The notes beneath the pieces are model-generated. The model was not told the origin of the DNA and ran no database searches. It saw only the letters and a list, made by a program, of their open reading frames with translations. Positions 1 through 64,000 of a DNA stretch of 64,000 nt are shown piece by piece. Location of the stretch: assembly GCF_018860745.1 (NCBI RefSeq), contig NZ_JAHKPY010000012.1:62001-126000 (forward strand), in the 5' to 3' direction. How positions within the stretch are numbered: position 1 is the stretch's first letter; each line of letters starts with the position of its first letter. The position numbers were made by a program, and so were the translations under genes. The DNA comes from Zobellia uliginosa (lineage in GTDB: Bacteria > Bacteroidota > Bacteroidia > Flavobacteriales > Flavobacteriaceae).

Positions 1-387
1 ACCAATGAAGCGGCTAACCCATTTTTTAACGGGGCTAAAATCTTTGAAGAACAATTGGATTACTGGACGCCGGAAAATAGAGATGCGAAATATCCTATAA
101 TAATGCCATCCCCCACGGCTAATAATTCACAAGTCTCATCATGGTGGATTAGGGATGGAAAGTATGTGCGGCTTAAAAATTTAGAACTAGGCTTTAGTTT
201 TCCTTCTGCTGTAATGGAAAAGCTTAACATGAAATCGATTAGGGTTTTCGCCTCGGGACAAAATCTATTGACTTTTTCATCGGAGAAATATCTAGACCCA
301 GAAATCGGACTGAATGGTGGCAGCAGAAGAGCAAGATACTATTTTCAACAAAAAGTTTATTCATTTGGTTTGAACATCTCTTTTTAA
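1..387 (+). CDS. SusC/RagA-type TonB-dependent outer membrane receptor, C-terminal end (partial)
   Basis: The reading frame is open from the first base of the window, so only the last ~128 residues are present. The visible part has the alternating aromatic/polar strands of a TonB-dependent barrel, with WWIRDGKYVRLKNLELGF followed by 'SIRVFASGQNLLTFS' and 'YLDPEIGLNGG'. These are the conserved closing strands of SusC-family receptors, and the protein ends in a hydrophobic strand with terminal Phe. SusC proteins import glycan oligomers through the outer membrane in complex with the SusD lipoprotein, which starts 28 bases downstream here. Substrate cannot be read from this fragment; the sulfatase two genes on points to a sulfated polysaccharide (inference). 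Confidence 0.9.
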   Translation, partial: TNEAANPFFNGAKIFEEQLDYWTPENRDAKYPIIMPSPTANNSQVSSWWIRDGKYVRLKNLELGFSFPSAVMEKLNMKSIRVFASGQNLLTFSSEKYLDPEIGLNGGSRRARYYFQQKVYSFGLNISF

Positions 388-415
388 TCAATATCACATT
401 TTTCAATCGAAAATC

Positions 416-2059
416 ATGAAAGTAACATATACATTATTCTCAATATCACTAATTTTCATACTGTTTTCTTGTAGTGATGACAGTCTGGATATCCAACCAA
501 CAGACCAATTAAGTGACTCTACACTATGGAGCACCGCTGAAAACGCAGGCTTATTGTTAAACGACATTTATAATAGCTTAAATCCAGGGCCGGTTTCTTC
601 CATATGGACCAATCTTCCATCGGAAATTAGCAATGATCCCCTTGACAACTTTTCAGACAACAGTGTTAGCGGAAATATTGCAGGAATCCCTTCCTATGAG
701 AATTTTGCACTAGGATCATATGGTCCTTCTATTCCAATATTTAACAATCATTGGAAAAACATGTATGAAAACATTCGTAAATGCAATTTACTGATTACAA
801 ATATTACAGATGCAGACTGGGATGAAGGGTCAAAAGAATCATTAATTGCGCAAGCCAGATTTTTAAGGGCTTATTTTTACAAATCGCTCGTTGATCTTTA
901 TGGCGGCGTACCATTAATTCTTAAACCTTTAAATCGCAACAGTGATGGCGATGAAATATTTCAACCTCGAAATTCTTATGAAGAATGTGTTGTTTTCATT
1001 CAAAATGAATGTGAAGCCGCAGCAGCCGACCTCCCTTTAAGTGTTACCGATGAAAATATAGGCCGGGCTACAAAGGGGGCCGCTTGGGCACTAAAAGGTC
1101 AAATGGAACTATATGCCGGAAAATGGCAGGATGCGGCAGAGACTAATTTAAAAATTATGGACTCCGAAGCCGGATATGATTTGTTTCCTGATTATGGCAA
1201 ACTCTTTTATATTGAGAACGAAAGTAATGAAGAAGTCATTTTCGGAGTTCAATACGAAGCTGAGATTAAAGGAACGATCAAAGAAAGGTATTGGAACCCT
1301 ATACAAGTCTCAGATGGCTTTGGATGGGGAGCTGTAAATCCAACACAAGATCTAGTTGATTGTTATGAATTTTTGGATGGTAAAACAGAGGCTGAAGGTT
1401 CCAATCTCTTTAACCCCTCAAATCCCTATGAGAATAGAAGCAATCGCTTCTATGCTTCAATAATATGGGATGGCTCGATGTGGAAGGATGGTATAATTTA
1501 TACTCGTGAAGGAATTCCTAATAACCGGAACGAAATAAATGCTTCTGGTTCCGGTGGAAGTACAAGAACTGGTTATTTTTTAAGAAAACTAATAGATCCT
1601 TCCATTGTTCCTGGAAATAGCAGTGGCTCCAATGCTATTATATGGCGTTATGCGGAAATATTATTAAATTATGCCGAGGCAAAAAATGAATTTTCAGGCC
1701 CGGACCAAAGTATTTACGATGCTGTAAACAAAGTAAGAGAAAGGGCTGGATTACCAGACCTTCCTTCCGGTCTTTCCCAAATAGAATTGAGGGATCGTAT
1801 TCGAAGGGAGAGAAGGGTAGAACTCGCTTTTGAAGGGAAAAGATTATTCGATCTATGGAGGTGGAAGATCGCCGATGAAGTTTTTAGCCAACCTCTTAAA
1901 GCGATGAAAATTTCGGAAACAAATGGTAATTTAGAATTCGATAGAATTAATGTAGGGGGAGGAAAAATTATTTTTGATGCTACTAAAAATTATCTAATGC
2001 CCATCCCAGAAAATGTAATATCATCAAATCCAAAAATCACGCAAAATCCTGGTTACTAA
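416..2059 (+). CDS. SusD/RagB-family glycan-binding outer membrane lipoprotein
   Basis: The 547-residue product starts with a lipoprotein signal (lipobox around LFSC, Cys19), followed by the SusD N-terminal motif with 'DQLSDSTLWSTAENA'. It has the tetratricopeptide-like core ('ARFLRAYFYKSLVDLYGGVPLIL') and the C-terminal family signature 'IRRERRVELAFEGKRLFDLWRW'. It ends in 'YLMPIPENVISSNPKITQNPGY', the usual SusD end. SusD proteins sit on the cell surface as a lid on SusC and bind the polysaccharide. It follows the susC fragment with a 28-base gap, as a normal susCD operon. A strong hairpin 70 bases after the stop probably ends the transcript. Confidence 0.95.
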   Translation: MKVTYTLFSISLIFILFSCSDDSLDIQPTDQLSDSTLWSTAENAGLLLNDIYNSLNPGPVSSIWTNLPSEISNDPLDNFSDNSVSGNIAGIPSYENFALGSYGPSIPIFNNHWKNMYENIRKCNLLITNITDADWDEGSKESLIAQARFLRAYFYKSLVDLYGGVPLILKPLNRNSDGDEIFQPRNSYEECVVFIQNECEAAAADLPLSVTDENIGRATKGAAWALKGQMELYAGKWQDAAETNLKIMDSEAGYDLFPDYGKLFYIENESNEEVIFGVQYEAEIKGTIKERYWNPIQVSDGFGWGAVNPTQDLVDCYEFLDGKTEAEGSNLFNPSNPYENRSNRFYASIIWDGSMWKDGIIYTREGIPNNRNEINASGSGGSTRTGYFLRKLIDPSIVPGNSSGSNAIIWRYAEILLNYAEAKNEFSGPDQSIYDAVNKVRERAGLPDLPSGLSQIELRDRIRRERRVELAFEGKRLFDLWRWKIADEVFSQPLKAMKISETNGNLEFDRINVGGGKIIFDATKNYLMPIPENVISSNPKITQNPGY

Positions 2060-2130
2060 AACGCTTTTCCCGATTTTAAATTTATTGTAAAAGGCGAACT
2101 AATACTACCAAAAAACATATTATAGACTTC

Positions 2131-2164
2131 CCAAAAAGGAATAAGACGATTTATTCCTTTTTGG
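2131..2164 (+). terminator. Hairpin terminator after susCD
   Basis: Perfect 14-base arms (CCAAAAAGGAATAA at 2131-2144 and its complement at 2151-2164) enclose a 6-base loop. The A/T-rich arms supply a U-rich 3' side. It lies 72 bases after the susD stop. The rest of the 352-base gap before the sulfatase holds no gene that I can see. Confidence 0.8.
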
Positions 2165-2411
2165 TCAAAGTCTTTTAATTTTAGGGTGGTTGGTTATTAT
2201 CAACCCCGTGAAATATAGCTAAATTAAAAAGTTATGGTATCACCCACTTCCCAATTATTACCCACTACTCAAAATTTAAATGGATAATGAAGTTATGGAT
2301 GAATTTAGTTTTGACTTGGATTTAGTAATAAGATTGGATTACTTTAAATTTAAAACTAAAATTGTCCTGTCATAAAAACATTCTTTCCAAATATTTAACA
2401 CACTTATAGCA

Positions 2412-4622
2412 ATGAAAAAACTAATGCTAGTTTCCATCATATTTTTTCTTCAGCAAACCCAAAATTCCATATTTGCTAAATCAAATCAGCAAAAACCAAA
2501 TATAATTTTGATTATGGTAGACGATCTTGGTTACGGAGATCTTGGGTGTTATGGTCAAAAACTTATTAAGACCCCAAATATTGATGAAATAGCATCCCAA
2601 GGGATTCGATTTACCAATTATTATTCTGGATCTACCGTTTGTGCCCCATCAAGAGAATCTCTTTTGACCGGAAAAAACACGGGCCACACTTTTATTAGGG
2701 GCAACTTTTTAACCAACGAAAAGGAAGATCCGGCTTTACCAAATGAAAATGAAACAATTGCCGAAATTCTAAAACAAGAAGGATATAGAACTGGTCTTAT
2801 TGGGAAATGGGGACTAGGTGGAGAAGGAAAAGGACCAGAAACTCAAGGTTTTGATTATTCTTATGGATATTTAGACCAGATTAAAGCCCATAATTATTAC
2901 CCGCCTTTTTTATTCGAAAATGGCAAAAAAGTGATTATTGAAGCAAATATAGATGACAAAAAGGGTAGCTATAGTCATAATCTTTTTACAGAAAAAACTG
3001 AAGATTTTATCAATAAGCAAAATCCGGAACAGCCATTTTTTCTTTATTTACCTTATACAATTCCCCATGGTAAGCATGTAATTCCAGATAATTCGGTTTA
3101 TGAAAATGAAGACTGGCCCGAGAAGTTTAAGAACTATGCTGCCATGATTACGCGTTTAGATAGGGACATTAAAGATTTAAAAAATCAATTAGTACAAAGA
3201 CATTTGGACAAAAATACAATCATTTTCTTTACAAGCGATAATGGAGCAAATCCAGAATTTGGAAAATTTTTCAATAGTAATGGACAATTTAGAGGTGCAA
3301 AACGGAACCTCTATGAGGGGGGTATTAGAGTACCGATGATAGCATATTGGCCTGGAAAAATTAAAGAGGGGCAAGTTGCAGATAATATTACTGCCGCATG
3401 GGATTTTCTACCTACTATTTCTGAAATCGTAAATAGTGAAAGTGAAGGTTCAATTGATGGAATTTCATTTTATAATACTTTAATAGGCAAGGGAAAACAG
3501 GAAGTTCATCCTTATTTATATTGGGAAAATTATACTTACAATTATAATTGGAATAAACCCGACAACACTATGCCTAGGAACTGGCTAAGCAGTAAAGCTA
3601 TTAGAATGGGCCAATGGAAGCTTATTATAGAGTACCTACCATCAAATAAAAATGAGAAAATTGAACTATATAATATCGAAACCGATAAAGAGGAAAAACA
3701 CAACGTCGCTAACACTCACCCATTAGTGGTAAATGAAATAAAAGCTATTTTAGAACTTGCATCAACTAGTAATAGTCCTTATTTCCCCTATGGACTACAT
3801 TTAATAAATGCTGAATCAACAAAGGGAATAAAGGATTTCTTTGAATTTAATTCGGAAAAACAACCCATGGTCAGCGCCCATAGGGGTGGGCCTCGTGCAG
3901 GCTTTCCTGAAAATTGTATATCTACCTTTGAAAATACATTGTTATATACGCAGGCCTTACTAGAAATTGACCCTCGATTCACAAAAGATGGACAAATTAT
4001 CCTAATGCATGATGCTACTCTAGACAGAACTACAAATGGTTCTGGCAAAGTTTCCGATTATACGTTATCAGAACTAAAAAAGTTAAGGTTAAAGGATCCC
4101 GAGGGGAACCTTACGAATTTTATTATACCTACTTTGGATGAAGCTTTGCAATGGGCAAAAGGAAAGACAATTTTGGTAATTGATGAAAAAGATGTGCCTA
4201 TGGAAATTAGAATGAAAAAAATAATTGAAAATAACGCAGAATCAAATGCAATTGTCATTGCCTATTCTTTAGAAGACATAAAAAAAGCATTTCAACATAG
4301 CGACAAAATTGTAATGGAAGTTATGATGAGTAAACTAGAAGACGTCAATGAATTTAACAAAACCCAAATACCGTGGGACAATGTTGTCGCATTTATTGGA
4401 CATGATTTACCGCCCAATAAAAAAATAATAGAAATATTACATAAAAAAGGTGTCATGTGTATACAAGGAAGTTCAAGGAATTATGATATGCAGTTTATTA
4501 AAAAAAACATTAATACCACTGAACTCAACAAGGGTTATACAGAAATCTTTAATAGTGGGGTTGATATTATTGAAGCCGATTTAGGTGTGGAGGTTGGGGA
4601 AGTTCTCAAAAAAAATAACTGA
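2412..4622 (+). CDS. Sulfatase (family S1) fused to a glycerophosphodiester phosphodiesterase-like domain
   Basis: The 736-residue protein has a signal peptide (cleavage near FAKS, residues 21-24). Residues ~28-450 form an arylsulfatase A-type domain with metal ligands Asp37-Asp38, the formylglycine signature Cys77-Ala-Pro79-Ser80-Arg81, 'GKWGLG' around Lys132, His219 and 'SDNG' at 275-278. Residues ~485-736 match the GDPD fold: His490-Arg491, Glu500-Asn501, Glu518-x-Asp520 and His533, i.e. the TIM-barrel metal and acid-base residues all seem present. Cys-type maturation needs an anaerobic or FGE-type activating enzyme encoded elsewhere. Placement 353 bases after susCD suggests periplasmic desulfation of an imported oligosaccharide. 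The role of the GDPD half is unknown; it could cleave a phosphodiester- or glycerol-linked substituent. Confidence 0.92.
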   Translation: MKKLMLVSIIFFLQQTQNSIFAKSNQQKPNIILIMVDDLGYGDLGCYGQKLIKTPNIDEIASQGIRFTNYYSGSTVCAPSRESLLTGKNTGHTFIRGNFLTNEKEDPALPNENETIAEILKQEGYRTGLIGKWGLGGEGKGPETQGFDYSYGYLDQIKAHNYYPPFLFENGKKVIIEANIDDKKGSYSHNLFTEKTEDFINKQNPEQPFFLYLPYTIPHGKHVIPDNSVYENEDWPEKFKNYAAMITRLDRDIKDLKNQLVQRHLDKNTIIFFTSDNGANPEFGKFFNSNGQFRGAKRNLYEGGIRVPMIAYWPGKIKEGQVADNITAAWDFLPTISEIVNSESEGSIDGISFYNTLIGKGKQEVHPYLYWENYTYNYNWNKPDNTMPRNWLSSKAIRMGQWKLIIEYLPSNKNEKIELYNIETDKEEKHNVANTHPLVVNEIKAILELASTSNSPYFPYGLHLINAESTKGIKDFFEFNSEKQPMVSAHRGGPRAGFPENCISTFENTLLYTQALLEIDPRFTKDGQIILMHDATLDRTTNGSGKVSDYTLSELKKLRLKDPEGNLTNFIIPTLDEALQWAKGKTILVIDEKDVPMEIRMKKIIENNAESNAIVIAYSLEDIKKAFQHSDKIVMEVMMSKLEDVNEFNKTQIPWDNVVAFIGHDLPPNKKIIEILHKKGVMCIQGSSRNYDMQFIKKNINTTELNKGYTEIFNSGVDIIEADLGVEVGEVLKKNN

Positions 4623-4670
4623 TTGAAAGATGACCTGAAGTATCCAAAATTTTGAGTACTGTTCTGAAAT

Positions 4671-4820
4671 CTTATCTTTCTCAGCCGCACAAAATTCTCG
4701 TCAAGTCATTTTATTCCTTATCTCAAATCTTCGTTTGCTTCCATGCGACAAGCTTACCTCACACTTCATGGTATTAGTTTTGGTAAGATTTGATTTTAGA
4801 TTCTGACCTATATAGAATCT
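4671..4820. repeat. Dispersed 150-bp repeat, copy A
   Basis: This stretch recurs without gaps at 17591-17740; I count 14 mismatches in 150 positions, about 91% identity. Copy A lies in the 3' gap between the sulfatase and the - strand gene ending at 4887. On the - strand a short stretch translates with mostly conserved residues in both copies (around MKCE.SLSHG), but it is interrupted by a stop, so it may be a decayed coding or mobile-element piece. No terminal inverted repeats or target duplication are visible. Confidence 0.85.
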
Positions 4821-4886
4821 TTCCAAAAATTATAAGAATTCATACAACACTTTTCACATCAATTACGATAATGTACTTTTTCGGGT

Positions 4887-5495
4887 TCAACTAAGAAATC
4901 TACTTACTGATGATGTTTTATCCGTTTGAAACATAATAATTTCCATGACTCGGCTCGGTTGTATATCGTAATCAAAATGCTTTGCGATTTTCTCATGGAT
5001 TTTATTATATCCGTCCTGCGAAGAGATGTATTTAATTTTTTCTAGATATACGATATAGGTTTTGATATCGCCTATGCCATAGCTGCTAGATTTACCGGTA
5101 ATATACCGATGTATCCTACTATCCCAAATTGCATATACCTTTGGATTTAGAAAGTGAAGTAATTTTGATGTTCCTACCAATGAATTATTGATATATTCTT
5201 TGACTATTTTAATTTCATCAAAGTTTAACTCCCCACCTTCTTGTACTTTAGATAAAACAGTCAGTAATTTATCCTTATTATCTAAATTGATGTTGACCAT
5301 TGTAGGCATAGAGCCATAGATTATTTGCGCGAATAAAATAAGATGTGATTCTTCAATAACCTTTACTTGTTGGAAAAAGAATAGTAGTTCATTGTAAGTT
5401 CTTTTGTACACATACGAGCTAAAGACATCAAATTCGCGCACATCTTTTTCCAGTCTCTCCAGTGTTAATTCATCCATGTTATTAAACTTAGTCAT
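4887..5495 (-). CDS. Hypothetical protein (about 202 residues)
   Basis: The protein is soluble and rich in helices, with no signal peptide or membrane segment. The most distinctive stretch is 'LLHFLNPKVYAIWDSRIHRY' in the second half. I recall similar patterns in uncharacterised bacterial proteins with a helix-hairpin-helix, DNA-glycosylase-like look, but I cannot assign a family. I prefer the ATG at 5495; a TTG at 5504 would add three residues. It is divergent from the SRAP gene (41 bases apart), which makes a DNA-related role possible but unproven. Confidence 0.7.
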   Translation of the reverse strand: MTKFNNMDELTLERLEKDVREFDVFSSYVYKRTYNELLFFFQQVKVIEESHLILFAQIIYGSMPTMVNINLDNKDKLLTVLSKVQEGGELNFDEIKIVKEYINNSLVGTSKLLHFLNPKVYAIWDSRIHRYITGKSSSYGIGDIKTYIVYLEKIKYISSQDGYNKIHEKIAKHFDYDIQPSRVMEIIMFQTDKTSSVSRFLS

Positions 5496-5535
5496 AAAGA
5501 TCAAATAATGAAATCAAATTTAATATTTTAGCGAA

Positions 5536-6258
5536 ATGTGTTATTCCACAAGCCTAACAAAATCTGAAGATGCAATTGAAGAACATTTCAATAAAGAATT
5601 TGAAGTGCCCCTTCTATATGAGCCATATTATTATCTATCCGGCTTTGAGCATCCAAATCTTTTCATAATTCCACAGGATAACCCTAATTTCATATGGCCA
5701 TCAATTTGGGGGTTGATTCCTGAATTCGCAATAAAGAACCCTGAAGAATTTAGGTCGAAAGCTAACACTTTGAATGCCAAGGGAGAGACCATATTTAATA
5801 CTCGCTCCTTCAAAGGCTCTATAGAAAGCCAGCGTTGCCTAATCATAGCCGATGGATTTTACGAACCCCATCATTACAATGGAACATCTTATCCCCACTA
5901 CTGTAAATTAGAAAATCATTCCTTATTTACCTTTGCTGGTATCTACACCAAATTGGATGAAGAACTATATACCTGTTCTATTTTGACAGTAGAAGCAAAC
6001 AAGTTCTTTTCTGAAGTACACAACAACAAAAAACGAATGCCTTTGGTCTTGGATAGTGAATTCGAAGATGAGTGGTTACGAAATGATTTAAATGAAAAGC
6101 ACATCAAAGAGCTGATCACTTCAGGATTTACTTCTGAAGACTTTGAGGCCTACCCGGTTACTAGAAGTCTTTATTCAAAAAGCTTTGATAAAAACACGGC
6201 CCAAGCAATCCAGAAAGTTGACTATCCTGAATTGGGGCAGCAACAGAGACTATTTTAA
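5536..6258 (+). CDS. SOS response-associated peptidase (SRAP/YedK/HMCES family)
   Basis: Cys2 directly after the start Met is the catalytic nucleophile that crosslinks abasic sites in single-stranded DNA, and it fixes the start at 5536. Other active-site elements are Asn80 in 'LNAKGE', Glu110 in 'DGFYEPHH' and His162 in the 'VHNNKKRMP' motif. The length of 240 residues is typical. Enzymes of this family shield abasic sites by forming a thiazolidine DNA-protein link. It sits beside the DnaE2/ImuB-like pair, a common association of SRAP genes with translesion polymerases. Its stop is 36 bases from the convergent dnaE2 stop. Confidence 0.93.
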   Translation: MCYSTSLTKSEDAIEEHFNKEFEVPLLYEPYYYLSGFEHPNLFIIPQDNPNFIWPSIWGLIPEFAIKNPEEFRSKANTLNAKGETIFNTRSFKGSIESQRCLIIADGFYEPHHYNGTSYPHYCKLENHSLFTFAGIYTKLDEELYTCSILTVEANKFFSEVHNNKKRMPLVLDSEFEDEWLRNDLNEKHIKELITSGFTSEDFEAYPVTRSLYSKSFDKNTAQAIQKVDYPELGQQQRLF

Positions 6259-6293
6259 TCAGTTTACATCAAGACTTTGATTGTAATAGTAAT

Positions 6294-9200
6294 CTATTTC
6301 ATTCTAGTCCTCGGTAACCCAATTTCATGCTCTTGGGGATATGGTGCGCGATGCGTAGTACTCCTGTCTTCTTTTAATCTCTCGTGTACTTTGTAATCCG
6401 TACCCGTACCTGGTTGATATCTAGGATCGGGTACAAAGGGCATCTTTTCCATTTTTGATATTACGACCGTTGGGAAATGAAAATCTACCTCTACCCTACC
6501 TAACAAAAGATAGCAGCCTCCACCCTTAAATGGATATTTCTTTAGTGTGTTAGCGAAATGGGCCGTATCAAAGTAATCTCCGTTGTTATCTATCCAAGTT
6601 CCAAAATACATATTACCTTGTTTTGTAGGCACTTGTTTGGTAGAAACCAAATAGGCCAACATACGTACTGTTTTTTTATAATTATCAAGTAACTGCACGT
6701 TCATGATATCGCCTCGGTATTTTGTTTTTAAAAGCTCGAAAGGAGAAAGTGACACCGAGAAACCTAAGATTTCGATTTCATCGAATGCATCCTCTACTAT
6801 ATTTCGGTCCATTACCGGAAATTGATACACCTGCAATGGCTCCTCTAGAAGTAATGTAGGCGACTTTTCCACTTCTCTGGATTCCAATAATTTGGCAATA
6901 ATCACTAAGTCGCTCTTAGTTTTGCCGGTAAATCGGAAAGCTCCAATGAATATTAAGGTCAGTAGGGTCTCTCCCCCTATACCGGTCCTTGATAAAAAAT
7001 CTTCTAAGGAGTTAAAATCACCATTGGTCATTCTTTCTTCAACCAGAAGAACAGACAGTTTTTCATCCATGGATTTTATAAGATTGTAACCAAGATATAT
7101 ATCGGTACCCTTCAAAACAGTCTGTAACTCGCTATTGTTAACACAGGGCGGGTGAACAGTTCCGCCCGAGCGCTTGGCTTCATGAATATATATTTCGGGC
7201 CTATAAAACCCCCCACCGTTGTTTATGGCGCATACCATGAACTCTATTCCATAATAGGTCTTCAGATAAAGACTCTGATAACTTTCGACGGCATAGGAGG
7301 CTGAGTGTGCCTTGCAAAAAGAATAACCGGCAAAACTTTCAATTTGCCGAAAAACTTCTAGGCTTAATTGTTCATTATGACCGAGCTTTTTACAGGATTC
7401 AAAGAACTTGTACTTTAAACTTTCAATTTCCCTTTTAGATCGTGATTTACCACTTATTGCCCTGCGTAGAATATCCCCATAAGTTGGCTCGAGCCCCCCA
7501 TAATGAAGTGCAATTTTAATTACATCTTCTTGATATACCATAATACCGTACGTATCTCCCAAGAATTCTTCGAACACTTCATGAAAATACTCAAAATTGT
7601 TCGGGTTATTGTGCCGGTAAATATATTCCTTCATCATACCACTTTTCGCGACTCCAGGACGGATGATGCTAGAGGCCGCTACCAAGGTCTGATAGTCATT
7701 GCATTTCAATCTTCTTAGAAGTCCACGCATGGCAGGGCTTTCAATATAAAAGCAGCCCAAGGTATTTCCAATCTGTAGATTGGCATTACATTGGGGGTCT
7801 TTTTTAAAAATATCTATGGTACCGATATCGATACTTATACCTCTGCTGCGTTTGACCAATTCAACGGTACTGGCTATGGTTCCCAAACCCCTTTGGCTCA
7901 GGATATCGAATTTCTCGAAACCAATGTCTTCGGCAATATGCATATCGAACTGAACTATGGGGAAGCCCTTTGGTTTTATTTCCAAGGCGGAAAAGTTCGT
8001 AATCGGTTCTTCGGATATTATTACACCACAGGCGTGCATGCTCCTTTGATTCGGAAACCCAACAAGCATGGAACCCAATTCTGCAACACGCGCGATGACC
8101 GAATCAGTTCCTGCAGATTGTGGGCCATTTCTTGATAAAGCATCCAACTCCGCTTTCTGAAGACCATAGACCTTTCCGAGTTCCCTCATTATAGACCTAT
8201 GCTTGAATTCTACTATTGTACCGCAAAAAGCCACGTGTCCAGGTGAAAACCTTTTAAATATATAATCCAAAATTTCATCTCGTTCCTGCCAAGACCAATC
8301 AATATCAAAATCTGGCGGACTTTTTCTATTTTCATTCAAGAACCGTTCAAAGTAAAGGTCAAGTTCCAAGGGACAGATATCCGTAATCCCAAGAGCATAA
8401 CTTACGATACTATTGGCCCCGCTTCCACGGCCAACATGCATAAACCCACGGCTTTGACTATATCTTACAATATCCCATGTGATTAAAAAATATCCCGTGA
8501 AATTAAGTTCACCGATGACCTTCAGCTCCTTTTCCATGCGAATCTTGGCTTCCCTATTTTTAGCACCATATCGCCTTATAATTCCATCTTTGGCCAATTG
8601 ACCCAACAACAGCATATCGCCGGATTTACTACCTGTATAGAGCTTCTTATTACGTGGCACAGTAAAATCAAAATCGAAACTACATTGTGCGGCCAGTTTT
8701 TCCGAATTACGGATTATGCCTGAATACCTTGAAAACTGTTTTTCCAAGGATATCGTGGTATCCATTATCTCAGAACTGTTACAATGGGAATGCCTCGGTA
8801 ACTGGGACAATAGAATATTATGGTCGATACATCTTAGAGCTTTGTGAAGCTCATATTCATCTTCGTTACGAATCGTAACGGACTGAAAAGCAATGGTCTT
8901 TCTTAAAAGTTTTTGATATATAGGCTTAATCAATTGGGTCGTTTCATACCCATTAACTCCAAGATATTCGTTCTTTTCTAAACTTACGGGTGTATTGGAA
9001 ATGGGGTATATGATAAATGCATTCTTAAATCTTGGTGCAATGGTCGGTAACTCTATATTGTTAAGATTATGGTCAGTGAGGAATTTGCACAATTCGCCTA
9101 TACCCTTGGTATTCTTGGCAAGTCCGGTATATAATTTTTCGTCTCCCCTGCGGAATTCTATACCTACAATGGGTTTGATTTTCCTTTCTCCGCACATTCT

Positions 9201-9350
9201 AACAAAATCGTATATACCCGTTACCGTATTAATATCGGTAAGTCCAAGAGTGGTTACACCCTTACTTAAGGCCAAATCCACAAGTTCATTTAGTGGAATC
9301 GTCCCATATCGTAAGCTATGGTAGGAATGGCAGTTTAGAAATGTTTTCAT
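6294..9350 (-). CDS. dnaE2: Error-prone DNA polymerase III alpha subunit (DnaE2-like)
   Basis: The 1018-residue C-family polymerase is shorter than replicative DnaE (~1160). It has an N-terminal PHP domain ('CHSYHSLRYG' at 7-16), where the first His of the usual HxH is Asn6, so metal binding there may be weakened. The palm carries PDFDID at 346-351 with catalytic Asp347/Asp349, and 'FEKFDILSQRGL' supplies the third acidic residue. Helix-hairpin-helix and OB regions follow ('GFSVSLSPFELL', 'VRMLAYLVSTKQVPTKQG'). The start codon overlaps the stop of the upstream Y-family gene (ATGA at 9347-9350), so the two are translationally coupled. I infer a damage-induced mutasome in which this is the active polymerase. 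Confidence 0.93.
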   Translation of the reverse strand: MKTFLNCHSYHSLRYGTIPLNELVDLALSKGVTTLGLTDINTVTGIYDFVRMCGERKIKPIVGIEFRRGDEKLYTGLAKNTKGIGELCKFLTDHNLNNIELPTIAPRFKNAFIIYPISNTPVSLEKNEYLGVNGYETTQLIKPIYQKLLRKTIAFQSVTIRNEDEYELHKALRCIDHNILLSQLPRHSHCNSSEIMDTTISLEKQFSRYSGIIRNSEKLAAQCSFDFDFTVPRNKKLYTGSKSGDMLLLGQLAKDGIIRRYGAKNREAKIRMEKELKVIGELNFTGYFLITWDIVRYSQSRGFMHVGRGSGANSIVSYALGITDICPLELDLYFERFLNENRKSPPDFDIDWSWQERDEILDYIFKRFSPGHVAFCGTIVEFKHRSIMRELGKVYGLQKAELDALSRNGPQSAGTDSVIARVAELGSMLVGFPNQRSMHACGVIISEEPITNFSALEIKPKGFPIVQFDMHIAEDIGFEKFDILSQRGLGTIASTVELVKRSRGISIDIGTIDIFKKDPQCNANLQIGNTLGCFYIESPAMRGLLRRLKCNDYQTLVAASSIIRPGVAKSGMMKEYIYRHNNPNNFEYFHEVFEEFLGDTYGIMVYQEDVIKIALHYGGLEPTYGDILRRAISGKSRSKREIESLKYKFFESCKKLGHNEQLSLEVFRQIESFAGYSFCKAHSASYAVESYQSLYLKTYYGIEFMVCAINNGGGFYRPEIYIHEAKRSGGTVHPPCVNNSELQTVLKGTDIYLGYNLIKSMDEKLSVLLVEERMTNGDFNSLEDFLSRTGIGGETLLTLIFIGAFRFTGKTKSDLVIIAKLLESREVEKSPTLLLEEPLQVYQFPVMDRNIVEDAFDEIEILGFSVSLSPFELLKTKYRGDIMNVQLLDNYKKTVRMLAYLVSTKQVPTKQGNMYFGTWIDNNGDYFDTAHFANTLKKYPFKGGGCYLLLGRVEVDFHFPTVVISKMEKMPFVPDPRYQPGTGTDYKVHERLKEDRSTTHRAPYPQEHEIGLPRTRMK

Positions 9351-10504
9351 TTGGTGCGGTAATTTTGAAATGCGGAAGAAGACCCAATAGCATTTACTCC
9401 ATATTTTTTGCGTATCGTATCCATTGCATCGTATAAGGATAGTATTTCACCCGTATCCTCAAAAAGGTTGATTTGATGTGCGCCTGATACAATATCGGTA
9501 AAGCGAACACCCACTTTAACCAGACGCATTCTCCTGTGGTATAATTTGGAAAAGAGTAACCGTACCTCTTTTTTTAGAATGTGGTCCAGTGATGTATAAG
9601 AGATTCGGGAATGCTTTGTTTCAGTATCAAGATTATTGTATTTAACCTTCACAATAACCTTTGCCGTTACCAAGTTGTCCTGTCTAAGCATGAATGCCAG
9701 TTGTTCTACCATAGCCATTAGCTGGGCACTAATATTATGTACATCTATACAGTCCATCTCGAAATCATGCTCCATATAGACCGCCTGTTTTTCCTTGTAG
9801 GCCTTTACAGGCTCTTTATCTATCCCATTTGCATGCTGCCAAATGACATTACCACGCTTACCCAACATTTTTTGCAGAACCAATGAGGGCATCTGTGCGA
9901 CTTTTGCTATTTGACGAATACCTATTCTCGATAATAATTGAAAAGTAGTGTCGCCTATATTCGGTAATCGTTGGATGGGTAAGGGATTTAAAAAATCCTG
10001 TACGTGTTGCTGCTCCAAAAGTCTGGGCATATTTGGCGAGGAATCAACAGCTCCTATTTTTGAAACCGTCTTGTTTACGGAAAGGGCCCAAGATGGGTCT
10101 AGGCCGGAATTTTTCGAAATTTGAGTCGACAGCTCCTTTGTCCAATCATAACATCCGAAGAAACGGTCCATCCCGGTTATATCCAAATAAAAAGAATGAA
10201 TCGATGACTTTTCAACTACAGGCGCGTGCTCCTTTATTATCTCCGTAAGCTCTTTTGATTTGTTCGAATAAGAACCATAATCCCCCTTAAGAATAGTAGC
10301 GTTCGGGCATAGTTTTAAAGCATAGGCGGTGGGCATTGAAACCCTTACACCAAACTTTACAGCTTCTTGTGAACAGGCCGCGACCGTACCCCTATTTGAA
10401 CCACCCCCTATGATAAGTGGCACTTTTTTCAAAGATGAATTGGCCAAACGCTCGCATTCAATGTAATAATCATGCATATCCATATGTACTATCGCTCTTT
10501 TCAT
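9347..10504 (-). CDS. Y-family polymerase homologue lacking catalytic residues (ImuB-like)
   Basis: The sequence has the Y-family palm, fingers and little-finger layout. The first metal ligand survives (Asp9 in 'IVHMD'), but the usual S-I-D-E motif reads Ser101-Ile102-His103-Ser104. Both catalytic acids are therefore replaced; I checked this codon by codon on the - strand. Loss of these residues is characteristic of ImuB, which recruits DnaE2 to the beta clamp rather than polymerising. The direct overlap with dnaE2 supports that role. I use the ATG at 10504, 4 bases after the upstream stop, because 'MKRAIVHMD' is the normal family start; a TTG at 10525 is the longer alternative. Confidence 0.88.
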   Translation of the reverse strand: MKRAIVHMDMHDYYIECERLANSSLKKVPLIIGGGSNRGTVAACSQEAVKFGVRVSMPTAYALKLCPNATILKGDYGSYSNKSKELTEIIKEHAPVVEKSSIHSFYLDITGMDRFFGCYDWTKELSTQISKNSGLDPSWALSVNKTVSKIGAVDSSPNMPRLLEQQHVQDFLNPLPIQRLPNIGDTTFQLLSRIGIRQIAKVAQMPSLVLQKMLGKRGNVIWQHANGIDKEPVKAYKEKQAVYMEHDFEMDCIDVHNISAQLMAMVEQLAFMLRQDNLVTAKVIVKVKYNNLDTETKHSRISYTSLDHILKKEVRLLFSKLYHRRMRLVKVGVRFTDIVSGAHQINLFEDTGEILSLYDAMDTIRKKYGVNAIGSSSAFQNYRTK

Positions 10505-10508
10505 ATAG

Positions 10509-10796
10509 TCAAGAAGCCTTAACAATTTTTTGTAATATTCGTATTTCCATCTGACTCAATAATATTTTTTCAGCCTCATAATAGAACCCCTCTTTAAGTT
10601 CAGCTTCATATTTAGCCAATCGCTCGGCTATTTCGGTTTTTGAACCAAATAATTCTATGCGGCACATTATGGAACCGTTCATAGCATAGTAGGTTTCGAC
10701 AATTATCTCCTCACATGGATATATTACTAGTCTATACTTGATCAGTGTTTTAATTTCCTGCTCTAGATTCATCAGATTTGGGTAGTCTAACATCAT
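10509..10796 (-). CDS. Small hypothetical protein heading the mutasome operon
   Basis: This 95-residue soluble protein precedes the ImuB-like gene by 4 bases and must share its transcript. The second half is helical and charged ('ERLAKYEAELKEGFYYEAEKIL'). There is no P-loop, so it is not an ImuA/RecA-like protein, although it takes the position ImuA' holds in other imuA-imuB-dnaE2 cassettes. I do not recognise a family. Two adjacent ATG codons at 10794-10796 and 10791-10793 are both possible starts. Confidence 0.75.
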   Translation of the reverse strand: MMLDYPNLMNLEQEIKTLIKYRLVIYPCEEIIVETYYAMNGSIMCRIELFGSKTEIAERLAKYEAELKEGFYYEAEKILLSQMEIRILQKIVKAS

Positions 10797-10808
10797 TTAT
10801 ATTTTGCA

Positions 10809-10827
10809 TTTTGGATTTAATCCAAAA
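10809..10827. promoter_or_regulatory. Operator-like dyad between the mutasome operon and the exonuclease
   Basis: TTTTGGATTTAATCCAAAA is a perfect palindrome with 9-base arms around one central T. It starts 13 bases upstream of the 95-residue gene (- strand). A second, weaker TGGA-N5-TCCA element follows at 10831-10843. The 90-base gap between the divergent genes must hold both promoters. A damage-responsive repressor is the natural guess, but no repressor gene is nearby. Confidence 0.55.
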
Positions 10828-10886
10828 TTATGGATTATTTCCAATTGTTATAGTATTTTTACCGAACGAAATAAAACTTTAACGAA

Positions 10887-11458
10887 ATGGACTATGTAGT
10901 CGTTGATATCGAAACAGCTGGAAAAGGCATTAAAAACAACCGTATCACGGAGATTTGTATCGTACGGATGAATGAGGATAAAATATTGGATAAATTTGTT
11001 TCTTTGGTAAATCCACAAGTACGCATTCCTAACTTTATAACCGGACTTACCGGTATCGATGACGATATGGTCAGGACAGCCCCTGTTTTTGAAGAAATTG
11101 CAGAGAAAATCGTTAAAATTACGGAGGATGCTGTGTTTGTAGCACATAACGTAACATTTGATTATTCGGTGTTACGTTCGGAGTTTCAACACCTTGGCTA
11201 TAATTTCAATCGTAAAAAACTTTGCACGGTTCGTCTTGCCTGGAAATAGAAAAATTATCAATACTGACAAATGAAACAAATTCACTTCCGAGATCATTAG
11301 CCATTTTCTACTATGGTGAAGATTCTACCGCAATAGAAAGACAATCGTTATTATATCTATTGAATAATTATGACGAATATTTAAATATCAAATTATCATC
11401 CCCAATTTATGTGCAAAGGTATCAACCTGTATCGACCATTGGAGATATGATTTGCTAG
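10887..11458 (+). pseudogene. DnaQ-like 3'-5' exonuclease, frameshifted and truncated
   Basis: The first 120 codons encode a good DEDDh exonuclease N-terminus: Asp7-Ile-Glu9, 'FITGLTGIDDDMV', 'VFVAHNVTFDYSVLRSEF' (Asp92) and 'KKLCTVRLAWK', then a stop at 11247-11249. In the family this is followed by a 'SYSLG..L' segment and the last His and Asp ligands. A different frame from 11222 to 11458 continues with 'KLS...' and 'YGEDSTAIERQSLLYLLNN', which weakly resembles the final helix of the family. I see a frameshift near 11220-11245 plus loss or divergence of the His-containing part. Without the C-terminal His-Asp the product should be inactive. A short but functional protein is less likely. Confidence 0.65.
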
Positions 11459-11723
11459 TCTTTTACAAGAAAGGACCAACTTATAATAAACCAAAATTAG
11501 TTTACTTAACATATAAAATAATCTCAAGGTTTGTCAACACCCCCTTGATAAAGCACATAAGAACTTGTGCATTAATACATTAAATAAGACAAAATATATA
11601 GTATTTGAGACCAATTATACAAATTTAAAATAAGCTCTTATTTCAAGGATTATCTTGCAGACCGAATTGGAAAGGGCTGATCCTATATTAGAATTGGCAC
11701 ATATTTAATTGAAAAAAAATATT

Positions 11724-12752
11724 ATGGAATTATTTAATGATATGAAAAGAGCAAATACACTTAAATATTTCTGTACTTCATTAATAGTATTCTTATTTAT
11801 AGGTACGGGAGCATATTCACAGGAACTAAATCAAGAATATTTTATAGAATCTGCTTTTGGAACATTTTTAGACGTTAAAGAAGCAAATGATAAACCCAGA
11901 GCAACAGTTTGGACTTGGTATAATAATAAGAGTTCTGGTCAAACATGGGAATTTGAAAACGCAGAAGGTGAATATTTTTATATCAAATCCAAACTTGGTC
12001 ATTATTTGGACATAAAAGAAGCCAACCCGGACACTCGTGCTAAAGTCTGGATGTGGAGTAAAAATAGAAGTTCAGGTCAATTATGGAAATTTGAAGACGC
12101 GGGGGATGGATATTTTTATATAAAATCTAAATTGGGTAAATATTTGGACATTAAGGAAGGTAATCCAGATACACGGGCCGAACTATGGATGTGGACTAAA
12201 AATGAAGGATCCGGACAAAAGTGGAAGTTAATCCCAATTGAAATTCCGCAAATATATAATTACGAGATTGTATTGTATATAAAAACTGGTCAAGATGACC
12301 TACGGTATCCTGGACGGATAGATGTCATAGCGCAATGGTTAAATGGTGGGGAAAATTATAGACAGGAAAGATTTAAAAATATAAATAATAGTAAAGGATT
12401 AGAAGCCTGGTCAACCAAAAAGATCAGTTTTTATTCATCAACTCGCGTTGACAGGAGACCAGACGTAATATACATAGCAGCTGATTTAGATGGAGCAGAC
12501 AGAATTCTGTTTAAGAACTTGGACAGTTGGGATTTTCAAGAATTACGGATTGAGATCTTTAGCTTAAACCCTAAAAAGAAACAAGTTTTTTCTAACGTTT
12601 ATAAGGGTGGAAAAGATGGGATTGCGACTATTGATGGTCGTATAAACACAGACGAAGGTATCAAGTTTAGTGATCCAATACTGTTTAGACTTAATGAACT
12701 TTCATTCGGGAAAGTTCATCAGACAAGGAATTGGTTCGATACGAATTACTAA
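11724..12752 (+). CDS. Secreted protein with ricin-type beta-trefoil domain
   Basis: A signal peptide ends at 'GTGAYSQ'. Three tandem repeats follow, each built as 'F/Y.I.S..G..LDVKEAN...RA.VW.W..N..SGQ.W.F'. The three QxW-like elements are SGQTWEF, SGQLWKF and SGQKWKL, the hallmark of a ricin B-type carbohydrate-binding trefoil. The C-terminal ~170 residues look like a beta-rich domain that I cannot name ('YEIVLYIKTGQDDL'). ATG 11724 follows an A-rich stretch and is my choice; ATG 11742 also gives a good signal peptide, and TTG 11709 is less likely. Its function is probably binding of an external glycan. No catalytic motif is seen. Confidence 0.8.
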   Translation: MELFNDMKRANTLKYFCTSLIVFLFIGTGAYSQELNQEYFIESAFGTFLDVKEANDKPRATVWTWYNNKSSGQTWEFENAEGEYFYIKSKLGHYLDIKEANPDTRAKVWMWSKNRSSGQLWKFEDAGDGYFYIKSKLGKYLDIKEGNPDTRAELWMWTKNEGSGQKWKLIPIEIPQIYNYEIVLYIKTGQDDLRYPGRIDVIAQWLNGGENYRQERFKNINNSKGLEAWSTKKISFYSSTRVDRRPDVIYIAADLDGADRILFKNLDSWDFQELRIEIFSLNPKKKQVFSNVYKGGKDGIATIDGRINTDEGIKFSDPILFRLNELSFGKVHQTRNWFDTNY

Positions 12753-13349
12753 ATCGCCTAGTAACCTCATAGCCGCATAATAGGATAAATTCGTTCGGAA
12801 ACATTATAAAATTTAGTTCGAGAGTCCGCATATTTCTTCAAATCGATTAACGCTTCCAATTTTGATCAGGTGTCTATTTCCTTACTTATCCGTCATCCGT
12901 CCACCATAATTTGTTGCGGTAAAGCTTACATAAAGAAACTATTTCTAAGAACATATATGGGACAAGAAACGCAAATACTTAAAGGGTATTTGAAAAATAC
13001 CATAAAATGTTCCTTAATTAATCCAAATCTATTCTGGTAAAACAAACTAGTTATCATCTTCTTTATCTTCAAAAGGAAAATATGTCTGGCCCAAGCTAAA
13101 TAGGTTAATACTATTAGACAATCATCATAATAGTACAGAAAAATTATTTAAAGAGAAATATTAAGTAACCAATTATTCAAAGCCTTTCGTACTTAATTAA
13201 ACATATATTCCCATATTTTACAGGGTTTTTATATGATATAATTACCGATTATACATATTTCTTGTCGATTCACACATAGACCTTCTTAAATACTATTGCT
13301 TAATAATAAATTGCTATTAACATCATTATGAATAGTTAAAATTAAAATT
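12753..13349. other. Gene-free 597-base AT-rich spacer
   Basis: No reading frame of note on either strand. The only structure I see is a small hairpin GGTATTT-GAA-AAATACC at 12985-13001, without a T tract. The spacer probably holds the promoter of the large downstream gene. Confidence 0.6.
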
Positions 13350-16300
13350 ATGAGCACTCCAATCATTCACTATTTGCTGGACAAATTAGCTGTCGCAAAT
13401 AAAGATGGTAGCAAAGCGGCCACCGTAAAAAATTGTAATTTAATTGATGTTCCCCGAAATACTGTTAGTCCTTTAAAAAAGGCATTGGTTTTTAATGGAA
13501 ATTCTTCATTAACCACAACAGTAAATAAAACTGAATACGACACCAAAAAATTTTACTCTAAGATTTTAATTAAAACTCCAGCTGAAATAAGTAATCGGCA
13601 GAACATATTAGAAACTACAGCTCTTCCTGTAGCAGTATTCTTATCACCCGGCAAAAAAACAAGTGATGTGCAATTACATGTAAGTTTAAATAACAAAAAA
13701 TCAGGATGGGGAGGAGCAACCTTACTTTTTAATAAAGAATTAAAAGTAAATACTTGGTACAAAATTGAATTTGCATACGATTTAGATACGCTAGCTGTAT
13801 TTGTAAATGGCAGATTAACCAAAATCAATGCTTATCATGATGGACTTCTCAAGTTTGGAACGGGCAACAAATTTTTTATTGGATCATGGATAGATGGGCG
13901 CAAGTTTCCATTTAAAGGTGCTATTGCTGAAGTTCAATTTAATAAGGGAATACCTGCAGCAATTGAACAAAAACTTGATTTAGAAAGAAGTAGTAAAGAC
14001 TGGCATATTTCAAGAAAGTGTGACGAAATTAAGCCTGAACTAAATTTTGGAAATCCTACAAGAACAATAATAAATAGCTCAGAATTTTCAATTCAACATT
14101 ATCAGTTCGGTGCTATTATTTATTCAAATTTGGGAACATTTGAGATGCATGGCGGCATTTATGGCAAATACAAGAGTTTAAGTAATACTGTCCGCTTAAG
14201 ATTGGGAGCACTTCAATCAGATGAAATAAACGGAAACCAGTCTGGAGCTAGAAAAAACTTATTTAGGGGAGGAGGAATATATTGGTCAGGAAGCACAGGT
14301 GCTATCGTAGTATTGGGACAAATTTATGTGGATTATGAAAATATTGGCGGTAGCGGTCACCATATTGGATTACCAACTAAAGATGAAAGTAGGATAACAT
14401 CTGGAAAGATGCAGCTATTTCAACGTGGTCGAATGTATTTTAAAAATAAATCCTCTTCTGCTAAAGAAGTTCATGGGTCTATTTTAGCGAAATACTTAAA
14501 GCTTGGAGGGCATACAAAAATGGGTTACCCGATTAGTGATGAGCTAAATATTAAAACAGGTTCTCGGAATATTGGTAAACTAAGTGACTTTGAGAAATGT
14601 TCCATTTACTGGAGTCCAGGCGTTGGCGCGTTCGAAATATATGGCACGATAAGGGAAACATATAAAGAAGTTGGTGGCCCAACCGGATCGCTCGGATTCC
14701 CAACTTCTGGGCAAGAGAAAATACCTAGAGCAAATGGGGCCAAATACAACACCTTCCAAAAAGGTACGATTACATGGTTCGGCAGCAAAGACGAAACATA
14801 CATCTGTTATCCTTTTGAGATTTTTCTCGATAGAATAAAGGTGAGGGATGCCGATGGAGATATTTTAATGTTCAAAGATGATAGCGACGTTTTCGCCAGA
14901 ATAGACGTATTCGAAAATAACCGCTTAGTTAATTCCAAAAGATTGCCGAATACTGGAACCTATTCAAACACAACAGAGGCTAATCTAAAATATACAGTTC
15001 CAAGAGTTCTTACACCTAATAATGTAAACGACAAGTTTAAACTTAAACTAGAAGCCTGGGACGATGACAGTTCGTTTCGGGGCCATAATGATTATCTGGG
15101 TAAATATGAAAAAGAACTGAACATTTTAAATGCTTGGGGTTTAAAAGACAATACAGGCATTTATAATAGGGCCTCAGGTTCTCACAGTATGCAGTTAGAT
15201 TGGAGTGTACGTCCAAAAATAAAACAGGGCCAAAAAAGTGACCGTGATTACTATTTTTGGGGTGTGAAGAATTGGGGCAATACAAATTCAATCGATTGGA
15301 ACGTCTATGCCGATGCATTTAGGGATGTGACAAGAGGGTCTAATTTTTCCGACCATATAAGTCTCCGCTCTCTGTATTACGAACTGGTAGCGAAGAATGC
15401 ACCTAAAGGCGGCAATTGTTTCGGTATGAGCCTAGAGGGAATCTATGCCTTAAAATGTATGAGTCGTTTTGGAAAACCTCTTGATAGATTTTCAAAAATA
15501 CAAATTCAAAGAGAAATAAACATTAAACATCTATACCAACTAGGCGCAGCACCGATTTGGTGGTTTGTTGGGCAATTCATTAGTGGTAACACACATAATC
15601 CCAAAGATGTTTTCAACGAATCTCAGGCATGTGCAAGACGGGGAGATAGGCCAGTAATTTGTATCTCTCAAGATTACTATTTCACAAAAAAACCACATTG
15701 TATTTTCCCGTGGAAATGGAACCAAAGCAAAATTCCTTGGGAGATTACCTGCTTCGACCCAAATGTAATTAATAAAGAAACCATTGTAAAAGTTGATCCG
15801 AACAGAAACACATATCAATACACGGGATCTTCAAGCTATTCAGGTGGAGAATGGTCTGGTGGGCGATTTCACTATATGCCTTGGAGAGTACTCAATACAG
15901 CACCTCGAACTCCGAACTGGGAAATATTTGCGCTTCTATTATTAGGTTCAATAATTATATTTGGCGAAGAGGTAGAGACGGAAGCAATAGTAGACGCAAA
16001 TGGAAACAATATTGATGGAAATAAAGTTAAACAAAGTGACAGCTTAGCGCAGCGAAGTAAAATGTTCGTACCCTATCCTGGTTTAGATTCTATAAAACCT
16101 TTTAATATGTACTTTCAAAAAGGGCAAGCATTAAACAATAATTTTAAGCATAAGTTGAAAGGGCGCAAAACCGCAGAATTCAAATATGGAATTTCAAACC
16201 TTAATCAAGAAATTATAATTAATAGCCAAATAAAGGCTGCCGAGAGAGAAGAATACGACATCAAGAGGTTAGGGAGAATTGACAATAACATCTCTGTATT

Positions 16301-16664
16301 GAGTCAAAAAAGTAAACTTTACAAAATCATATACTCACAAAAATTAGGGGCTACGGGTGAAACTTTGAGATTGCGTGTAGAAAATGTTCCTACTGACATA
16401 CGTAAGCAACTTCAATTCAATATAAAGCCTCAATTCGAAGGGTTGGACATTATTTCAAGTGGTGGAAGGGCAAACGGTCGGGTAATTACTGAAATTCTGG
16501 ATAAGAACGATAAAATAAAGAGTAGAAGTGAATTTAATATTAATATTGAAAATGGAATACGTTTAAGAGCAACAAACCTTTTGCAAAATAATCAATTATT
16601 GATAGGAAAAATTGATCGCTTAAATGGTACAATAAGAAATCCAATACGAATTAATAGCAATTAA
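13350..16664 (+). CDS. Large multidomain protein: LamG-like, four LGFP repeats, papain-like cysteine peptidase-like region
   Basis: The 1104-residue protein has no signal peptide. Residues ~1-215 form a concanavalin A/LamG-like lectin fold ('KTPAEISNRQNILET', 'NTWYKIEFAYDLDTLAVFVNGRL'). Residues ~245-485 hold four LGFP-type repeats, marked by LGALQSDE, IGLPTKDES, MGYPISDE and LGFPTSGQE, a module seen in cell-wall-associated hydrolases. A beta domain with 'DADGDILMF' follows. Residues ~685-810 have 'GGNCFGMS' (Cys690), 'KPHCIFPWKW' (His783) and 'CFDPN' (Asp803/Asn805). The Cys-His-Asp/Asn order fits a papain-like fold; this reading is inference. The C-terminus (~900-1104) is unassigned. It could be a toxin or effector exported by a non-Sec route. 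Confidence 0.8.
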   Translation: MSTPIIHYLLDKLAVANKDGSKAATVKNCNLIDVPRNTVSPLKKALVFNGNSSLTTTVNKTEYDTKKFYSKILIKTPAEISNRQNILETTALPVAVFLSPGKKTSDVQLHVSLNNKKSGWGGATLLFNKELKVNTWYKIEFAYDLDTLAVFVNGRLTKINAYHDGLLKFGTGNKFFIGSWIDGRKFPFKGAIAEVQFNKGIPAAIEQKLDLERSSKDWHISRKCDEIKPELNFGNPTRTIINSSEFSIQHYQFGAIIYSNLGTFEMHGGIYGKYKSLSNTVRLRLGALQSDEINGNQSGARKNLFRGGGIYWSGSTGAIVVLGQIYVDYENIGGSGHHIGLPTKDESRITSGKMQLFQRGRMYFKNKSSSAKEVHGSILAKYLKLGGHTKMGYPISDELNIKTGSRNIGKLSDFEKCSIYWSPGVGAFEIYGTIRETYKEVGGPTGSLGFPTSGQEKIPRANGAKYNTFQKGTITWFGSKDETYICYPFEIFLDRIKVRDADGDILMFKDDSDVFARIDVFENNRLVNSKRLPNTGTYSNTTEANLKYTVPRVLTPNNVNDKFKLKLEAWDDDSSFRGHNDYLGKYEKELNILNAWGLKDNTGIYNRASGSHSMQLDWSVRPKIKQGQKSDRDYYFWGVKNWGNTNSIDWNVYADAFRDVTRGSNFSDHISLRSLYYELVAKNAPKGGNCFGMSLEGIYALKCMSRFGKPLDRFSKIQIQREINIKHLYQLGAAPIWWFVGQFISGNTHNPKDVFNESQACARRGDRPVICISQDYYFTKKPHCIFPWKWNQSKIPWEITCFDPNVINKETIVKVDPNRNTYQYTGSSSYSGGEWSGGRFHYMPWRVLNTAPRTPNWEIFALLLLGSIIIFGEEVETEAIVDANGNNIDGNKVKQSDSLAQRSKMFVPYPGLDSIKPFNMYFQKGQALNNNFKHKLKGRKTAEFKYGISNLNQEIIINSQIKAAEREEYDIKRLGRIDNNISVLSQKSKLYKIIYSQKLGATGETLRLRVENVPTDIRKQLQFNIKPQFEGLDIISSGGRANGRVITEILDKNDKIKSRSEFNINIENGIRLRATNLLQNNQLLIGKIDRLNGTIRNPIRINSN

Positions 16665-16676
16665 TATACAAATCAA

Positions 16677-16827
16677 TCAGAATTGTACAAAACTTTTTTA
16701 ATTAAGCTTAATAACAAGCTGGAATTACATCTTGCGATGAACTATAAAACTGATTAGCTATTTAATATTTAAGATGCTAAACAATATAAATTTTACTTTA
16801 ATCTAACCAAATTTTGTACAATTCTGA
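16677..16827. repeat. 151-bp element with perfect 16-bp terminal inverted repeats (MITE-like)
   Basis: TCAGAATTGTACAAAA at 16677-16692 is exactly complementary to 16812-16827. The interior is AT-rich, non-coding and 119 bases long. It begins 12 bases after the stop of the 1104-residue gene. No clear target-site duplication is visible, so it could also be a large terminator-like structure, but the 119-base loop argues against that. Confidence 0.6.
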
Positions 16828-17299
16828 GTCATATGAACCATTTTGACAATTTAACGGAGAAACTCCGTAAACTGATTCAGATAGTCCCTTAGGTGATTTG
16901 TATCTGCTATTTTGGGATTTATATTGGGTTACATTTTAACGCATAAATCATCAACATTTATTTTATTTCAAATTCGATGACATTTTTTACCCATCTGGGT
17001 ATGACTTGAAGAAGCTTCTCCTAATTTGTCTTTAGCTGAATTACTAATAAGCACCTTTTGCAAATCCTCTACGATCTACAAAGTTCCCTGAGTCATTACA
17101 ACATATTTCAAGTCAGCGGAATATGCAACCGAAAGACGATAAATCTTTCTTGGATCGCCATCCTCGCAACAATACAATTTTTATAACCCTGGACCATTGC
17201 TACCAGATTATGACGTAAGAGCTATTTATAATTTTTTATGGCTTCTTATACAAATTCAAACATTTTTTGGACCTTATAGTAGCATAAATGTTTAATAAT
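16828..17299. other. Gene-free stretch with possible decayed coding DNA
   Basis: No intact gene. On the - strand around 17080-17180 a short translatable run (with 'DPRKIYRLSVAYSADLKYVV') ends in a stop, and the following codons in other frames are also interrupted. It looks like gene debris; I cannot name the parent. Confidence 0.4.
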
Positions 17300-17518
17300 T
17301 CAAATCAGTAATTGTAGACAAAATAGAATAGCCCAAACAACTACCAAAACTGTTAACAAAGTTGTCCTACGTAAAAGTCTGTCAAACTTCCCATTCATTG
17401 ATTTTTCAAAGCAATCTAACCTGTCAAGTACTTTTTGCATGCTATTTTGGCTTTTTAGAATTTTACAATCTAAGTTAGGATGATTCTTTATTAATTCAAA
17501 TAAAACTTTTGCAAGCAT
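17300..17518 (-). CDS. Small single-pass membrane protein
   Basis: The 72-residue product has a soluble, charged N-terminus and one C-terminal membrane helix ('TTLLTVLVVVWAILFCLQLLI'), with basic residues (LLRRTT) just before it. That suggests an N-in tail-anchored topology. No family is recognised. Its position between a decayed region and a dispersed repeat makes its reality uncertain, but the clean topology and ATG start favour a gene. Confidence 0.45.
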   Translation of the reverse strand: MLAKVLFELIKNHPNLDCKILKSQNSMQKVLDRLDCFEKSMNGKFDRLLRRTTLLTVLVVVWAILFCLQLLI

Positions 17519-17590
17519 TTATTTATAAAACAAGTAGTCCGCTGAGCATACCCCGAAAATAGGGCAGTAAGTTAAGTTCTCAAAAAGAAA

Positions 17591-17740
17591 CTTATCTTTC
17601 TCAGCCGCACAAAATTCTCGTTAAGTCATTTTATTCCTTATCTCAAATCTTTGTTTGCCTCCATGCGATAAGCTTCCCTCGCACTTCATAGTATTAGTTT
17701 TGGTAAGATTTGGGTTTTGATTCTAACCCATATTGAATGT
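17591..17740. repeat. Dispersed 150-bp repeat, copy B
   Basis: Second copy of the 4671-4820 repeat, same orientation and no gaps. It lies directly downstream of the orphan parD-like gene, in the place where a parE toxin gene would normally sit. Confidence 0.85.
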
Positions 17741-17766
17741 TTATAATAACTATTGACTTTTGTACA

Positions 17767-18000
17767 TCAAATACCTTCTACATTTCTCTTTGCGGAGATA
17801 ATATCGTTAATTGATTTCTTACTATCTGGGCCATTCCATCCACTATTGATTTTTTCCAATAGCCCCTTTTTTAAACCTTCTCTGTGAAGCGCATGTAGTT
17901 GGAGCGCATCTTGAACTATTTCAACCTTATCTTTAAAAGCTCCCGATTGTATTAATTTTTCGATATACTCCTCGTCCTCCCCTCTCAATTCAATATCCAT
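17767..18000 (-). CDS. ParD/CC2985-type ribbon-helix-helix antitoxin, orphan
   Basis: The 77-residue product has the form of a ParD-family antitoxin: 'DIELRGEDEEYIEKLIQSGAFKDKVEIVQDALQLHALHRE', i.e. strand, helix, short turn with 'G.F....E.V.DAL', helix, then a charged tail. Such antitoxins bind DNA as RHH dimers and neutralise ParE/RelE toxins translated from the next gene. No toxin gene follows: the 248 bases downstream hold the dispersed repeat copy B. It may be a relic or a solitary regulator. Confidence 0.75.
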   Translation of the reverse strand: MDIELRGEDEEYIEKLIQSGAFKDKVEIVQDALQLHALHREGLKKGLLEKINSGWNGPDSKKSINDIISAKRNVEGI

Positions 18001-18071
18001 TATTAAATTTTAAATTACGATTATCGATTTACCTGCAGATGATTACTTAAATATACAAACTCTATTACGAC

Positions 18072-18167
18072 TACAGATATCTGTAATTATAGAATTATAT
18101 AAATGTATAACTTGTGAGAAAAAAGTTTCTTTTTATTCTCATTCTTCCATTACTTTTGGAAACCAAG
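18072..18167. repeat. 96-bp direct repeat, left copy, with a 14-base palindrome
   Basis: This stretch recurs at 19363-19458 in the same orientation with 4 mismatches. The copies flank the - strand gene at 18299-19183. The left end is the perfect palindrome TACAGATATCTGTA (18072-18085). Confidence 0.9.
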
Positions 18168-18298
18168 TGTAGCCTTCCCTAAAAATGGGCGTGGCTACTT
18201 TTCAGTTAAGGTTACATATGCTATTTAAAAAGTATTAGAGATACCTTCCTCATGCAACATTTCAATGTATCTATAATTCCGCTAAATGGGTCCAAACT

Positions 18299-19183
18299 TT
18301 ATTTTACTTTTTCTACATTCTGCTCAGTTGCTTTTGGCGAAGAATTTGTTGTGAGTTTATTAAAACTTACATTAATCCCCATACCAACCCACAGGTCGCC
18401 TTCATATCTCCAATTGACATCACTATCCGCTCTACCCAAATTGTCCATCCCGATAAATATACCAACATTCACAAATTGGGCTGCTTTAATTACGCCACCA
18501 AAGGAAAAGGTAAAGGCCGATGCAGTTCTAGGTGCCGCAACATCACTATTTTTTTCAGTAAGGTTAATCTCTGTTAACCCCAGACCAAAAGAGGCATCAA
18601 ACCAAGATTCTTTATTATATTTTGAACCGAACCCCACTATAAAATTGGCCTGAAGAGAGAGACTCGATTCAAAGTCGAAATTATCATCTCCACCAATCCC
18701 TCTTAATCTAAAAGGAACTGTGTAAGCCCCTGCTGAAAACCCCTTAAAACGTTTATAAATTTGCCTTGTAATATTCTCATATTCATTTACGTCCATCGAG
18801 AATATATATTCTTTTGTAGGGTCAGATGCATCAGGAGAATTATATGTATTAAAGGCCGATGATGTAGCTTCTCTAAATCTCCAATATTTAAAATATGCTT
18901 TACCTTTTTTTTCATAGAGGTAGGTTGTTTTATAGCCTTTTATAACAGGAACCCTATCAGTATCTCCATTTACTCTGACTTGTGAAGTAAAGGATTTAGA
19001 GAGCATGGTCGTAAACTCATGACTACTATTTTTAATCAAAGCAATAGTGTCACTTTCTTTGACAAATAGAAGCTTTGTGTTTTTGGTCCCGCTTAGAGAA
19101 TTACTGCTGGATTTGGGAGTGGTTTGAGCGAATATCATTTGAACGCATAACGAAAACGTACAAAAGAGAAATACATCTTTCAT
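18299..19183 (-). CDS. Exported protein, probable outer membrane beta-barrel
   Basis: A clear signal peptide ('MKDVFLFCTFSLCVQMIFAQ') is followed by 275 residues of glycine- and aromatic-rich beta strands ('SSLSLQANFIVGFGSKY', 'WFDASFGLGLTEINL', 'AFTFSFGGVIKAAQFVNVGIFIGMDNLG', 'WVGMGINVSFNKL'). That pattern fits a small outer-membrane barrel. The C-terminus has a short polar tail instead of the usual terminal Phe. No family is recognised. It is flanked by the 96-bp direct repeats, so it may belong to a mobile or duplicated cassette. Confidence 0.7.
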   Translation of the reverse strand: MKDVFLFCTFSLCVQMIFAQTTPKSSSNSLSGTKNTKLLFVKESDTIALIKNSSHEFTTMLSKSFTSQVRVNGDTDRVPVIKGYKTTYLYEKKGKAYFKYWRFREATSSAFNTYNSPDASDPTKEYIFSMDVNEYENITRQIYKRFKGFSAGAYTVPFRLRGIGGDDNFDFESSLSLQANFIVGFGSKYNKESWFDASFGLGLTEINLTEKNSDVAAPRTASAFTFSFGGVIKAAQFVNVGIFIGMDNLGRADSDVNWRYEGDLWVGMGINVSFNKLTTNSSPKATEQNVEKVK

Positions 19184-19362
19184 ATCACTTGATTTTAGTT
19201 GAAAAACTGATGGGGGGGAACTGATGGGGGGAAGTACTTTATCCTAAAAATAATAATTTTTCTATAATTGATCAATATACACTTAAGATATTTACAAAAA
19301 ATCATAAGCTTTTACCTACAAAACTTCCTTATAATCTGGATTAAATAAAAGTTTTTTTATGT

Positions 19363-19458
19363 TACAGATTTCTGTAATTATAGAATTATATAAATGTATA
19401 ACTTGTGAGAAAAAAGTTTCTTTTTATTCTCATTCTTCCGTTACTTTCGAAAACCAAG
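19363..19458. repeat. 96-bp direct repeat, right copy, upstream region of the type IIG gene
   Basis: The repeat ends 16 bases before the ATG of the restriction-modification gene, so it covers that gene's promoter/leader. Here the dyad reads TTACAGA-TT-TCTGTAA (19362-19377), a perfect 7-base inverted repeat that could be an operator. Confidence 0.9.
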
Positions 19459-19474
19459 CTCAATTTTATAATTC

Positions 19475-22400
19475 ATGGCCTTATTTCAGTCTTCAGTTCT
19501 TAAATCACACCTTGCACTACTTGACTCCTCAGAAGTTGAAAAAGCATATAAAAAGTATCAAAAATATTTCTGGAACACCACGATTCAAGAAAACATAAAA
19601 AGCGCTAAAGAAGAGCAGTACCAAGCAACTTTCTTAAATGAGCTCTTTGTGAATATTTTGGGGTATACTTTGTTTCCTAGCCCCAACCCTAACCTTACCA
19701 CAGAGTTCAAAAATCAGAAAAACGCTCGTAAGGCAGATGGTGCTATTCTTAAAGACGGGTTAGCAATTGGGGTCATTGAGTTAAAAGGCACCAAAACAAA
19801 GGACCTTGAAAGTATACGTAGACAAGCCTTTGACTATAAAGCAAATCAAAAAGGATGCGTGTATGTGGTAACCTCCAACTTTGAAAAATTACGGTTTTAC
19901 ATTAATGATGCTACGGAATTTGAAGAGTTTGATTTATTTGCACTTTCTCAAGAGCGGTTCCAACTACTTTATTTATGTCTTCACATAGACAAAGTGCTTA
20001 AAAACGTTCCCTTAAAAATTAAGGAAGCTTCAATTGTAGAAGAAGAACAGATTACAAAGGACTTTTACAAAGATTACTCTTTATTCAAAAGAGAACTTTA
20101 TCGTGACCTGGTTAAAAGAAATGCTAGGACAGTAAAGGCAAAGTTAAGTGGGGCAACACTTCCTGAAAACCAAGAAGATATTTTACGGCTTGAGAAAAAC
20201 GTAAAATTAACCTTGTTCAAGAAATCTCAAAAACTGATTGATAGATTTCTTTTTATCTTTTTTGCCGAAGATAGAATGCTATTACCCTCTAACTCTACGC
20301 TACAAATACTGAACAAATGGAAGGACGATTGGGATTTTGGTGATGAACGCCACTTATACGACCTTTTTAAGCAGTATTTTAATTATTTAGACCTAGGGCG
20401 AAAGGGAACAGAGAAACGTTCTGAAATCTACGCATACAATGGCGGACTCTTTAAACCTGATGCTATTTTAGATGCTGTAGAAATAGATAGTGAAATGTTG
20501 CATAAATATGCGCTAAAACTATCTAACTATGATTTTGAGAGCCAGGTAGATGTGAACATTCTAGGTCACATCTTTGAAAACTCGTTAAATGAAATTGAGA
20601 GTATCAATGCCGAAATTGAAGGTGGCAATTTTGACAAACAAACTAGTAAGCGTAAAAAAGATGGTGTTTTCTATACCCCAAAATACATAACCAAATATAT
20701 TGTAGAAAATACCGTAGGTAAATTATGTAATGAAAAGAAAACAACACTAGGTTTTGCCGAAGAAGAATATTTTAAAGGACGTAAAAACCGAAACAAATCT
20801 ACCATTGAAAAACTTATAACCATCCTTGATACCTACCGTGATTGGTTACTAGAAATAACTATTTGTGACCCTGCTTGTGGTTCAGGCGCATTTCTGAATC
20901 AAGCCCTTGATTATCTCATAAAGGAGCATCAATATATAGATGAGCTTAAAACCAAGGTTCTGGGTGGTGGATTCCAATTTCCGGATATTGAGAATACCAT
21001 ATTAGAGAATAATATCTATGGTGTAGACCTTAATGAAGAATCAGTGGAGATTGCTAAACTATCCCTTTGGTTACGTACCGCACAACCACGACGCAAGCTC
21101 AATGATTTAAGCAGTAACATAAAATGTGGCAATAGCCTAATAGATAGTAAAAGTGTTGCCGGAGATAAGGCATTTCATTGGGAAACCGCTTTTTCTAAAG
21201 TGTTTAAAAAAGGTGGTTTTGATGTTGTTATTGGGAATCCACCATATGTCAGACACGAACTTTTTACTGAAATTAAGCCATTCTTGGACTCTAACTATGA
21301 GGTTTATCATGGCCAGGCTGATTTGTATGTCTATTTCTTTGAAAAGGGAATTGATATTTTAAAAAACAATGGCCTCTTCAGTATCATAGTAGCAAACAAG
21401 TGGTTAAAAGTTTCATATGCAGAAGAATTAAGAAATTGGATGCTTAAAGTTCAGGTTAATGAAATAATTGATTTTGGCGATTTACCTGTTTTTTCAGATG
21501 CATCTGCTTATCCTTGTATAATAACATTAGAGAACTCTGAAGTTAAAAAAGACATTGAAGTTACGACAGTTGAAAATTTAAACTTTTTTAGTCTAAATGA
21601 CTATGTATTATCAAAGAAGTATTATGTAGATCAAATTGACTTAACTAAAGATTCTTGGAGTCTAGTTAATAAGAATCAAGCAAATCTGTTGAAAAAATTA
21701 AACAGTACCAAATCTACATTACATTCATATACAAAAGGTATTATTCGAAGAGGTATCGTAACAGGAATGAATGAGGCGTTTGTTATAAATGAATCCACCA
21801 AAAAAAGGCTAATACAAGAACATCAGTCTAGTAGTGAAATTATCAAACCTTTTCTTGCTGGAAGGAACATCAATAAATATTCAATTCAATTTAACAATAC
21901 CTATGTAATCTTCACTAGACGTGGAATTGATATTGATAATTATCCCGCCGTCAAATCTTATCTAGAGACATTTAGGAAACGCCTAGAGCCAAAACCAAAA
22001 GATTGGAAAGGAAATTGGCAAGGCCGGAAAATGGGCACATATGAATGGTACGAAATTCAGGATAGCATTGATTATTATAAAGAGTTTGAAAGAGGAAAAA
22101 TAATTTACCCTAATATTTGTAATGAACCTAGTTTTTGCCTTGACAATGAGAACTTTTATACGAACCAAAAATGTTTCATTATTCCAATTGAAGACCAAGC
22201 ATTACTTGGGGTGATGAACAGTAGTGTTTTTAGTTTTCTATTTGAAATGAACCTACCAAAATTACGTGGTGGTTATTATGAACCTAGTTATGTCCACATC
22301 AAACATTTTCCACTCCCACTTTTTAATGATCGGATAACAGAGGAACTGGAAGAATCGGTCGTTAATATTTCAGGATTAAATAAAAATTTAAGTAACCTAA

Positions 22401-22777
22401 TTAAGAAATTTGTGTCTTATATATCTTTTAAATTTTCATTACTAAAATTTTCTCGAAAACTTGAAAACTGGCACGATTTAGATTTCAACAACTTCATTAA
22501 AGAGCTAAACAAAGCCATAAAAGCCACTAATAATCAACGTGCTAAAGATGCCGTTATTAATTTAGGAGAAGCTGGTAAAGAAACAACACCTTACGAGGTT
22601 ATTCTACCACTTTCTAAAAAAGATGAGTTTGAATGGATCGAGCTCTTTGAGGAAAACAAAAAGAAAGCCGAAGAGTTGCAAGCTCAAATAAACCAAACTG
22701 AGAAAGAGATTGATGCAATGGTTTATGAGTTGTATGGGTTGACTGAGGAGGAAATTAAAATTGTGGAGAATAGTTAA
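19475..22777 (+). CDS. Type IIG restriction-modification enzyme (single-chain nuclease-methyltransferase, Eco57I-like)
   Basis: The 1100-residue protein joins three parts. The N-terminus carries a PD-(D/E)xK nuclease core (Asp88 in 'KADGAI', then Glu102-Leu-Lys104 in 'GVIELKGTK'). An N6-adenine methyltransferase has motif I DPACGSG at 465-471 and motif IV NPPY at 588-591. A C-terminal TaqI-type specificity domain follows ('YVIFTRRGIDIDNYPAVKSYLE', 'FPLPLF') with a coiled-coil tail. It acts in the cytoplasm, cutting unmodified DNA and methylating its own site; the recognition sequence cannot be read. No separate specificity gene is needed. The 96-bp repeat with its dyad lies just upstream. Domain order and length fit an anti-phage role. 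Confidence 0.92.
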   Translation: MALFQSSVLKSHLALLDSSEVEKAYKKYQKYFWNTTIQENIKSAKEEQYQATFLNELFVNILGYTLFPSPNPNLTTEFKNQKNARKADGAILKDGLAIGVIELKGTKTKDLESIRRQAFDYKANQKGCVYVVTSNFEKLRFYINDATEFEEFDLFALSQERFQLLYLCLHIDKVLKNVPLKIKEASIVEEEQITKDFYKDYSLFKRELYRDLVKRNARTVKAKLSGATLPENQEDILRLEKNVKLTLFKKSQKLIDRFLFIFFAEDRMLLPSNSTLQILNKWKDDWDFGDERHLYDLFKQYFNYLDLGRKGTEKRSEIYAYNGGLFKPDAILDAVEIDSEMLHKYALKLSNYDFESQVDVNILGHIFENSLNEIESINAEIEGGNFDKQTSKRKKDGVFYTPKYITKYIVENTVGKLCNEKKTTLGFAEEEYFKGRKNRNKSTIEKLITILDTYRDWLLEITICDPACGSGAFLNQALDYLIKEHQYIDELKTKVLGGGFQFPDIENTILENNIYGVDLNEESVEIAKLSLWLRTAQPRRKLNDLSSNIKCGNSLIDSKSVAGDKAFHWETAFSKVFKKGGFDVVIGNPPYVRHELFTEIKPFLDSNYEVYHGQADLYVYFFEKGIDILKNNGLFSIIVANKWLKVSYAEELRNWMLKVQVNEIIDFGDLPVFSDASAYPCIITLENSEVKKDIEVTTVENLNFFSLNDYVLSKKYYVDQIDLTKDSWSLVNKNQANLLKKLNSTKSTLHSYTKGIIRRGIVTGMNEAFVINESTKKRLIQEHQSSSEIIKPFLAGRNINKYSIQFNNTYVIFTRRGIDIDNYPAVKSYLETFRKRLEPKPKDWKGNWQGRKMGTYEWYEIQDSIDYYKEFERGKIIYPNICNEPSFCLDNENFYTNQKCFIIPIEDQALLGVMNSSVFSFLFEMNLPKLRGGYYEPSYVHIKHFPLPLFNDRITEELEESVVNISGLNKNLSNLIKKFVSYISFKFSLLKFSRKLENWHDLDFNNFIKELNKAIKATNNQRAKDAVINLGEAGKETTPYEVILPLSKKDEFEWIELFEENKKKAEELQAQINQTEKEIDAMVYELYGLTEEEIKIVENS

Positions 22778-22814
22778 TAAAATATACAATGTAATTAATA
22801 AAATTTACCAGACC

Positions 22815-23531
22815 ATGAACGAAGATACTTATAAGATAGGAGATGTAGTTACGTTAAAGTCTCACCCGTTGGCATTTCAACCTAATGGAGAGATAGACGC
22901 ATACGTAAATCAAATCCCTCCTTTTATGTGTATTAAAGAGATTCACATTGAGAAAAAGAAAATATTATTTAGTAAAGAGAAAGAAGATGCAAAAATTGCG
23001 GATTATGTCAAGTATCTATGTACCTATTTCAATCAACATAGAATGATATTTGAAGAAAAATATGTTTATCATGATTTTTTAATACCACTTAAAGATATAG
23101 TTTTCCATAACAATGATGAAAAACTTCAAGATAATCACGTAATACTGTCAGAAGAAACTTCTAAATATTCCATAGCTAAATACAAATTTGGTGAAAGAGT
23201 TTTTTTTAAAACCTATAAGTTAGAAAAAAGAAAAAAATTTAAGACAGCCGGTCACGATCGTAATTCAACAACTAAAACAACGATGACCCATACCTCTCCT
23301 GCATTTGTATTGAGTGGTTTTAAACCAAACGATCAAAAAAATATTTACAATCAAAAAGACGGTAAAATACAACGTGAATGTTCGAAAGAATTATATAAAA
23401 TTACATGGTATAATGCATATCAAGAAAAGTTTTCGGAAGAATATTTACCCGCTGAATTTCTAACGGACGACTTGCGAATTTACCAATCCATAAAAAATGG
23501 AATTGTACCATTATCGAAAGATAAAAGTTAA
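22815..23531 (+). CDS. Hypothetical protein with N-terminal SH3-like (DUF2158-like) segment
   Basis: I place the start at ATG 22815 (238 residues), 37 bases after the type IIG stop; an in-frame TTG at 22761 would overlap the preceding gene. The N-terminus 'YKIGDVVTLKSHP' resembles the small SH3-like DUF2158 fold, and 'KFGERVFFKTY' later in the chain looks like a second such strand pair. No enzymatic motif, signal peptide or membrane helix is seen. Same strand and short spacing suggest co-transcription with the restriction-modification gene. A nucleic-acid- or protein-binding accessory role is a guess. Confidence 0.7.
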   Translation: MNEDTYKIGDVVTLKSHPLAFQPNGEIDAYVNQIPPFMCIKEIHIEKKKILFSKEKEDAKIADYVKYLCTYFNQHRMIFEEKYVYHDFLIPLKDIVFHNNDEKLQDNHVILSEETSKYSIAKYKFGERVFFKTYKLEKRKKFKTAGHDRNSTTKTTMTHTSPAFVLSGFKPNDQKNIYNQKDGKIQRECSKELYKITWYNAYQEKFSEEYLPAEFLTDDLRIYQSIKNGIVPLSKDKS

Positions 23532-23946
23532 ATTCATTAAATTTGAAAGCAAATAGGAAGCTCTTTACATTTAAAAGTAACATCTACTGTACCGTGGTGA
23601 GGTAAAACTCCAATCAATCAGACCTTTAGTAATTTAAGGGGATAATAAATACGTAGATTGATTTTAGCGTACCATTTCCAAGTAAATGTCAACTCCATCG
23701 ATGGATTCAACATTTACTACTATTGGTATAGACAGCAGAATTAAGGCATACAGCGATTTCTGGTAGTGTTTCTTCATATTTAGGAACCTTAAGGTAAGCG
23801 ATGACATTATGACTTCTATTAACTGTTGCATCAAGAACCGTAACAACAAAAAGTGAACCGAGAATTCGGTTAGTGGTACAACTAATTTTATTTAGTGTTA
23901 TGTACTTTTAGTTAACTAGCTTTGAGAGCTTCCTTATTTTTAGTCT
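23532..23946 (+). ncRNA. Structured non-coding leader of the reverse transcriptase gene (candidate RNA)
   Basis: 415 bases without a convincing gene precede the RT. They hold a long imperfect hairpin (23681-23718), an ACCTTAAGGT palindrome (23786-23795) and an AACCG/CGGTT hairpin (23856-23871). Several defence-associated RTs use an RNA encoded just upstream of the RT as template; this position fits, but the assignment is inference. A 62-codon open stretch on the - strand has no Met start and is not called. Confidence 0.35.
23681..23718. repeat. 38-base hairpin-forming inverted repeat upstream of the RT
   Basis: Outer arms AGTAAATGT (23681-23689) and ACATTTACT (23710-23718) enclose a symmetrical 4/4 internal loop and the palindrome TCCATCGATGGA (23694-23705). 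Confidence 0.7.
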
Positions 23947-25461
23947 ATGCACAACATACCTTCAACTAAAAAGGACTGGTTTAAAGACCGCGGTTATCTT
24001 CATTTAACTAATAGAATTAGTAAACGAGATAAAGAAAAAGTCTTTAATTATATCTCCAATCCTGATAAAGTTAAAAAGCATAAATTTTCACCTTTCATTT
24101 TAAAACAAACAGACACAAGACGATATAAATATTCTCAAGATTTAAATCGGAAATCGCATAAAGCCGTAGATGACAAAGGGCAAATTACATCTAATTCTAA
24201 AGTGCGCCCCATAATGTATGCTACGCACATTGATTCTCATATTTATTCTTATTACTCCCACAAAATCATTCAATTAAAATACGAGAAATACCTAGAAATC
24301 GATAGCGAATTAAATTCAAGCGTCACTGCTTACAGACAAATTATCAGTGATGATAAAGTGCGCTTTAAATACAATGTAGACTTCGCAAAAGAAGTCTTTG
24401 ATGAAATTAAGGATAGAAAAGATTGCTCTGTTTTAGCCTTTGACATAGAAAATTTCTTCCCCTCATTAAATCATAGTCAATTAAAAAATATATGGTGTCA
24501 CATATTAGGTACAAAAAGCCTGCCCCGAGATCATTACACCGTATTTAAATCAATAACAAATTTCAGCTATTTTTTTTATGATGATTTGCGTGAGAGACGC
24601 AAAGGAAATTTAAACGAAAAAAACATTAGTAACCTTAAAAATATAGGGAAATTTCAATTTTTCGGAAATTATCAAGATTTTAAGGAGACTGGAATTCAGG
24701 TATATAAAAATCAAAAGAAAAGAGAAGGGATGATCTCCGGGATTCCTCAAGGACTACCTATTAGCGCAATGCTAGCAAATTTGTATATGCTTCCTTTCGA
24801 TAAAAACATCGTTAACAAACTAGTCAGGTTACGAAATTGCTACTACAGGAGGTACTCGGACGATTTAGTTTTAATATGCCATAACGACGATTTAGATTTG
24901 GCGGAAAAAATAGTTAGGGATGAAATATCTAAAATTAAACTAACGATTTCCAAAGCTAAGACCGAAAAGTTTAATTTTAAAACTGTTAATAATCGGTTGG
25001 AGTGTTTCAAAATCAAAAACGAACAAATCATTCCAAATTCGTACTTACAATATCTCGGCTTTGATTTTTATGGACACAAAACTTTAATTAAATCTGCTAA
25101 TGTTAGCAGATTTTATCGTGAAATGAAAGAAAGCATTGCTATGAAAGCTAAGCGAGTTAAAGCTGTTCAAGAAAAACAACTTACTGAAGACGCTATTATT
25201 TTTAAAAGAAAAATATATAGACTCTATAGTTTTAAAGGTATTAAATCGAGAAAAACCCCTGCTATAAAAATCACTTTTGAGGAAGGTAAACTTATCAAAA
25301 AAAACTACTCACGGAAGTACAGAGGTAATTTTGTTAAATACGCATATCGAGCATCTGATATTATGGAGGCTCCGGAAATAAAAAGGCAGCTAAGACGTCA
25401 TATGCTCATACTAAAGAAGTACAGTACAAATTTTAATTTTGACAATTCCCCGAAAATATAA
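23947..25461 (+). CDS. Stand-alone reverse transcriptase of the defence-associated (DRT/'unknown group') type
   Basis: The 504-residue protein has the RT motifs in order: motif A 'LAFDIENFFPSL' with Asp166, motif B 'GIPQGLPISAMLANLYM' (265 on), and the catalytic box Tyr303-Ser-Asp305-Asp306, then 'LQYLGFDF' (motif D/E). There is no maturase, HNH or integrase domain, so it is not a group II intron protein, and no msr/msd pair typical of a retron is obvious. The N-terminus ('VRPIMYATHIDSHIYSYY') resembles what I recall of DRT-type antiviral RTs, perhaps class 2; the class is not certain. The C-terminal ~130 residues are basic and could bind RNA. It lies downstream of the type IIG gene pair and near an integrase. 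Confidence 0.85.
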   Translation: MHNIPSTKKDWFKDRGYLHLTNRISKRDKEKVFNYISNPDKVKKHKFSPFILKQTDTRRYKYSQDLNRKSHKAVDDKGQITSNSKVRPIMYATHIDSHIYSYYSHKIIQLKYEKYLEIDSELNSSVTAYRQIISDDKVRFKYNVDFAKEVFDEIKDRKDCSVLAFDIENFFPSLNHSQLKNIWCHILGTKSLPRDHYTVFKSITNFSYFFYDDLRERRKGNLNEKNISNLKNIGKFQFFGNYQDFKETGIQVYKNQKKREGMISGIPQGLPISAMLANLYMLPFDKNIVNKLVRLRNCYYRRYSDDLVLICHNDDLDLAEKIVRDEISKIKLTISKAKTEKFNFKTVNNRLECFKIKNEQIIPNSYLQYLGFDFYGHKTLIKSANVSRFYREMKESIAMKAKRVKAVQEKQLTEDAIIFKRKIYRLYSFKGIKSRKTPAIKITFEEGKLIKKNYSRKYRGNFVKYAYRASDIMEAPEIKRQLRRHMLILKKYSTNFNFDNSPKI

Positions 25462-25502
25462 GGTTTAGGAGTACTATTGAAGTATTAATCTAACTTATAA
25501 AC

Positions 25503-25691
25503 TTAACCAAACTGTAAAGACTTGAGTTCCTTTAACTGTTGGGTATCCATACCGCCGTACTTGCGCTTCCAGCTATAAAAGGTACCTGTGGTTATACCCT
25601 TGTCACGACAGATGTCGGTGACCTTCATTCCTGAATCGTACTGTTGGAGCATAGATACTATCTGTGCTTCGGTAAATCTGCTTTTCTTCAT
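25503..25691 (-). pseudogene. IS3-family transposase OrfA remnant
   Basis: The 62 residues match the N-terminal helix-turn-helix of IS3-family OrfA ('KKSRFTEAQIVSMLQQYDSGMKVTDICRDKGITTGTFYSWKRKYGGM'). It stops after 'QLKELKSLQFG', about 25 residues before the leucine-zipper end expected for OrfA. There is no OrfB and there are no terminal inverted repeats, so it is a decayed IS fragment. Confidence 0.85.
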
Positions 25692-25723
25692 AATCTAAAA
25701 ATAGTTGATTTTTAAACTGTTTG

Positions 25724-25759
25724 AAAAACAGGGAAGCCTTCAAAAACAGGGAAGCCTTC
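25724..25759. repeat. Exact tandem duplication of an 18-base unit
   Basis: AAAAACAGGGAAGCCTTC occurs twice head to tail, upstream of the IS3 remnant. It may be replication slippage or an IS-associated scar. Confidence 0.9.
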
Positions 25760-25784
25760 ATAATTATATATATTATTAAGTTTC

Positions 25785-25802
25785 TATATGTTAAAACATA
25801 TA
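25785..25802. promoter_or_regulatory. Palindrome matching the hip operators
   Basis: TATATG-TTAAAA-CATATA has the same half-sites and 6-base spacing as the two dyads upstream of the hipB gene (34849-34870 and 34888-34911). It lies just past the integrase stop codon, where an operator is unexpected. Confidence 0.45.
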
Positions 25803-25803
25803 A

Positions 25804-27036
25804 TTAAATATTGAAAACTGAATTAATTGCGGTAATTCGAGCTGTATTATCCACCTGATGATATTGATTAAATGACTTTATATCTGTGTGGCCACTAATA
25901 CTCATAATAGTTTTGTCTGCAATACCTTTGTTACGCATTATGGTAATGAAACTCCTTCTGGCAGTATGTGTCGAAATGCGCTCATAAAAAGGTTTTACAA
26001 ACCTTTCTTGGACCACACCTTTAGTTCTTGAATATTCTACATCATGATCAAATCCCATCTTTTGGATAACCACCTTTATAGCATCATTCTGCTTTTGATT
26101 GGAAATTAAAGGGAGTCGATAATCATACTTTTTTAATATGTCAATCGCAATTTGCGACATAGGAATAAGACGAGTAGCTTTGGTAGTATTCTTCTCTTCT
26201 TTCAACATAATACAATTTGATGCAGTAACAACCCTCTTGTTTATTAGTTTTAACTCTCCATATCTCATACCTGTCAGGCATTGAAAAACAAAGGCATCTC
26301 TAACCTTCTCTAGATGAAAAGTACCTACTGGAGTTTTATATAATTCAATAATTTGATCTAGAGTTAAAACTTCCTCTCTTGTCAATACCCTTTGCGGTTT
26401 TTTGAAAGTATTGAAAGTGTTATTATACGAATAATTATTTCTGTACGACCATAGCATAAAAGTCTTAAAAAGCCCCACATTTCTACTGAAAGTGTTCGTA
26501 TAATGATTTTTATACTCGTAACAAAAGTCCGTGAAGTCCGTGAAAAAGGTTTTATTTATTTTACTGAATGTAAGTTTATAGTTATAAACTTGCTCAAATT
26601 CTTGAAGTAGATTTTTAATGTTAGTATAGCGTTTGATGGTAGACTTTTTCCACTCTTTCAGCTTTGTTTTCTCTTCTGTAAACTTATCATATACTTCAAA
26701 AAAAGAGCTAGCCGTATCTACTCTTTGAAAAATCTTATCAAAATGTTCCTTTAACAGGATACTATCAAAGGCTTCTTCACTTCTTTCCCATTGAGAAGTG
26801 ATTGTATCAAACTCGTCTTCAAAGTCTCTTAACCGCTTCAAAATTTTACCTAAACTTCTAGAAACATTCCTACCTGTTCTATAGGGCCATTTATTATCAA
26901 AATCCCAATGCTCCGGTAAAATTGATTTTTGCGTAGAGTACACAAACTTCTTTTTTTCCTGATTGAAGTAACAGGAAAACATAATCAAGGTTTCGGTTTT
27001 GGACTTGGGTTTTCTGAGGTAAAAAGAATATTTCAT
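25804..27036 (-). CDS. Tyrosine recombinase/phage-type integrase
   Basis: About 410 residues. An N-terminal arm-binding domain ('MKYSFYLRKPKSKTETLIMFSCYFNQEKKKFVYST') and a SAM-like core-binding domain precede the catalytic domain. There the tetrad is visible as Arg in 'TGMRYGEL', His-x-x-Arg in 'HTARRSF', a later His in 'SGHTD' and Tyr in 'FNQYHQVD'. This is the family used by Bacteroidota genomic islands and conjugative elements. ATG 27036 is preferred over TTG 27054. The gene starts ~170 bases from a tRNA/tmRNA-like 3' end, which is the usual place for the enzyme that inserted an island. It probably mobilised the defence genes to its left. Confidence 0.92.
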   Translation of the reverse strand: MKYSFYLRKPKSKTETLIMFSCYFNQEKKKFVYSTQKSILPEHWDFDNKWPYRTGRNVSRSLGKILKRLRDFEDEFDTITSQWERSEEAFDSILLKEHFDKIFQRVDTASSFFEVYDKFTEEKTKLKEWKKSTIKRYTNIKNLLQEFEQVYNYKLTFSKINKTFFTDFTDFCYEYKNHYTNTFSRNVGLFKTFMLWSYRNNYSYNNTFNTFKKPQRVLTREEVLTLDQIIELYKTPVGTFHLEKVRDAFVFQCLTGMRYGELKLINKRVVTASNCIMLKEEKNTTKATRLIPMSQIAIDILKKYDYRLPLISNQKQNDAIKVVIQKMGFDHDVEYSRTKGVVQERFVKPFYERISTHTARRSFITIMRNKGIADKTIMSISGHTDIKSFNQYHQVDNTARITAINSVFNI

Positions 27037-27204
27037 AATTTTTAAAAAATTCAATTAATTAATGCGTTGACAAAATCGTTGACAAAAATGTTATATCTGT
27101 ATACTAAAAAAAGTTATAAACAGACATAAAAAACAGAACTAATCAACTGTTTTTTAGAAACATACACATTAAAATTGAATATCTAAAACTATAAGAAAGA
27201 ATAG

Positions 27205-27217
27205 CCTCCGGCTCCAC
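27205..27217 (+). other. Candidate attachment site: tRNA/tmRNA 3'-end-like sequence
   Basis: CCTCCGGCTCCAC resembles the acceptor-stem end of a tmRNA (CCAGCTCCACCA in Bacteroides) or tRNA, and is followed 4 bases later by a strong terminator. No T-arm is found upstream, so only the 3' tail is present, as left behind by integrase-mediated insertion. I did not find the matching second copy in this window. Confidence 0.4.
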
Positions 27218-27221
27218 ATTT

Positions 27222-27252
27222 AAACCCCGTGAACCCTTTGTTTACGGGGTTT
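27222..27252 (+). terminator. Rho-independent terminator after the tRNA/tmRNA-like end
   Basis: AAACCCCGTGAAC (27222-27234) pairs with GTTTACGGGGTTT (27240-27252) with one G-U pair; the stem runs straight into a T-rich tract. The same stem sequence occurs in the terminator at 34932-34964. Confidence 0.85.
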
Positions 27253-27440
27253 TTTATTTTCAAATAAAAACGATACTGCCGTAAAAAACTCAACTAGTTT
27301 AATGTCACATTTTGAAAAATTCAGGCGATTAGAACAGCTTAAAAATACCATACCAATTATTTAGTAGAAAGTATTATTTTTAGAAACATGATGCCCTATA
27401 AAAATATGGCGGTGGTATACTAATCAAAAACAATCGGATT

Positions 27441-29180
27441 TTGAGAGATTTTTTTAAAACAGCAACCTATAAAAAGGGTATCGGTACAGGAAGCATGAAT
27501 ATGCTATTAGGCATAGTTCTAATAGGTTTATGGTCCGGTAATATTGCCTACGCACAAGATAGAATTACAGGGGAAAATTTTGCTGGCCGTTCAGAGGTTA
27601 TCGCTACCAACGGAATGGTTGCCTCCAGTCACCCACTGGCTACACAAATAGGATTGGATATTCTCAAAAAAGGAGGTACGGCCATAGATGCGGCCATTGC
27701 TGTTGATGCCGCACTCGGACTCATGGAACCCACAGGAAGTGGAATTGGAGGAGATTTATTTGCCATCATTTGGGATGAAAAAAACCAAAAACTACACGGT
27801 CTAAACGCTAGCGGACGCTCGCCAAAAAGCCTAAAACTGGAGTACTTCAAGAAAAATGATTTAGAAAAAATACCTTCCACAGGACCGTTGCCTGTGTCCG
27901 TGCCCGGTTGTGTGGATGGTTGGTTTGAACTTCATAAGAAATTCGGAAAATTAAAAATGACCGAAATTCTAAATCCCGCGATTCAGTATGCTGAAAACGG
28001 ATTTCCTGAGACCGAACTTATTGCCTATTACCTAAAGTCGGTCACGTACTACAGTAAAAAGTATCCAAATGTTACCGAAACATATACGAATAATGGAACT
28101 GTCCCTAAAAAGGGAGATATTTTTAAAAATCCTTATTTGGCAAATACCTACAGAACAATTGCGAAGCAAGGCCGAGATGCTTTCTACAAAGGAGACATTG
28201 CTAAAGTAATTTCCACTTTTATTAAAGAACAAGGCGGTTTTCTTTCTTATGATGACCTTAGTGAGCACCATTCCGAATGGGTAGAACCCATCTCTACCAA
28301 CTATAGGGGGTATGATGTTTGGGAACTACCACCCAATGGTCAAGGTCTTGCAGCACTCCAAATGCTGAACATTATAGAAGGGTATGATTTTAGCGCTATT
28401 GATTACGGTAGCGCCCAACACTTACACATTGTAAACGAAGCCAAAAAATTGGTTTTCGAAGACAGGGCAAAGTATTATGCCGATCCCAGTTTTTCTTCCA
28501 TACCTGTGCAACAGCTACTATCTAAAGACTATGCGACCGAACGTAGAGATTTAATAAATCCTAAAAAATCAGGTGCCTACGAAAGTGGCAAAGTAGACCA
28601 TACAGGTACCGTTTATTTGACGGTAGCCGACAAAGACGGGAATATGGTTTCGCTTATACAAAGTAATTATAGAGGTATGGGTTCGGGCATGGTACCACCT
28701 AAATTAGGATTTATGCTTCAAGACCGTGGCGAGGCTTTTACGTTAACACCTGGCAAACCCAATTCCTACGAACCGGGCAAACGTCCTTTTCATACCATCA
28801 TACCCGGTTTTGTAACCAAAGAGGGAAAGCCTTTTCTGAGTTTTGGGGTTATGGGTGGTGATTTTCAGCCTCAAGGTCATGTGCAGATTCTTATGAATAT
28901 TATCGATTTTGGAATGAATGTACAGGAGGCAGGTGATGCACCCAGGTTTGAACATATTGGTTCTTCTTCAGTCGTTGGTGAGCCTTCAAAAGGAAAAGGC
29001 GAAATTTTGCTTGAAAGCGGATTTGAATTTGATGAAATCAGAAAATTAATGTCTATGGGACACAAAGTAGGTTTTGGCGGTTACTACGGCGGTTATCAGG
29101 CCATCCTTTACGATGCAGAAAGAGGCGTTTATTTTGGCGCTTCAGAATCCAGAAAAGATGGTCAGGCAGCGGGATATTAA
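27441..29180 (+). CDS. ggt: Gamma-glutamyltransferase (exported)
   Basis: A signal peptide ends at 'NIAYAQ', sending the 579-residue precursor to the periplasm. Typical Ggt motifs follow: 'VASSHPLATQIGLDILKKGGTAIDAAIA', 'GSGIGGDLFAI', and the self-cleavage/catalytic site 'GTVYLTVADKDGNMVSLIQS' with Thr390. Family members are autoprocessed at this Thr into two subunits and transfer or hydrolyse the gamma-glutamyl group of glutathione. 'PGKRPFHTIIPGF' and 'GVMGGDFQPQGH' complete the small-subunit signature. The frame starts with TTG 27441; ATG 27495 gives a shorter signal peptide lacking the basic residues, so I keep the longer form. Confidence 0.95.
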   Translation: MRDFFKTATYKKGIGTGSMNMLLGIVLIGLWSGNIAYAQDRITGENFAGRSEVIATNGMVASSHPLATQIGLDILKKGGTAIDAAIAVDAALGLMEPTGSGIGGDLFAIIWDEKNQKLHGLNASGRSPKSLKLEYFKKNDLEKIPSTGPLPVSVPGCVDGWFELHKKFGKLKMTEILNPAIQYAENGFPETELIAYYLKSVTYYSKKYPNVTETYTNNGTVPKKGDIFKNPYLANTYRTIAKQGRDAFYKGDIAKVISTFIKEQGGFLSYDDLSEHHSEWVEPISTNYRGYDVWELPPNGQGLAALQMLNIIEGYDFSAIDYGSAQHLHIVNEAKKLVFEDRAKYYADPSFSSIPVQQLLSKDYATERRDLINPKKSGAYESGKVDHTGTVYLTVADKDGNMVSLIQSNYRGMGSGMVPPKLGFMLQDRGEAFTLTPGKPNSYEPGKRPFHTIIPGFVTKEGKPFLSFGVMGGDFQPQGHVQILMNIIDFGMNVQEAGDAPRFEHIGSSSVVGEPSKGKGEILLESGFEFDEIRKLMSMGHKVGFGGYYGGYQAILYDAERGVYFGASESRKDGQAAGY

Positions 29181-29187
29181 TTAAACC

Positions 29188-29215
29188 AAGTTTTACAATA
29201 ACGGTTGTAAAACTT
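29188..29215. terminator. Inverted repeat at the convergent ggt/esterase ends
   Basis: AAGTTTTACAA (29188-29198) and TTGTAAAACTT (29205-29215) form a perfect 11-base stem around a 6-base loop, overlapping the last codons of the esterase gene. It is suited to ending transcripts from both directions. Confidence 0.6.
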
Positions 29216-29933
29216 CCCATACCGTATTTGCCACAATCTTGTGCCCCTCAATAGTAGGGTGAATACCATCAGCTTGATTCAACGAGGCAATACCACCAAC
29301 ATCTTTCAAGATAAAAGGGATGAAAGCGATGTCATTCTTTTTGGCGATGTCTTCAAAGAGTTGTTTGAATTCGGTGGTGTATTCTTGGCCCATATTGGGA
29401 GGCAACTGCATACCGGCAAGAACGATTTTTATAGCCGGACTTTTAGCTCGAACCACATCTATTATGGCTTGTAGATTTGAGCGGGTTTCAGCTAAATCTA
29501 CACCACGAAGGCCGTCATTGGCACCGAGTTCCAATACGAAAATATCAAGGTCTTGTTTCACTACCCAAGCTATTCGGCTTCTACCTCCAGCAGTGGTTTC
29601 GCCACTCACCCCTGAATTAATTACCGTATAATCCAAACCTAAAGAATCTATCTTTTCCTGCACAACGGCCGGGTAAGCTTCATCGGTATCATCAAGACCA
29701 TAGCCGGCGGTAATACTGTCTCCAAAAAACAGAATACGTTTCGTTTCAGTATGGGGCGTTACCGCCGTTTCAGTTTGTTCTGAAGAATTTTGGACCTCGT
29801 TCGTTTTTTCTTTTTTAGTCTCGCCACAGGAAAGTAGAAACAGGGCTATAAAAAAATAACTAAACTTTATGAGTTTCCGCTCCAATGACACTGGTAATTT
29901 AGAACGGAAATCTTTATTATGCGGCTTGAACAT
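29193..29933 (-). CDS. TesA-like GDSL arylesterase/lysophospholipase lipoprotein
   Basis: A lipoprotein signal with Cys36 in 'LFLLSCGE' is followed by a polar linker and an SGNH hydrolase domain. Block I 'FFGDSITAGYG' has nucleophile Ser72, block II is 'GVSGETTAGG', block III 'LGANDGLRG' has Asn138, and block V 'DGIHPT' supplies Asp and His. It should hydrolyse acyl esters at the periplasmic face. It is divergent from the ABC pair that follows with only 22 bases between starts, the same tesA / ybbA-ybbP layout as in Escherichia coli. That conserved arrangement supports the call. Confidence 0.93.
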   Translation of the reverse strand: MFKPHNKDFRSKLPVSLERKLIKFSYFFIALFLLSCGETKKEKTNEVQNSSEQTETAVTPHTETKRILFFGDSITAGYGLDDTDEAYPAVVQEKIDSLGLDYTVINSGVSGETTAGGRSRIAWVVKQDLDIFVLELGANDGLRGVDLAETRSNLQAIIDVVRAKSPAIKIVLAGMQLPPNMGQEYTTEFKQLFEDIAKKNDIAFIPFILKDVGGIASLNQADGIHPTIEGHKIVANTVWEVLQPLL

Positions 29934-29955
29934 AAATGGTATTTAAATTAAAATC

Positions 29956-30645
29956 ATGTCAAAGATATTAAAGATTACCGGTTTGGAGCGAACCTACACA
30001 AGCGGTAACAAGCAATTAACAGTTTTGCACGACATTACTTTTGATGTTGAGAAAGGACAGACTTTTTCAATCGTAGGACCCTCGGGAAGTGGCAAAACAA
30101 CCTTACTGGGTTTATGTGCGGGGTTAGATGCGCCAAATGCAGGTTCTGTAGAGTTATGCGGACAAGATTTAAATACCTTAGATGAAGACGAGCGCGCCCA
30201 GTTACGTAATAAGGAAGTGGGTTTTATATTTCAGAATTTTCAACTGTTGCCCACGCTTACGGCCCTTGAAAACGTAAGCGTGCCTTTGGAGTTGCAAGGT
30301 GCTGCAAATGCGATACGGAAAAGCACTGATTTATTGGAAAAAGTAGGTTTAAAAGACCGTTTACATCACTATCCCTCACAGTTATCAGGTGGCGAACAGC
30401 AACGTGTGGCGTTGGCCAGGGCCTTTGCAAATTCTCCTTCCATCCTGTTTGCTGATGAACCTACGGGAAATCTGGATACCGAAACCGGTGAAAAGGTGAT
30501 TCAGCTGCTACTGGATTTAAATAAAGAAAACGGAACAACATTGGTCATCATCACGCACGATATGGAATTAGCCAACCGCACCCAGCAAATATTGAAGCTT
30601 AAAGGCGGAAAAATAGTAACCAATCAACCTACTACCGCATTTTGA
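29956..30645 (+). CDS. ABC transporter ATP-binding protein, YbbA/LolD-like
   Basis: The 229-residue ATPase has Walker A 'GPSGSGKTT', Q-loop '[16 protein letters not shown]', signature '[14 protein letters not shown]', Walker B '[13 protein letters not shown]' and the switch His in 'VIITHD'. The MacB/LolD/YbbA class works with FtsX-type permeases that extract or move lipids and lipoproteins mechanically. Its stop overlaps the start of the permease gene (TTGA at 30642-30645), so the two are coupled. Confidence 0.95.
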
Positions 30646-33188
30646 AGAACGCTACATCTAACGAAAACATACAGGCTCCTTGGCTTTTTAAAATGGCGTG
30701 GCGCGATGCCAAAGCCAGCAAAGTACGATTGCTCCTGTTCATGGCCTCCATTATTCTGGGCATTGCAGCGGTCGTTTCCATTCAGTTGTTCAGCACAAAT
30801 TTAAAGGACAATATTCAGCGTCAGTCAAAAGCTTTGATGGGGGCCGATTTTAAAATTGATTCCAAACAAATACCAACGGAACGAGCACAAGCGATTATCG
30901 ATTCATTACAGCCCGATGCACAGGAAGTCAACTTTGTTTCTATGGCCGTTTTCCCTAAGAACGGCGGCACTAAATTGGTAAAAGTACGCGGACTAGAAGG
31001 CGATTTTCCTTTTTATGGGGAAATAGAGACTGAGCCTTCTGACGTATCCACTACCTATCAAGAAACAGGTGGTGCATTGGTAGATGCTACGCTGATGCTA
31101 CAATTTAATATGAAGCAAGGCGATTCTATAAAAATAGGAGAACTAACGATTCCTATTGCGGGTGCGCTAAAAGCCATTCCGGGCAGCACTGCAATTTCAA
31201 CTTCGGTGGCGCCTCCGGTCATCATTCCTTATCGCTATATAGCGGCAACGAAATTACTACAATTTGGAAGTCGAAAAGAATATCAATACTTCTATAAGGT
31301 TCAAGATACGGTCAATCTAAAAAGACTGCAAGACAATCTGGAGCCCGAACTGGAATTGGAAAATGCCGATTTGGACACCCACACGAGCACTACGAACCGT
31401 TTGGGTAGGCGTTATGACAATGTGGGCAAGTTTCTGAACTTAGCTGCCTTTATCGCTTTACTCTTAGGGTGTATCGGTATTGCCAGTTCAGTACATATTT
31501 ACATCAAGGAAAAACTGAAAGCCATTGCGATTCTAAAATGTATGGGTGCTTCCCGACTTCAGAGTTTTCTGATTTTCTTGATTCAGATTGCCGGAATAGG
31601 AGCTATTGGTGGTCTCGTTGGATCATTAATCGGTATTGGTATACAAGAATTGTTTCCGTATTTGCTTAAAGAATTTTTACCTTTCGACCTTGAAATTACG
31701 ATTAGCGTTCAACCCTTGATTATTGGTGTGCTGCTTGGGCTTTTTATGTCCGTTTTATTTGCACTGCTTCCCTTGCTAAGAACTTGGTACGTATCGCCTT
31801 TAGATGTGCTACGGGTTGATGAAAATTCGTCTCAAGAGCCACAATCCATACGAGCAATGGTATTTGGGGCTATTCTAATATTCTTGTTTCTATTTTCCTT
31901 TTGGTTGATTAGAGATGCGATGTATGCTTTGGCCTTTGTTGGTGGCACTCTAATTACATTTGCAGTTTTAGCCCTTGTAGCTACACTTTTTATAAAGATG
32001 GTGAAACGTTTTTTTCCAAAGCATTGGAGTTTTACGGCACGGCAAAGTTTACTCAACCTATTCAGACCCAATAACCAAACGGTGGTCTTGGTCGTTGCCA
32101 TTGGTTTGGGAACGTTCTTGATAAGCACCTTATATTTTACCAAAGACATACTGTTGGCTAAAACAGAACTTGGAGACACTTCAGAAGCTGCCAACATAAT
32201 TATCTTGGATATTCAGCCGGAACAACGTGATTCGGTTGCACAAACTATAAACGGCAAAGGTTTTCCAGTACTCAACAATATACCTTTGGTGACCATGCGA
32301 ATGCAAAATATCAATGGAAAATCCGTAAGCGAACTCCGAAAAGATACCACACACCAATTGCGCAGATGGATTCTCAATCATGAATTTAGAACCACCTACC
32401 GCGATTCCCTTACTCCTTCTGAAAATTTGCTGGAAGGCACATGGGCTCCAGAAATAAAGGAAGGCGAGCCTGTAATTATTTCTATTTCAGATAATTTGGC
32501 CAGAGATGCAAAACTGAGTATTGGCGACCCTGTGGTATTCAACGTGCAGGGGGTTTTGATGGAAACTACGGTGGGTAGTATACGCGAAGTGAATTGGGCG
32601 CAAATGCAGCTTAATTTCTCCGTGGTATTCCCTAAGGGTGTTTTGGAACAAGCGCCTCAGTTCAATGTTTTTACCAGTACTATTCCGGACGAAAAAGGCT
32701 CGGCACTTTTGCAGCGGGATTTGGTCGCTAAATTTCCAAATGTGACCATTATAGATTTACGGCAGGTTTCTACCTTACTAGAAGACATACTGGACCAAGT
32801 ATCCTGGGTCATCAATTTTATGGCGTTTTTTAGCATTTTTACGGGCATTATCGTACTTATTGGCTCCGTTAGAACAAGTAAATACCAGCGCATCAAAGAA
32901 AGCGTACTACTCCGTACGTTGGGCGCGAAAAACAAACAGATTTTAAAGATATCCGCTTTGGAATATGTGTTTTTAGGTCTACTGGGGAGTTTAGTCGGGA
33001 TTATTCTCGCCTTGATAAGCAGCCTGTGTTTGGCCATATTTATTTTTAAGGAACCTTTTGCGCCGTCATTTATTCCGTTTGTGGTGTTCCTACCAGGGAT
33101 TACCTTACTGGTATTGGCCATCGGTCTCAGTAATATTCAAACGGTATTAAGAAGTTCGCCTTTGGCGGTGTTACGAAAAGAAGGATAA
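30642..33188 (+). CDS. FtsX-like ABC transporter permease, YbbP-like
   Basis: The 848-residue protein starts with 'WLFKMAWRDAKASKVRLLLFMASIILGIAAVVSI' (first membrane helix), followed by a large periplasmic domain. A first FtsX core at ~260-400 has three helices ('FIALLLGCIGIASSVHIYIKEKLKAIAILKCMGASRLQSF'). Two more helices, a second periplasmic domain and a second FtsX core at ~715-845 follow ('VSWVINFMAFFSIFTGIIVLIGSVR...VLLRTLGAKNKQIL'). The duplicated layout with ~10 helices is that of YbbP. TTG start by overlap with the ATPase gene. Substrate unknown; membrane-lipid handling with the neighbouring esterase is likely. Confidence 0.93.
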   Translation: MKNATSNENIQAPWLFKMAWRDAKASKVRLLLFMASIILGIAAVVSIQLFSTNLKDNIQRQSKALMGADFKIDSKQIPTERAQAIIDSLQPDAQEVNFVSMAVFPKNGGTKLVKVRGLEGDFPFYGEIETEPSDVSTTYQETGGALVDATLMLQFNMKQGDSIKIGELTIPIAGALKAIPGSTAISTSVAPPVIIPYRYIAATKLLQFGSRKEYQYFYKVQDTVNLKRLQDNLEPELELENADLDTHTSTTNRLGRRYDNVGKFLNLAAFIALLLGCIGIASSVHIYIKEKLKAIAILKCMGASRLQSFLIFLIQIAGIGAIGGLVGSLIGIGIQELFPYLLKEFLPFDLEITISVQPLIIGVLLGLFMSVLFALLPLLRTWYVSPLDVLRVDENSSQEPQSIRAMVFGAILIFLFLFSFWLIRDAMYALAFVGGTLITFAVLALVATLFIKMVKRFFPKHWSFTARQSLLNLFRPNNQTVVLVVAIGLGTFLISTLYFTKDILLAKTELGDTSEAANIIILDIQPEQRDSVAQTINGKGFPVLNNIPLVTMRMQNINGKSVSELRKDTTHQLRRWILNHEFRTTYRDSLTPSENLLEGTWAPEIKEGEPVIISISDNLARDAKLSIGDPVVFNVQGVLMETTVGSIREVNWAQMQLNFSVVFPKGVLEQAPQFNVFTSTIPDEKGSALLQRDLVAKFPNVTIIDLRQVSTLLEDILDQVSWVINFMAFFSIFTGIIVLIGSVRTSKYQRIKESVLLRTLGAKNKQILKISALEYVFLGLLGSLVGIILALISSLCLAIFIFKEPFAPSFIPFVVFLPGITLLVLAIGLSNIQTVLRSSPLAVLRKEG

Positions 33189-33260
33189 TTAAGTAGCTTT
33201 TTGGGGATGAGCCATTTCTCTTATTCCGAAGATGCTAACAAACGAAAGCATAGCACAAAA

Positions 33261-33293
33261 CAAACCTCATAAACTAGAAGCTTATGGGGTTTG
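33261..33293. terminator. Hairpin terminator after the permease gene
   Basis: CAAACCTCATAA (33261-33272) pairs with TTATGGGGTTTG (33282-33293) with one G-U pair and a 9-base loop, followed by TTTACTTTG. It lies between convergent genes (permease and hipT). Confidence 0.75.
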
Positions 33294-33347
33294 TTTACTT
33301 TGTTAAAGAAATTTATATCGAAACACATCGCCTAAAATTTCTGTTAA

Positions 33348-34280
33348 CTATTCAATTTCACTTAATCTATTTAGAAAAACGTCAACATATAAATTCTGCA
33401 TTTCAGTACTTAAAAAAGAAGTTGATATTAAATGGATTACAGCATCTTTAGAATTATGAAAACGCGCAAAAACATTAGCTATCTGTTTTTTATTTAAACC
33501 AAGTCCGAAAGCAAAATCTACAAAATGCTGCTTTTTGAATTTTCTCCTTTTTCCGGCAATACTCAATGCCATATCCTCAGTATCTTCAGGGTTTAAAATA
33601 GCAACGTTTAACAAATCATATGCGGAAGATAAGGCCCAACCAGACGACGTATTAATCATAGAGAAATTTTTTAAATGCATATCGTTATTTCCTGTTAAGA
33701 AGCTAAAGATGGTCAACTCAAAAAATCGTAACATATCTAGTAGTGTGTTCTCAGCATATAAATTGATAGCTTTACCAACCTTCTCCATTGATCCTTTATA
33801 CTTATCAAAAGCCTCCGTAATCTGAAACATATCTAACATATGAATCTTATTTCCATCTTTAGTCCTGTCAATTCGCTTTGTAATGTACGAGAGTTCTCCT
33901 GAGGCCAACCGTATCAATGAATGCGGTACAACATTAATAGTATACAGATTTGCCAATTTCATCGTTAAATGTTCATTTTCTGGCATTTCAGGATATTTTT
34001 TTGATGGTGGTTTAAAGATATAATTACCTCCTAATGCTCCTACTACGGTTAGCCGACTATCCTTACCCTTTTCATCCATTACAGACATAGAGAGCTTAGG
34101 TTGTACCCCAGGGACGGACACACTACGTTGAACTACTTGTTGAGCCAACTCGTTCATTTGGTTTAAGCTGTACTCTATTCTAGGTGGTTTTTCCGTTCCA
34201 AAAAATTCAAGACTACAAGATTCATGAAAATCTTCTCCATCTTCAATTTCTCCATAACAATACAAACACTTACTCATCAT
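33348..34280 (-). CDS. hipT: HipT-like serine/threonine kinase toxin of a HipBST system
   Basis: The 310-residue protein is the kinase core of HipA without its N-terminal subdomain. An N-terminal zinc-finger-like Cys5-x2-Cys8...His19-x2-Cys22 is an addition. The Gly/Ser-rich loop 'RSVSVPGVQPKLS' (Ser53, Ser55) is where HipT-type toxins autophosphorylate. Lys90 in 'YIFKPP' binds ATP; 'GNNDMHLKNF' gives catalytic Asp200, Lys204 and Asn205, and 'YDLLN' the metal-binding Asp222. Known HipT kinases phosphorylate tRNA synthetases and stop growth. The start overlaps the hipS stop by 11 bases. The order hipB-hipS-hipT matches the three-gene system described in E. coli. Confidence 0.9.
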   Translation of the reverse strand: MMSKCLYCYGEIEDGEDFHESCSLEFFGTEKPPRIEYSLNQMNELAQQVVQRSVSVPGVQPKLSMSVMDEKGKDSRLTVVGALGGNYIFKPPSKKYPEMPENEHLTMKLANLYTINVVPHSLIRLASGELSYITKRIDRTKDGNKIHMLDMFQITEAFDKYKGSMEKVGKAINLYAENTLLDMLRFFELTIFSFLTGNNDMHLKNFSMINTSSGWALSSAYDLLNVAILNPEDTEDMALSIAGKRRKFKKQHFVDFAFGLGLNKKQIANVFARFHNSKDAVIHLISTSFLSTEMQNLYVDVFLNRLSEIE

Positions 34281-34602
34281 TAATATTTACAGGTTCTACG
34301 CTTACAGCCCCAATACAATTTTGGCAACAAGCCAATAAAAGTCCCATTCTGTCATTTCTGTTTATCTTCCAACTTTTAGTAGCGATATCGAGTAGCCATC
34401 CTTCAGGTATCAAGCCCTCAAAAAACGGAAATAATCGCTTATCTGTGTAACTTTCTTTTCTAACAGGAAGGTTAAATGTGATAAACTGATTGGGGTATTG
34501 TTCTGTATATTCATGATCGTAACCAAAGGTATAATCGCCACCATCTGTTTCCGTAAGCAAACCGCAGAAAATAGTATTATAGAATATTTTAGCCTGTCTC
34601 AT
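34270..34602 (-). CDS. hipS: HipS-like small protein (HipA N-terminal subdomain)
   Basis: 110 residues match the N-subdomain 1 of HipA: 'DYTFGYDHEYTEQYP.QFITFNLPVR', 'LFPFFEGLIPEGWLLDIATKSWKI' and 'CIGAVSV'. In single-chain HipA this piece is fused to the kinase; here it is a separate gene, as in HipBST, where HipS is the antitoxin that inhibits HipT. It starts 1 base after the hipB stop. Confidence 0.9.
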   Translation of the reverse strand: MRQAKIFYNTIFCGLLTETDGGDYTFGYDHEYTEQYPNQFITFNLPVRKESYTDKRLFPFFEGLIPEGWLLDIATKSWKINRNDRMGLLLACCQNCIGAVSVEPVNINDE

Positions 34603-34603
34603 T

Positions 34604-34810
34604 TTAACCTATCTCTTTTAAAGGAACAGCAACAAGTTTATGCCCAAACATTTTTAATACTTGGTTAACCTTCTCAAGATTCAAATTGGTCTTTCCTTGC
34701 TCTATTTTCCTTACTACGGTCAATGCAACCCCAGCTCTTTCCGAAAACTCCTCTTGAGTAAGGTTTACCTCCTTTCTACGTTCTTTTACAAAATCGGATA
34801 ACTCTTTCAT
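34604..34810 (-). CDS. hipB: HipB-like XRE-family repressor
   Basis: About 68 residues forming one helix-turn-helix domain ('NLTQEEFSERAGVALTVVRKIEQGKTNLNLEKVNQVLKMFG'). ATG 34810 is chosen; a TTG at 34819 would add three residues. It is the first gene of the operon and almost certainly binds the dyads immediately upstream to control hipBST. Confidence 0.9.
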   Translation of the reverse strand: MKELSDFVKERRKEVNLTQEEFSERAGVALTVVRKIEQGKTNLNLEKVNQVLKMFGHKLVAVPLKEIG

Positions 34811-34844
34811 TATATGCAATTAAATATAATATAACCCAAAATTA

Positions 34845-34852
34845 CAAAATTA
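34845..34852 (-). promoter_or_regulatory. Promoter -7 element of hipBST
   Basis: On the - strand the sequence TAATTTTG matches the Bacteroidota -7 consensus TAnnTTTG and lies 34 bases upstream of the hipB ATG. It overlaps the proximal operator by four bases, so HipB binding would block it. No clear -33 TTG is seen. Confidence 0.45.
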
Positions 34853-34870
34853 TATGCTAAAACATATAAT
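34849..34870. promoter_or_regulatory. hip operator 1
   Basis: ATTATATG-CTAAAA-CATATAAT: perfect 8-base half-sites with 6-base spacing, centred ~50 bases upstream of hipB. Confidence 0.7.
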
Positions 34871-34887
34871 TTTTAATAAAATTCACA

Positions 34888-34911
34888 TTTTATATGTAAA
34901 TACATATAAAA
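34888..34911. promoter_or_regulatory. hip operator 2
   Basis: TTTTATATG-TAAATA-CATATAAAA: perfect 9-base half-sites with the same 6-base spacing as operator 1; centres are 40 bases apart, about four helical turns, allowing cooperative binding. A weaker third copy with one broken half-site overlaps the hipB start (34809-34830). Confidence 0.7.
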
Positions 34912-34931
34912 TATAAACACTTAACTATAAA

Positions 34932-34964
34932 AAAACCCCGTAAGCTAATCGTTTACGGGGTTTT
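34932..34964 (-). terminator. Terminator of the MORN-protein operon
   Basis: AAAACCCCGTAA (34932-34943) and TTACGGGGTTTT (34953-34964) form a 12-base stem. Read on the - strand it follows the MORN gene stop at 34987 and ends in a T run. Confidence 0.85.
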
Positions 34965-34986
34965 GTTTTTTATTAAAAGAGTAACC

Positions 34987-35832
34987 TTACTTATCATTAA
35001 TCCGTTCCACCAGTTTATCATCGCTCCATTCACCACCGGCTACCAAATCGCCATCGGAATCAAAGAATTTACCGTTTCCACTTCGTTTGTCATCTTTCCA
35101 TTCGCCTGCATATTTCTCTCCATTTGGCCAGTAGTAGGTACCGAATCCACTTCGCTTATCTTCCTTGTAAGCACCAATGTAATATTCCCCATCAGGCCAA
35201 TAAAAAGTACCCTCGCCATTACGCTGATTACCTGACCATTCCCCCTCGTAACGGCTACCACTGTCTAAAAGAGCAATCCCGTAGCCATTAGCTTTTCCGT
35301 TTTTCACCTTACCTACATAATGCATTAAATTGCCTTTCGCACTTTTAAATTTCAGGTATTGCCCAGAAGATTTATCTTTCATCTGTTTCTTTAAACGGGC
35401 CAACTGTACTTTGGTTTTCTCCAATGTAAAGTTTAAAGAATCGTATTTACGAACCTCCCTTGCAGAAGCAATTTCGGGTTTTGGCAAACTATCCAATTCC
35501 GCTTTTACAGAATCTGCTTTGGGCTGTGTTCCAGATTTTGCTTCCGCCAACTTCTGGGCCAAAGCAATGCGCAACGGAATACCCATTTTATTCTCTTCCC
35601 TCACTTTTAAAGAAGCGGTGTACGATTTAATTGCGGAATCATACTGCCCCTCTAGCAACATAGAATCTATTATGGCCAACTTCTCATATTCGCTTAATTC
35701 ATCGGAAATCTGCCCTTGCTGTACTTGGGCTTCCTCCAACTGTTTTTTAAGTGAATTCGATTTTATAAAATAAAACAAAGAACAGCCAATGGTAGCGGCT
35801 AGAATCACATAAGTTGCAATATTCTTTTTCAT
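34987..35832 (-). CDS. MORN-repeat protein with N-terminal membrane anchor
   Basis: The 281-residue protein has one N-terminal hydrophobic helix ('NIATYVILAATIGCSLFYFI'), a coiled-coil-like stretch (~25-130) and at least four MORN repeats in the C-terminal third: 'YVGKVKNGKANGYG', 'YEGEWSGNQRNGEGTFYWPDG', 'YIGAYKEDKRSGFGTYYWPNG' and 'YAGEWKDDKRSGNGKFF'. MORN repeats bind lipids or proteins or act as rigid spacers; no enzymatic domain is present. It is the last gene of an operon of three exported proteins. Confidence 0.85.
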   Translation of the reverse strand: MKKNIATYVILAATIGCSLFYFIKSNSLKKQLEEAQVQQGQISDELSEYEKLAIIDSMLLEGQYDSAIKSYTASLKVREENKMGIPLRIALAQKLAEAKSGTQPKADSVKAELDSLPKPEIASAREVRKYDSLNFTLEKTKVQLARLKKQMKDKSSGQYLKFKSAKGNLMHYVGKVKNGKANGYGIALLDSGSRYEGEWSGNQRNGEGTFYWPDGEYYIGAYKEDKRSGFGTYYWPNGEKYAGEWKDDKRSGNGKFFDSDGDLVAGGEWSDDKLVERINDK

Positions 35833-35862
35833 GGTTTCTTGGTTTTACGTTTTAAATACGGG

Positions 35863-36693
35863 TCAATCGTCTAAATGGATTTCTGGTAATTTCTTTTTCA
35901 CCCTTCTGAAATCGGGGGAATAATACATATGGAAACGCATCGTCCACGTTTGTTTAAAATAGCCCGCATTGACCAAATCCTGTCCTTGGGAGTACATTAA
36001 TCCGGCAGCAAAAGTCAGTCTTGGGGTAGCGATATAACCAAAAGTGGTCGTCAGTCGTAAATCTTCCATGGCACTGCCCACTACCTCTTTTCCGCTTTGC
36101 ATAATCAGTTCCGCTTCCGGGGAAACGTAAAAAGTCTTTGGTTTTAGTTTGTGGCTGTTCAAAGGCACTTTTGCCCGGAACATATAACGCCATCTATTTC
36201 TGTAGATGTAATCACTGTTCTCCACAAAACTTTGTGTCCACCTATGTTCTATTCGGATACGATGGTAGATCATTGCGGTATATAACGGCTGTGCAAATTG
36301 GTACTGGTGCCATATACGCCATTCGGGAACCACGTTTCTATCTTCGGAATCCTCATCTGTATTAAAATTAATACGCACTACCCCACCCAAACTAAAATTC
36401 ACCTTTTTAGAATAAATATACCCGATGGCGTGGCGGTTATAGATTTGTCCAACTTGACCAATAAACGGGGTTTCTTCCGTTTCTTGAAAACGAAAATGGG
36501 TCTGTGCATCCCAAAACAAGCGTTTCCCTATTCTTATTTTACCGTAGGTATTCACCCAAACCTTGGTGGTCGGGTCTTTGTATTGTGATGATTCCGGTAA
36601 ATATACTTTTTCCTCTTCTTGCGCTGTGACGCTTCCGGTTACGACCAAGAGCGACATTACGAGCCAAATAAAATTATTTTTTCTGCTTTCCAT
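35863..36693 (-). CDS. DUF2490-family outer membrane protein
   Basis: A signal peptide ('SLLVVTGSVTAQ') precedes ~250 residues with the features of DUF2490 barrels: 'VWVNTYGKIRIGKRLFWDAQTHFRFQE', 'NRHAIGYIY', 'VPEWRIWHQYQF', 'MIYHRIRIEHRW' and 'RNRWRYMFRAKVPL'. Family members are outer-membrane beta-barrels of unknown job, frequent in Bacteroidota. It starts 3 bases after the 674-codon gene's stop, so it is co-transcribed. The C-terminal tail (KKLPEIHLDD) follows the last predicted strand. Confidence 0.85.
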   Translation of the reverse strand: MESRKNNFIWLVMSLLVVTGSVTAQEEEKVYLPESSQYKDPTTKVWVNTYGKIRIGKRLFWDAQTHFRFQETEETPFIGQVGQIYNRHAIGYIYSKKVNFSLGGVVRINFNTDEDSEDRNVVPEWRIWHQYQFAQPLYTAMIYHRIRIEHRWTQSFVENSDYIYRNRWRYMFRAKVPLNSHKLKPKTFYVSPEAELIMQSGKEVVGSAMEDLRLTTTFGYIATPRLTFAAGLMYSQGQDLVNAGYFKQTWTMRFHMYYSPDFRRVKKKLPEIHLDD

Positions 36694-36695
36694 GT

Positions 36696-38630
36696 CTAGT
36701 TCTCTTTGGCGGTTGATTGCTCATGAAGCAGTTTCATAATCTCATTGGGGTTCTTCTCCCTACGCAATTTGCGTTCTAGTTTTTTGGTATCCTCTTCCCT
36801 AAGTTTCAGCATACGATCGTTGGTATGCGTAATCTGCTCGGTAAGCTTTTTTGCATTCTCACAATCCACTTCGGTTGCTTGTTTTAGAAAACTCGGAATT
36901 AGTATTTCGCTGTAGGCGGAAGTAACTTTCTTTTTCACCCCTTCTTGCATCACCGTTGCCATAAAAGGATTCCAAATGGCATCTTCGTACAGTATTTTTA
37001 TTTCCTCGGATGTAGCGGGAAGGGCACCAAGAACACCCGTTAATTCTTGTAATTCATCCAAGCACACTTTCAGCTTGTTACCAAAAGCCAATTTCTCCTC
37101 GGGGTTGTTCAGGGAAGCATATTCCCCTAGTGACTTGTCCGCCAGTTTTTTTAAGTTGTTCAGCGGCGTATTGTATAGCACCGGAAGCGCTGGCAGCAAA
37201 GAATCTATTTGCGTTACCAAAGTATCGTTCTCGGCAATCAAGTCTTTTTCTAGTCCGTTTAGGGCCTGTAATCGTGCCTCGTTCGTCAATCGGTCGGATA
37301 AGGACTCCATGAGCTCTTGCAAACTTAGCTTGGCGTATTCCGCTATTGCGGCGACGGTTTTTGTGGAGTTGCCATTAAAATTGAACTCACCGGTATTGGC
37401 CAATACAAATGTTTTAGTGGCCTGCGTACTATCGGTTACTACTTCAATATTCGTACTGGGTTTTCCTGAGGGCCACAGTTGTTGCATTAGCTTAGGAAGC
37501 TCCATATACTCCAAAATATCTTCCTCCTTGTATTTTGCGAAAGTACTGAGCGGTTGCAGGAAATCGGCATCTATTTTTTTGACCACTTCATATCTATACT
37601 GCGCATCTGCATCGGAGCGTCGTACTATATTCAAATGACTGTTATGTAAAAGGGTATCGCTTATGGATTTTGCCGTTTTATAATCTTGGGCAATTTGGTC
37701 AATATCTGATTTCTGCTGGGCATCTAGTTCGTAAAACGGGACTTTAACCTTAAAATTCGGAGTCAGTTCAGTTGGCCCCATTTCGTTTAGAATGCCGTTT
37801 AATTTTGCATAGTAACCGTCGTTCTCGGCTAGCAGCTGGGCAACATCACTTTTAAAATCAACGGAGTTTTCAGAAGTTATGGTTGCTTTTAAAAGGTCTA
37901 TATATCCTTGGTTTAGAGCTATGGTTTTATAAGAATTATGCGAAGCAAAAACACTGATTTTTTTGGATATACCATCCGTAGTCCAATTGATTTCTTGTAG
38001 CAGCCCCTCGTCAAAAATCCAGTTTTCGGTATCTTCTAGGTCGTTAGATGCGTAAGATGTCCATTCGTCATGTGCTAGTCCGTTTCTTAGAAAGCGGCCC
38101 ACGAGTACCGTACTATCGTTTTCCATCTGAAAACTTTGTTGGGGCACGCCATTTTTAAAATTGATGACACTACTAAAAAGTGTAGTTTCTACTTCTGAGG
38201 ATTTAATGCGGTTTACTTCATACGACCATTTCCCATCGGGTTTGCCTTTTGAAAGGGCACCTCTACCCTCCTCTTGTTGACCACTGACCAATACGCGGTA
38301 TTCATAACCTACAAGCTTACTTTCACTTTCTGTTTGAAACTCGCCAAACTGAAAATGCCAAGGTCCCGTTGGGGTGCCTTTATAAAACCTGCCTTCCATT
38401 AAAAAAGAAGTATCCGCTTCTTCCAATAAGGCATTGAGGTTGCTACTTTGTAATTGAAAAGCACCATCGTAGAGGGTATCTTGTTCCGTTACCACATAGG
38501 TGTAGGCAGCTTTCCCCTTGTAGGCGCCAACTTCTAGCGGGCCATTGTATTGTTGTTTCTCTTGACCATACGAATGGTAAAGGAACACCAGGGAAATTAA
38601 AAGAACAAGCCGTTTTTTAAAATAGATCAT
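36696..38630 (-). CDS. Exported protein with YwqK/MORN_2-like repeats and helical C-terminus
   Basis: With the ATG at 38630 the product has 644 residues and a normal signal peptide ('MIYFKKRLVLLISLVFLYHSYGQ'); an upstream in-frame start would put 30 extra residues before it. Repeats of the type 'GRFYKGTPTGPWHFQF', 'GRGALSKGKPDGKWSYEV' and 'GRFLRNGLAHDEWTSY' resemble the MORN_2/YwqK module. The remaining two thirds are helical, ending in a charged coiled coil ('LREEDTKKLERKLRREKNPNE'). It heads the operon with the DUF2490 and MORN genes. No function can be assigned; a surface or periplasmic scaffold is possible. Confidence 0.8.
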   Translation of the reverse strand: MIYFKKRLVLLISLVFLYHSYGQEKQQYNGPLEVGAYKGKAAYTYVVTEQDTLYDGAFQLQSSNLNALLEEADTSFLMEGRFYKGTPTGPWHFQFGEFQTESESKLVGYEYRVLVSGQQEEGRGALSKGKPDGKWSYEVNRIKSSEVETTLFSSVINFKNGVPQQSFQMENDSTVLVGRFLRNGLAHDEWTSYASNDLEDTENWIFDEGLLQEINWTTDGISKKISVFASHNSYKTIALNQGYIDLLKATITSENSVDFKSDVAQLLAENDGYYAKLNGILNEMGPTELTPNFKVKVPFYELDAQQKSDIDQIAQDYKTAKSISDTLLHNSHLNIVRRSDADAQYRYEVVKKIDADFLQPLSTFAKYKEEDILEYMELPKLMQQLWPSGKPSTNIEVVTDSTQATKTFVLANTGEFNFNGNSTKTVAAIAEYAKLSLQELMESLSDRLTNEARLQALNGLEKDLIAENDTLVTQIDSLLPALPVLYNTPLNNLKKLADKSLGEYASLNNPEEKLAFGNKLKVCLDELQELTGVLGALPATSEEIKILYEDAIWNPFMATVMQEGVKKKVTSAYSEILIPSFLKQATEVDCENAKKLTEQITHTNDRMLKLREEDTKKLERKLRREKNPNEIMKLLHEQSTAKEN

Positions 38631-39287
38631 TCGGCAATTTTGGTATATAATTGGTTCGTCTTGGTAGTAAAATACGGAGCTTAGCCCTATATGGACGTTT
38701 GGCGGAAGCCTTTTTAACATATACGGAAACCTGTACGTCTATTTTTATGGATTTATCAGGCATTCAACAAGTTCCAGTAAAATAATACCTTAATAAATAG
38801 GGAATCAAGTAAATTTTAAAAAAAGAAAATAATTAATACAAATTACGTTCGTCAGTAAACTATTTCAGCTTTAAGAAAGAAAAAGAATTAAATCTTGTTT
38901 TTGAATAAACAGCTAGATGCGTTTTTAGATTACAAAGTATACATACATCAACGCCTTAAAAACATATGTAAATAGTATGAGCTTCCATAGAGGCATGTGC
39001 CTATTTGCAATAGAGGTCAAAATTTTTGATATGGTTATTATACTGAAATAAAAAAGCTGTAGATACTAATGTAACCATTGCAAAAACAACTATCACACCA
39101 AATAACGGATTCTGCCAAACCTTGCAAACCCACCAAAAAATACCACTTACACAAAATATCGGTTAGTCTATACAAAATTACAGAAGTCACCTGTGTGTTC
39201 TGCGTAAATTGAAAACACTATTCCCTCTACCGTACATCATCATGTAACGTATTGCACACTTTTGTCGCAATCTAACTACTCCAAAAA
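38631..39287. other. Gene-free intergenic region between divergent operons
   Basis: 657 AT-rich bases with stops in all frames. It must contain the promoters of the exported-protein operon (-) and the lipoprotein/oxidase pair (+). I see no repeat or convincing hairpin. Confidence 0.6.
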
Positions 39288-39650
39288 ATGAATGTTCAAC
39301 TACGTAGGGTCTATATCTCCACCGCAATTGCACTAATTGCCGCACTATTGTTACAATCTTGTTACACCACCCGTTTGGTAAGCACACACGGCGTGCCCAT
39401 GCCTCCTGAAACTATGGAAGGCCAAGATTGGTACCGCGATAAAATGTACGGAGAATATACGGCCGTAGTAAAAACCTCCGTGCTTACAGATGGTATGATT
39501 ATCAAAGTTCCCAAAGATAAATGTGAATCCGGAAAACTGTTTTCGGTTGAATTCACAGACACTTTTGGAGGCAACCTTTTGTACTTAGTGACTTTTGGAA
39601 GCCGTAGAAAAGTGAAGATAAAATATGTATGTATGCTACCTGATCTTTAA
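39288..39650 (+). CDS. Small lipoprotein
   Basis: The 120-residue protein has a lipobox around Cys25 ('ALLLQSCYTTRL'). After the Cys comes a short beta-rich domain with 'GMIIKVPKDKC' and 'GNLLYLVTFGSRRKVKIKYV'. The start of the mature part faintly recalls Bor/Lit-type lipoproteins, but I do not assign it. It is 4 bases upstream of the flavoprotein gene and probably co-transcribed. Confidence 0.75.
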   Translation: MNVQLRRVYISTAIALIAALLLQSCYTTRLVSTHGVPMPPETMEGQDWYRDKMYGEYTAVVKTSVLTDGMIIKVPKDKCESGKLFSVEFTDTFGGNLLYLVTFGSRRKVKIKYVCMLPDL

Positions 39651-39654
39651 TATT

Positions 39655-41292
39655 ATGGCCAAGACAAGTGAATTATTAGTTGGAAAATGGGATACGCTGC
39701 ACGAGAACGGGGCTTTTGACCTGAAGCGTCAATATATTACCCGTCACGAACACAAAGCCACTATGCCCAGCAGGGTGTTGCGCTATAACGATGCAGCGGA
39801 AGAAATGCAGCGATTGATTAAAAAATGTGAAACGGAAAACGAAGGTTTCCGCGCGTTCGGTTCGCGTTGGTCCATGTCCAAAATTGCGCATCAGAAAGAT
39901 AATATGCATCAAAACAATTTGATGTATCTAGACCTTGAAATAGAGGAAGGCGATATGCACCCCGATTCTGAATACGCGCATAACAATATTTTCTTTTTTG
40001 AATGCGGAAGTACCATAAAACGCATTTCGCAAAAATTGAACGAATACGGTAAATCTTTAAAAACCACAGGTGCTAGTAATGGGCAGACCATTGCGGGTTG
40101 TATTTCCACCGGTGTACATGGGTCCGCTTTTGATACGGGTGCGGTACAGGATTACATTGTAGGACTGAACATCATTACAGGACCAAATGCTGAAGATAAT
40201 GTGTATCTGGAACGGCATTCCCAACCCAGTTTAAACGATGCTTTTGCGCAAAGTATAAACGCTAGGGTCATTAGAAATGACGACCTTTTCAATGCCGCTT
40301 TGGTGGGTTTGGGGAGTTTTGGGTTTATTCACGGCGTTGCCCTAGAAGCAGACGACCTTTTCCTGTTGGATAGATACGTGCGACGAATTGATAAAAACCT
40401 GGCCCTTTCCTTATCCAAAACTTTGGACTTTGAGAATTCCGAGTTTAAAATTGACAATGAAGTAGATGAAAACGGAAAACCTAACCGACCGTACCATTAT
40501 AAAATTTTCATTAACCCGTATGTGGACGAAGACCAATATGTGGTGGAGGCCATATACAAGAAAAAGTACACCCTGGCCTACCCGGACCCGTTCACTAAAA
40601 TTGAAAAATCGCTTTATAAAGACCTTATTTATTTGCTGATTAAATTCAGTGAGAAATTCCCGAAAAGTATTCCGTGGTTTATAAAGAGCCTGCAAAAAAG
40701 TATTTTGCCAGAAATTACCAAAGACGAAGAAAAAATTAGGGCTACACTGTACGAAACCTTTTGGGATGCCGGCTACAAAGGCCCTGCTTTTGCCTGTTCT
40801 ATGGGCGTTGCCATTGAAGATTCCGAAAGGGCATTGAACGCACTGGTAAAAATGACCAAAGACCATCCTATTCCCGGAATTTTTGCCATGCGCTACGTGA
40901 ACCAAACCGAGGCCACTTTGGGTTTTACCAAATTCCATAAAACCTGCGTTATTGAGATTGACGGCATCCAATGGAATAAATCCGATAAAATTCCAAGTTT
41001 GGAGGAATATGGTCGGTTTATGATCGAAGCAATGCAAGCTGAAAATATTTCGTTTACCGTGCATTGGGGCAAAAGCATGGACTATGCATTTCCCGATCTA
41101 GCCCACCACATGTACGGCAACAACGTAGACCAATGGATGAAATGCAGAAGTTGGCTACTTTCCGAGAAAATGGCGAATGTATTTTCCAACGAATTTATTT
41201 CCACATTAGGTTTGGAAACGTATCATAATGTACCCAACGATTTTATTGAATCTTTGGATAAAAGCGGACAGCCCGCACATTTAATTACATAG
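39655..41292 (+). CDS. FAD-dependent oxidase, VAO family (sugar-lactone/alditol-oxidase-like)
   Basis: I use ATG 39655 (545 residues). The N-terminal PCMH-type FAD domain shows 'FRAFGSRWSMSKIA' and 'LKTTGASNGQTIAGCISTGVHGSAFDTGAVQDYIVGLNIITG', with the substrate-side domain after it. Near the C-terminus 'FTVHWGK' resembles the HWGK motif of L-gulono-/D-arabinono-lactone and alditol oxidases. Expected reaction: oxidation of a sugar lactone or polyol by O2 or another acceptor. There is no signal peptide. The lipoprotein gene directly upstream suggests an envelope-linked function, which is unproven. Confidence 0.85.
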   Translation: MAKTSELLVGKWDTLHENGAFDLKRQYITRHEHKATMPSRVLRYNDAAEEMQRLIKKCETENEGFRAFGSRWSMSKIAHQKDNMHQNNLMYLDLEIEEGDMHPDSEYAHNNIFFFECGSTIKRISQKLNEYGKSLKTTGASNGQTIAGCISTGVHGSAFDTGAVQDYIVGLNIITGPNAEDNVYLERHSQPSLNDAFAQSINARVIRNDDLFNAALVGLGSFGFIHGVALEADDLFLLDRYVRRIDKNLALSLSKTLDFENSEFKIDNEVDENGKPNRPYHYKIFINPYVDEDQYVVEAIYKKKYTLAYPDPFTKIEKSLYKDLIYLLIKFSEKFPKSIPWFIKSLQKSILPEITKDEEKIRATLYETFWDAGYKGPAFACSMGVAIEDSERALNALVKMTKDHPIPGIFAMRYVNQTEATLGFTKFHKTCVIEIDGIQWNKSDKIPSLEEYGRFMIEAMQAENISFTVHWGKSMDYAFPDLAHHMYGNNVDQWMKCRSWLLSEKMANVFSNEFISTLGLETYHNVPNDFIESLDKSGQPAHLIT

Positions 41293-41330
41293 CTATAATT
41301 CGTAAACCATACTTTTAGTTCATACCGATC

Positions 41331-41369
41331 AAGCCTCATCATTTGGTTCCTATCCTTTTGATGAGGCTT
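41331..41369 (+). terminator. Rho-independent terminator after the FAD oxidase
   Basis: AAGCCTCATCA (41331-41341) and TGATGAGGCTT (41359-41369) form an 11-base stem with a 17-base loop, followed by CTTTTTTTCTTT. The rest of the 410-base gap to the next gene is AT-rich and gene-free. Confidence 0.85.
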
Positions 41370-41702
41370 CTTTTTTTCTTTCCTTTTCAGTTTTAAACCT
41401 TGGTAAATGCGGTGATAATTCGTTGATAAAAATCAGGTATAAAATCTTGTGCTATCTTAAATAAAAATTCACTTAATGTCAATTTAACATATTGACAGTC
41501 AATAATTTGAGATTATAATAAAAAATACTGCAGATTATAAAGAATTTCCATCAAACTATACATAACTGGTTTTTTTTTGCCTCCTAGTACGGTACGTTTG
41601 TCATGTAATTAGAATACACAGATTCCTCCAAAAACTAGACTTGATTATAGTTTCAATATAACCATTGAAAACTTTGATCAATACTTAAAAAACGTAGTTG
41701 AA

Positions 41703-41945
41703 ATGGAATTGGTTATTCAAACCGGGAGAGAAAACAACGACCTATGGAAAATCCCACGGGTAAAAACTTTACTCCAGCCGTACCATCCTGTTATTTCCGC
41801 AGATGTACTTTGTTTGGATGACAAATGCTTTCATTACCTAACGCTAAATGACCATGCCCCTGTACAGAAACTTATAGGTCTACTCATGGAAATAAAAGGC
41901 ATTAAAGCTGCCTATCAAAAACCACTTGACTTCCCCCCAATGTAA
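41703..41945 (+). CDS. Stand-alone protease prodomain/inhibitor-like protein
   Basis: 80 residues, no signal peptide. The C-terminal half ('CFHYLTLNDHAPVQKLIGLLMEIKGIKAAYQKPLDFPPM') lines up with residues ~98-138 of the subtilase encoded next ('QFYKLAAPEGEDLESIAASLNELDEVDGAYVKPGCLPPVY'), sharing F..L, L..I, L.E, AY.KP and PP. That segment precedes the peptidase domain, where subtilases carry their inhibitory I9-type propeptide. I infer that this is a free prodomain that could fold, inhibit or dock a protease of the cluster. It is 119 bases upstream of the subtilase, same strand. Confidence 0.75.
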   Translation: MELVIQTGRENNDLWKIPRVKTLLQPYHPVISADVLCLDDKCFHYLTLNDHAPVQKLIGLLMEIKGIKAAYQKPLDFPPM

Positions 41946-42064
41946 CAGTTTCTATTTGTAGAAGAAAGCTGTTCAAAAGTTAAAAAACACCCCCGCTCTT
42001 ATTGGAAAATCAGTATTAACCTTGGTCGATACTAATAAAAAAGTCGACCTATAAATTCAATTTT

Positions 42065-43816
42065 ATGGCAACAAAAAAAAGTAAAGTAGTCATTGATTCG
42101 CCATCGGGTTCACCACCAGAACTCATTGTCGTCTCAAAAAGCATTGAGGCACCTCATGCCGAGGAAGCCGAAAGTGCAGCAAAATCGAAATCCAAACCAT
42201 CGGCAAATACCTTAGCAGGTTTTGTGGTGGGTAAAAAGCTACAGCTTGTTCCGTTATTCGCGGACACAGATGCAGAAGTGGCGGAACTGGTTTCAAAGGC
42301 AAGCCAAGAAGAAGGCGCCGAAGACCTTTCAAAAATGCGGCAATTTTATAAACTAGCAGCACCGGAAGGAGAAGACCTGGAAAGTATTGCAGCCTCATTG
42401 AACGAACTGGACGAAGTGGATGGTGCGTATGTTAAACCCGGTTGTCTACCTCCCGTTTATTTTGGTGATGACGGTATGGAAGCAGCACCTAGTGATGATG
42501 CACCACCCATTACCCAAAACCTAACAAACAACCAAGGGTATCTAAATGCTGCACCACAAGGGGTAGACGCGCGTTACGCTTGGACGCTACCTGGTGGACG
42601 TGGTAACGGTGTCCGTATTATTGATATTGAGGGTGGTTGGAATTTTAACCATGAGGACTTACGGGTAAACGTAGGTGGCTTACTTGGAGGAAACAACAAC
42701 ACAAGCGACCTACGTTGGCACAATCACGGTACGGCAGTATTTGGTGAAATGACGGGAGACAGAAACAGTTTTGGCGTAACCGGAATATGCCCGAGCGCCA
42801 ATGTCAGGGCTTACTCTATTTTTGGTGTGGGGAGTGCCAATGCTATCAGAAGAGCAGCTGATAATCTCCGCGCCGGCGACCTTATGTTAATTGAATTGCA
42901 TAGAGGAGGACCTAACTATCCCGGTGGAAATACGCAAATGGGCTTCATTGCCATTGAATGGTGGCCAGATGACCTTGCGGCCTTGCAATATGCCACCAAT
43001 AAAGGTATCATAGTCATAGAAGCGGCTGGAAACGGGTCTCAAAACCTTGATGCCGCAATCTATAATACAAGACCTAATGGGTTCCCATCCAGTTGGCGAA
43101 ATCCGTTTCGTAGAACTGCAGGTCATGATAGCGGCTGTGTTATTGTGGGTGCAGGTGCGCCGCCTCCTGGCACTAATGGAGGAAATTGGGGCGCTGACCG
43201 TAGCCGCTTAGGCTTTAGTAATTATGGTTCTTGTGTTGATACCCAAGGTTGGGGCCGAGGTGTTACTACAGCTGGTTATGGAAATGTTACGGGCAACAAC
43301 CCAAATAATAAGAATGAATGGTACACAAATTCCTTTAGTGGTACCAGTAGTGCTTCACCTATCGTTACGGGTGCTGTAGCCTGTTTGCAAGGTATTCAAA
43401 AAGCAGCAGGAAGGGCTATGCTTACGCCTCGTAGAGCTCGCCAATTGTTGAGAAGCACAGGTTCCGCACAACAAGCAGGAGCTAATCCGGTATCTCAACG
43501 CATTGGTAGACGTCCAGACCTAAGGGCATTGGTTAGAGCTACGGCTTCCCGTAGACCTTGGTGTGGAGTTCAGTTCAATGGTAGTGTACCACGTAATGCT
43601 ACCCGCAGATGGTTTACCCATAGCTGGCCTGATCATTACCATGTAATCTGGACGGTAGTTCCAACAGCACCGGCCATTGACGGTTCTGCTCAGATAGAAT
43701 TTGAAGTGAAAACTACAAGACAGGCTTTTGGGCTGATCAAGTATTACATAGAGATCAAAAATCTTAAGAATTATACGGTAAACGTACAAGCACGTTACTG
43801 TGTAGTTGCATCATAA
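42065..43816 (+). CDS. Subtilisin-like serine peptidase (S8) without signal peptide
   Basis: The 583-residue protein starts with a polar, disordered ~45 residues (MATKKSKVVIDSPSG), not a signal peptide. A prodomain-like region follows (~50-140). The catalytic domain (~165-490) has Asp187 in 'IIDIEGGWNFNHEDL', His221 in 'HNHGTAVFGEM', the oxyanion Asn in 'AAGNGSQ' and Ser428 in 'SGTSSASP'. Residues ~498-583 form a small beta domain ('GVQFNGSVPRNATRRWFTHSWP') that is repeated as a separate gene just downstream. The triad looks complete, so it should be active, either in the cytoplasm or after non-Sec export. Confidence 0.92.
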   Translation: MATKKSKVVIDSPSGSPPELIVVSKSIEAPHAEEAESAAKSKSKPSANTLAGFVVGKKLQLVPLFADTDAEVAELVSKASQEEGAEDLSKMRQFYKLAAPEGEDLESIAASLNELDEVDGAYVKPGCLPPVYFGDDGMEAAPSDDAPPITQNLTNNQGYLNAAPQGVDARYAWTLPGGRGNGVRIIDIEGGWNFNHEDLRVNVGGLLGGNNNTSDLRWHNHGTAVFGEMTGDRNSFGVTGICPSANVRAYSIFGVGSANAIRRAADNLRAGDLMLIELHRGGPNYPGGNTQMGFIAIEWWPDDLAALQYATNKGIIVIEAAGNGSQNLDAAIYNTRPNGFPSSWRNPFRRTAGHDSGCVIVGAGAPPPGTNGGNWGADRSRLGFSNYGSCVDTQGWGRGVTTAGYGNVTGNNPNNKNEWYTNSFSGTSSASPIVTGAVACLQGIQKAAGRAMLTPRRARQLLRSTGSAQQAGANPVSQRIGRRPDLRALVRATASRRPWCGVQFNGSVPRNATRRWFTHSWPDHYHVIWTVVPTAPAIDGSAQIEFEVKTTRQAFGLIKYYIEIKNLKNYTVNVQARYCVVAS

Positions 43817-43876
43817 AAACAAATAATATTAATCCGGAAAGGTCAAAAATTTAGCCTTTCCCTAAAATCTAAAATT

Positions 43877-44137
43877 ATGAGAGTAGGTGTTCAATTTACT
43901 GGCAGTGTACCTAGAAATAGTACACGTAAATGGTTTACCCATAGCTGGCCGGAAGCTTGGCATGTGGTATGGAATTGTGTTCCGCAAAGTCCGATTAGGG
44001 ATGGAGGCGCACAACTGGAATGGAAGATTCAAGTCTGTAGACAGAGTAGTACTAAAATCAAGTACTTCATTGAGGCCAAAAACCTTACGGGCTCAACCCT
44101 TCAGTTTGAGGCGCGATACGCTATAATGAACCGATAA
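43877..44137 (+). CDS. Free copy of the subtilase C-terminal domain
   Basis: 86 residues, about 50% identical by eye to the last ~85 residues of the preceding subtilase ('GVQFTGSVPRNSTRKWFTHSWPEAWHVVW' against 'GVQFNGSVPRNATRRWFTHSWPDHYHVIW'; the ends share 'IKY.IE.KNL' and 'ARY'). The ATG lies 60 bases after the subtilase stop. The fold is probably an all-beta sandwich. It could compete for the subtilase's binding partner or co-assemble with it. Domain duplication followed by gene splitting is the simplest origin. Confidence 0.85.
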   Translation: MRVGVQFTGSVPRNSTRKWFTHSWPEAWHVVWNCVPQSPIRDGGAQLEWKIQVCRQSSTKIKYFIEAKNLTGSTLQFEARYAIMNR

Positions 44138-44169
44138 AAATATTTGGTAACACTAAAAATATATGAATT

Positions 44170-44481
44170 ATGAACATAAATATTAATATCAACGATACGT
44201 CTGATGCTACCAGCAATACTGCTGAAGACCCTACGGAAACTACAAGTGCCGTAGCCGATGCAGGGCTTCCACCCTCTGATGTAGCAGGCACATCTGCAGA
44301 CGACCAGAATTCAGGTGATACGGACGCCATTGCTTCAATGGAAGATGGGCATGTAGATATTGGTGGTCCACCAGAATGGCTCCTTCAAGCAATGTCCGAG
44401 TCAACTTCAGAAGAAGACGATGCAACCGCCGCTACCGATGAAGATATGGACGATGGCGGAAGTGGTCCCGAACTGGACTAA
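44170..44481 (+). CDS. Acidic, low-complexity small protein
   Basis: 103 residues made mostly of Asp, Glu, Ser, Thr, Ala and Gly; predicted disordered. The only non-acidic core is 'HVDIGGPPEWLLQAM', which could be a binding or cleavage motif. No signal peptide. It is 32 bases after the free C-domain gene and followed by a terminator, so it closes the subtilase operon. A protease substrate, chaperone or inhibitor tail is possible; none is proven. Confidence 0.7.
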   Translation: MNINININDTSDATSNTAEDPTETTSAVADAGLPPSDVAGTSADDQNSGDTDAIASMEDGHVDIGGPPEWLLQAMSESTSEEDDATAATDEDMDDGGSGPELD

Positions 44482-44501
44482 TTTCCAATTTAGAATTCTT
44501 G

Positions 44502-44527
44502 ACCCGTATGGTGAAAACTGTACGGGT
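44502..44527 (+). terminator. Terminator of the subtilase operon
   Basis: ACCCGTA (44502-44508) pairs with TACGGGT (44521-44527), followed by TTTTGTTTTT. The remaining ~300 bases to the NTPase gene hold nothing recognisable. Confidence 0.8.
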
Positions 44528-44835
44528 TTTTGTTTTTCACAAAAGCTGAATGTATTGAAAAAGCTCTGATAACCAAACAATTAAAACCTCAAAAACACCA
44601 TTTATACAAAATCAACTACAATCCACACAACGCCGAACTAGCTAGGCATCAAAATCACTAATTTAAGATTTTACTTACTGAACGGTAAGCACATATTTAC
44701 AGTAAAAGGTTCCCCTAAAAAATAGAAACTGACTATACACGACCATTGAAACTATGTTTCAATTGGCACATAGTTAAAAACACACGATGGTCTCCATTGT
44801 GAACACCTCATTTTCTAATTCTTATTGCAGAACCC

Positions 44836-47800
44836 ATGCCCACCACGTCTTCTTTAGGAAATTCTCTACGTAAACCCTTTACAGCAAATAAGCGGCTCTT
44901 TACGTTACTTACCGTGGCTTTTATAATTATTGGGCTGTTCTTTGCTATTTACTACTCCCACATTAAAAATAACGAGCACCATTATCGCGAGTCTAAACTT
45001 CACAGTTTAGATGCCAATTTTGACATTATTACCAAGCAACTCAATAATGATTTCCAGAAGTATTATTCTACGGAGTATGATTCCATTTACTCCAGTAAAG
45101 AAGTAACAGCCGAGCTTAGATCAATTTTTTATAACAAACTAAACAACTCGCAATGGAATGCCCTCTTAAATAAGGTCAGTAAAATTACTCCGTCGAAAAG
45201 TATCATAAAAAAACTCACTAAAAATGAAGAAAAAGATGGAGCTTATTCGCTATTAAATCAAAGAGATTCAATTACCAAGAACAAGATAAGACCCAAAGTC
45301 TGGAGAGCTCTTAAACAAAAAATAAGTGAGAGTACACCTTTTGACCAAGAGTTTGATGAATACATTGTCGTTTTTAAAAAATCCGCAGAACTAGATCAAA
45401 AGAACCAAACAGATTCAATTATAGAATTAAGCTCGCTAAAGGGGCGGATTATCTTACCTGACAGCCTTAATAAACTCAATCCGTTTAACATAGGCATGTC
45501 TATTGGCATTCCAAAGAACGATGAGGTTTATCAGCTTTTTGGACGTGAATATACCTATGAAACGGACCTAGATACCCGCGTACATTATGATATTCAAATT
45601 TTTGGACTTGTGGAGACAGAGCGTTACAATGAAGCCGTCAGAAAATTAGATCCCTGGATAATTGCTTTGCTCACCACGTTCTTACTTCTTGGTCTTTTTG
45701 GAATGCCCTATTTTAAAATGCTCTTTATTGCTGAAGATGAACGCCTATCCAGTAATGACGTTATTTTGTCTGGCATATCTGTAATTATTGGTGCGCCCGT
45801 TTTAATAATCGTGTTCTTCTCTCTCATGAACCATTATTACGACTACTACTACAAATTTCCGGACAGACTTGATGATTTAAGTGAAAAAATAAAAACCCGT
45901 TTTGAAGCTGAAAACGCAGCCAATGTTACTACACTTTATGAGATGTCGCTCGCCAGTGAAGAGCGAGCTAGAGATAACAGCGACAGTCTGTCTATTCGTA
46001 TTTCAAAGGCCAATGATGCCTTTCGTGAAAACCACAAGTTTATCTCTAAAATAGATACTGCCACCGGCGCTGTAAAGTATCACATAAGATTAATTGATAA
46101 AAACAACATAGAGAACACAAAAAACCTTGGTAGCCGCCCCTACTACACGGATTATGTTAACGCTAAAAACCTCTGGTTCCTAGATACACTCGCCCATAAA
46201 ATCAAATATGTCATGAGGCCCGTGGTTTCCATTGAAGACCAAAGCGAGGAAGCCGTTTACCTATTGAAAAATGAACGAGACTCCATCTCTGGTTATAGAG
46301 TGGGCGCCGCTCAACTAAAATCTTTGCATGAAGCCATTTTACCCTTTGGCTTTCAGTTTGCCGTGGTAGATGAAACTGGCGAAGTCTGGTTTCACTCCAA
46401 AAAAGGAAGAGCTACCCTAGAAAATTTTCTCTATGTAAGTAGAAACAAAGAAGAAATAGAGGCCGCCATGCTGGGGCGAATAAAAACAGCAGGCATGGTC
46501 AATTATAGAGATAAAGGGCAATTATATAGTATTAGACCCATAGCCAACACTAATCTTAGTGTAATTGCCCTGTATGATATAGGACTTCTTCGCACCAAAG
46601 TATCTGAAGTTTTAACCCTTTCCTGTATTGGTATTGTATTGGCTCTGATTTTAATACTGATTATCACTATCCTTTCGCTCATCATTAGAAATCCGAAACT
46701 AGGACTCTATAAATACGACCGATTCTTATTTGAGTTTTTAACTCCAAAAAAAGAGTTGAGAGACTCTTACATTATTCTGTCCTTCCTTCTTACGGGACTA
46801 ATTACCATTGCATTTGGCATTAGTTTTCTTATACCACCAACTACGGCCTATATTCTATGTCTTCTTCTTGGTATCTATTCCTATTTAATCATATTCTACA
46901 CGTTGCACCCTCATAGAGGAAACAACGATTTTAAGTTTAAGGTTCGCGATATTCTACTGTTATTAGCCATAATTTTCCTCAATATTCTCACTTGTAAAGT
47001 CAATGAAAATGAGATTAAGTACGTGCTTCCTTCCTTAATTCTTCAGTTCATTTGTTTAGCTGTGATTTACTTTAATAAGTCATCAAAAAAAACAAAGTTC
47101 ATTACCAAAGTTCACCATAAAGTACATTCCATAATTAAAAATGTGAGTGACTTTAGCCGACGTAAAAACAGGAACATACGAATTGGCTACAGCTATTGGT
47201 ATGCCCTATTTCTATTCTGTTGGTTGCTTCTGTCTACCATTTTTCCAGCGTATTTAATTTTTAAGAATGCTAAGTTTTTAAATGACCAAATATGGACAAA
47301 GACGGATAAGATTGATATGGCCAGACGCTTCATGGATAAAGAAAAAGAACTGGAAACAAGTTTCCCTGCCTTTACCGGTCAAGAAGATGAATATGCTAAG
47401 CTTCAAGAAAAACACTTAAGTGAAGGTCAATATCACGAGACGTTTACCCTAAAGGAAACAACAAGTACCAAAACCTCTAAAAACACCCCAAAAAACACAG
47501 GCCTAGAAAATTTCCTATGGCACATACGCCCTACTTATGACGCTCGCATAGCTGAATTCCAAGGAATGGTTTATAAATATGCGCATGATTTATCATGGGT
47601 TAATGAAGAAAACCCCAACACCTTTTATCTAAATTATTTAGACAGTAATAAAGCGATTTGCATAGCGGACACCAGTCTAAAAAACTCATCGGACTCTCTA
47701 CCGCCTAAATTCATTCTTTTAGTGGTCATAGGTCTTATTATTATTTTGGCTATTCTATTTTCTTTGATTTTATTTTTCTCGGATCGTTTCTTCGCTTTTC

Positions 47801-49014
47801 GGTTCAGGCATTTAAAACCTAACGATTTTGACACCAATCAGGAAGAAGACTACATTGAAAAATTTGGTCAAATTCTTCACGATGAAAAATCAAATTCCGG
47901 TTTACTCCTTATTGGACCTCCTTTTTGTGGAAAGCAAACCTTTGCCAAGGAAATTCTAACAGATGCCGGTTACCTGAGAATAGCCACACTTTCTATGTTA
48001 CAGCTCGAAAATATGCCAATAAACTCTGACATTGGGGAGAATCTGGGCATCCTTTCCAGCAGCTATCAAAAAGGACAAAATGATTTTCATCATGAGGATT
48101 ATGAAGCCTATGTAATAGAACATTTAGAGCATAACATAAAATCGTTTGACGCCAACCATACCAAACTCCGGATTATCCTATTTCTTATTTCACAGCGAAA
48201 ACGCATTATTCTTGTCTCTGAAGTATATCCAAGCCAAATTTTTTCTATGTATGAGTCCGCTCAAGAAGAAGCTGAACGTTCTTTGGGAAGTCTTCAAGAC
48301 GACTTTAATTCATGGCGTAATATTTTAAGTGCGTTTCCGCAAATCTTAATTGGCATTACAAAAAACACTAAAAAAGTATCCAAACAACTCAATTTTGGCC
48401 TCCAAAGTGCTCAAAGACCATCTTCAAATGATATTGATATTCTAACTGATGAATTGGGGTATAGCAAATTCCTGCCCACTTTGGCGCCTGTTATATTGGT
48501 CAAATCGCTTTATGATACGCCATATGCTGTAAATCAACCGCATCGCTTAGACCGGCAACGCATGGTAATGCATACCCAAAACTTAGCGCATGGCTACTAT
48601 AATGACATCTGGAACACCTTACCTACACGTGAACGCTATTTATTATATGATCTAGCCAAAGATGGTTTTATGAACATCAAAAATAGGAACTCGCTTTTCT
48701 CACTAATGAAAAAAGGTTTGGTGGTATGGCATGATCGGCCTAAGATTTTCAATTACAGTTTTAAGAATTTTATCATGACTTCAGTGTCATTAAATGAAGC
48801 CTTACGACTAGAAAACAAGAACCGCGGAAAAGGGACTTGGGCCAACACACGCATTCTATTTTATCTGCTGATTATAACTGTCATCGTGTTCATTGGTCTA
48901 GGGAAACCAGAGCTACTAAAAGATTTTGAAACGCTGGTTGGCACACTGGGCGGACTAGGCGTATTAATACCTCTAATAAGTAAACTATTGGCCTCTGGAG
49001 GTCAAAAATTATAA
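44836..49014 (+). CDS. Multi-pass membrane sensor with Cache-like domain, cytoplasmic P-loop NTPase and winged helix
   Basis: 1392 residues. First helix at ~21-43, an external region, two helices (~272-335), then a Cache-like external sensor (~340-590: 'DSISGYRVGAAQLKSLHEAILPFGFQFAVVDETGEVWFHS', 'YSIRPIANTNLSVIALYD'). About six more helices follow, another external loop (~820-950), a helix at ~955-980 and the cytoplasmic ATPase with Walker A GPPFCGKQT (1027-1035, Lys1033). A candidate Walker B is 'RIILVSEV'. After it, 'LPTRERYLLYDLAKDGFM...LMKKGLVV' looks like a winged helix, and a C-terminal hydrophobic hairpin ends the protein. I know no family with this layout. A signal outside could drive NTPase-dependent control of the neighbouring proteases (inference). 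Confidence 0.85.
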   Translation: MPTTSSLGNSLRKPFTANKRLFTLLTVAFIIIGLFFAIYYSHIKNNEHHYRESKLHSLDANFDIITKQLNNDFQKYYSTEYDSIYSSKEVTAELRSIFYNKLNNSQWNALLNKVSKITPSKSIIKKLTKNEEKDGAYSLLNQRDSITKNKIRPKVWRALKQKISESTPFDQEFDEYIVVFKKSAELDQKNQTDSIIELSSLKGRIILPDSLNKLNPFNIGMSIGIPKNDEVYQLFGREYTYETDLDTRVHYDIQIFGLVETERYNEAVRKLDPWIIALLTTFLLLGLFGMPYFKMLFIAEDERLSSNDVILSGISVIIGAPVLIIVFFSLMNHYYDYYYKFPDRLDDLSEKIKTRFEAENAANVTTLYEMSLASEERARDNSDSLSIRISKANDAFRENHKFISKIDTATGAVKYHIRLIDKNNIENTKNLGSRPYYTDYVNAKNLWFLDTLAHKIKYVMRPVVSIEDQSEEAVYLLKNERDSISGYRVGAAQLKSLHEAILPFGFQFAVVDETGEVWFHSKKGRATLENFLYVSRNKEEIEAAMLGRIKTAGMVNYRDKGQLYSIRPIANTNLSVIALYDIGLLRTKVSEVLTLSCIGIVLALILILIITILSLIIRNPKLGLYKYDRFLFEFLTPKKELRDSYIILSFLLTGLITIAFGISFLIPPTTAYILCLLLGIYSYLIIFYTLHPHRGNNDFKFKVRDILLLLAIIFLNILTCKVNENEIKYVLPSLILQFICLAVIYFNKSSKKTKFITKVHHKVHSIIKNVSDFSRRKNRNIRIGYSYWYALFLFCWLLLSTIFPAYLIFKNAKFLNDQIWTKTDKIDMARRFMDKEKELETSFPAFTGQEDEYAKLQEKHLSEGQYHETFTLKETTSTKTSKNTPKNTGLENFLWHIRPTYDARIAEFQGMVYKYAHDLSWVNEENPNTFYLNYLDSNKAICIADTSLKNSSDSLPPKFILLVVIGLIIILAILFSLILFFSDRFFAFRFRHLKPNDFDTNQEEDYIEKFGQILHDEKSNSGLLLIGPPFCGKQTFAKEILTDAGYLRIATLSMLQLENMPINSDIGENLGILSSSYQKGQNDFHHEDYEAYVIEHLEHNIKSFDANHTKLRIILFLISQRKRIILVSEVYPSQIFSMYESAQEEAERSLGSLQDDFNSWRNILSAFPQILIGITKNTKKVSKQLNFGLQSAQRPSSNDIDILTDELGYSKFLPTLAPVILVKSLYDTPYAVNQPHRLDRQRMVMHTQNLAHGYYNDIWNTLPTRERYLLYDLAKDGFMNIKNRNSLFSLMKKGLVVWHDRPKIFNYSFKNFIMTSVSLNEALRLENKNRGKGTWANTRILFYLLIITVIVFIGLGKPELLKDFETLVGTLGGLGVLIPLISKLLASGGQKL

Positions 49015-49032
49015 TAACTAAATACACACATC

Positions 49033-49809
49033 ATGGGAAAGAAAACAAATTCCAAAAAAGAGCTATTCGCTCAAAAAAGCAAAGAAGAAATTATGAAGAA
49101 CGGGCAATCTGGCATACACAAGTACGGGGATAACTTTATTTGTGCCACGGACCGCTCGGGACATTCCACACCGGGTGACCGATCTCCGCTTGAAATTTTG
49201 GTGGATGCCAGTGAAGGGTTCATTCCCCTTTGGGCGCAATACCAAGTGCTACGTTGGACTTTTGACGAAACTGCCTTGTATTATTATCAGAATGCAGAAG
49301 GTATAAAAACCTACGTTAGAGAGCTATTGGGTGAGGCCTTACTGGGTTGGGGAGAGGCAGTACCCGTTCGTTTTAACGAGAATGCGGACAATTCAGATTT
49401 TCAGATACACGTTTCCCCATCCGATAATTGCAATGCCCATGGATGCGTTTTGGCAAGTGCCTTTTTTCCCGATAGCGGAAGACACCAATTGGTGATATAT
49501 CCAAAAATGTTCGAGCAAAGCAAACAGGAACAACTAGAAACTATGATGCACGAATTGGGGCATATTTTTGGGCTTCGGCATTTTTTCGCCAAGATAAGTG
49601 AGCAGGCTTGGCCTTCCGAAATTTTTGGCGAACACAAACCTTTTTCCATCATGAATTACGGTGCAAAAAGTGTGATGACCGAAGAAGATATCAGGGATTT
49701 GAAAAGACTCTATGAAATGGCTTGGAATAAATGCCTTGTTGATATTAATGGTACGCCTATACATTTAGTAATGCCTTTTCATACCATCAACACTGCTATT
49801 GTGGTATAA
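49033..49809 (+). CDS. Matrixin-like zinc metallopeptidase without signal peptide
   Basis: 258 residues. The extended zinc motif H173-E-L-G-H177-x2-G-x2-H183 ('HELGHIFGLRHF') and a Met-turn in 'SIMNYG' place it in the metzincin clan, close to matrixins (M10). Upstream 'EALLGWGEAVPVRFNENADNSDFQIHV' matches the usual substrate-strand region of that fold. The N-terminus is polar (MGKKTNSKKELFAQKS); no signal or transmembrane segment is present. It starts 18 bases after the NTPase stop, so the two are co-transcribed. Confidence 0.9.
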   Translation: MGKKTNSKKELFAQKSKEEIMKNGQSGIHKYGDNFICATDRSGHSTPGDRSPLEILVDASEGFIPLWAQYQVLRWTFDETALYYYQNAEGIKTYVRELLGEALLGWGEAVPVRFNENADNSDFQIHVSPSDNCNAHGCVLASAFFPDSGRHQLVIYPKMFEQSKQEQLETMMHELGHIFGLRHFFAKISEQAWPSEIFGEHKPFSIMNYGAKSVMTEEDIRDLKRLYEMAWNKCLVDINGTPIHLVMPFHTINTAIVV

Positions 49810-49839
49810 CAATTCAAACTTCATACTAAAAGAACCATT

Positions 49840-51168
49840 ATGAGAAAAGCAATTCCATTCGTATGGTTTCTGTGCTTCTATTATTTTTCAATGGAGGCAC
49901 AGGAAACCATTACGTTCAAAGCCGATTTAGCAAAAAAAGAATTAGAACATGTAGCTACGGACGACCTGAAAGCGAACCAATTTTATGATTTGAAAATACT
50001 AGGTGTCAACACTGCTTTTGTTGCGGTTGTGGTTACAACTACAGATTACAGTTTAACCTCTAGCACACCGGGTCTTCTAAAATCGCTTTTACTTAAAATT
50101 CCAGATTCGGGTATTTTAGGTTTTATATCTCAAGAGAGCGATGCCCCAAAATATGGGCTCATCTATGCCCAATCTATGGAGCATATTAAAAAACTGGATT
50201 CTCTTACGAAACGTTCCAATGCCCTTTATGAAGTCTCCAATGACAATGCCGAATTTAGAACATTGGACATGGTGAAAGGCATTCAAAAGAAGGCCCAACT
50301 TCATTTACGGAAACTCAACCAAGTTTTCAATACAACTGCAGATATACTGCAGCCAAAAAAGGTAGATTATGATGTACTGAGAAGCAATGTGTCCCAATCG
50401 TATCATTACATTCAAAGTGCTAAACACTATTATAAAACCCTTCTCGAGAATTCTGACCTGAGTATAGATTCTAGTGTAGCCAATGAATTGATTTTATATT
50501 CTTCAAATTTGGAGGTGCTGAGCGAATCTATTGATTTGGAAACCAGTTTAAGGTATTTTGATTTTCTTGTGGGTTCTACGGAGATGAAGAACTACGAGCA
50601 ATTTCCAGAACTGCTAAAGGCATCTAAAGACGTTATGGAAGCAAAAATAACGCTCATCAATACGTTTACGAACGATACTATTTTTACTAAAAAAATCGAC
50701 TTTTTTACAAAGAAAGGTGGTTTTAAGTTCGATTTCTCAACGGGATTCTTCTATAACAACCTCAACGAAAAGTCGTACTATTTGGAAAGTCAAGATGATG
50801 GACGAAACCGAATACTAGAAGAAAAAGGAAGTAATTTTGATGTAGCAATTGGAGCATTGGCACATTTCAGTTATCAATTTAAAGCTGGACTACGAGGTGG
50901 AATAAATGCCGGAGCAGCGGTATCACCTCTAGACGGCATTACTCGATATCTATTTGGGGCTGGAGTATTAATAGGTAGAGAGCAGCTCATAGGTTTAAAT
51001 GCTGGGGCTTCGTTAGCGCGACTAGATGTGCTCTCAAATAGCGTGGAAAGTGAAAATGGAAATTTGTACGTTCCCGCAGAAATCACCTCAGCCCCCACCT
51101 ATAAAAAATCGAAATGGGGCATCTATGTTGGGCTTACCTACAACCTCACCAGAGAGCGAAAAAAATAA
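49840..51168 (+). CDS. Exported protein with helical N-terminal half and C-terminal beta-barrel
   Basis: A signal peptide ('IPFVWFLCFYYFSMEAQ') is followed by ~250 residues of mostly helical sequence ('LHLRKLNQVFNTTADILQPKKVDY'). The last ~150 residues have alternating beta strands typical of an outer-membrane barrel ('GFKFDFSTGFFYNNLN', 'VAIGALAHFSYQFKAGLRGGINAGAAVSP', 'WGIYVGLTYNLTRERKK'). It is 30 bases after the metallopeptidase and is the only protein of this operon with a signal peptide, so it may be the outer-membrane end of the system. Confidence 0.8.
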   Translation: MRKAIPFVWFLCFYYFSMEAQETITFKADLAKKELEHVATDDLKANQFYDLKILGVNTAFVAVVVTTTDYSLTSSTPGLLKSLLLKIPDSGILGFISQESDAPKYGLIYAQSMEHIKKLDSLTKRSNALYEVSNDNAEFRTLDMVKGIQKKAQLHLRKLNQVFNTTADILQPKKVDYDVLRSNVSQSYHYIQSAKHYYKTLLENSDLSIDSSVANELILYSSNLEVLSESIDLETSLRYFDFLVGSTEMKNYEQFPELLKASKDVMEAKITLINTFTNDTIFTKKIDFFTKKGGFKFDFSTGFFYNNLNEKSYYLESQDDGRNRILEEKGSNFDVAIGALAHFSYQFKAGLRGGINAGAAVSPLDGITRYLFGAGVLIGREQLIGLNAGASLARLDVLSNSVESENGNLYVPAEITSAPTYKKSKWGIYVGLTYNLTRERKK

Positions 51169-51171
51169 AAG

Positions 51172-51660
51172 CTAAGTATCCAGCTCAGGATATAATTTTC
51201 TTGCTTTTGCAGCTATACCCTGCAATTCGCCTGAAGACATTTCCATTTCCAGACCTCGATTTTCCATTGACTTTTTTTGACCGCCTTCCGCTTGCATGAT
51301 CATTGCACCAAGAACGAGGCCCTTATTGTGCTCCGCTACTTTCTCGTCTTTGATTTTTTCCTTTTGTTCCTCTACTTCTTTCTTTTCCGTTTCTGCCTTT
51401 TCAGCTCGCTTTCTATTTACTTCTTTTCCGAATAGAAACCCCACCGCAGCAAAAACAATGGCCTCTACTCCTGAAAACAAATAAATCAACCGGCTCCAAC
51501 TAGGGTCGCCGCTATCAACTTTTCCAATTAAAAAATAGATAAAAATGCCGTAGGCTATAAGAACGGCAAGTGCAATCATATTTTCAAAAGTGAACCAACC
51601 TTTAGGATTGGTAGCTGGTTCGGGAAAGCTACCTGTAGTTACTTTAGTTTTATCTGGCAT
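51172..51660 (-). CDS. Small membrane protein with two helices and a coiled coil
   Basis: 162 residues: two membrane helices (~30-50 'MIALAVLIAYGIFIYFLIG' and ~60-82 'LIYLFSGVEAIVFAAVGFLFG'), then a long charged helix ('KEVNRKRAEKAETEKKEVEEQKEKIKDEKV') and a polar cytoplasmic tail. It is the last gene of the - strand hydrolase operon, 12 bases after the M19-like gene, and converges on the outer-membrane gene with 3 bases between stops. It could anchor the operon's soluble enzymes to the membrane (inference). Confidence 0.75.
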   Translation of the reverse strand: MPDKTKVTTGSFPEPATNPKGWFTFENMIALAVLIAYGIFIYFLIGKVDSGDPSWSRLIYLFSGVEAIVFAAVGFLFGKEVNRKRAEKAETEKKEVEEQKEKIKDEKVAEHNKGLVLGAMIMQAEGGQKKSMENRGLEMEMSSGELQGIAAKARKLYPELDT

Positions 51661-51672
51661 AATGAATCTATT

Positions 51673-53460
51673 TTAAACCAATTCGGCTTCCGTGCTTGTC
51701 TCCCCTTTTTTGGGCTCAGATAAGCCCTCTAAAAAACCACGTCTATCTAAAAATTCACGCCCGTTTTCATAGAGTATGCCTACTACCACCTCATTTAACT
51801 CTTTCTTTTTCTTAGTAAAATCGAACAAATCTTTGGCTCCCCCATTCACCTTCTGATATTTCTTGGCAGCAACCGGCAACCATTTCATCAAGCATGCTTT
51901 TAAATTTTTGAATTGGCGGCTATCACTACATATATTGGACGGCTCAATAAAAGCATCAAAATCACTACCTATACAGATAAATTTTTCCGGTGCATCCTGA
52001 AATTTGGATTTTAAACCAATCACAGCCATAATATGAATGATATTAAAACAAAAGTTTAACGGATGTACTTCTTTCTTGGAAGGCTCTAACCATGACTCTT
52101 CCGCTTGTATTTCCTCTACACTGGCATAATTTATTGATTTAATACTGGTGTATGGAAAGTAATGGATAAAATCTGGTGTGGTTATAAATTCGCACACATC
52201 TTCTTGAAGTTTAGATTTTGTGCTGTATCCCAATATATCCACATCCAGCCCCACTCCAATAAGTCCGTTGCTATTGGCAATTTCAATAATATCTTCATCC
52301 ATTAAATTAATGGTTCCGGGATGAAAACTGAATTCCGTGTTGGCATCAGCACCCCAATATCCTGCTACTTTGGGTTTTGTGTATAGCTTAACGGTCTTTA
52401 TTCCTTGATCTACGTGATTCGCACATTTTTCAATTTCAAGATTGTGCTTCCAATCACTTATGGAATACCCTGTTACACCAACGTGAGAAGCAATCAAGGG
52501 AATTTTACCAAAACCTTCTTTCTCTCGTAAGGCGTATAAATCTTCCCTGGACTTCAGGCTTAAATGCTTGATGTCTATCAATACGCCTGCATCATCCTTT
52601 TTTTTGGTAGGCGCTTCTAATTTATAAGCTGTTCTAACAACTTCTTCCCCTAATTCACTTAATCCATTCCCAAAAGGATAAAAAGACGGATGCCTGAGGT
52701 TTTTCGTTCCATAAGCATGTGTCGCCAAATGTTGCTCCGGTATATGCGTTAAGTGGGTAAGGGTTAGGTACAGTATATCCAATCCATATTCGCGGAATGT
52801 TTTATACAACTTTTTAAGTACCTCCTGTGGTTTTCTATTGTCTTCGGAAATGGCAAAATTAGGATCAAAAAACGGGTCTTTTTCCAATCCCTCAAAACTA
52901 TCATAATCAAGGGCATTCCCTATTTTTTTCATACAAAGATTATGTCCGCCTTCAATTGCGAACACCAAATTTGGCAACGCTTTTGATACGGCTTCTCTAG
53001 TATTTTTAGAAGGCCTGGCAATAAGATTTAAACTTCCTTTTGTGTGTGGCTCCCTATTTTCTAAATTTCTGTTTTTTAGATATAATGCCACCTCTTTCAG
53101 AAACAAATTTAGATATGAAACCTCCCCTTCTTTAATCGCATCAAAATAGGCATCATCCAGCGGTTTTTTGAGGTAGCTTTTTAATACATCGGCTAGAAAC
53201 CCTTTACTGGAAGCCATCCCAAATTCTATAGCGGCAATAGCGGCTATGCCGTACCGTACAGGAGCCTCATTCAGGTAATCAATGCAACATTGACTTTCAA
53301 GCCTGCGAAGTACATTCTCATCTGTATAATCTTTAAAAGCTTTGGTCATACTTATGGGCATGGTGGCTGCATTCGCTTTTTTTGAATGCGACTCTTTTGG
53401 CTTTGGTGCCAAGTGGTTTTTTGCCATGGGATGAAAATGAAGGTCAAAATAATTATCCAT
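51673..53460 (-). CDS. Membrane dipeptidase (M19)-like amidohydrolase, signal-peptide-less
   Basis: 595 residues, longer than typical M19 enzymes (~350-400). Metal-site elements are present in family order: His8-x-His10 ('DLHFHP'), bridging Glu170 in 'AIEGGH', 'LTLTHLTH' (236-239), His326 in 'ASHVGV' and 'GSDFD' with Asp500 and Asp502. A ~100-residue helical insertion sits between the HxH and EGGH motifs. M19 enzymes cleave dipeptides, including those with D-amino acids, and some act on peptidoglycan products. It starts with MDNYFDLHFHP, so no export signal is present. It is 11 bases after the dual protease gene. Confidence 0.82.
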   Translation of the reverse strand: MDNYFDLHFHPMAKNHLAPKPKESHSKKANAATMPISMTKAFKDYTDENVLRRLESQCCIDYLNEAPVRYGIAAIAAIEFGMASSKGFLADVLKSYLKKPLDDAYFDAIKEGEVSYLNLFLKEVALYLKNRNLENREPHTKGSLNLIARPSKNTREAVSKALPNLVFAIEGGHNLCMKKIGNALDYDSFEGLEKDPFFDPNFAISEDNRKPQEVLKKLYKTFREYGLDILYLTLTHLTHIPEQHLATHAYGTKNLRHPSFYPFGNGLSELGEEVVRTAYKLEAPTKKKDDAGVLIDIKHLSLKSREDLYALREKEGFGKIPLIASHVGVTGYSISDWKHNLEIEKCANHVDQGIKTVKLYTKPKVAGYWGADANTEFSFHPGTINLMDEDIIEIANSNGLIGVGLDVDILGYSTKSKLQEDVCEFITTPDFIHYFPYTSIKSINYASVEEIQAEESWLEPSKKEVHPLNFCFNIIHIMAVIGLKSKFQDAPEKFICIGSDFDAFIEPSNICSDSRQFKNLKACLMKWLPVAAKKYQKVNGGAKDLFDFTKKKKELNEVVVGILYENGREFLDRRGFLEGLSEPKKGETSTEAELV

Positions 53461-53471
53461 GATTTTTGCTT

Positions 53472-56216
53472 TTAATTGAAACTTTCAAAATATACTTTTA
53501 GTAATCTTTCCGTTTGGTCTTCATCAAACTGACCATAACTTTCAAACACCTTGTTTACCGGTCTTCCCGTCATTGCGGCCACACTTATCCGTGCTCGTTC
53601 TGTTAAGGCTTCTCCAACTTGTTCGCTTTCAAAACCGGGCGTTAGTTTTCTACGTGCGGTGTTCCATAAAAAATGCACGGTTTCACGAACGCCTAAGTCC
53701 CATTCTTTGCGACTCTCCTTACCTGCATAAGCATTCTTCAGCCCTTTAATTTCTTCTGCGGTTACTTCTTTTGCCAATAAAGCCGTTACATCTAAAATCC
53801 CCGCCCCAAAACGCTTTTGGTCCCATTCTCTATTATCCACCACATCCTGGGCAGATTCTTTTAAATGCTTCCGAAACAACTCAACAATTTGCCACGGTTT
53901 CTCTATGAATTTGTTCAGGTTTTTAAAGTTTTTAGCTTTCCATAAAGCCGCAGCAGAAGCCACATGTGGCGTTGCATAGCTCGTACCCGAACCAAATACC
54001 ATTATGTCTTCTTGCTTTTTGTTCTTGAACGGCACATACACATCTTCGCCGGGTGCCGTTATATCTACCGCTGGGCCGTACGATGTATACCGCCAAGGTT
54101 CGTTATTTGGGTTAGATGCAGCAACGGCAATAGTACCCGGATACACTGCCGGAGCAATTACGGATTCTACCATATTACCTGCCGCACATACCCAAATAAC
54201 CCCTCGTTCATAGGCCGTTTTGGCAATACTATAAATCATAGGCCTCGGATAACTGCCCATGCACATAAAAACAACATCTGCATTGGCGTTGATTGCCTGA
54301 GAAACGGCATTGAACAAATTGCGCCCTCTACCGATTAAAATCACGGATTTTGAAATCCGATACGGAATTACCTTTACCAATGATTCTTCTTCCGCAACGG
54401 CAACCCCTTGATTCCCGTCATTTTCAATTCTGCCGTTAGCCCTGTTCCCCATAATTATACTTGCGGTACGGGTGCCGTGACCGGGTTGTTTTAAAATGCC
54501 CATGCTCATTTCATCCCTAGCATCTTCCCCATCTATAAAATCTTCATCCTGCAGTAAGTTGTAGCCTCCCAAAACCTTGGAATGGTCCGTATAGCCCGTA
54601 TCTAATTGTATCAGTCGTATTTTATCGGCATTTGCTTTTAAACTGTCATATGCTTTAACGTCCTTCAGATTGTTCGCGTTTGTCGCATTTAGATTCCACT
54701 TTCTATATTCGCCACTCTGCCCTTTTGGGATAAAATCCTTTACCAAACTGGCATTCGCCCATCGGATTTTAAAATCACCTTCACTCTTGTCCCAATCTGC
54801 CGTGCCGTCATCTAGAGATTCTAAACTTTCATTACCTGACCAGCGCCCATAATGCCCGGGTTTGATATCCGTAGACATTTCCAGATCGGGCGTACAGGTA
54901 TCTATTTGTGGCAACCCTTCCAGTTCTGCCGCCACTTCCCATGGGGTTTTATCGGATTGCACATGTATGTAATAAAAAAGCCTGTGGGCCTGTTCTGTAG
55001 ACATCGGGTACAAAGGCTCGCTAAGCACCAGACCGGGAACCAAACTGGCTGCGTTTTGCTTCCAGTCGTTTTGCATTTCTTTGACTCCGGATAGTTGTAT
55101 CTCAAAATATAGGGTCTGATCGGTTGTACTTTCGGAATGGTTCATAGCATACTGTGTTGATGGTGTAGTTCTATTTTCGGTATGAACAGGAGTTGAACTC
55201 ACATTTGTATCTAAAACACTGACCAAAGACGACTTGTATTTTTCCATTGCTTTGCTAACAGGCATTTTTGCTATCATATTCAGGATACTACTCACACGAA
55301 TACCTTCGTTCCCCATCCAGTCTATCATATTATCCGGGTCTCCGGGTTGTACTACGGACCCGTCTTTTCTCAGCCATTGTCCGTGTCTGTTTTTTCTGGG
55401 TACGGCACTGTGGTGTAGCGCTACTACTTCACCCGTACCCAAACCGAGAACCATACTTCCCGATGAACCGGGAAGCGTATCCGATTCATAGATTAGAAAG
55501 TCATCTTTAAGCACCAACATGCGAATGTCTTTCATTACAATTTTCTTGTAATCCCCTTTTGGGTGTTGCACAATGGCACAGTTCTCCCCATCTATAATTT
55601 TACCCAGTTTTTTATCTAATCGGGCGACAGGAAAATTACTGATCGGTGTTCCTTCATTGGAAACTTTCTCCACCGCGACAATGGTAAAATCCAGACCGCT
55701 ATACGGGTCACCAGTATCTTTTTTGTAATGCGAAGTCATAAAGAATTCCTCTGGTAGCAAATTGAAACTTTCCGATTTATTGGGGTTTCCTTGCTGGTCC
55801 AATTCGTAGTTAAATTGAATGGTAGAATTGCTTGCCGTTTCCGCCGTGCCCAACACATGATTGTTGGTAAGGATAAGGTTCGGGGCTATCAAAAAACCGG
55901 TGCCGTGCCCTGTGTTACCCAATCTGGAATTGGTAGTAATTCTACCCACGGCCCTAGACAATTCTACGATACGCTGAATGATACGGATATCCTGAAAATT
56001 GGCCTCTCCATTAATGCGCTCCAATGCTTGAAGTTCCGCTGTTCCCTCACGGGAAATTCGGTTGTACAAGCGCTCGGTATCGGTTTGTATTTCAGATAGT
56101 TCCACCTTTCCTTGGCGAACATGGGTTATATCTGTTTTTATTCTATCAATGTCATTTAAGACACTGGAATAATTAGCATAGGACTCTTCGGCCAACTCCC
56201 TTAATTTATCATCCAT
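53472..56216 (-). CDS. Dual-protease fusion: trypsin-like (S1) plus subtilisin-like (S8) domain
   Basis: 914 residues, no signal peptide. An N-terminal helical region (~1-90) precedes an S1 domain with His120 in 'LTNNHVL', Asp176 in 'GLDFTIV' and Ser252 in 'LPGSSGS'. A linker (~330-520) with 'EIQLSGVKEMQNDW' follows. The S8 domain has Asp539 in 'IQLDTGYTDHS', His580 in 'PGHGTRTAS', oxyanion Asn681 in 'AAGNMV' and Ser746 in 'GSGTSYATP'. Both triads look complete. The C-terminal ~120 residues are helical ('EEIKGLKNAYAGKESRKEWDLG'). Two different serine-protease clans in one chain is very unusual; one may activate the other. It is in the middle of the - strand hydrolase operon. Confidence 0.92.
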   Translation of the reverse strand: MDDKLRELAEESYANYSSVLNDIDRIKTDITHVRQGKVELSEIQTDTERLYNRISREGTAELQALERINGEANFQDIRIIQRIVELSRAVGRITTNSRLGNTGHGTGFLIAPNLILTNNHVLGTAETASNSTIQFNYELDQQGNPNKSESFNLLPEEFFMTSHYKKDTGDPYSGLDFTIVAVEKVSNEGTPISNFPVARLDKKLGKIIDGENCAIVQHPKGDYKKIVMKDIRMLVLKDDFLIYESDTLPGSSGSMVLGLGTGEVVALHHSAVPRKNRHGQWLRKDGSVVQPGDPDNMIDWMGNEGIRVSSILNMIAKMPVSKAMEKYKSSLVSVLDTNVSSTPVHTENRTTPSTQYAMNHSESTTDQTLYFEIQLSGVKEMQNDWKQNAASLVPGLVLSEPLYPMSTEQAHRLFYYIHVQSDKTPWEVAAELEGLPQIDTCTPDLEMSTDIKPGHYGRWSGNESLESLDDGTADWDKSEGDFKIRWANASLVKDFIPKGQSGEYRKWNLNATNANNLKDVKAYDSLKANADKIRLIQLDTGYTDHSKVLGGYNLLQDEDFIDGEDARDEMSMGILKQPGHGTRTASIIMGNRANGRIENDGNQGVAVAEEESLVKVIPYRISKSVILIGRGRNLFNAVSQAINANADVVFMCMGSYPRPMIYSIAKTAYERGVIWVCAAGNMVESVIAPAVYPGTIAVAASNPNNEPWRYTSYGPAVDITAPGEDVYVPFKNKKQEDIMVFGSGTSYATPHVASAAALWKAKNFKNLNKFIEKPWQIVELFRKHLKESAQDVVDNREWDQKRFGAGILDVTALLAKEVTAEEIKGLKNAYAGKESRKEWDLGVRETVHFLWNTARRKLTPGFESEQVGEALTERARISVAAMTGRPVNKVFESYGQFDEDQTERLLKVYFESFN

Positions 56217-56244
56217 GATGTACAGCGTTACAAATGGTTATTTT

Positions 56245-57261
56245 TTAATTTTCAATCAACTCTAAATCCACAGCATAATGGTCCAAATCTGCTTTGTTCA
56301 ATTCATTGGGTGCCCCCATTGTTATAGCTTCCAGTTCTGCATAATCCAATACAAAATCTTGGTATTTGGTAAAAAGTCCGTTTAACATCTCTATGAACTC
56401 CGGTTGCGGAAAACAGTCCGTTTTATCCGTTCTTACATGGCAATGCGTCCACACACCAGGTGCGCCCGTTTGTGCTTCTTCACTTATAGCAAACCAAGAA
56501 CTGCTATATTTAAAATCTCTAATGGGTACATCAAAAACCTTAGCTAGCGTGAGTAGCAACCGCTCACATTCTGCGATTTGCTTTTCGGTATATTTCTGAA
56601 AATATTGATGTCCTCTCCACGGCGTGTTCAATTGACAAACCTCAGATTCCGGCACAACTATTTTCTTGGAATTACTCTGAAAGTAAAACTGACCGTCATT
56701 GCTTTTTTGAAGCGGACCTAAAGAACAAATCTCAATCCCTATTGATTTTTTGTTGAGCAGTTTATTGTTGTTCAATCTCGTTCCCAAGTGGTGTGCCCAG
56801 AACATTTCATTAAAAGCCCTGTAGGTCACCCCATCAAACATATCATCACCATCCAAGGACCTTCTTCCAATAACAAAAGAGGTGCCTACCCTGTTTAAAG
56901 TCCCCGGTTTATTATCGTTTTCCCACCAGCCAATAGTATAATCAGGTCTGTGCAGTCCTGCAGTATGATGCAAGTAGATGGTATCTTTCTCTGTGTATTG
57001 GTGCATCCACTCATCATCTTCAAGAATATAATCTGTGGTACCCCAGCCAAAATTATAGCCGGTAAGCATTAATTTCTCCCATGTGTTTTTGCCTACAATA
57101 CCATCTACACCTAGAAAATTGGCACGTTGAAACTGTACCACTTTATCATGTGTAAGTGCATCAAAATCGGAAGAAATTTCCAGTGGATATCCAGACCGCC
57201 CCAATAGTTTTTTTAAGAATGAAACGGAGGAATTAAAACTGCCTTTACGCAATGTTTTCAT
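56245..57261 (-). CDS. N-acetylmuramoyl-L-alanine amidase with N-terminal peptidoglycan-binding domain
   Basis: With ATG 57261 the product has 338 residues; a TTG at 57309 would overlap the upstream gene. The N-terminus is a PG_binding_1-type domain ('SSVSFLKKLLGRSGYPLEISSDFDALTHDKVVQFQRANFLGVDGIVGKNTWEKL'). The amidase_2 domain has the zinc His in 'IYLHHTAG', 'AHHLG', the catalytic Glu in 'SIGIEI' and a second His plus acidic residues in 'THCHVRTDKTDCFP'. It should cut the amide bond between MurNAc and the stem peptide. No signal peptide is present, unlike housekeeping amidases, so release by lysis or a contractile/secretion machine is possible. Confidence 0.88.
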   Translation of the reverse strand: MKTLRKGSFNSSVSFLKKLLGRSGYPLEISSDFDALTHDKVVQFQRANFLGVDGIVGKNTWEKLMLTGYNFGWGTTDYILEDDEWMHQYTEKDTIYLHHTAGLHRPDYTIGWWENDNKPGTLNRVGTSFVIGRRSLDGDDMFDGVTYRAFNEMFWAHHLGTRLNNNKLLNKKSIGIEICSLGPLQKSNDGQFYFQSNSKKIVVPESEVCQLNTPWRGHQYFQKYTEKQIAECERLLLTLAKVFDVPIRDFKYSSSWFAISEEAQTGAPGVWTHCHVRTDKTDCFPQPEFIEMLNGLFTKYQDFVLDYAELEAITMGAPNELNKADLDHYAVDLELIEN

Positions 57262-57302
57262 TTTTTGAATTTTAGAGTTAGAAGCGTATTTCCTGAATGA
57301 CC

Positions 57303-58058
57303 CTACCAATTGGCAACCCCATCTATAAATTCTTGATACAGGTCCGAAGACTTATTGGGGCAACCACCGTAATTGTGAATGCCCACACCAATACATCTAT
57401 TTCTCAACAGCGGGCTTCCACTTTGCCCGCCAAACGTATCTGCCTGATAAAAGAACCTACCATTTTCCTTTACCAGATTATCGGACATTTTATATTGAAA
57501 CAATCCATTATCACGGTCCGCAGGATACCCGCAAATTTCAGCTATGTTCGGGTCTTCCATGGCAGGTGTAATAAAACTACAATGACTCACCTCTTTACTG
57601 AGTTTAATAGCACCCATATCATATCTTGTAGAGGCATTATCTATCCAACCTCTAGTGGCCATAAGTTCCACAGCCTCATACCTACCATACGGTTCTGCGA
57701 GTCCACTTTTACCGGGAATGGCAATGATGGAAGTTTTCCAACCTCCAGAAGATTTGTTGTAGACGCAATGTCCGGCCGTATATAAAATGTTTCCGGCCAC
57801 CAGCCATCCAGAACCCACATAATTCAAGCCATTACTGGCTTTCATGTACAGCTTACAAATAGCCATATACGGCATTTGCTGAGTTGCTAATACTTTTTGG
57901 CGCTGATCAATTCCACAAACCGTTTCGTTGGTTAAATCTTCATTCCGCTCAATCCATGATTCGCTGGTTATCTCTTTCTCGTTTATTCCCTGGTTTTCTT
58001 CAACCAGTTTATGAAAAACAAGCTCTTTTTCTATTTCTGTTGTGATTACATCTCCCAT
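57303..58058 (-). CDS. Trypsin-like serine protease, V8/glutamyl-endopeptidase-like
   Basis: 251 residues, first gene of the - strand operon. The catalytic triad is His97 in 'YTAGHCV', Asp147 in 'RYDMGAI' and Ser213 in 'FGGQSGSP', the layout of the S1B (V8) group. The N-terminal ~55 residues are acidic and polar ('EIEKELVFHKLVEENQGINEKEITSE') and may act as a propeptide; there is no signal peptide. It may start a proteolytic cascade in the operon, since S1 enzymes usually need release of the N-terminus (inference). Confidence 0.9.
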   Translation of the reverse strand: MGDVITTEIEKELVFHKLVEENQGINEKEITSESWIERNEDLTNETVCGIDQRQKVLATQQMPYMAICKLYMKASNGLNYVGSGWLVAGNILYTAGHCVYNKSSGGWKTSIIAIPGKSGLAEPYGRYEAVELMATRGWIDNASTRYDMGAIKLSKEVSHCSFITPAMEDPNIAEICGYPADRDNGLFQYKMSDNLVKENGRFFYQADTFGGQSGSPLLRNRCIGVGIHNYGGCPNKSSDLYQEFIDGVANW

Positions 58059-58537
58059 GTTTATAAATTGTATTGGTAAAAGTTCAGTATGTTATGCTCA
58101 CAGATTGGAGCATCAAAAACATTCTATATTGATAACAGGGGGGAATTCTCGGAAAATCCGAATTAGCAATTCGGAATAAATGGATACATCTTATTAAAAC
58201 AGCTATGTGATAATGATTTTGATTTTAAATAATGAGATACAAATGACTACCTCACTTCTATCAAGCCACATTACTTATATAAATCTAACAATCAACTGTT
58301 TATATGGAGTTTGAAAATGTATACATGGTATGAATTTACGTACAAATGACAAATTCCACTTAAACTATTCAAGGTTTTCTGCGCATAAAGACGACCCCTA
58401 GCTAAATTTGTACCCCCAAAATCTACATTCTAAATCAGGTTGCAAATCTCCTTTTACTAGAGTAAAAGAAAAAACAGTACTTTAGAAATACAATTACGCT
58501 TACTTGTATAGGTGAAACTCACTTTTAAAAATTGAAT
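58059..58537. other. Gene-free promoter region of the hydrolase operon
   Basis: 479 bases without a gene. It contains TCCGAATT-AGC-AATTCGGA (58157-58175), a perfect 8-base inverted repeat ~100 bases upstream of the V8-like gene, which could be an operator or a hairpin. No matching dyad is found near the + strand half of the cluster. Confidence 0.5.
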
Positions 58538-58723
58538 ATGAAACAAGCAATTCATTCCAAAATACTGCTTCTTGTTTTCTTACTATTGACTATTGGTTCC
58601 TTTGCACAGCAGCAAAAAGACACCCGGGCAAGTAATGTGCCTCAAAGTGCGAATGAAGTTTCGTTTACCTCTGTTCTCAATGCTCACTTAAACGCTGTTA
58701 GCACTAAAAACTTAGAGGCTTAA
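58538..58723 (+). pseudogene. Truncated exported protein remnant (NTF2/SnoaL-like N-terminus)
   Basis: A full signal peptide ('ILLLVFLLLTIGSFAQ') is followed by 'SANEVSFTSVLNAHLNAVSTKNLEA' and a stop after 61 codons. This is how periplasmic NTF2/SnoaL-like proteins begin ('LNAHLNAVSTKNLEAL...'), but the ~120-residue domain is missing. The AraC gene starts 24 bases later. A deletion has probably removed the rest. ATG 58538 is used. Confidence 0.6.
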
Positions 58724-58747
58724 AAGCATCCCTATTATCCAAAAGAC

Positions 58748-59560
58748 ATGGGAACTGAACCAAATAAACACACAAGTAAAAGAATAGAAGTCCCTGAAAA
58801 TTTTCAGGATATTTTTACGCATTTCTATAGAGCTGAAAACCGTTCAGAAAAACCCATTACCAAAACGCTTGTTCCCAGCTTTCAAATTATTATGGTTTTT
58901 AGTTTTGGTGCGCCTATTTCATTTGTGACGGAACATGAATCTGAAATTACTATTGAAAAATGCCTTGTTCTTGGCCCCATAAAACAGGCTTTTGATTATA
59001 CCTTACCTGCTGGTTCGGATATGTTGGTCGCCAATTTTAAAGACGATGCCTTTTATAGGTTTTTTGGGAAGGTGATTTTATCCGATTACCTACCCACAAA
59101 TCCAGATTCGCTTTTAACCGAAAATTGCTTTACTAACCTCTGGCAACTCATTAAAAACGTAACCCCAGAAGAGCGTGTAAACCTCATTCTAGATTTTTGC
59201 AAACCCTACTTGAAAGAGAGCGAAACAGCTTTTCAAAAATTAGCTGATTACACCAACGACTATACAGTCTTTAACCCTATTAAAATTATAGCTCAGGAAA
59301 CCCAACAGAGCGAAAGAACCGTTCAGTTAAATCACAAAAAATACTTTGGGTATACCGCCAAGGAAAAGAGCCGGTACGAGAAATTCATAAAAGCAATAGA
59401 ACTGTTACAAAAACAGTCCTCAAAAGTAAATTGGTTCGCTATTATTGAGGCTTGCGGTTATTACGATCAGAGCCAACTAATACACGACTTCAAACACTTT
59501 ACAGGCCACACCCCTAACCAATACCTCAAATTTCAACAGGATATTTGTCAAACGGAATAG
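58748..59560 (+). CDS. AraC-family transcriptional regulator
   Basis: 270 residues. The C-terminal ~100 residues form the double helix-turn-helix of AraC ('NPIKIIAQETQQSERTVQLNHKKYFGYTAKEKSRYEKFIKAI', then 'NWFAIIEACGYYDQSQLIHDFKHFTGHTPNQYL'). The N-terminal domain (~1-150) resembles the DUF6597-type ligand-binding half. It is immediately upstream of a quinone reductase gene, which it likely regulates (inference from spacing of 73 bases and same strand). Confidence 0.9.
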   Translation: MGTEPNKHTSKRIEVPENFQDIFTHFYRAENRSEKPITKTLVPSFQIIMVFSFGAPISFVTEHESEITIEKCLVLGPIKQAFDYTLPAGSDMLVANFKDDAFYRFFGKVILSDYLPTNPDSLLTENCFTNLWQLIKNVTPEERVNLILDFCKPYLKESETAFQKLADYTNDYTVFNPIKIIAQETQQSERTVQLNHKKYFGYTAKEKSRYEKFIKAIELLQKQSSKVNWFAIIEACGYYDQSQLIHDFKHFTGHTPNQYLKFQQDICQTE

Positions 59561-59633
59561 CATTTCGTTTTCTTACAATTACAGCCCAAAGGACAGGGCT
59601 ACATTTGCTTCATCAATCTAAAATATTTATAAA

Positions 59634-60209
59634 ATGAAGCATCTTATTATCTACGCCCATCCTAATGCAGGCAGTCTAAACTTCCATTTAAAACAAACCG
59701 TCGCACAAACCCTAGAACAGCAAAATCACGAAGTTGTCATCAGGGATTTGTATAACCTCAACTTCAACCCTATTCTGTCTTTAAAGGATATGTCTGGGCA
59801 GCGCAAAGGAAAGGTTTCAAAAGACGTCAAAAAAGAACAAGAATACATTTCCTGGGCGGAGCACATCACTTTTATCTACCCGATTTGGTGGACCGGAATG
59901 CCTGCCATAATGAAAGGATATATAGACCGTGTTTTTAGTTATGGTTTTGCTTACCGCTATGATGCCGGGGTTCAAAAAGGACTTCTAAAAGGAAAGCGAG
60001 CAACCATCATCAATACCCATGGCAAATCACAGGCCGAATATGAAAGCATTGGCATGGACAAAGCCCTTTCCCTAACATCGGACAATGGTATTTTTGCGTA
60101 TTGCGGATTTGACATAGCAAAACATTTCTTTTTTGACCAAGCGGATAGGCCATCGCCCCAGCGCGTTCAAGAATGGACGGAGATACTCATAACTTCATAT
60201 AAAATATAG
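59634..60209 (+). CDS. NAD(P)H-dependent quinone oxidoreductase, flavodoxin-like fold
   Basis: 191 residues with the flavodoxin_2 pattern: 'IIYAHPNAGSLNFHLK' at the N-terminus, 'ISWAEHITFIYPIWWTGMPAIMKGYIDRVFSYGFAY' in the centre (FMN and substrate site) and 'NTHGK' later. Such enzymes (MdaB/KefF/WrbA relatives) reduce quinones or electrophiles with two electrons. It is paired with the AraC-type gene, suggesting induction by a reactive compound. The 266 bases after it are gene-free. Confidence 0.9.
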   Translation: MKHLIIYAHPNAGSLNFHLKQTVAQTLEQQNHEVVIRDLYNLNFNPILSLKDMSGQRKGKVSKDVKKEQEYISWAEHITFIYPIWWTGMPAIMKGYIDRVFSYGFAYRYDAGVQKGLLKGKRATIINTHGKSQAEYESIGMDKALSLTSDNGIFAYCGFDIAKHFFFDQADRPSPQRVQEWTEILITSYKI

Positions 60210-60475
60210 CCTTAATAAAGGGGTTCAACTTTATTATAGCTATACTTCGGTTTAACTTTTACAAGCTAACACGGGAGACCAAAATCCATAATATATCAAC
60301 ATGAGACTACTATTTACATGAGTACTACTTACCCCAATACTTTTTCCGGTGCCACCGTATCAAAATTGGAGAAGTGAAGTAAATAAGGTGTAAACTCTGG
60401 TATGCCAATCATTAGACATGGCATAAGTTTCCTCCCTATTCAACGCTTTTATTACAGTATAGCCTTTAAATTCCG

Positions 60476-61882
60476 CTACAGCCCCGGGGGATTCACCCCA
60501 ATAGAATTGAACAACTTCGCTTTTGCGGAGAAAAACTTGTTCTGTACGGCGTTCCTTTTGAGCTCGGCATCTATGAGTTTGCTTTCTCTGGAGTTCACTA
60601 AAAACAAAGAACTCTCCCCAAAACCGAACTTCCGTTCTTCGGCGGCTACCATGGTGTTGTAATTAAAAACCACATCGTCTATTAAGACATTTTGTTTTTC
60701 AAAGGATTCCAGTTCCCGGTACAGGCCTACGATTTTGTTTTTGATGCGAATCTCTGCATTGTCCAGCTCAAACTCGGCGTTCTGTAATTTCAGTTTTGCC
60801 AGTTTTAAATCGCCTCGTTCTTTACGGAGAAAAAGAGGTACGCTAAAGGCCACGCCACCTTTGTAGGCCTCGGTGGTAAGACTGGAAATGTACTTTGGTT
60901 TCTCGGTCAAGAAATTATATTGCAATTCTATTTTCGGCAAAAGTTTATTGGCTTTTAAACGCTTTTCTACGATAAGCTCATCGATCTTATACCCTAAGGA
61001 TTTTAACTTTGGGTGGTTCTCTATGGAAAAACTATCCAAAGGCATGCCCATAATTTCTAAAGTGGTATCTATTTCACCGGCAAGATTTAGTTCCGGAACA
61101 ACATTTTCCTGTAGCTCCACGGGCATATTATCGCCCATCCAAAGAAAATTGGAAAGCTCCAACGCACTTTTTAGAAAACGGACTTTTGCCTGCTCCAAAT
61201 TCAGCTCACGATCTTGCATGGCTATTTTAGCCTCTACCGTATCAATGGCAGCGACTTCTCCTACTTGAGCGCTCTTTTTCACCCCTTCAAAACGGACTTC
61301 GGCATTGGTCAAAAAATCAGCATACACTTGGGTATCCCGGTAGGCATGCAACCAATCAAAATAGGCCAAAGAAGCCTCAAAAAGAACCTCGTTTACCTGT
61401 AGATCACGCTCCACCAATGAACGCTCCTTAAAAATCTTGGCTTGCTTTAAAGTAGCCATACGCTCATTTATCCACAGCCCCTGCCCTACCGAAACAGATA
61501 CGCCTGCACTGTACAATCCGTCTGTGGGTACGGTCTGATCCGGATTTAGAAAATCACCTTCGTTTTGCTCAAAATTACCCTTTAGTTCAACGCCGTACCA
61601 AGTGGGTATTTTAAAAGTGGCGTTCAGGCGGTCATAATACTCCGTTCCCTTAAATTCCTTTCGGTCATAATCTACCTCAATTTTAGGATCAAAACCACCG
61701 CGTGAACTCATAAGAGTGGCCTGCCCCATACCAATATTCAGCTCGGCCTGTTTGGCTATGGGATGGTACTTTTTTACATACCCCAGATATTCGTTAAAAC
61801 TCAAAACCACCTCTTCGGGCTGTTGGGCTTGCGCACCAAAACAGCATACAACAAAGAGATAAAACAGTAATTTCTTCATCAT
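60476..61882 (-). CDS. TolC-family outer membrane efflux protein
   Basis: 468 residues with a signal peptide ('MMKKLLFYLFVVCCFGAQAQ') and two OEP domains: 'LNEVLFEASLAYFDWLHAYRDTQVYADFLTNAEVRFEGVKKSAQVGEVAAIDTVEAKIAMQDRELNLEQAKV' and 'LKLAKLKLQNAEFELDNAEIRIKNKIVGLYREL', ending 'NSREYKL'-like 'NSRESKLIDAELKRNAVQNKFFSAKAKL'. It forms the outer-membrane tunnel of a tripartite export system. It overlaps the HlyD gene by 4 bases (61879-61882). Confidence 0.93.
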   Translation of the reverse strand: MMKKLLFYLFVVCCFGAQAQQPEEVVLSFNEYLGYVKKYHPIAKQAELNIGMGQATLMSSRGGFDPKIEVDYDRKEFKGTEYYDRLNATFKIPTWYGVELKGNFEQNEGDFLNPDQTVPTDGLYSAGVSVSVGQGLWINERMATLKQAKIFKERSLVERDLQVNEVLFEASLAYFDWLHAYRDTQVYADFLTNAEVRFEGVKKSAQVGEVAAIDTVEAKIAMQDRELNLEQAKVRFLKSALELSNFLWMGDNMPVELQENVVPELNLAGEIDTTLEIMGMPLDSFSIENHPKLKSLGYKIDELIVEKRLKANKLLPKIELQYNFLTEKPKYISSLTTEAYKGGVAFSVPLFLRKERGDLKLAKLKLQNAEFELDNAEIRIKNKIVGLYRELESFEKQNVLIDDVVFNYNTMVAAEERKFGFGESSLFLVNSRESKLIDAELKRNAVQNKFFSAKAKLFNSIGVNPPGL

Positions 61883-63234
61883 TTTTCCTTTTTAGCGGTC
61901 GTTTCTTTTGGCTGGTAATAGTTAGGTGGGAATCCGTTTATCTGTCGCCATAGCTCAAACCAAATCGGTACATCGTCTAAAAGGGATATGGTATTGGCAC
62001 CGGAACCAACGCGAATATCCTCTGGCCAGGGTTCTGCTTCCGGGTCATCGTCCGGAGCGACCAATACACGGTATTTTCCGCTGACATCTATAAAGGTTTC
62101 CACCGCTACGATTTTCCCTGCAAACGTTCCGTAGGAAGCATTGGGCCAACCGCTAAAAACAATAGCGGGCCAACCATCAAACTGTATCCGTACTTTTTCG
62201 CCTACGTGTACCAATGGCAGGTCTATTGGGGCCACAAAAGTTTCCACGGCCTTTTCAAACTCGGACGGCATAATACCTACCAAGCGATCACCTTCTTTAA
62301 AGTTCTGACCTATGCCACCTTGCACCGCTTTATTGATAAAACCGCTCTGGGGCGCCTTTATATAGTACATACCGGTACGCACCTCATAATTGGCGTATTG
62401 GTTCTCTAATTTGCTTACCTGTGCTTCCGAATCAAACTGATTGGATTGTGCGGTGTACATATCGCTCTGCGCCTTGGAAATCTTATCCGTGTATGCTACG
62501 GCCACGCGGTTAATTTCCATGGTGGCATTGAGCACATCGTTTTTAGCGGCCAACAGTTTATTTTCCTGAGAAATAAGTTTGGCCTGTGTTTCCTGTAGCT
62601 TCAATCTTTTTGCCTCCACATCGGTCATGGCCTTTAGGCCTTCTTGCTGCAATTGCGCTATACGATCGTATTGCCGCTGGGCAATCTCAAGATTGGTACG
62701 TGCGGCCTCCAAGTCTATGCTATCGCTCTTTACCTTTAATTTGGATTGCATCAGTTTGTTTCTGGATTGCTCCAACTTTAGACTTCGCTCATTGCCCAAA
62801 GCGGAAATCTGATTGTTAAGTGCGGCTACCTTGCCTTGGTACGACTCAACGGACATATTCTTTGCCGCTATCTGCTGCCCTGTCCGTTCCACCAAACGTG
62901 GGTCAAAATACTCGTTCTTTACTTCGGAAATGTGTAAAATGGTATCGCCTTCTTTTACGAAATCCCCTTCTTGTACGTACCATTTTTCTATGCGTCCCGG
63001 AATGGGCGACTGTATGCTCTGTGGCCTGTGCTCCGGACTTAGCGTCGTTAGGCTACCCGTACCCCGCACACTCTGCGTCCACGGTAGGAACAAAAGAATA
63101 AAGCCAAAAAGCGCGGACCCCAACAAGAACCGGTTAAAGTGCTTGTAGTGCCTTTGGTGAAACACCTTTTCGGTAGATTTATAACCTGTAAGATGTACCG
63201 TTTTGTTGATCGGATTGTTAGATATATTCAGCAT
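61879..63234 (-). CDS. HlyD-family periplasmic adaptor protein
   Basis: 451 residues. One N-terminal membrane helix ('FLLGSALFGFILLFLPW', ~34-52), a split biotinyl-lipoyl domain ('IQSPIPGRIEKWYVQEGDFVKEGDTILHI' and 'IKAPQSGFINKAVQGGIGQNFKEGDRLVGI') with a long coiled-coil hairpin between them (~110-280), and a beta-barrel domain after it. This links the inner-membrane ABC exporter to the TolC protein. It is between the ABC gene (6-base gap) and the tolC-type gene. Confidence 0.94.
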   Translation of the reverse strand: MLNISNNPINKTVHLTGYKSTEKVFHQRHYKHFNRFLLGSALFGFILLFLPWTQSVRGTGSLTTLSPEHRPQSIQSPIPGRIEKWYVQEGDFVKEGDTILHISEVKNEYFDPRLVERTGQQIAAKNMSVESYQGKVAALNNQISALGNERSLKLEQSRNKLMQSKLKVKSDSIDLEAARTNLEIAQRQYDRIAQLQQEGLKAMTDVEAKRLKLQETQAKLISQENKLLAAKNDVLNATMEINRVAVAYTDKISKAQSDMYTAQSNQFDSEAQVSKLENQYANYEVRTGMYYIKAPQSGFINKAVQGGIGQNFKEGDRLVGIMPSEFEKAVETFVAPIDLPLVHVGEKVRIQFDGWPAIVFSGWPNASYGTFAGKIVAVETFIDVSGKYRVLVAPDDDPEAEPWPEDIRVGSGANTISLLDDVPIWFELWRQINGFPPNYYQPKETTAKKEK

Positions 63235-63240
63235 GGTTTC

Positions 63241-64000
63241 TTAGGTTATGGAAACAAGTTGCCCCTGGTTCAACGTAATTATTTTTTGGCATGCCTTTAC
63301 CCATCTTAGGTCTTGGCTTACGACTACCAGCGCCCACGGGTTTGACTTATTGGTCAAAAACTTCATGATGCGTTCCGCTTCCACCTCATCAAACTGGTCC
63401 AAGGGATCGTCCAATAAGAGTAGTTTTGGCATGTGCACGATACTACGCGCCAAGACTATTTTTCGTGCAATGGTATAGGGTATATACTGCCCTTCCGGAT
63501 AAATCATAGAATTGAGGCCGTTGGGCTGTTCCTTTATGAACTGTAGCAACCCAATATTCTCCAGTACCCAATGCAGGTCTACATGCGGGACGCGTTTATC
63601 CCCTAAAGTAATGTTCTCCAAAATAGTACCTTCAAACGGACTTTCCTCTGGAATGCACTGCCCTAAAAACGACCTGTAGTGGTTGGGTTTAATTCCCTTC
63701 AGCGAAAAATCATTCGCATAAATATTACCCTCGGTGGGTTCAAAAATACCCGCGATCAATCGTAACAAAGTAGATTTACCGGAACCGTTCTCCCCTATGA
63801 CCAGTTGTCTGCTTCCCGGTTCTATTTTAAAAGAAATATCATGTAGAATGTTTTTCTTCGTAGCCGTACCAAAAGAAATTTTATCCAGCTCTACCGTTAA
63901 CTCGTCATCATCCTTCAGTGGTTGCTCACCTCCTTGGTTCTCCAGTTTAAGGTCTACGACCTGTCCTATTTTTTCAAGAGAGGTCAACAGGTCATAAAAG
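63241..64000 (-). CDS. ABC transporter, C-terminal ATPase part with degenerate motifs (partial)
   Basis: The frame stays open to the window edge (residues F-Y-D-L before 'LTSLEKIGQVVDL'), so this is the C-terminal end of a larger transmembrane-ATPase fusion typical of type I exporters. Walker A 'GENGSGKST' and the Q-loop Gln are intact. The signature LSGGQ is replaced by sequence around 'YTIARKIVLARS', the Walker B end reads 'LLLLDDPLDQFD' (Asp instead of catalytic Glu), and the switch His is Gln ('VVVSQDLRW'). It could be the impaired half of a heterodimer or work with little ATPase activity. Operon with the HlyD and TolC proteins. Confidence 0.88.
   Translation of the reverse strand, partial: FYDLLTSLEKIGQVVDLKLENQGGEQPLKDDDELTVELDKISFGTATKKNILHDISFKIEPGSRQLVIGENGSGKSTLLRLIAGIFEPTEGNIYANDFSLKGIKPNHYRSFLGQCIPEESPFEGTILENITLGDKRVPHVDLHWVLENIGLLQFIKEQPNGLNSMIYPEGQYIPYTIARKIVLARSIVHMPKLLLLDDPLDQFDEVEAERIMKFLTNKSNPWALVVVSQDLRWVKACQKIITLNQGQLVSIT

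Follow-up and report, generated by a model that had tools for sequence, protein, structure and literature searches.

The window analysed here is a 64,000-nucleotide stretch of the Zobellia uliginosa genome, and Pfam matches together with inspection of open reading frames recover the genes of one cluster across positions 41703..58058 as listed in Table 1. An earlier note on this DNA had described six hydrolases in that interval, and all six (subtilase, matrixin, S1-S8 double protease, V8-like protease, M19-like protein and peptidoglycan (PG) amidase) are matched by Pfam. Its remark that none has a visible signal peptide agrees with a hydropathy scan that saw no N-terminal hydrophobic segment in any of them, although this is a weak test, which missed the 442-aa protein whose N-terminus resembles a signal peptide by eye.

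The convergent arrangement of the genes also stands as described. Exactly 3 bases separate the two stop codons (51168/51172), and the same gap is found in L016, L017, L018, L019 and L022. The plus-strand genes, which had been taken as a single operon, are probably two transcription units split at 44501..44528, because a terminator-like site separates the subtilase cassette from the NTPase gene at that point. Sites of this type numbered 22 against 15.2 expected, and this one has the longest stem. Finally, the start of the cluster had been placed at 41703, which misses LP120 and FAD555 (39288-41292).

Table 1. Features of the locus, with positions counted from the first letter of the window.
Feature	Position	Strand	Evidence or remark
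LP120, small lipoprotein-like protein	39288..39650	+	Hydrophobic N-terminus, then Cys; partner of FAD555
FAD555, FAD-linked oxidase, aldonolactone-oxidase type	39625..41292	+	PF01565 5.2e-7; PF04030 just under cut-off; no signal peptide seen
Free prodomain-like protein, 80 aa	41703..41945	+	hhalign E 3e-4, probability 40%
Subtilase, 583 aa	42065..43816	+	PF00082 E 1.2e-15; prodomain-like N-terminus, C-terminal GVQF...WFTH domain
Free subtilase C-terminal domain, 86 aa	43877..44137	+	~54% identity over 81 aa
Acidic protein, 103 aa	44170..44481	+	27 Asp/Glu, no Lys or Arg; probably disordered
Intrinsic-terminator-like site	44501..44528	+	12-bp stem, T-rich tail; between subtilase cassette and NTPase gene
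1392-aa multi-TM protein, degenerate AAA/STAND-like domain	44836..49014	+	AAA match below cut-off; in 14/14 module loci by definition
Matrixin-like metallopeptidase, 258 aa	49033..49809	+	PF00413 2.6e-6; HELGHIFGLRH
442-aa protein	49840..51168	+	Signal-peptide-like N-terminus by eye
TM162, two-TM hairpin, charged C-terminal tail	51172..51660	-	Hydropathy
M19-like amidohydrolase-type protein, 595 aa	51673..53460	-	PF01244 2.8e-8; core gene 2
S1-S8 double protease, 914 aa	53472..56216	-	Pfam Trypsin_2 3.1e-13, S8 9.3e-30; core gene 1
PG_binding_1 + Amidase_2 (N-acetylmuramoyl-L-alanine amidase)	56245..57261	-	Pfam; no signal peptide seen
V8/trypsin-like serine protease, 251 aa	57303..58058	-	Pfam 2.8e-7; first gene of minus-strand operon

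A two-gene operon at the heart of the cluster

The conserved heart of this cluster is not the NTPase gene but a two-gene S1-S8/M19 operon that occurs in scattered Bacteroidota, including Zobellia, Chryseobacterium, Spirosoma and Chitinophaga. The S1-S8 gene lies directly upstream of the M19 gene on the same strand in 30 of the 31 assessable loci among 33 distinct ones, with L083 counted on an S1-S8 fragment. L086 and L090 stand outside this count because the 5' end of M19 is cut off on their contigs (L090 and L085 come from one MAG), and L087 is the sole true exception. At least 28 loci came from a pattern scan. Three genomes were entered twice (L019/L063, L020/L066 and L022/L064), and counts of distinct loci drop L019, L020 and L022. 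Beyond these loci, the pair is also carried by one Hymenobacter plasmid, whose record annotates the two genes as 'S8 family serine peptidase' and 'hypothetical protein'. In the window, the M19-like gene starts 11 bases past the S1-S8 stop codon.

The pairwise distances of the two proteins correlate at 0.89 over 30 rows, a value reached in 0 of 999 permutations, and NTPase distances correlate only at 0.55 with those of S1-S8 and at 0.60 with those of M19. The pair is rare: M19 relatives occur in 7 of 395 genomes of the phylum, where the only one of the S1-S8-linked kind is the window's own; the other six, M19-like genes of more distant kinship, do not adjoin an S1-S8 gene. Among 198 relatives, one and the same set of 8 genomes carries NTPase, S1-S8 and M19, side by side in every case, with the NTPase interrupted in one. 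The co-occurrence and adjacency that the earlier note had proposed as a check are thus seen in Zobellia and two other genera, and the adjacency extends to further Flavobacteriaceae loci. In this family the pair is accompanied by the membrane protein with the degenerate NTPase domain, the two-TM hairpin protein, the FAD oxidase and a changing set of hydrolases (PG amidase, V8, matrixin, and subtilase with its free prodomain-like protein).

The S1-S8 protein comprises a conserved N-terminal segment, a trypsin-like domain (~91-320), a variable linker, a prodomain-like region (~367-455) assigned by position and resemblance only, a subtilase domain (526-822) and a C-terminal region. In 32 aligned rows, which represent 29 distinct sequences since three genomes were entered twice, the S1 triad is intact throughout; in the S8 domain the Asp, His and Asn are likewise kept in all 32 and the Ser in 31. 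Among the PDB matches of the S8 part, an intracellular serine protease ranks first, and most of those after it are secreted subtilisins. A relative of the S1 part, 28% identical, is fused to Endonuclease I (L145). A prodomain common to S1-S8 and the free 80-aa protein, or to S1-S8 and the subtilase, was considered and rejected (hhalign probabilities of 2.7% and 7.2%, respectively).

The match of the M19-like protein to PF01244 is strongest in its C-terminal half. M19 membrane dipeptidases carry the metal-binding and catalytic residues HxD...E...H...H...D, in which HxD is the motif of renal dipeptidase. The proteins examined here have HxH instead in 33 of 33 rows, and 25 of 30 distinct sequences have Asn at the residue aligned with the second His. 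The presumed metal-site Glu, His or Asp is altered in 4 of 14 NTPase-linked proteins, and HxH, Glu, His and Asp are all kept in six of six standalone sisters. In Hymenobacter, the HxH motif lies outside the protein as annotated. The M19 profile found no PDB relatives by sequence, and a single weak match to a terpene synthase was dismissed.

One segment of the M19-like protein (182-229) distinguishes most members that accompany S1-S8. Among 30 linked rows it measures 45-82 residues in 29, versus 16-27 in all six standalone sisters; the linked set here omits L087 and includes the Hymenobacter protein. This segment is ~20% identical, compared with 48% for the rest of the protein. The exceptions are the linked Hymenobacter protein, which is short (23 residues), and the unlinked near-clade L087 protein, which is long (52). 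Some difference in length is seen in each of the six segments tested, and in two it runs in the opposite direction.

The membrane protein and the accessory genes

The 1392-aa protein had been called a Cache-sensor/NTPase. It is a multi-TM protein with three predicted extracytoplasmic regions, a winged-helix-like region and a C-terminal TM hairpin, but its NTPase motifs are degenerate. The STAND/AAA consensus comprises a Walker A motif, GxxxxGK[ST], and a Walker B motif, hhhhD[D/E]. None of the 14 distinct module members has the Walker A Ser/Thr, and in 13 of 13 the Walker B Asp is replaced by Ser. Because these residues have been lost, the protein is probably a pseudo-NTPase membrane receptor. 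Six distant homologues include one with GR for GK and five in which no P-loop aligned, although these alignments are poor. No Cache model was matched by Pfam in eight of eight homologues at E 0.1, and the NTPase profile found no PDB relatives. Mean identity is 36.6%, 51.9% and 30.8% in outer regions 1, 2 and 3, respectively, compared with 89.4% in the winged-helix-like region, and the variable regions 1 and 3 might fit a receptor.

Is this protein a necessary trigger, as the earlier note proposed? The data do not support this. Besides the lost motifs, no NTPase was found elsewhere in any of the 15 genomes whose M19 locus lacks one (14 of these have the S1-S8 pair), and five distant homologues stand apart, with no M19 or S1-S8 gene nearby. 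Among distant members of the receptor family, L113 is adjoined by a Tle1-like phospholipase gene and L111 by a FAD555 homologue. In Z. amurskyensis the NTPase gene is interrupted and the S1-S8/M19 pair is intact.

The subtilase occurs in 8 of 14 module loci, together with the 80-aa prodomain-like protein and the 103-aa acidic protein, which are found in the same eight. Full-length subtilase is present in 5 of 198 relatives, always within the module, and three weaker partial matches lie elsewhere. Of the small proteins that had been described here, the free C-terminal domain (matching the C-terminus of subtilase homologues) and the composition of the acidic protein agree well with the sequences, and the free prodomain receives moderate support only. 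The 80-aa protein is a possible inhibitor of the subtilase.

FAD555 is found in 8 of 8 module genomes versus 9 of 190 others. It is present in 13 of 14 distinct module loci, on one side or the other, and stays absent from L069 when that locus is extended. Its PDB match is L-galactono-1,4-lactone dehydrogenase (2.5e-6). The LP120 profile is matched in 8 of 14 module loci, and LP120-FAD555 pairs occur in loci without the module as well.

The remaining genes vary in their distribution. The matrixin is present in 9 of 14 module loci, split into two pieces in L071, with its zinc motif in 11 of 11 rows and the Met-turn in 10 of 11. The 442-aa protein, for which no family was found in Pfam or NCBIfam, is confined to the six module loci of Zobellia. 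TM162 is present in 13 of 14 distinct NTPase-bearing loci, and by hydropathy only its predicted topology is holin-like. The PG amidase, whose start was set at the ATG used by most homologues while the open reading frame itself reaches a TTG at 57309, is encoded in 11 of 14 distinct module loci, once as a fragment. The V8-like profile is matched in 8 of 14 module loci, and all eight aligned rows agree in the motifs around the His, the Asp and the Ser; L016 ends before the gene, and the flank L154 aligns across it.

Away from the receptor, PG-binding or PG-hydrolase proteins are encoded beside or near the pair in Hymenobacter, Rufibacter and Chitinophaga, and neither a receptor nor a PG-hydrolase neighbour was found within the scanned parts of the Chryseobacterium, Kaistella, Larkinella and Spirosoma loci. 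One of the distant M19-like genes with no S1-S8 neighbour lies 7.6 kb from a gene for a PG-binding muramidase, so neighbours of this type occur by chance too. The Chryseobacterium pair is flanked by Band_7 and HD-hydrolase genes, and the Kaistella and Chryseobacterium loci shown share neighbours. No M19 relatives were found in phage records and neither S1-S8 nor M19 in viral contigs, and one pair, that of Hymenobacter, was found on a plasmid. Thus, we rejected the view of the pair as phage or plasmid cargo.

Possible functions of the module

We tentatively favor a reading, at a probability of roughly one in three, in which the genes form a conflict module that, when triggered, brings about proteolysis inside the cell or its lysis. 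The receptor would sense an envelope insult (phage, toxin or damage) with its outer domains and pass the signal on by way of its pseudo-NTPase and winged-helix region. Once active, the S1 domain would release S8 by a cut near the prodomain-like stretch and would also cut the extra loop of M19, such that M19 would be a gated proenzyme or, where its metal site has decayed, a substrate or scaffold instead. The hairpin protein could then open the membrane and permit the PG amidase to reach the wall, so that the affected cell would become dormant, die or lyse. Such protease-cascade logic has precedents (PMC7159879; PMC12799240). In favor of this reading are the linkage of the pair, its conserved catalytic residues, the variable outer regions and the gene neighbours of the receptor family, the extra M19 segment, the Endonuclease I fusion and the PG-related neighbours in three further lineages. 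Against it stand the loci that lack such neighbours, the single site in Zobellia, the absence of defence-database and viral matches in the searches described here, the distant M19-like genes with no S1-S8 beside them, the low correlations of the NTPase distances and, for strict gating, the exceptions in segment length. More speculative is the proposal, which we regard as doubtful, that the pair is a new Bacteroidota conflict core, rare yet widely scattered, whose double protease activates itself and then opens a gated M19, and that Flavobacteriaceae made it a receptor-controlled lysis system with the fast-evolving pseudo-NTPase, the holin-like hairpin and the endolysin-like amidase.

Alternatively, the pair and its neighbours might perform housekeeping by clearing misfolded proteins or recycling imported peptides or wall fragments when the envelope is stressed, with the membrane protein as a stress sensor. 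The left flank of the module is conserved in six Zobellia genomes, which places it at one chromosomal site, unlike rapidly exchanged defence genes. The neighbours common to Kaistella and Chryseobacterium, the intact residues of the standalone M19 sisters, the intracellular top match of the S8 part and the lack of viral copies in our searches point the same way. This role is nonetheless unlikely, given that the pair is rare and patchy and the module is absent from 3 of 9 Zobellia genomes, that metal-site changes in 4 of 14 NTPase-linked M19 proteins would be odd for a recycling enzyme, and that the outer receptor regions evolve fast. Less probable still is an arsenal of signal-peptide-less hydrolases sent into competitors by contractile injection or released by lysis, a use that the earlier note had entertained. 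The gene set does resemble effector chemistry (PG amidase, proteases, and the Tle1-like lipase beside a distant NTPase homologue), and in Pseudozobellia thermophila LP120-FAD555-NTPase adjoins the end of a contractile-injection cluster, in which one of two sheath-like matches is over the cut-off. However, injection lacks a carrier in Zobellia, where none of nine genomes has a PF04984 sheath match, and among 19 further carrier genomes, two of which were already in the first survey, four have a match, two over the cut-off, on contigs that differ in length from the module contigs. Adjacency was seen in P. thermophila only, and eCIS delivery as the general mechanism was rejected for Zobellia. Moreover, the free prodomain-like protein is a weak immunity candidate, and none was seen for the core pair.

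A different question is whether there is a single system at all. The locus combines modules that can be separated and does not form an indivisible whole. The earlier note had named independent occurrence of the parts as evidence against its proposal, and such independence is found in part: the S1-S8/M19 pair occurs without the NTPase, M19 without S1-S8, LP-FAD without the module and NTPase homologues without proteases nearby, and the pair is intact beside the interrupted NTPase gene of Z. amurskyensis. Even so, it is unlikely that S1-S8/M19, LP/FAD, the receptor and the subtilase cassette share a neighbourhood merely by chance or in a hitchhiking hotspot, as the NTPase-M19-S1-S8 linkage holds in all 8 carriers among 198 relatives, FAD555 accompanies 13 of 14 module loci and full-length subtilase is seen only inside the module.

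The pair, which has two intact catalytic triads and has stayed together in several families of a single phylum, is a clean two-gene object for learning how proteolytic cascades in bacteria are set up and held in check, and nature provides a test of receptor control in the comparison of cores with a receptor (Zobellia, Pricia, Arenibacter) and without one (Kaistella, Spirosoma). If the conflict reading is true, then an M19-type fold has been recruited into a proteolytic cascade, and a receptor keeps its architecture after losing its NTPase motifs.

Comparison with known systems

Nine module proteins searched against PADLOC 2.0.0 gave only weak subtilase, RT-protease, LmuA, Avs1b and PDC-S45 matches (best 2.6e-6), FAD555 gave none, and NCBIfam yielded nothing beyond shared protease domains for the same nine. 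Since only shared domains were matched, we rejected assignment to a known defence system. The M19-like protein resembles M19 membrane dipeptidases (PF01244) in its recognisable C-terminal half with a GSDFDG motif, but differs in its HxH, in the Asn at the later His, in showing no signal peptide and in its length of 595 aa versus a 319-position model. Similarly, the S8 domain is of the cytosolic type seen in intracellular subtilisins (PDB 7xr8, 7y6m), but follows a trypsin-like domain in the same protein and has M19 as its genetic partner.

Our survey of literature on protease pairs and protease-linked PG lysis, mostly open texts, found nothing fitting beyond PMC7159879, and the portion of PMC8195603 that was available held no match. 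NucA-trypsin 'System 3' has a NucA/Endonuclease_NS domain in the protein or operon and a trypsin-like core with a proposed proteolytic cascade, some NucA-trypsin systems have S8 in the same polypeptide, PG-hydrolase effectors and an optional NTPase, a subset carries the EAD1 adaptor on its effectors, and their hosts are mostly alphaproteobacteria (Kaur et al., 2020; PMC7159879). Our module likewise joins a trypsin-like peptidase and S8 in one protein (Trypsin_2 and S8 matches in Table 1). In contrast to the systems described there, it is hosted by Bacteroidota, has an M19-like protein as the partner and carries a degenerate multi-TM protein in place of the NTPase. No NucA/Endonuclease_NS domain was matched by Pfam among the module proteins, and no EAD-type match was found at E 0.1 among the Pfam models searched. 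A NucA-type match lies four genes upstream of the Hymenobacter pair, in a protein with a signal-peptide-like N-terminus by eye.

The protease-gated nucleases of the Hachiman, AVAST and canu type place a trypsin-like protease beside an MBL-fold nuclease in which variable insertions block the active site (Tuck et al., 2025; PMC12799240). Here too, a trypsin-like protease is encoded beside a metallo-hydrolase with extra variable segments. Unlike in those systems, the hydrolase is M19-like rather than MBL (Pfam gave Peptidase_M19 as the only match for the partner protein), the protease is fused to a subtilase, and there is no DNA sensor. The module resembles both NucA-trypsin systems and protease-gated nucleases but falls outside the definition of each.

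An S1-S8 double protease and its M19-like partner

The conserved core of the cluster, in anatomical terms, is almost certainly a pair of adjacent genes encoding a trypsin-subtilisin double protease (S1-S8) and a dipeptidase-like protein (M19). The M19 profile, run as a pattern scan over 84,980 genomes, picked out 28 loci, a lower bound, all of them in Bacteroidota. Together with the window and four loci from relatives (L016, L017, L018 and L021), these make up 33 distinct loci, 30 of which carry the S1-S8 gene directly upstream of the M19 gene on the same strand. The spacing is 2 to 39 bases in 26 loci, 77 in L021 and 322 in L065, and the two genes overlap by 17 bases in L067 and L071 when the longest reading frame is used. 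The remaining loci are two truncated by contig ends (L086 and L090) and one without S1-S8 (L087). Distances for the two proteins are correlated (0.89 over 30 rows, with three genomes entered twice), and the pair is also present on a mobilizable Hymenobacter plasmid.

The core pair is rare. Seven genomes in an even sample of 395 from the phylum have M19 relatives, and only that of the window has an S1-S8 neighbour, so within a broader family of M19-like proteins it is one clade that has the double protease as its partner. A sister family (L172 through L177) comprises large M19-like proteins that have no S1-S8 neighbour and keep the metal-site residues.

Among 198 relatives, homologues covering the length of S1-S8, M19 and the 1392-residue multi-TM protein (the NTPase, or probable receptor) occur in the same eight genomes and are adjacent in all eight. 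The earlier note had proposed examining such linkage, and the adjacency is borne out. Six of the carriers are Zobellia (of nine genomes in that genus), with one more from each of two further genera, so relatedness accounts for part of the pattern. Elsewhere, M19 matches are short and weak in 10 relatives (3.5e-6 or worse), and S1-S8 matches in 49 fall mostly on the S8 domain; the strongest outside the carriers (G025, 2.6e-28) is an S1-Endonuclease I fusion.

Coordinates of features in the window and in loci from relatives
Feature	Locus	Position	Strand	Remark
NTPase (receptor)	window	44836-49014	+	1392 aa
M19	window	51673-53460	-	595 aa
S1-S8	window	53472-56216	-	914 aa
Terminator-like hairpin	window	44501-44528	+	between acidic-protein end of first unit and NTPase unit
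Type IIG restriction-methylation enzyme, DRT accessory (RTasYodC), Drt2-like reverse transcriptase, phage-type integrase	window	19475-27054		at least 12 kb from module
SRAP protein beside DnaE-type and ImuB-like polymerase genes	window	5536-10525		mutagenesis cassette by family
HipA C-terminal kinase-like gene	window	33348-34280		weak match to candidate defence model
NTPase gene of Pricia MAG	L070	10793-14131		locus cut inside this gene
Distant NTPase homologue	L113	6573-12358		
Endonuclease I fused to relative of S1 part	L145	8772-11006		adjoins CBS-domain protein with TM-like N-terminus by eye
1146-aa protein downstream of M19 (Rufibacter)	L076	13145-16585		patatin domain
1175-aa protein downstream of M19 (Cytophagaceae MAG)	L090	1006-4533		homologous to the former, 34% identical

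The probable receptor and other neighbours of the pair

The six hydrolases without visible signal peptides, the multi-TM protein and the small companions described in the earlier note are all present, as are the convergent operons, whose stops are separated by 3 bases. The neighbourhood also includes a lipoprotein gene and an FAD-oxidase gene, immediately upstream, that had been overlooked. The plus-strand genes probably form two units, one for the prodomain, subtilase, C-domain and acidic protein and the other for the NTPase, matrixin and 442-residue protein. Across 14 distinct NTPase-bearing loci, a two-TM hairpin protein (TM162) and an FAD-linked oxidase (FAD555) each occur in 13, the amidase in 11, the matrixin in 9, the 442-residue protein in 6, and the subtilase, free prodomain, C-domain and acidic protein in 8 each; the V8-like protease (beyond the end of L016) and the profile of a small lipoprotein-like protein (LP120) also reach 8. 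FAD555 was not found at L069, even with an 8.8 kb extension past the cassette. In the Pricia MAG, the NTPase gene shares the orientation of the core pair rather than converging on it. The FAD555 gene also occurs without the module at eight other loci of the same family (L137 through L144), seven with an LP120 profile match, one with a patatin neighbour and one with an M15 peptidoglycan (PG) hydrolase neighbour.

The NTPase is an addition to the core pair. At E 1e-5 its profile has no match in 15 genomes that are without it at the M19 locus (Chryseobacterium, Kaistella, Rufibacter, Larkinella, Spirosoma, Rudanella, Chitinophaga and three MAGs or the like), some perhaps incompletely assembled, with positive controls recovered in 3/3; 14 of these have the core pair and L087 has M19 only. 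The NTPase gene of Zobellia amurskyensis contains interrupting stops, and the core pair there is intact. A ninth relative (G125) has a lone homologue of 24% identity, and distant homologues occur in five of the 395 phylum genomes besides that of the window; the neighbourhoods retrieved for these five contain neither an M19 nor an S1-S8 gene. Downstream of one of them (L111) come a lipoprotein-like gene and an FAD555 homologue, and in another case (L113) a Tle1-like phospholipase gene ends 53 bases before the NTPase homologue. From these few cases, the family may be a receptor with changing partners.

Judging from its motifs, the receptor is a predicted pseudo-NTPase. The Walker A Ser/Thr is replaced by Gln, Leu, Arg, Lys or Tyr in 14/14 distinct module members, and the Walker B Asp is Ser in 13/13. 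Alignments of six distant homologues, poor in quality, give GR for GK in one and no aligned P-loop in five. The Pfam AAA match is under its cut-off, and Cache models match none of eight homologues. Mean identity is 36.6%, 51.9% and 30.8% in outer regions 1, 2 and 3, and 89.4% in the winged-helix-like region.

PG hydrolases recur near the pair, by raw counts. In Hymenobacter, amidase genes lie on both sides, one immediately before S1-S8 and another after M19, Rufibacter has a PG-binding protein directly downstream of M19, and Chitinophaga has an M15 PG hydrolase two genes upstream of the pair; at standalone M19 locus L177, a muramidase gene lies 7.6 kb away. The amidase profile has no match at the Chryseobacterium, Kaistella, Larkinella and Spirosoma loci, and nine neighbours at five of these loci and at L074 have no PG domain by Pfam.

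Catalytic residues and a possible gate

The proteases look active from their sequences. The S1 triad and the S8 Asp, His and Asn are intact in 32/32 rows, and the S8 Ser in 31, the exception being Kaistella palustris (L088), with Gly. Subtilase, V8 and matrixin homologues conserve their motifs, except for the split matrixin of L071. In M19, HxH is present in 33/33 rows, and the annotated span of the Hymenobacter protein leaves this motif uncovered. The presumed metal-site Glu, His or Asp is altered in 4 of 14 distinct NTPase-linked sequences versus 0 of 16 distinct others, and six standalone sisters have HxH and all three of these residues. The site thus looks ancestral and at times decaying where the receptor is present.

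The M19 segment at residues 182-229 spans 45-82 residues in 29/30 S1-S8-linked proteins (23 in Hymenobacter) and 16-27 in 6/6 sisters; that at 271-296 also has a greater mean length in linked proteins. Identity among linked M19 proteins is about 20% in both segments versus 48% for the remainder, and in unlinked L087 the segments have 52 and 23 residues. All six tested segments differ in length (uncorrected p < 0.05), two of them being longer in sisters, so length alone is suggestive of a gate rather than proof. A gate formed by the extra segments is possible; they can be likened to the two insertions of HamM that a partner trypsin-like protease cuts (PMC12799240).

Genomic setting and interpretation

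The five other Zobellia genomes with the module all conserve its left flank (29-38.8 kb), and thus the module occupies one site. In Pseudozobellia thermophila (L102, L020), LP120-FAD555-NTPase is immediately preceded by the end of a contractile-injection cluster that has two sheath-like matches, an adjacency seen in none of the other genomes searched for a sheath.

We give a probability of roughly 35% that the cluster is a triggered module for proteolysis and lysis or for defence, its mechanism beyond anatomy being wholly what we infer. Ordinary housekeeping, a chance grouping of unlinked modules, and effectors delivered to other cells each appear less probable than such a triggered module. 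A logic that leads from signal to protease to effector would be of a known kind, similar to that of protease-gated nucleases and of the NucA-trypsin systems (PMC7159879). Neither of these is matched by the core proteins or by the receptor.
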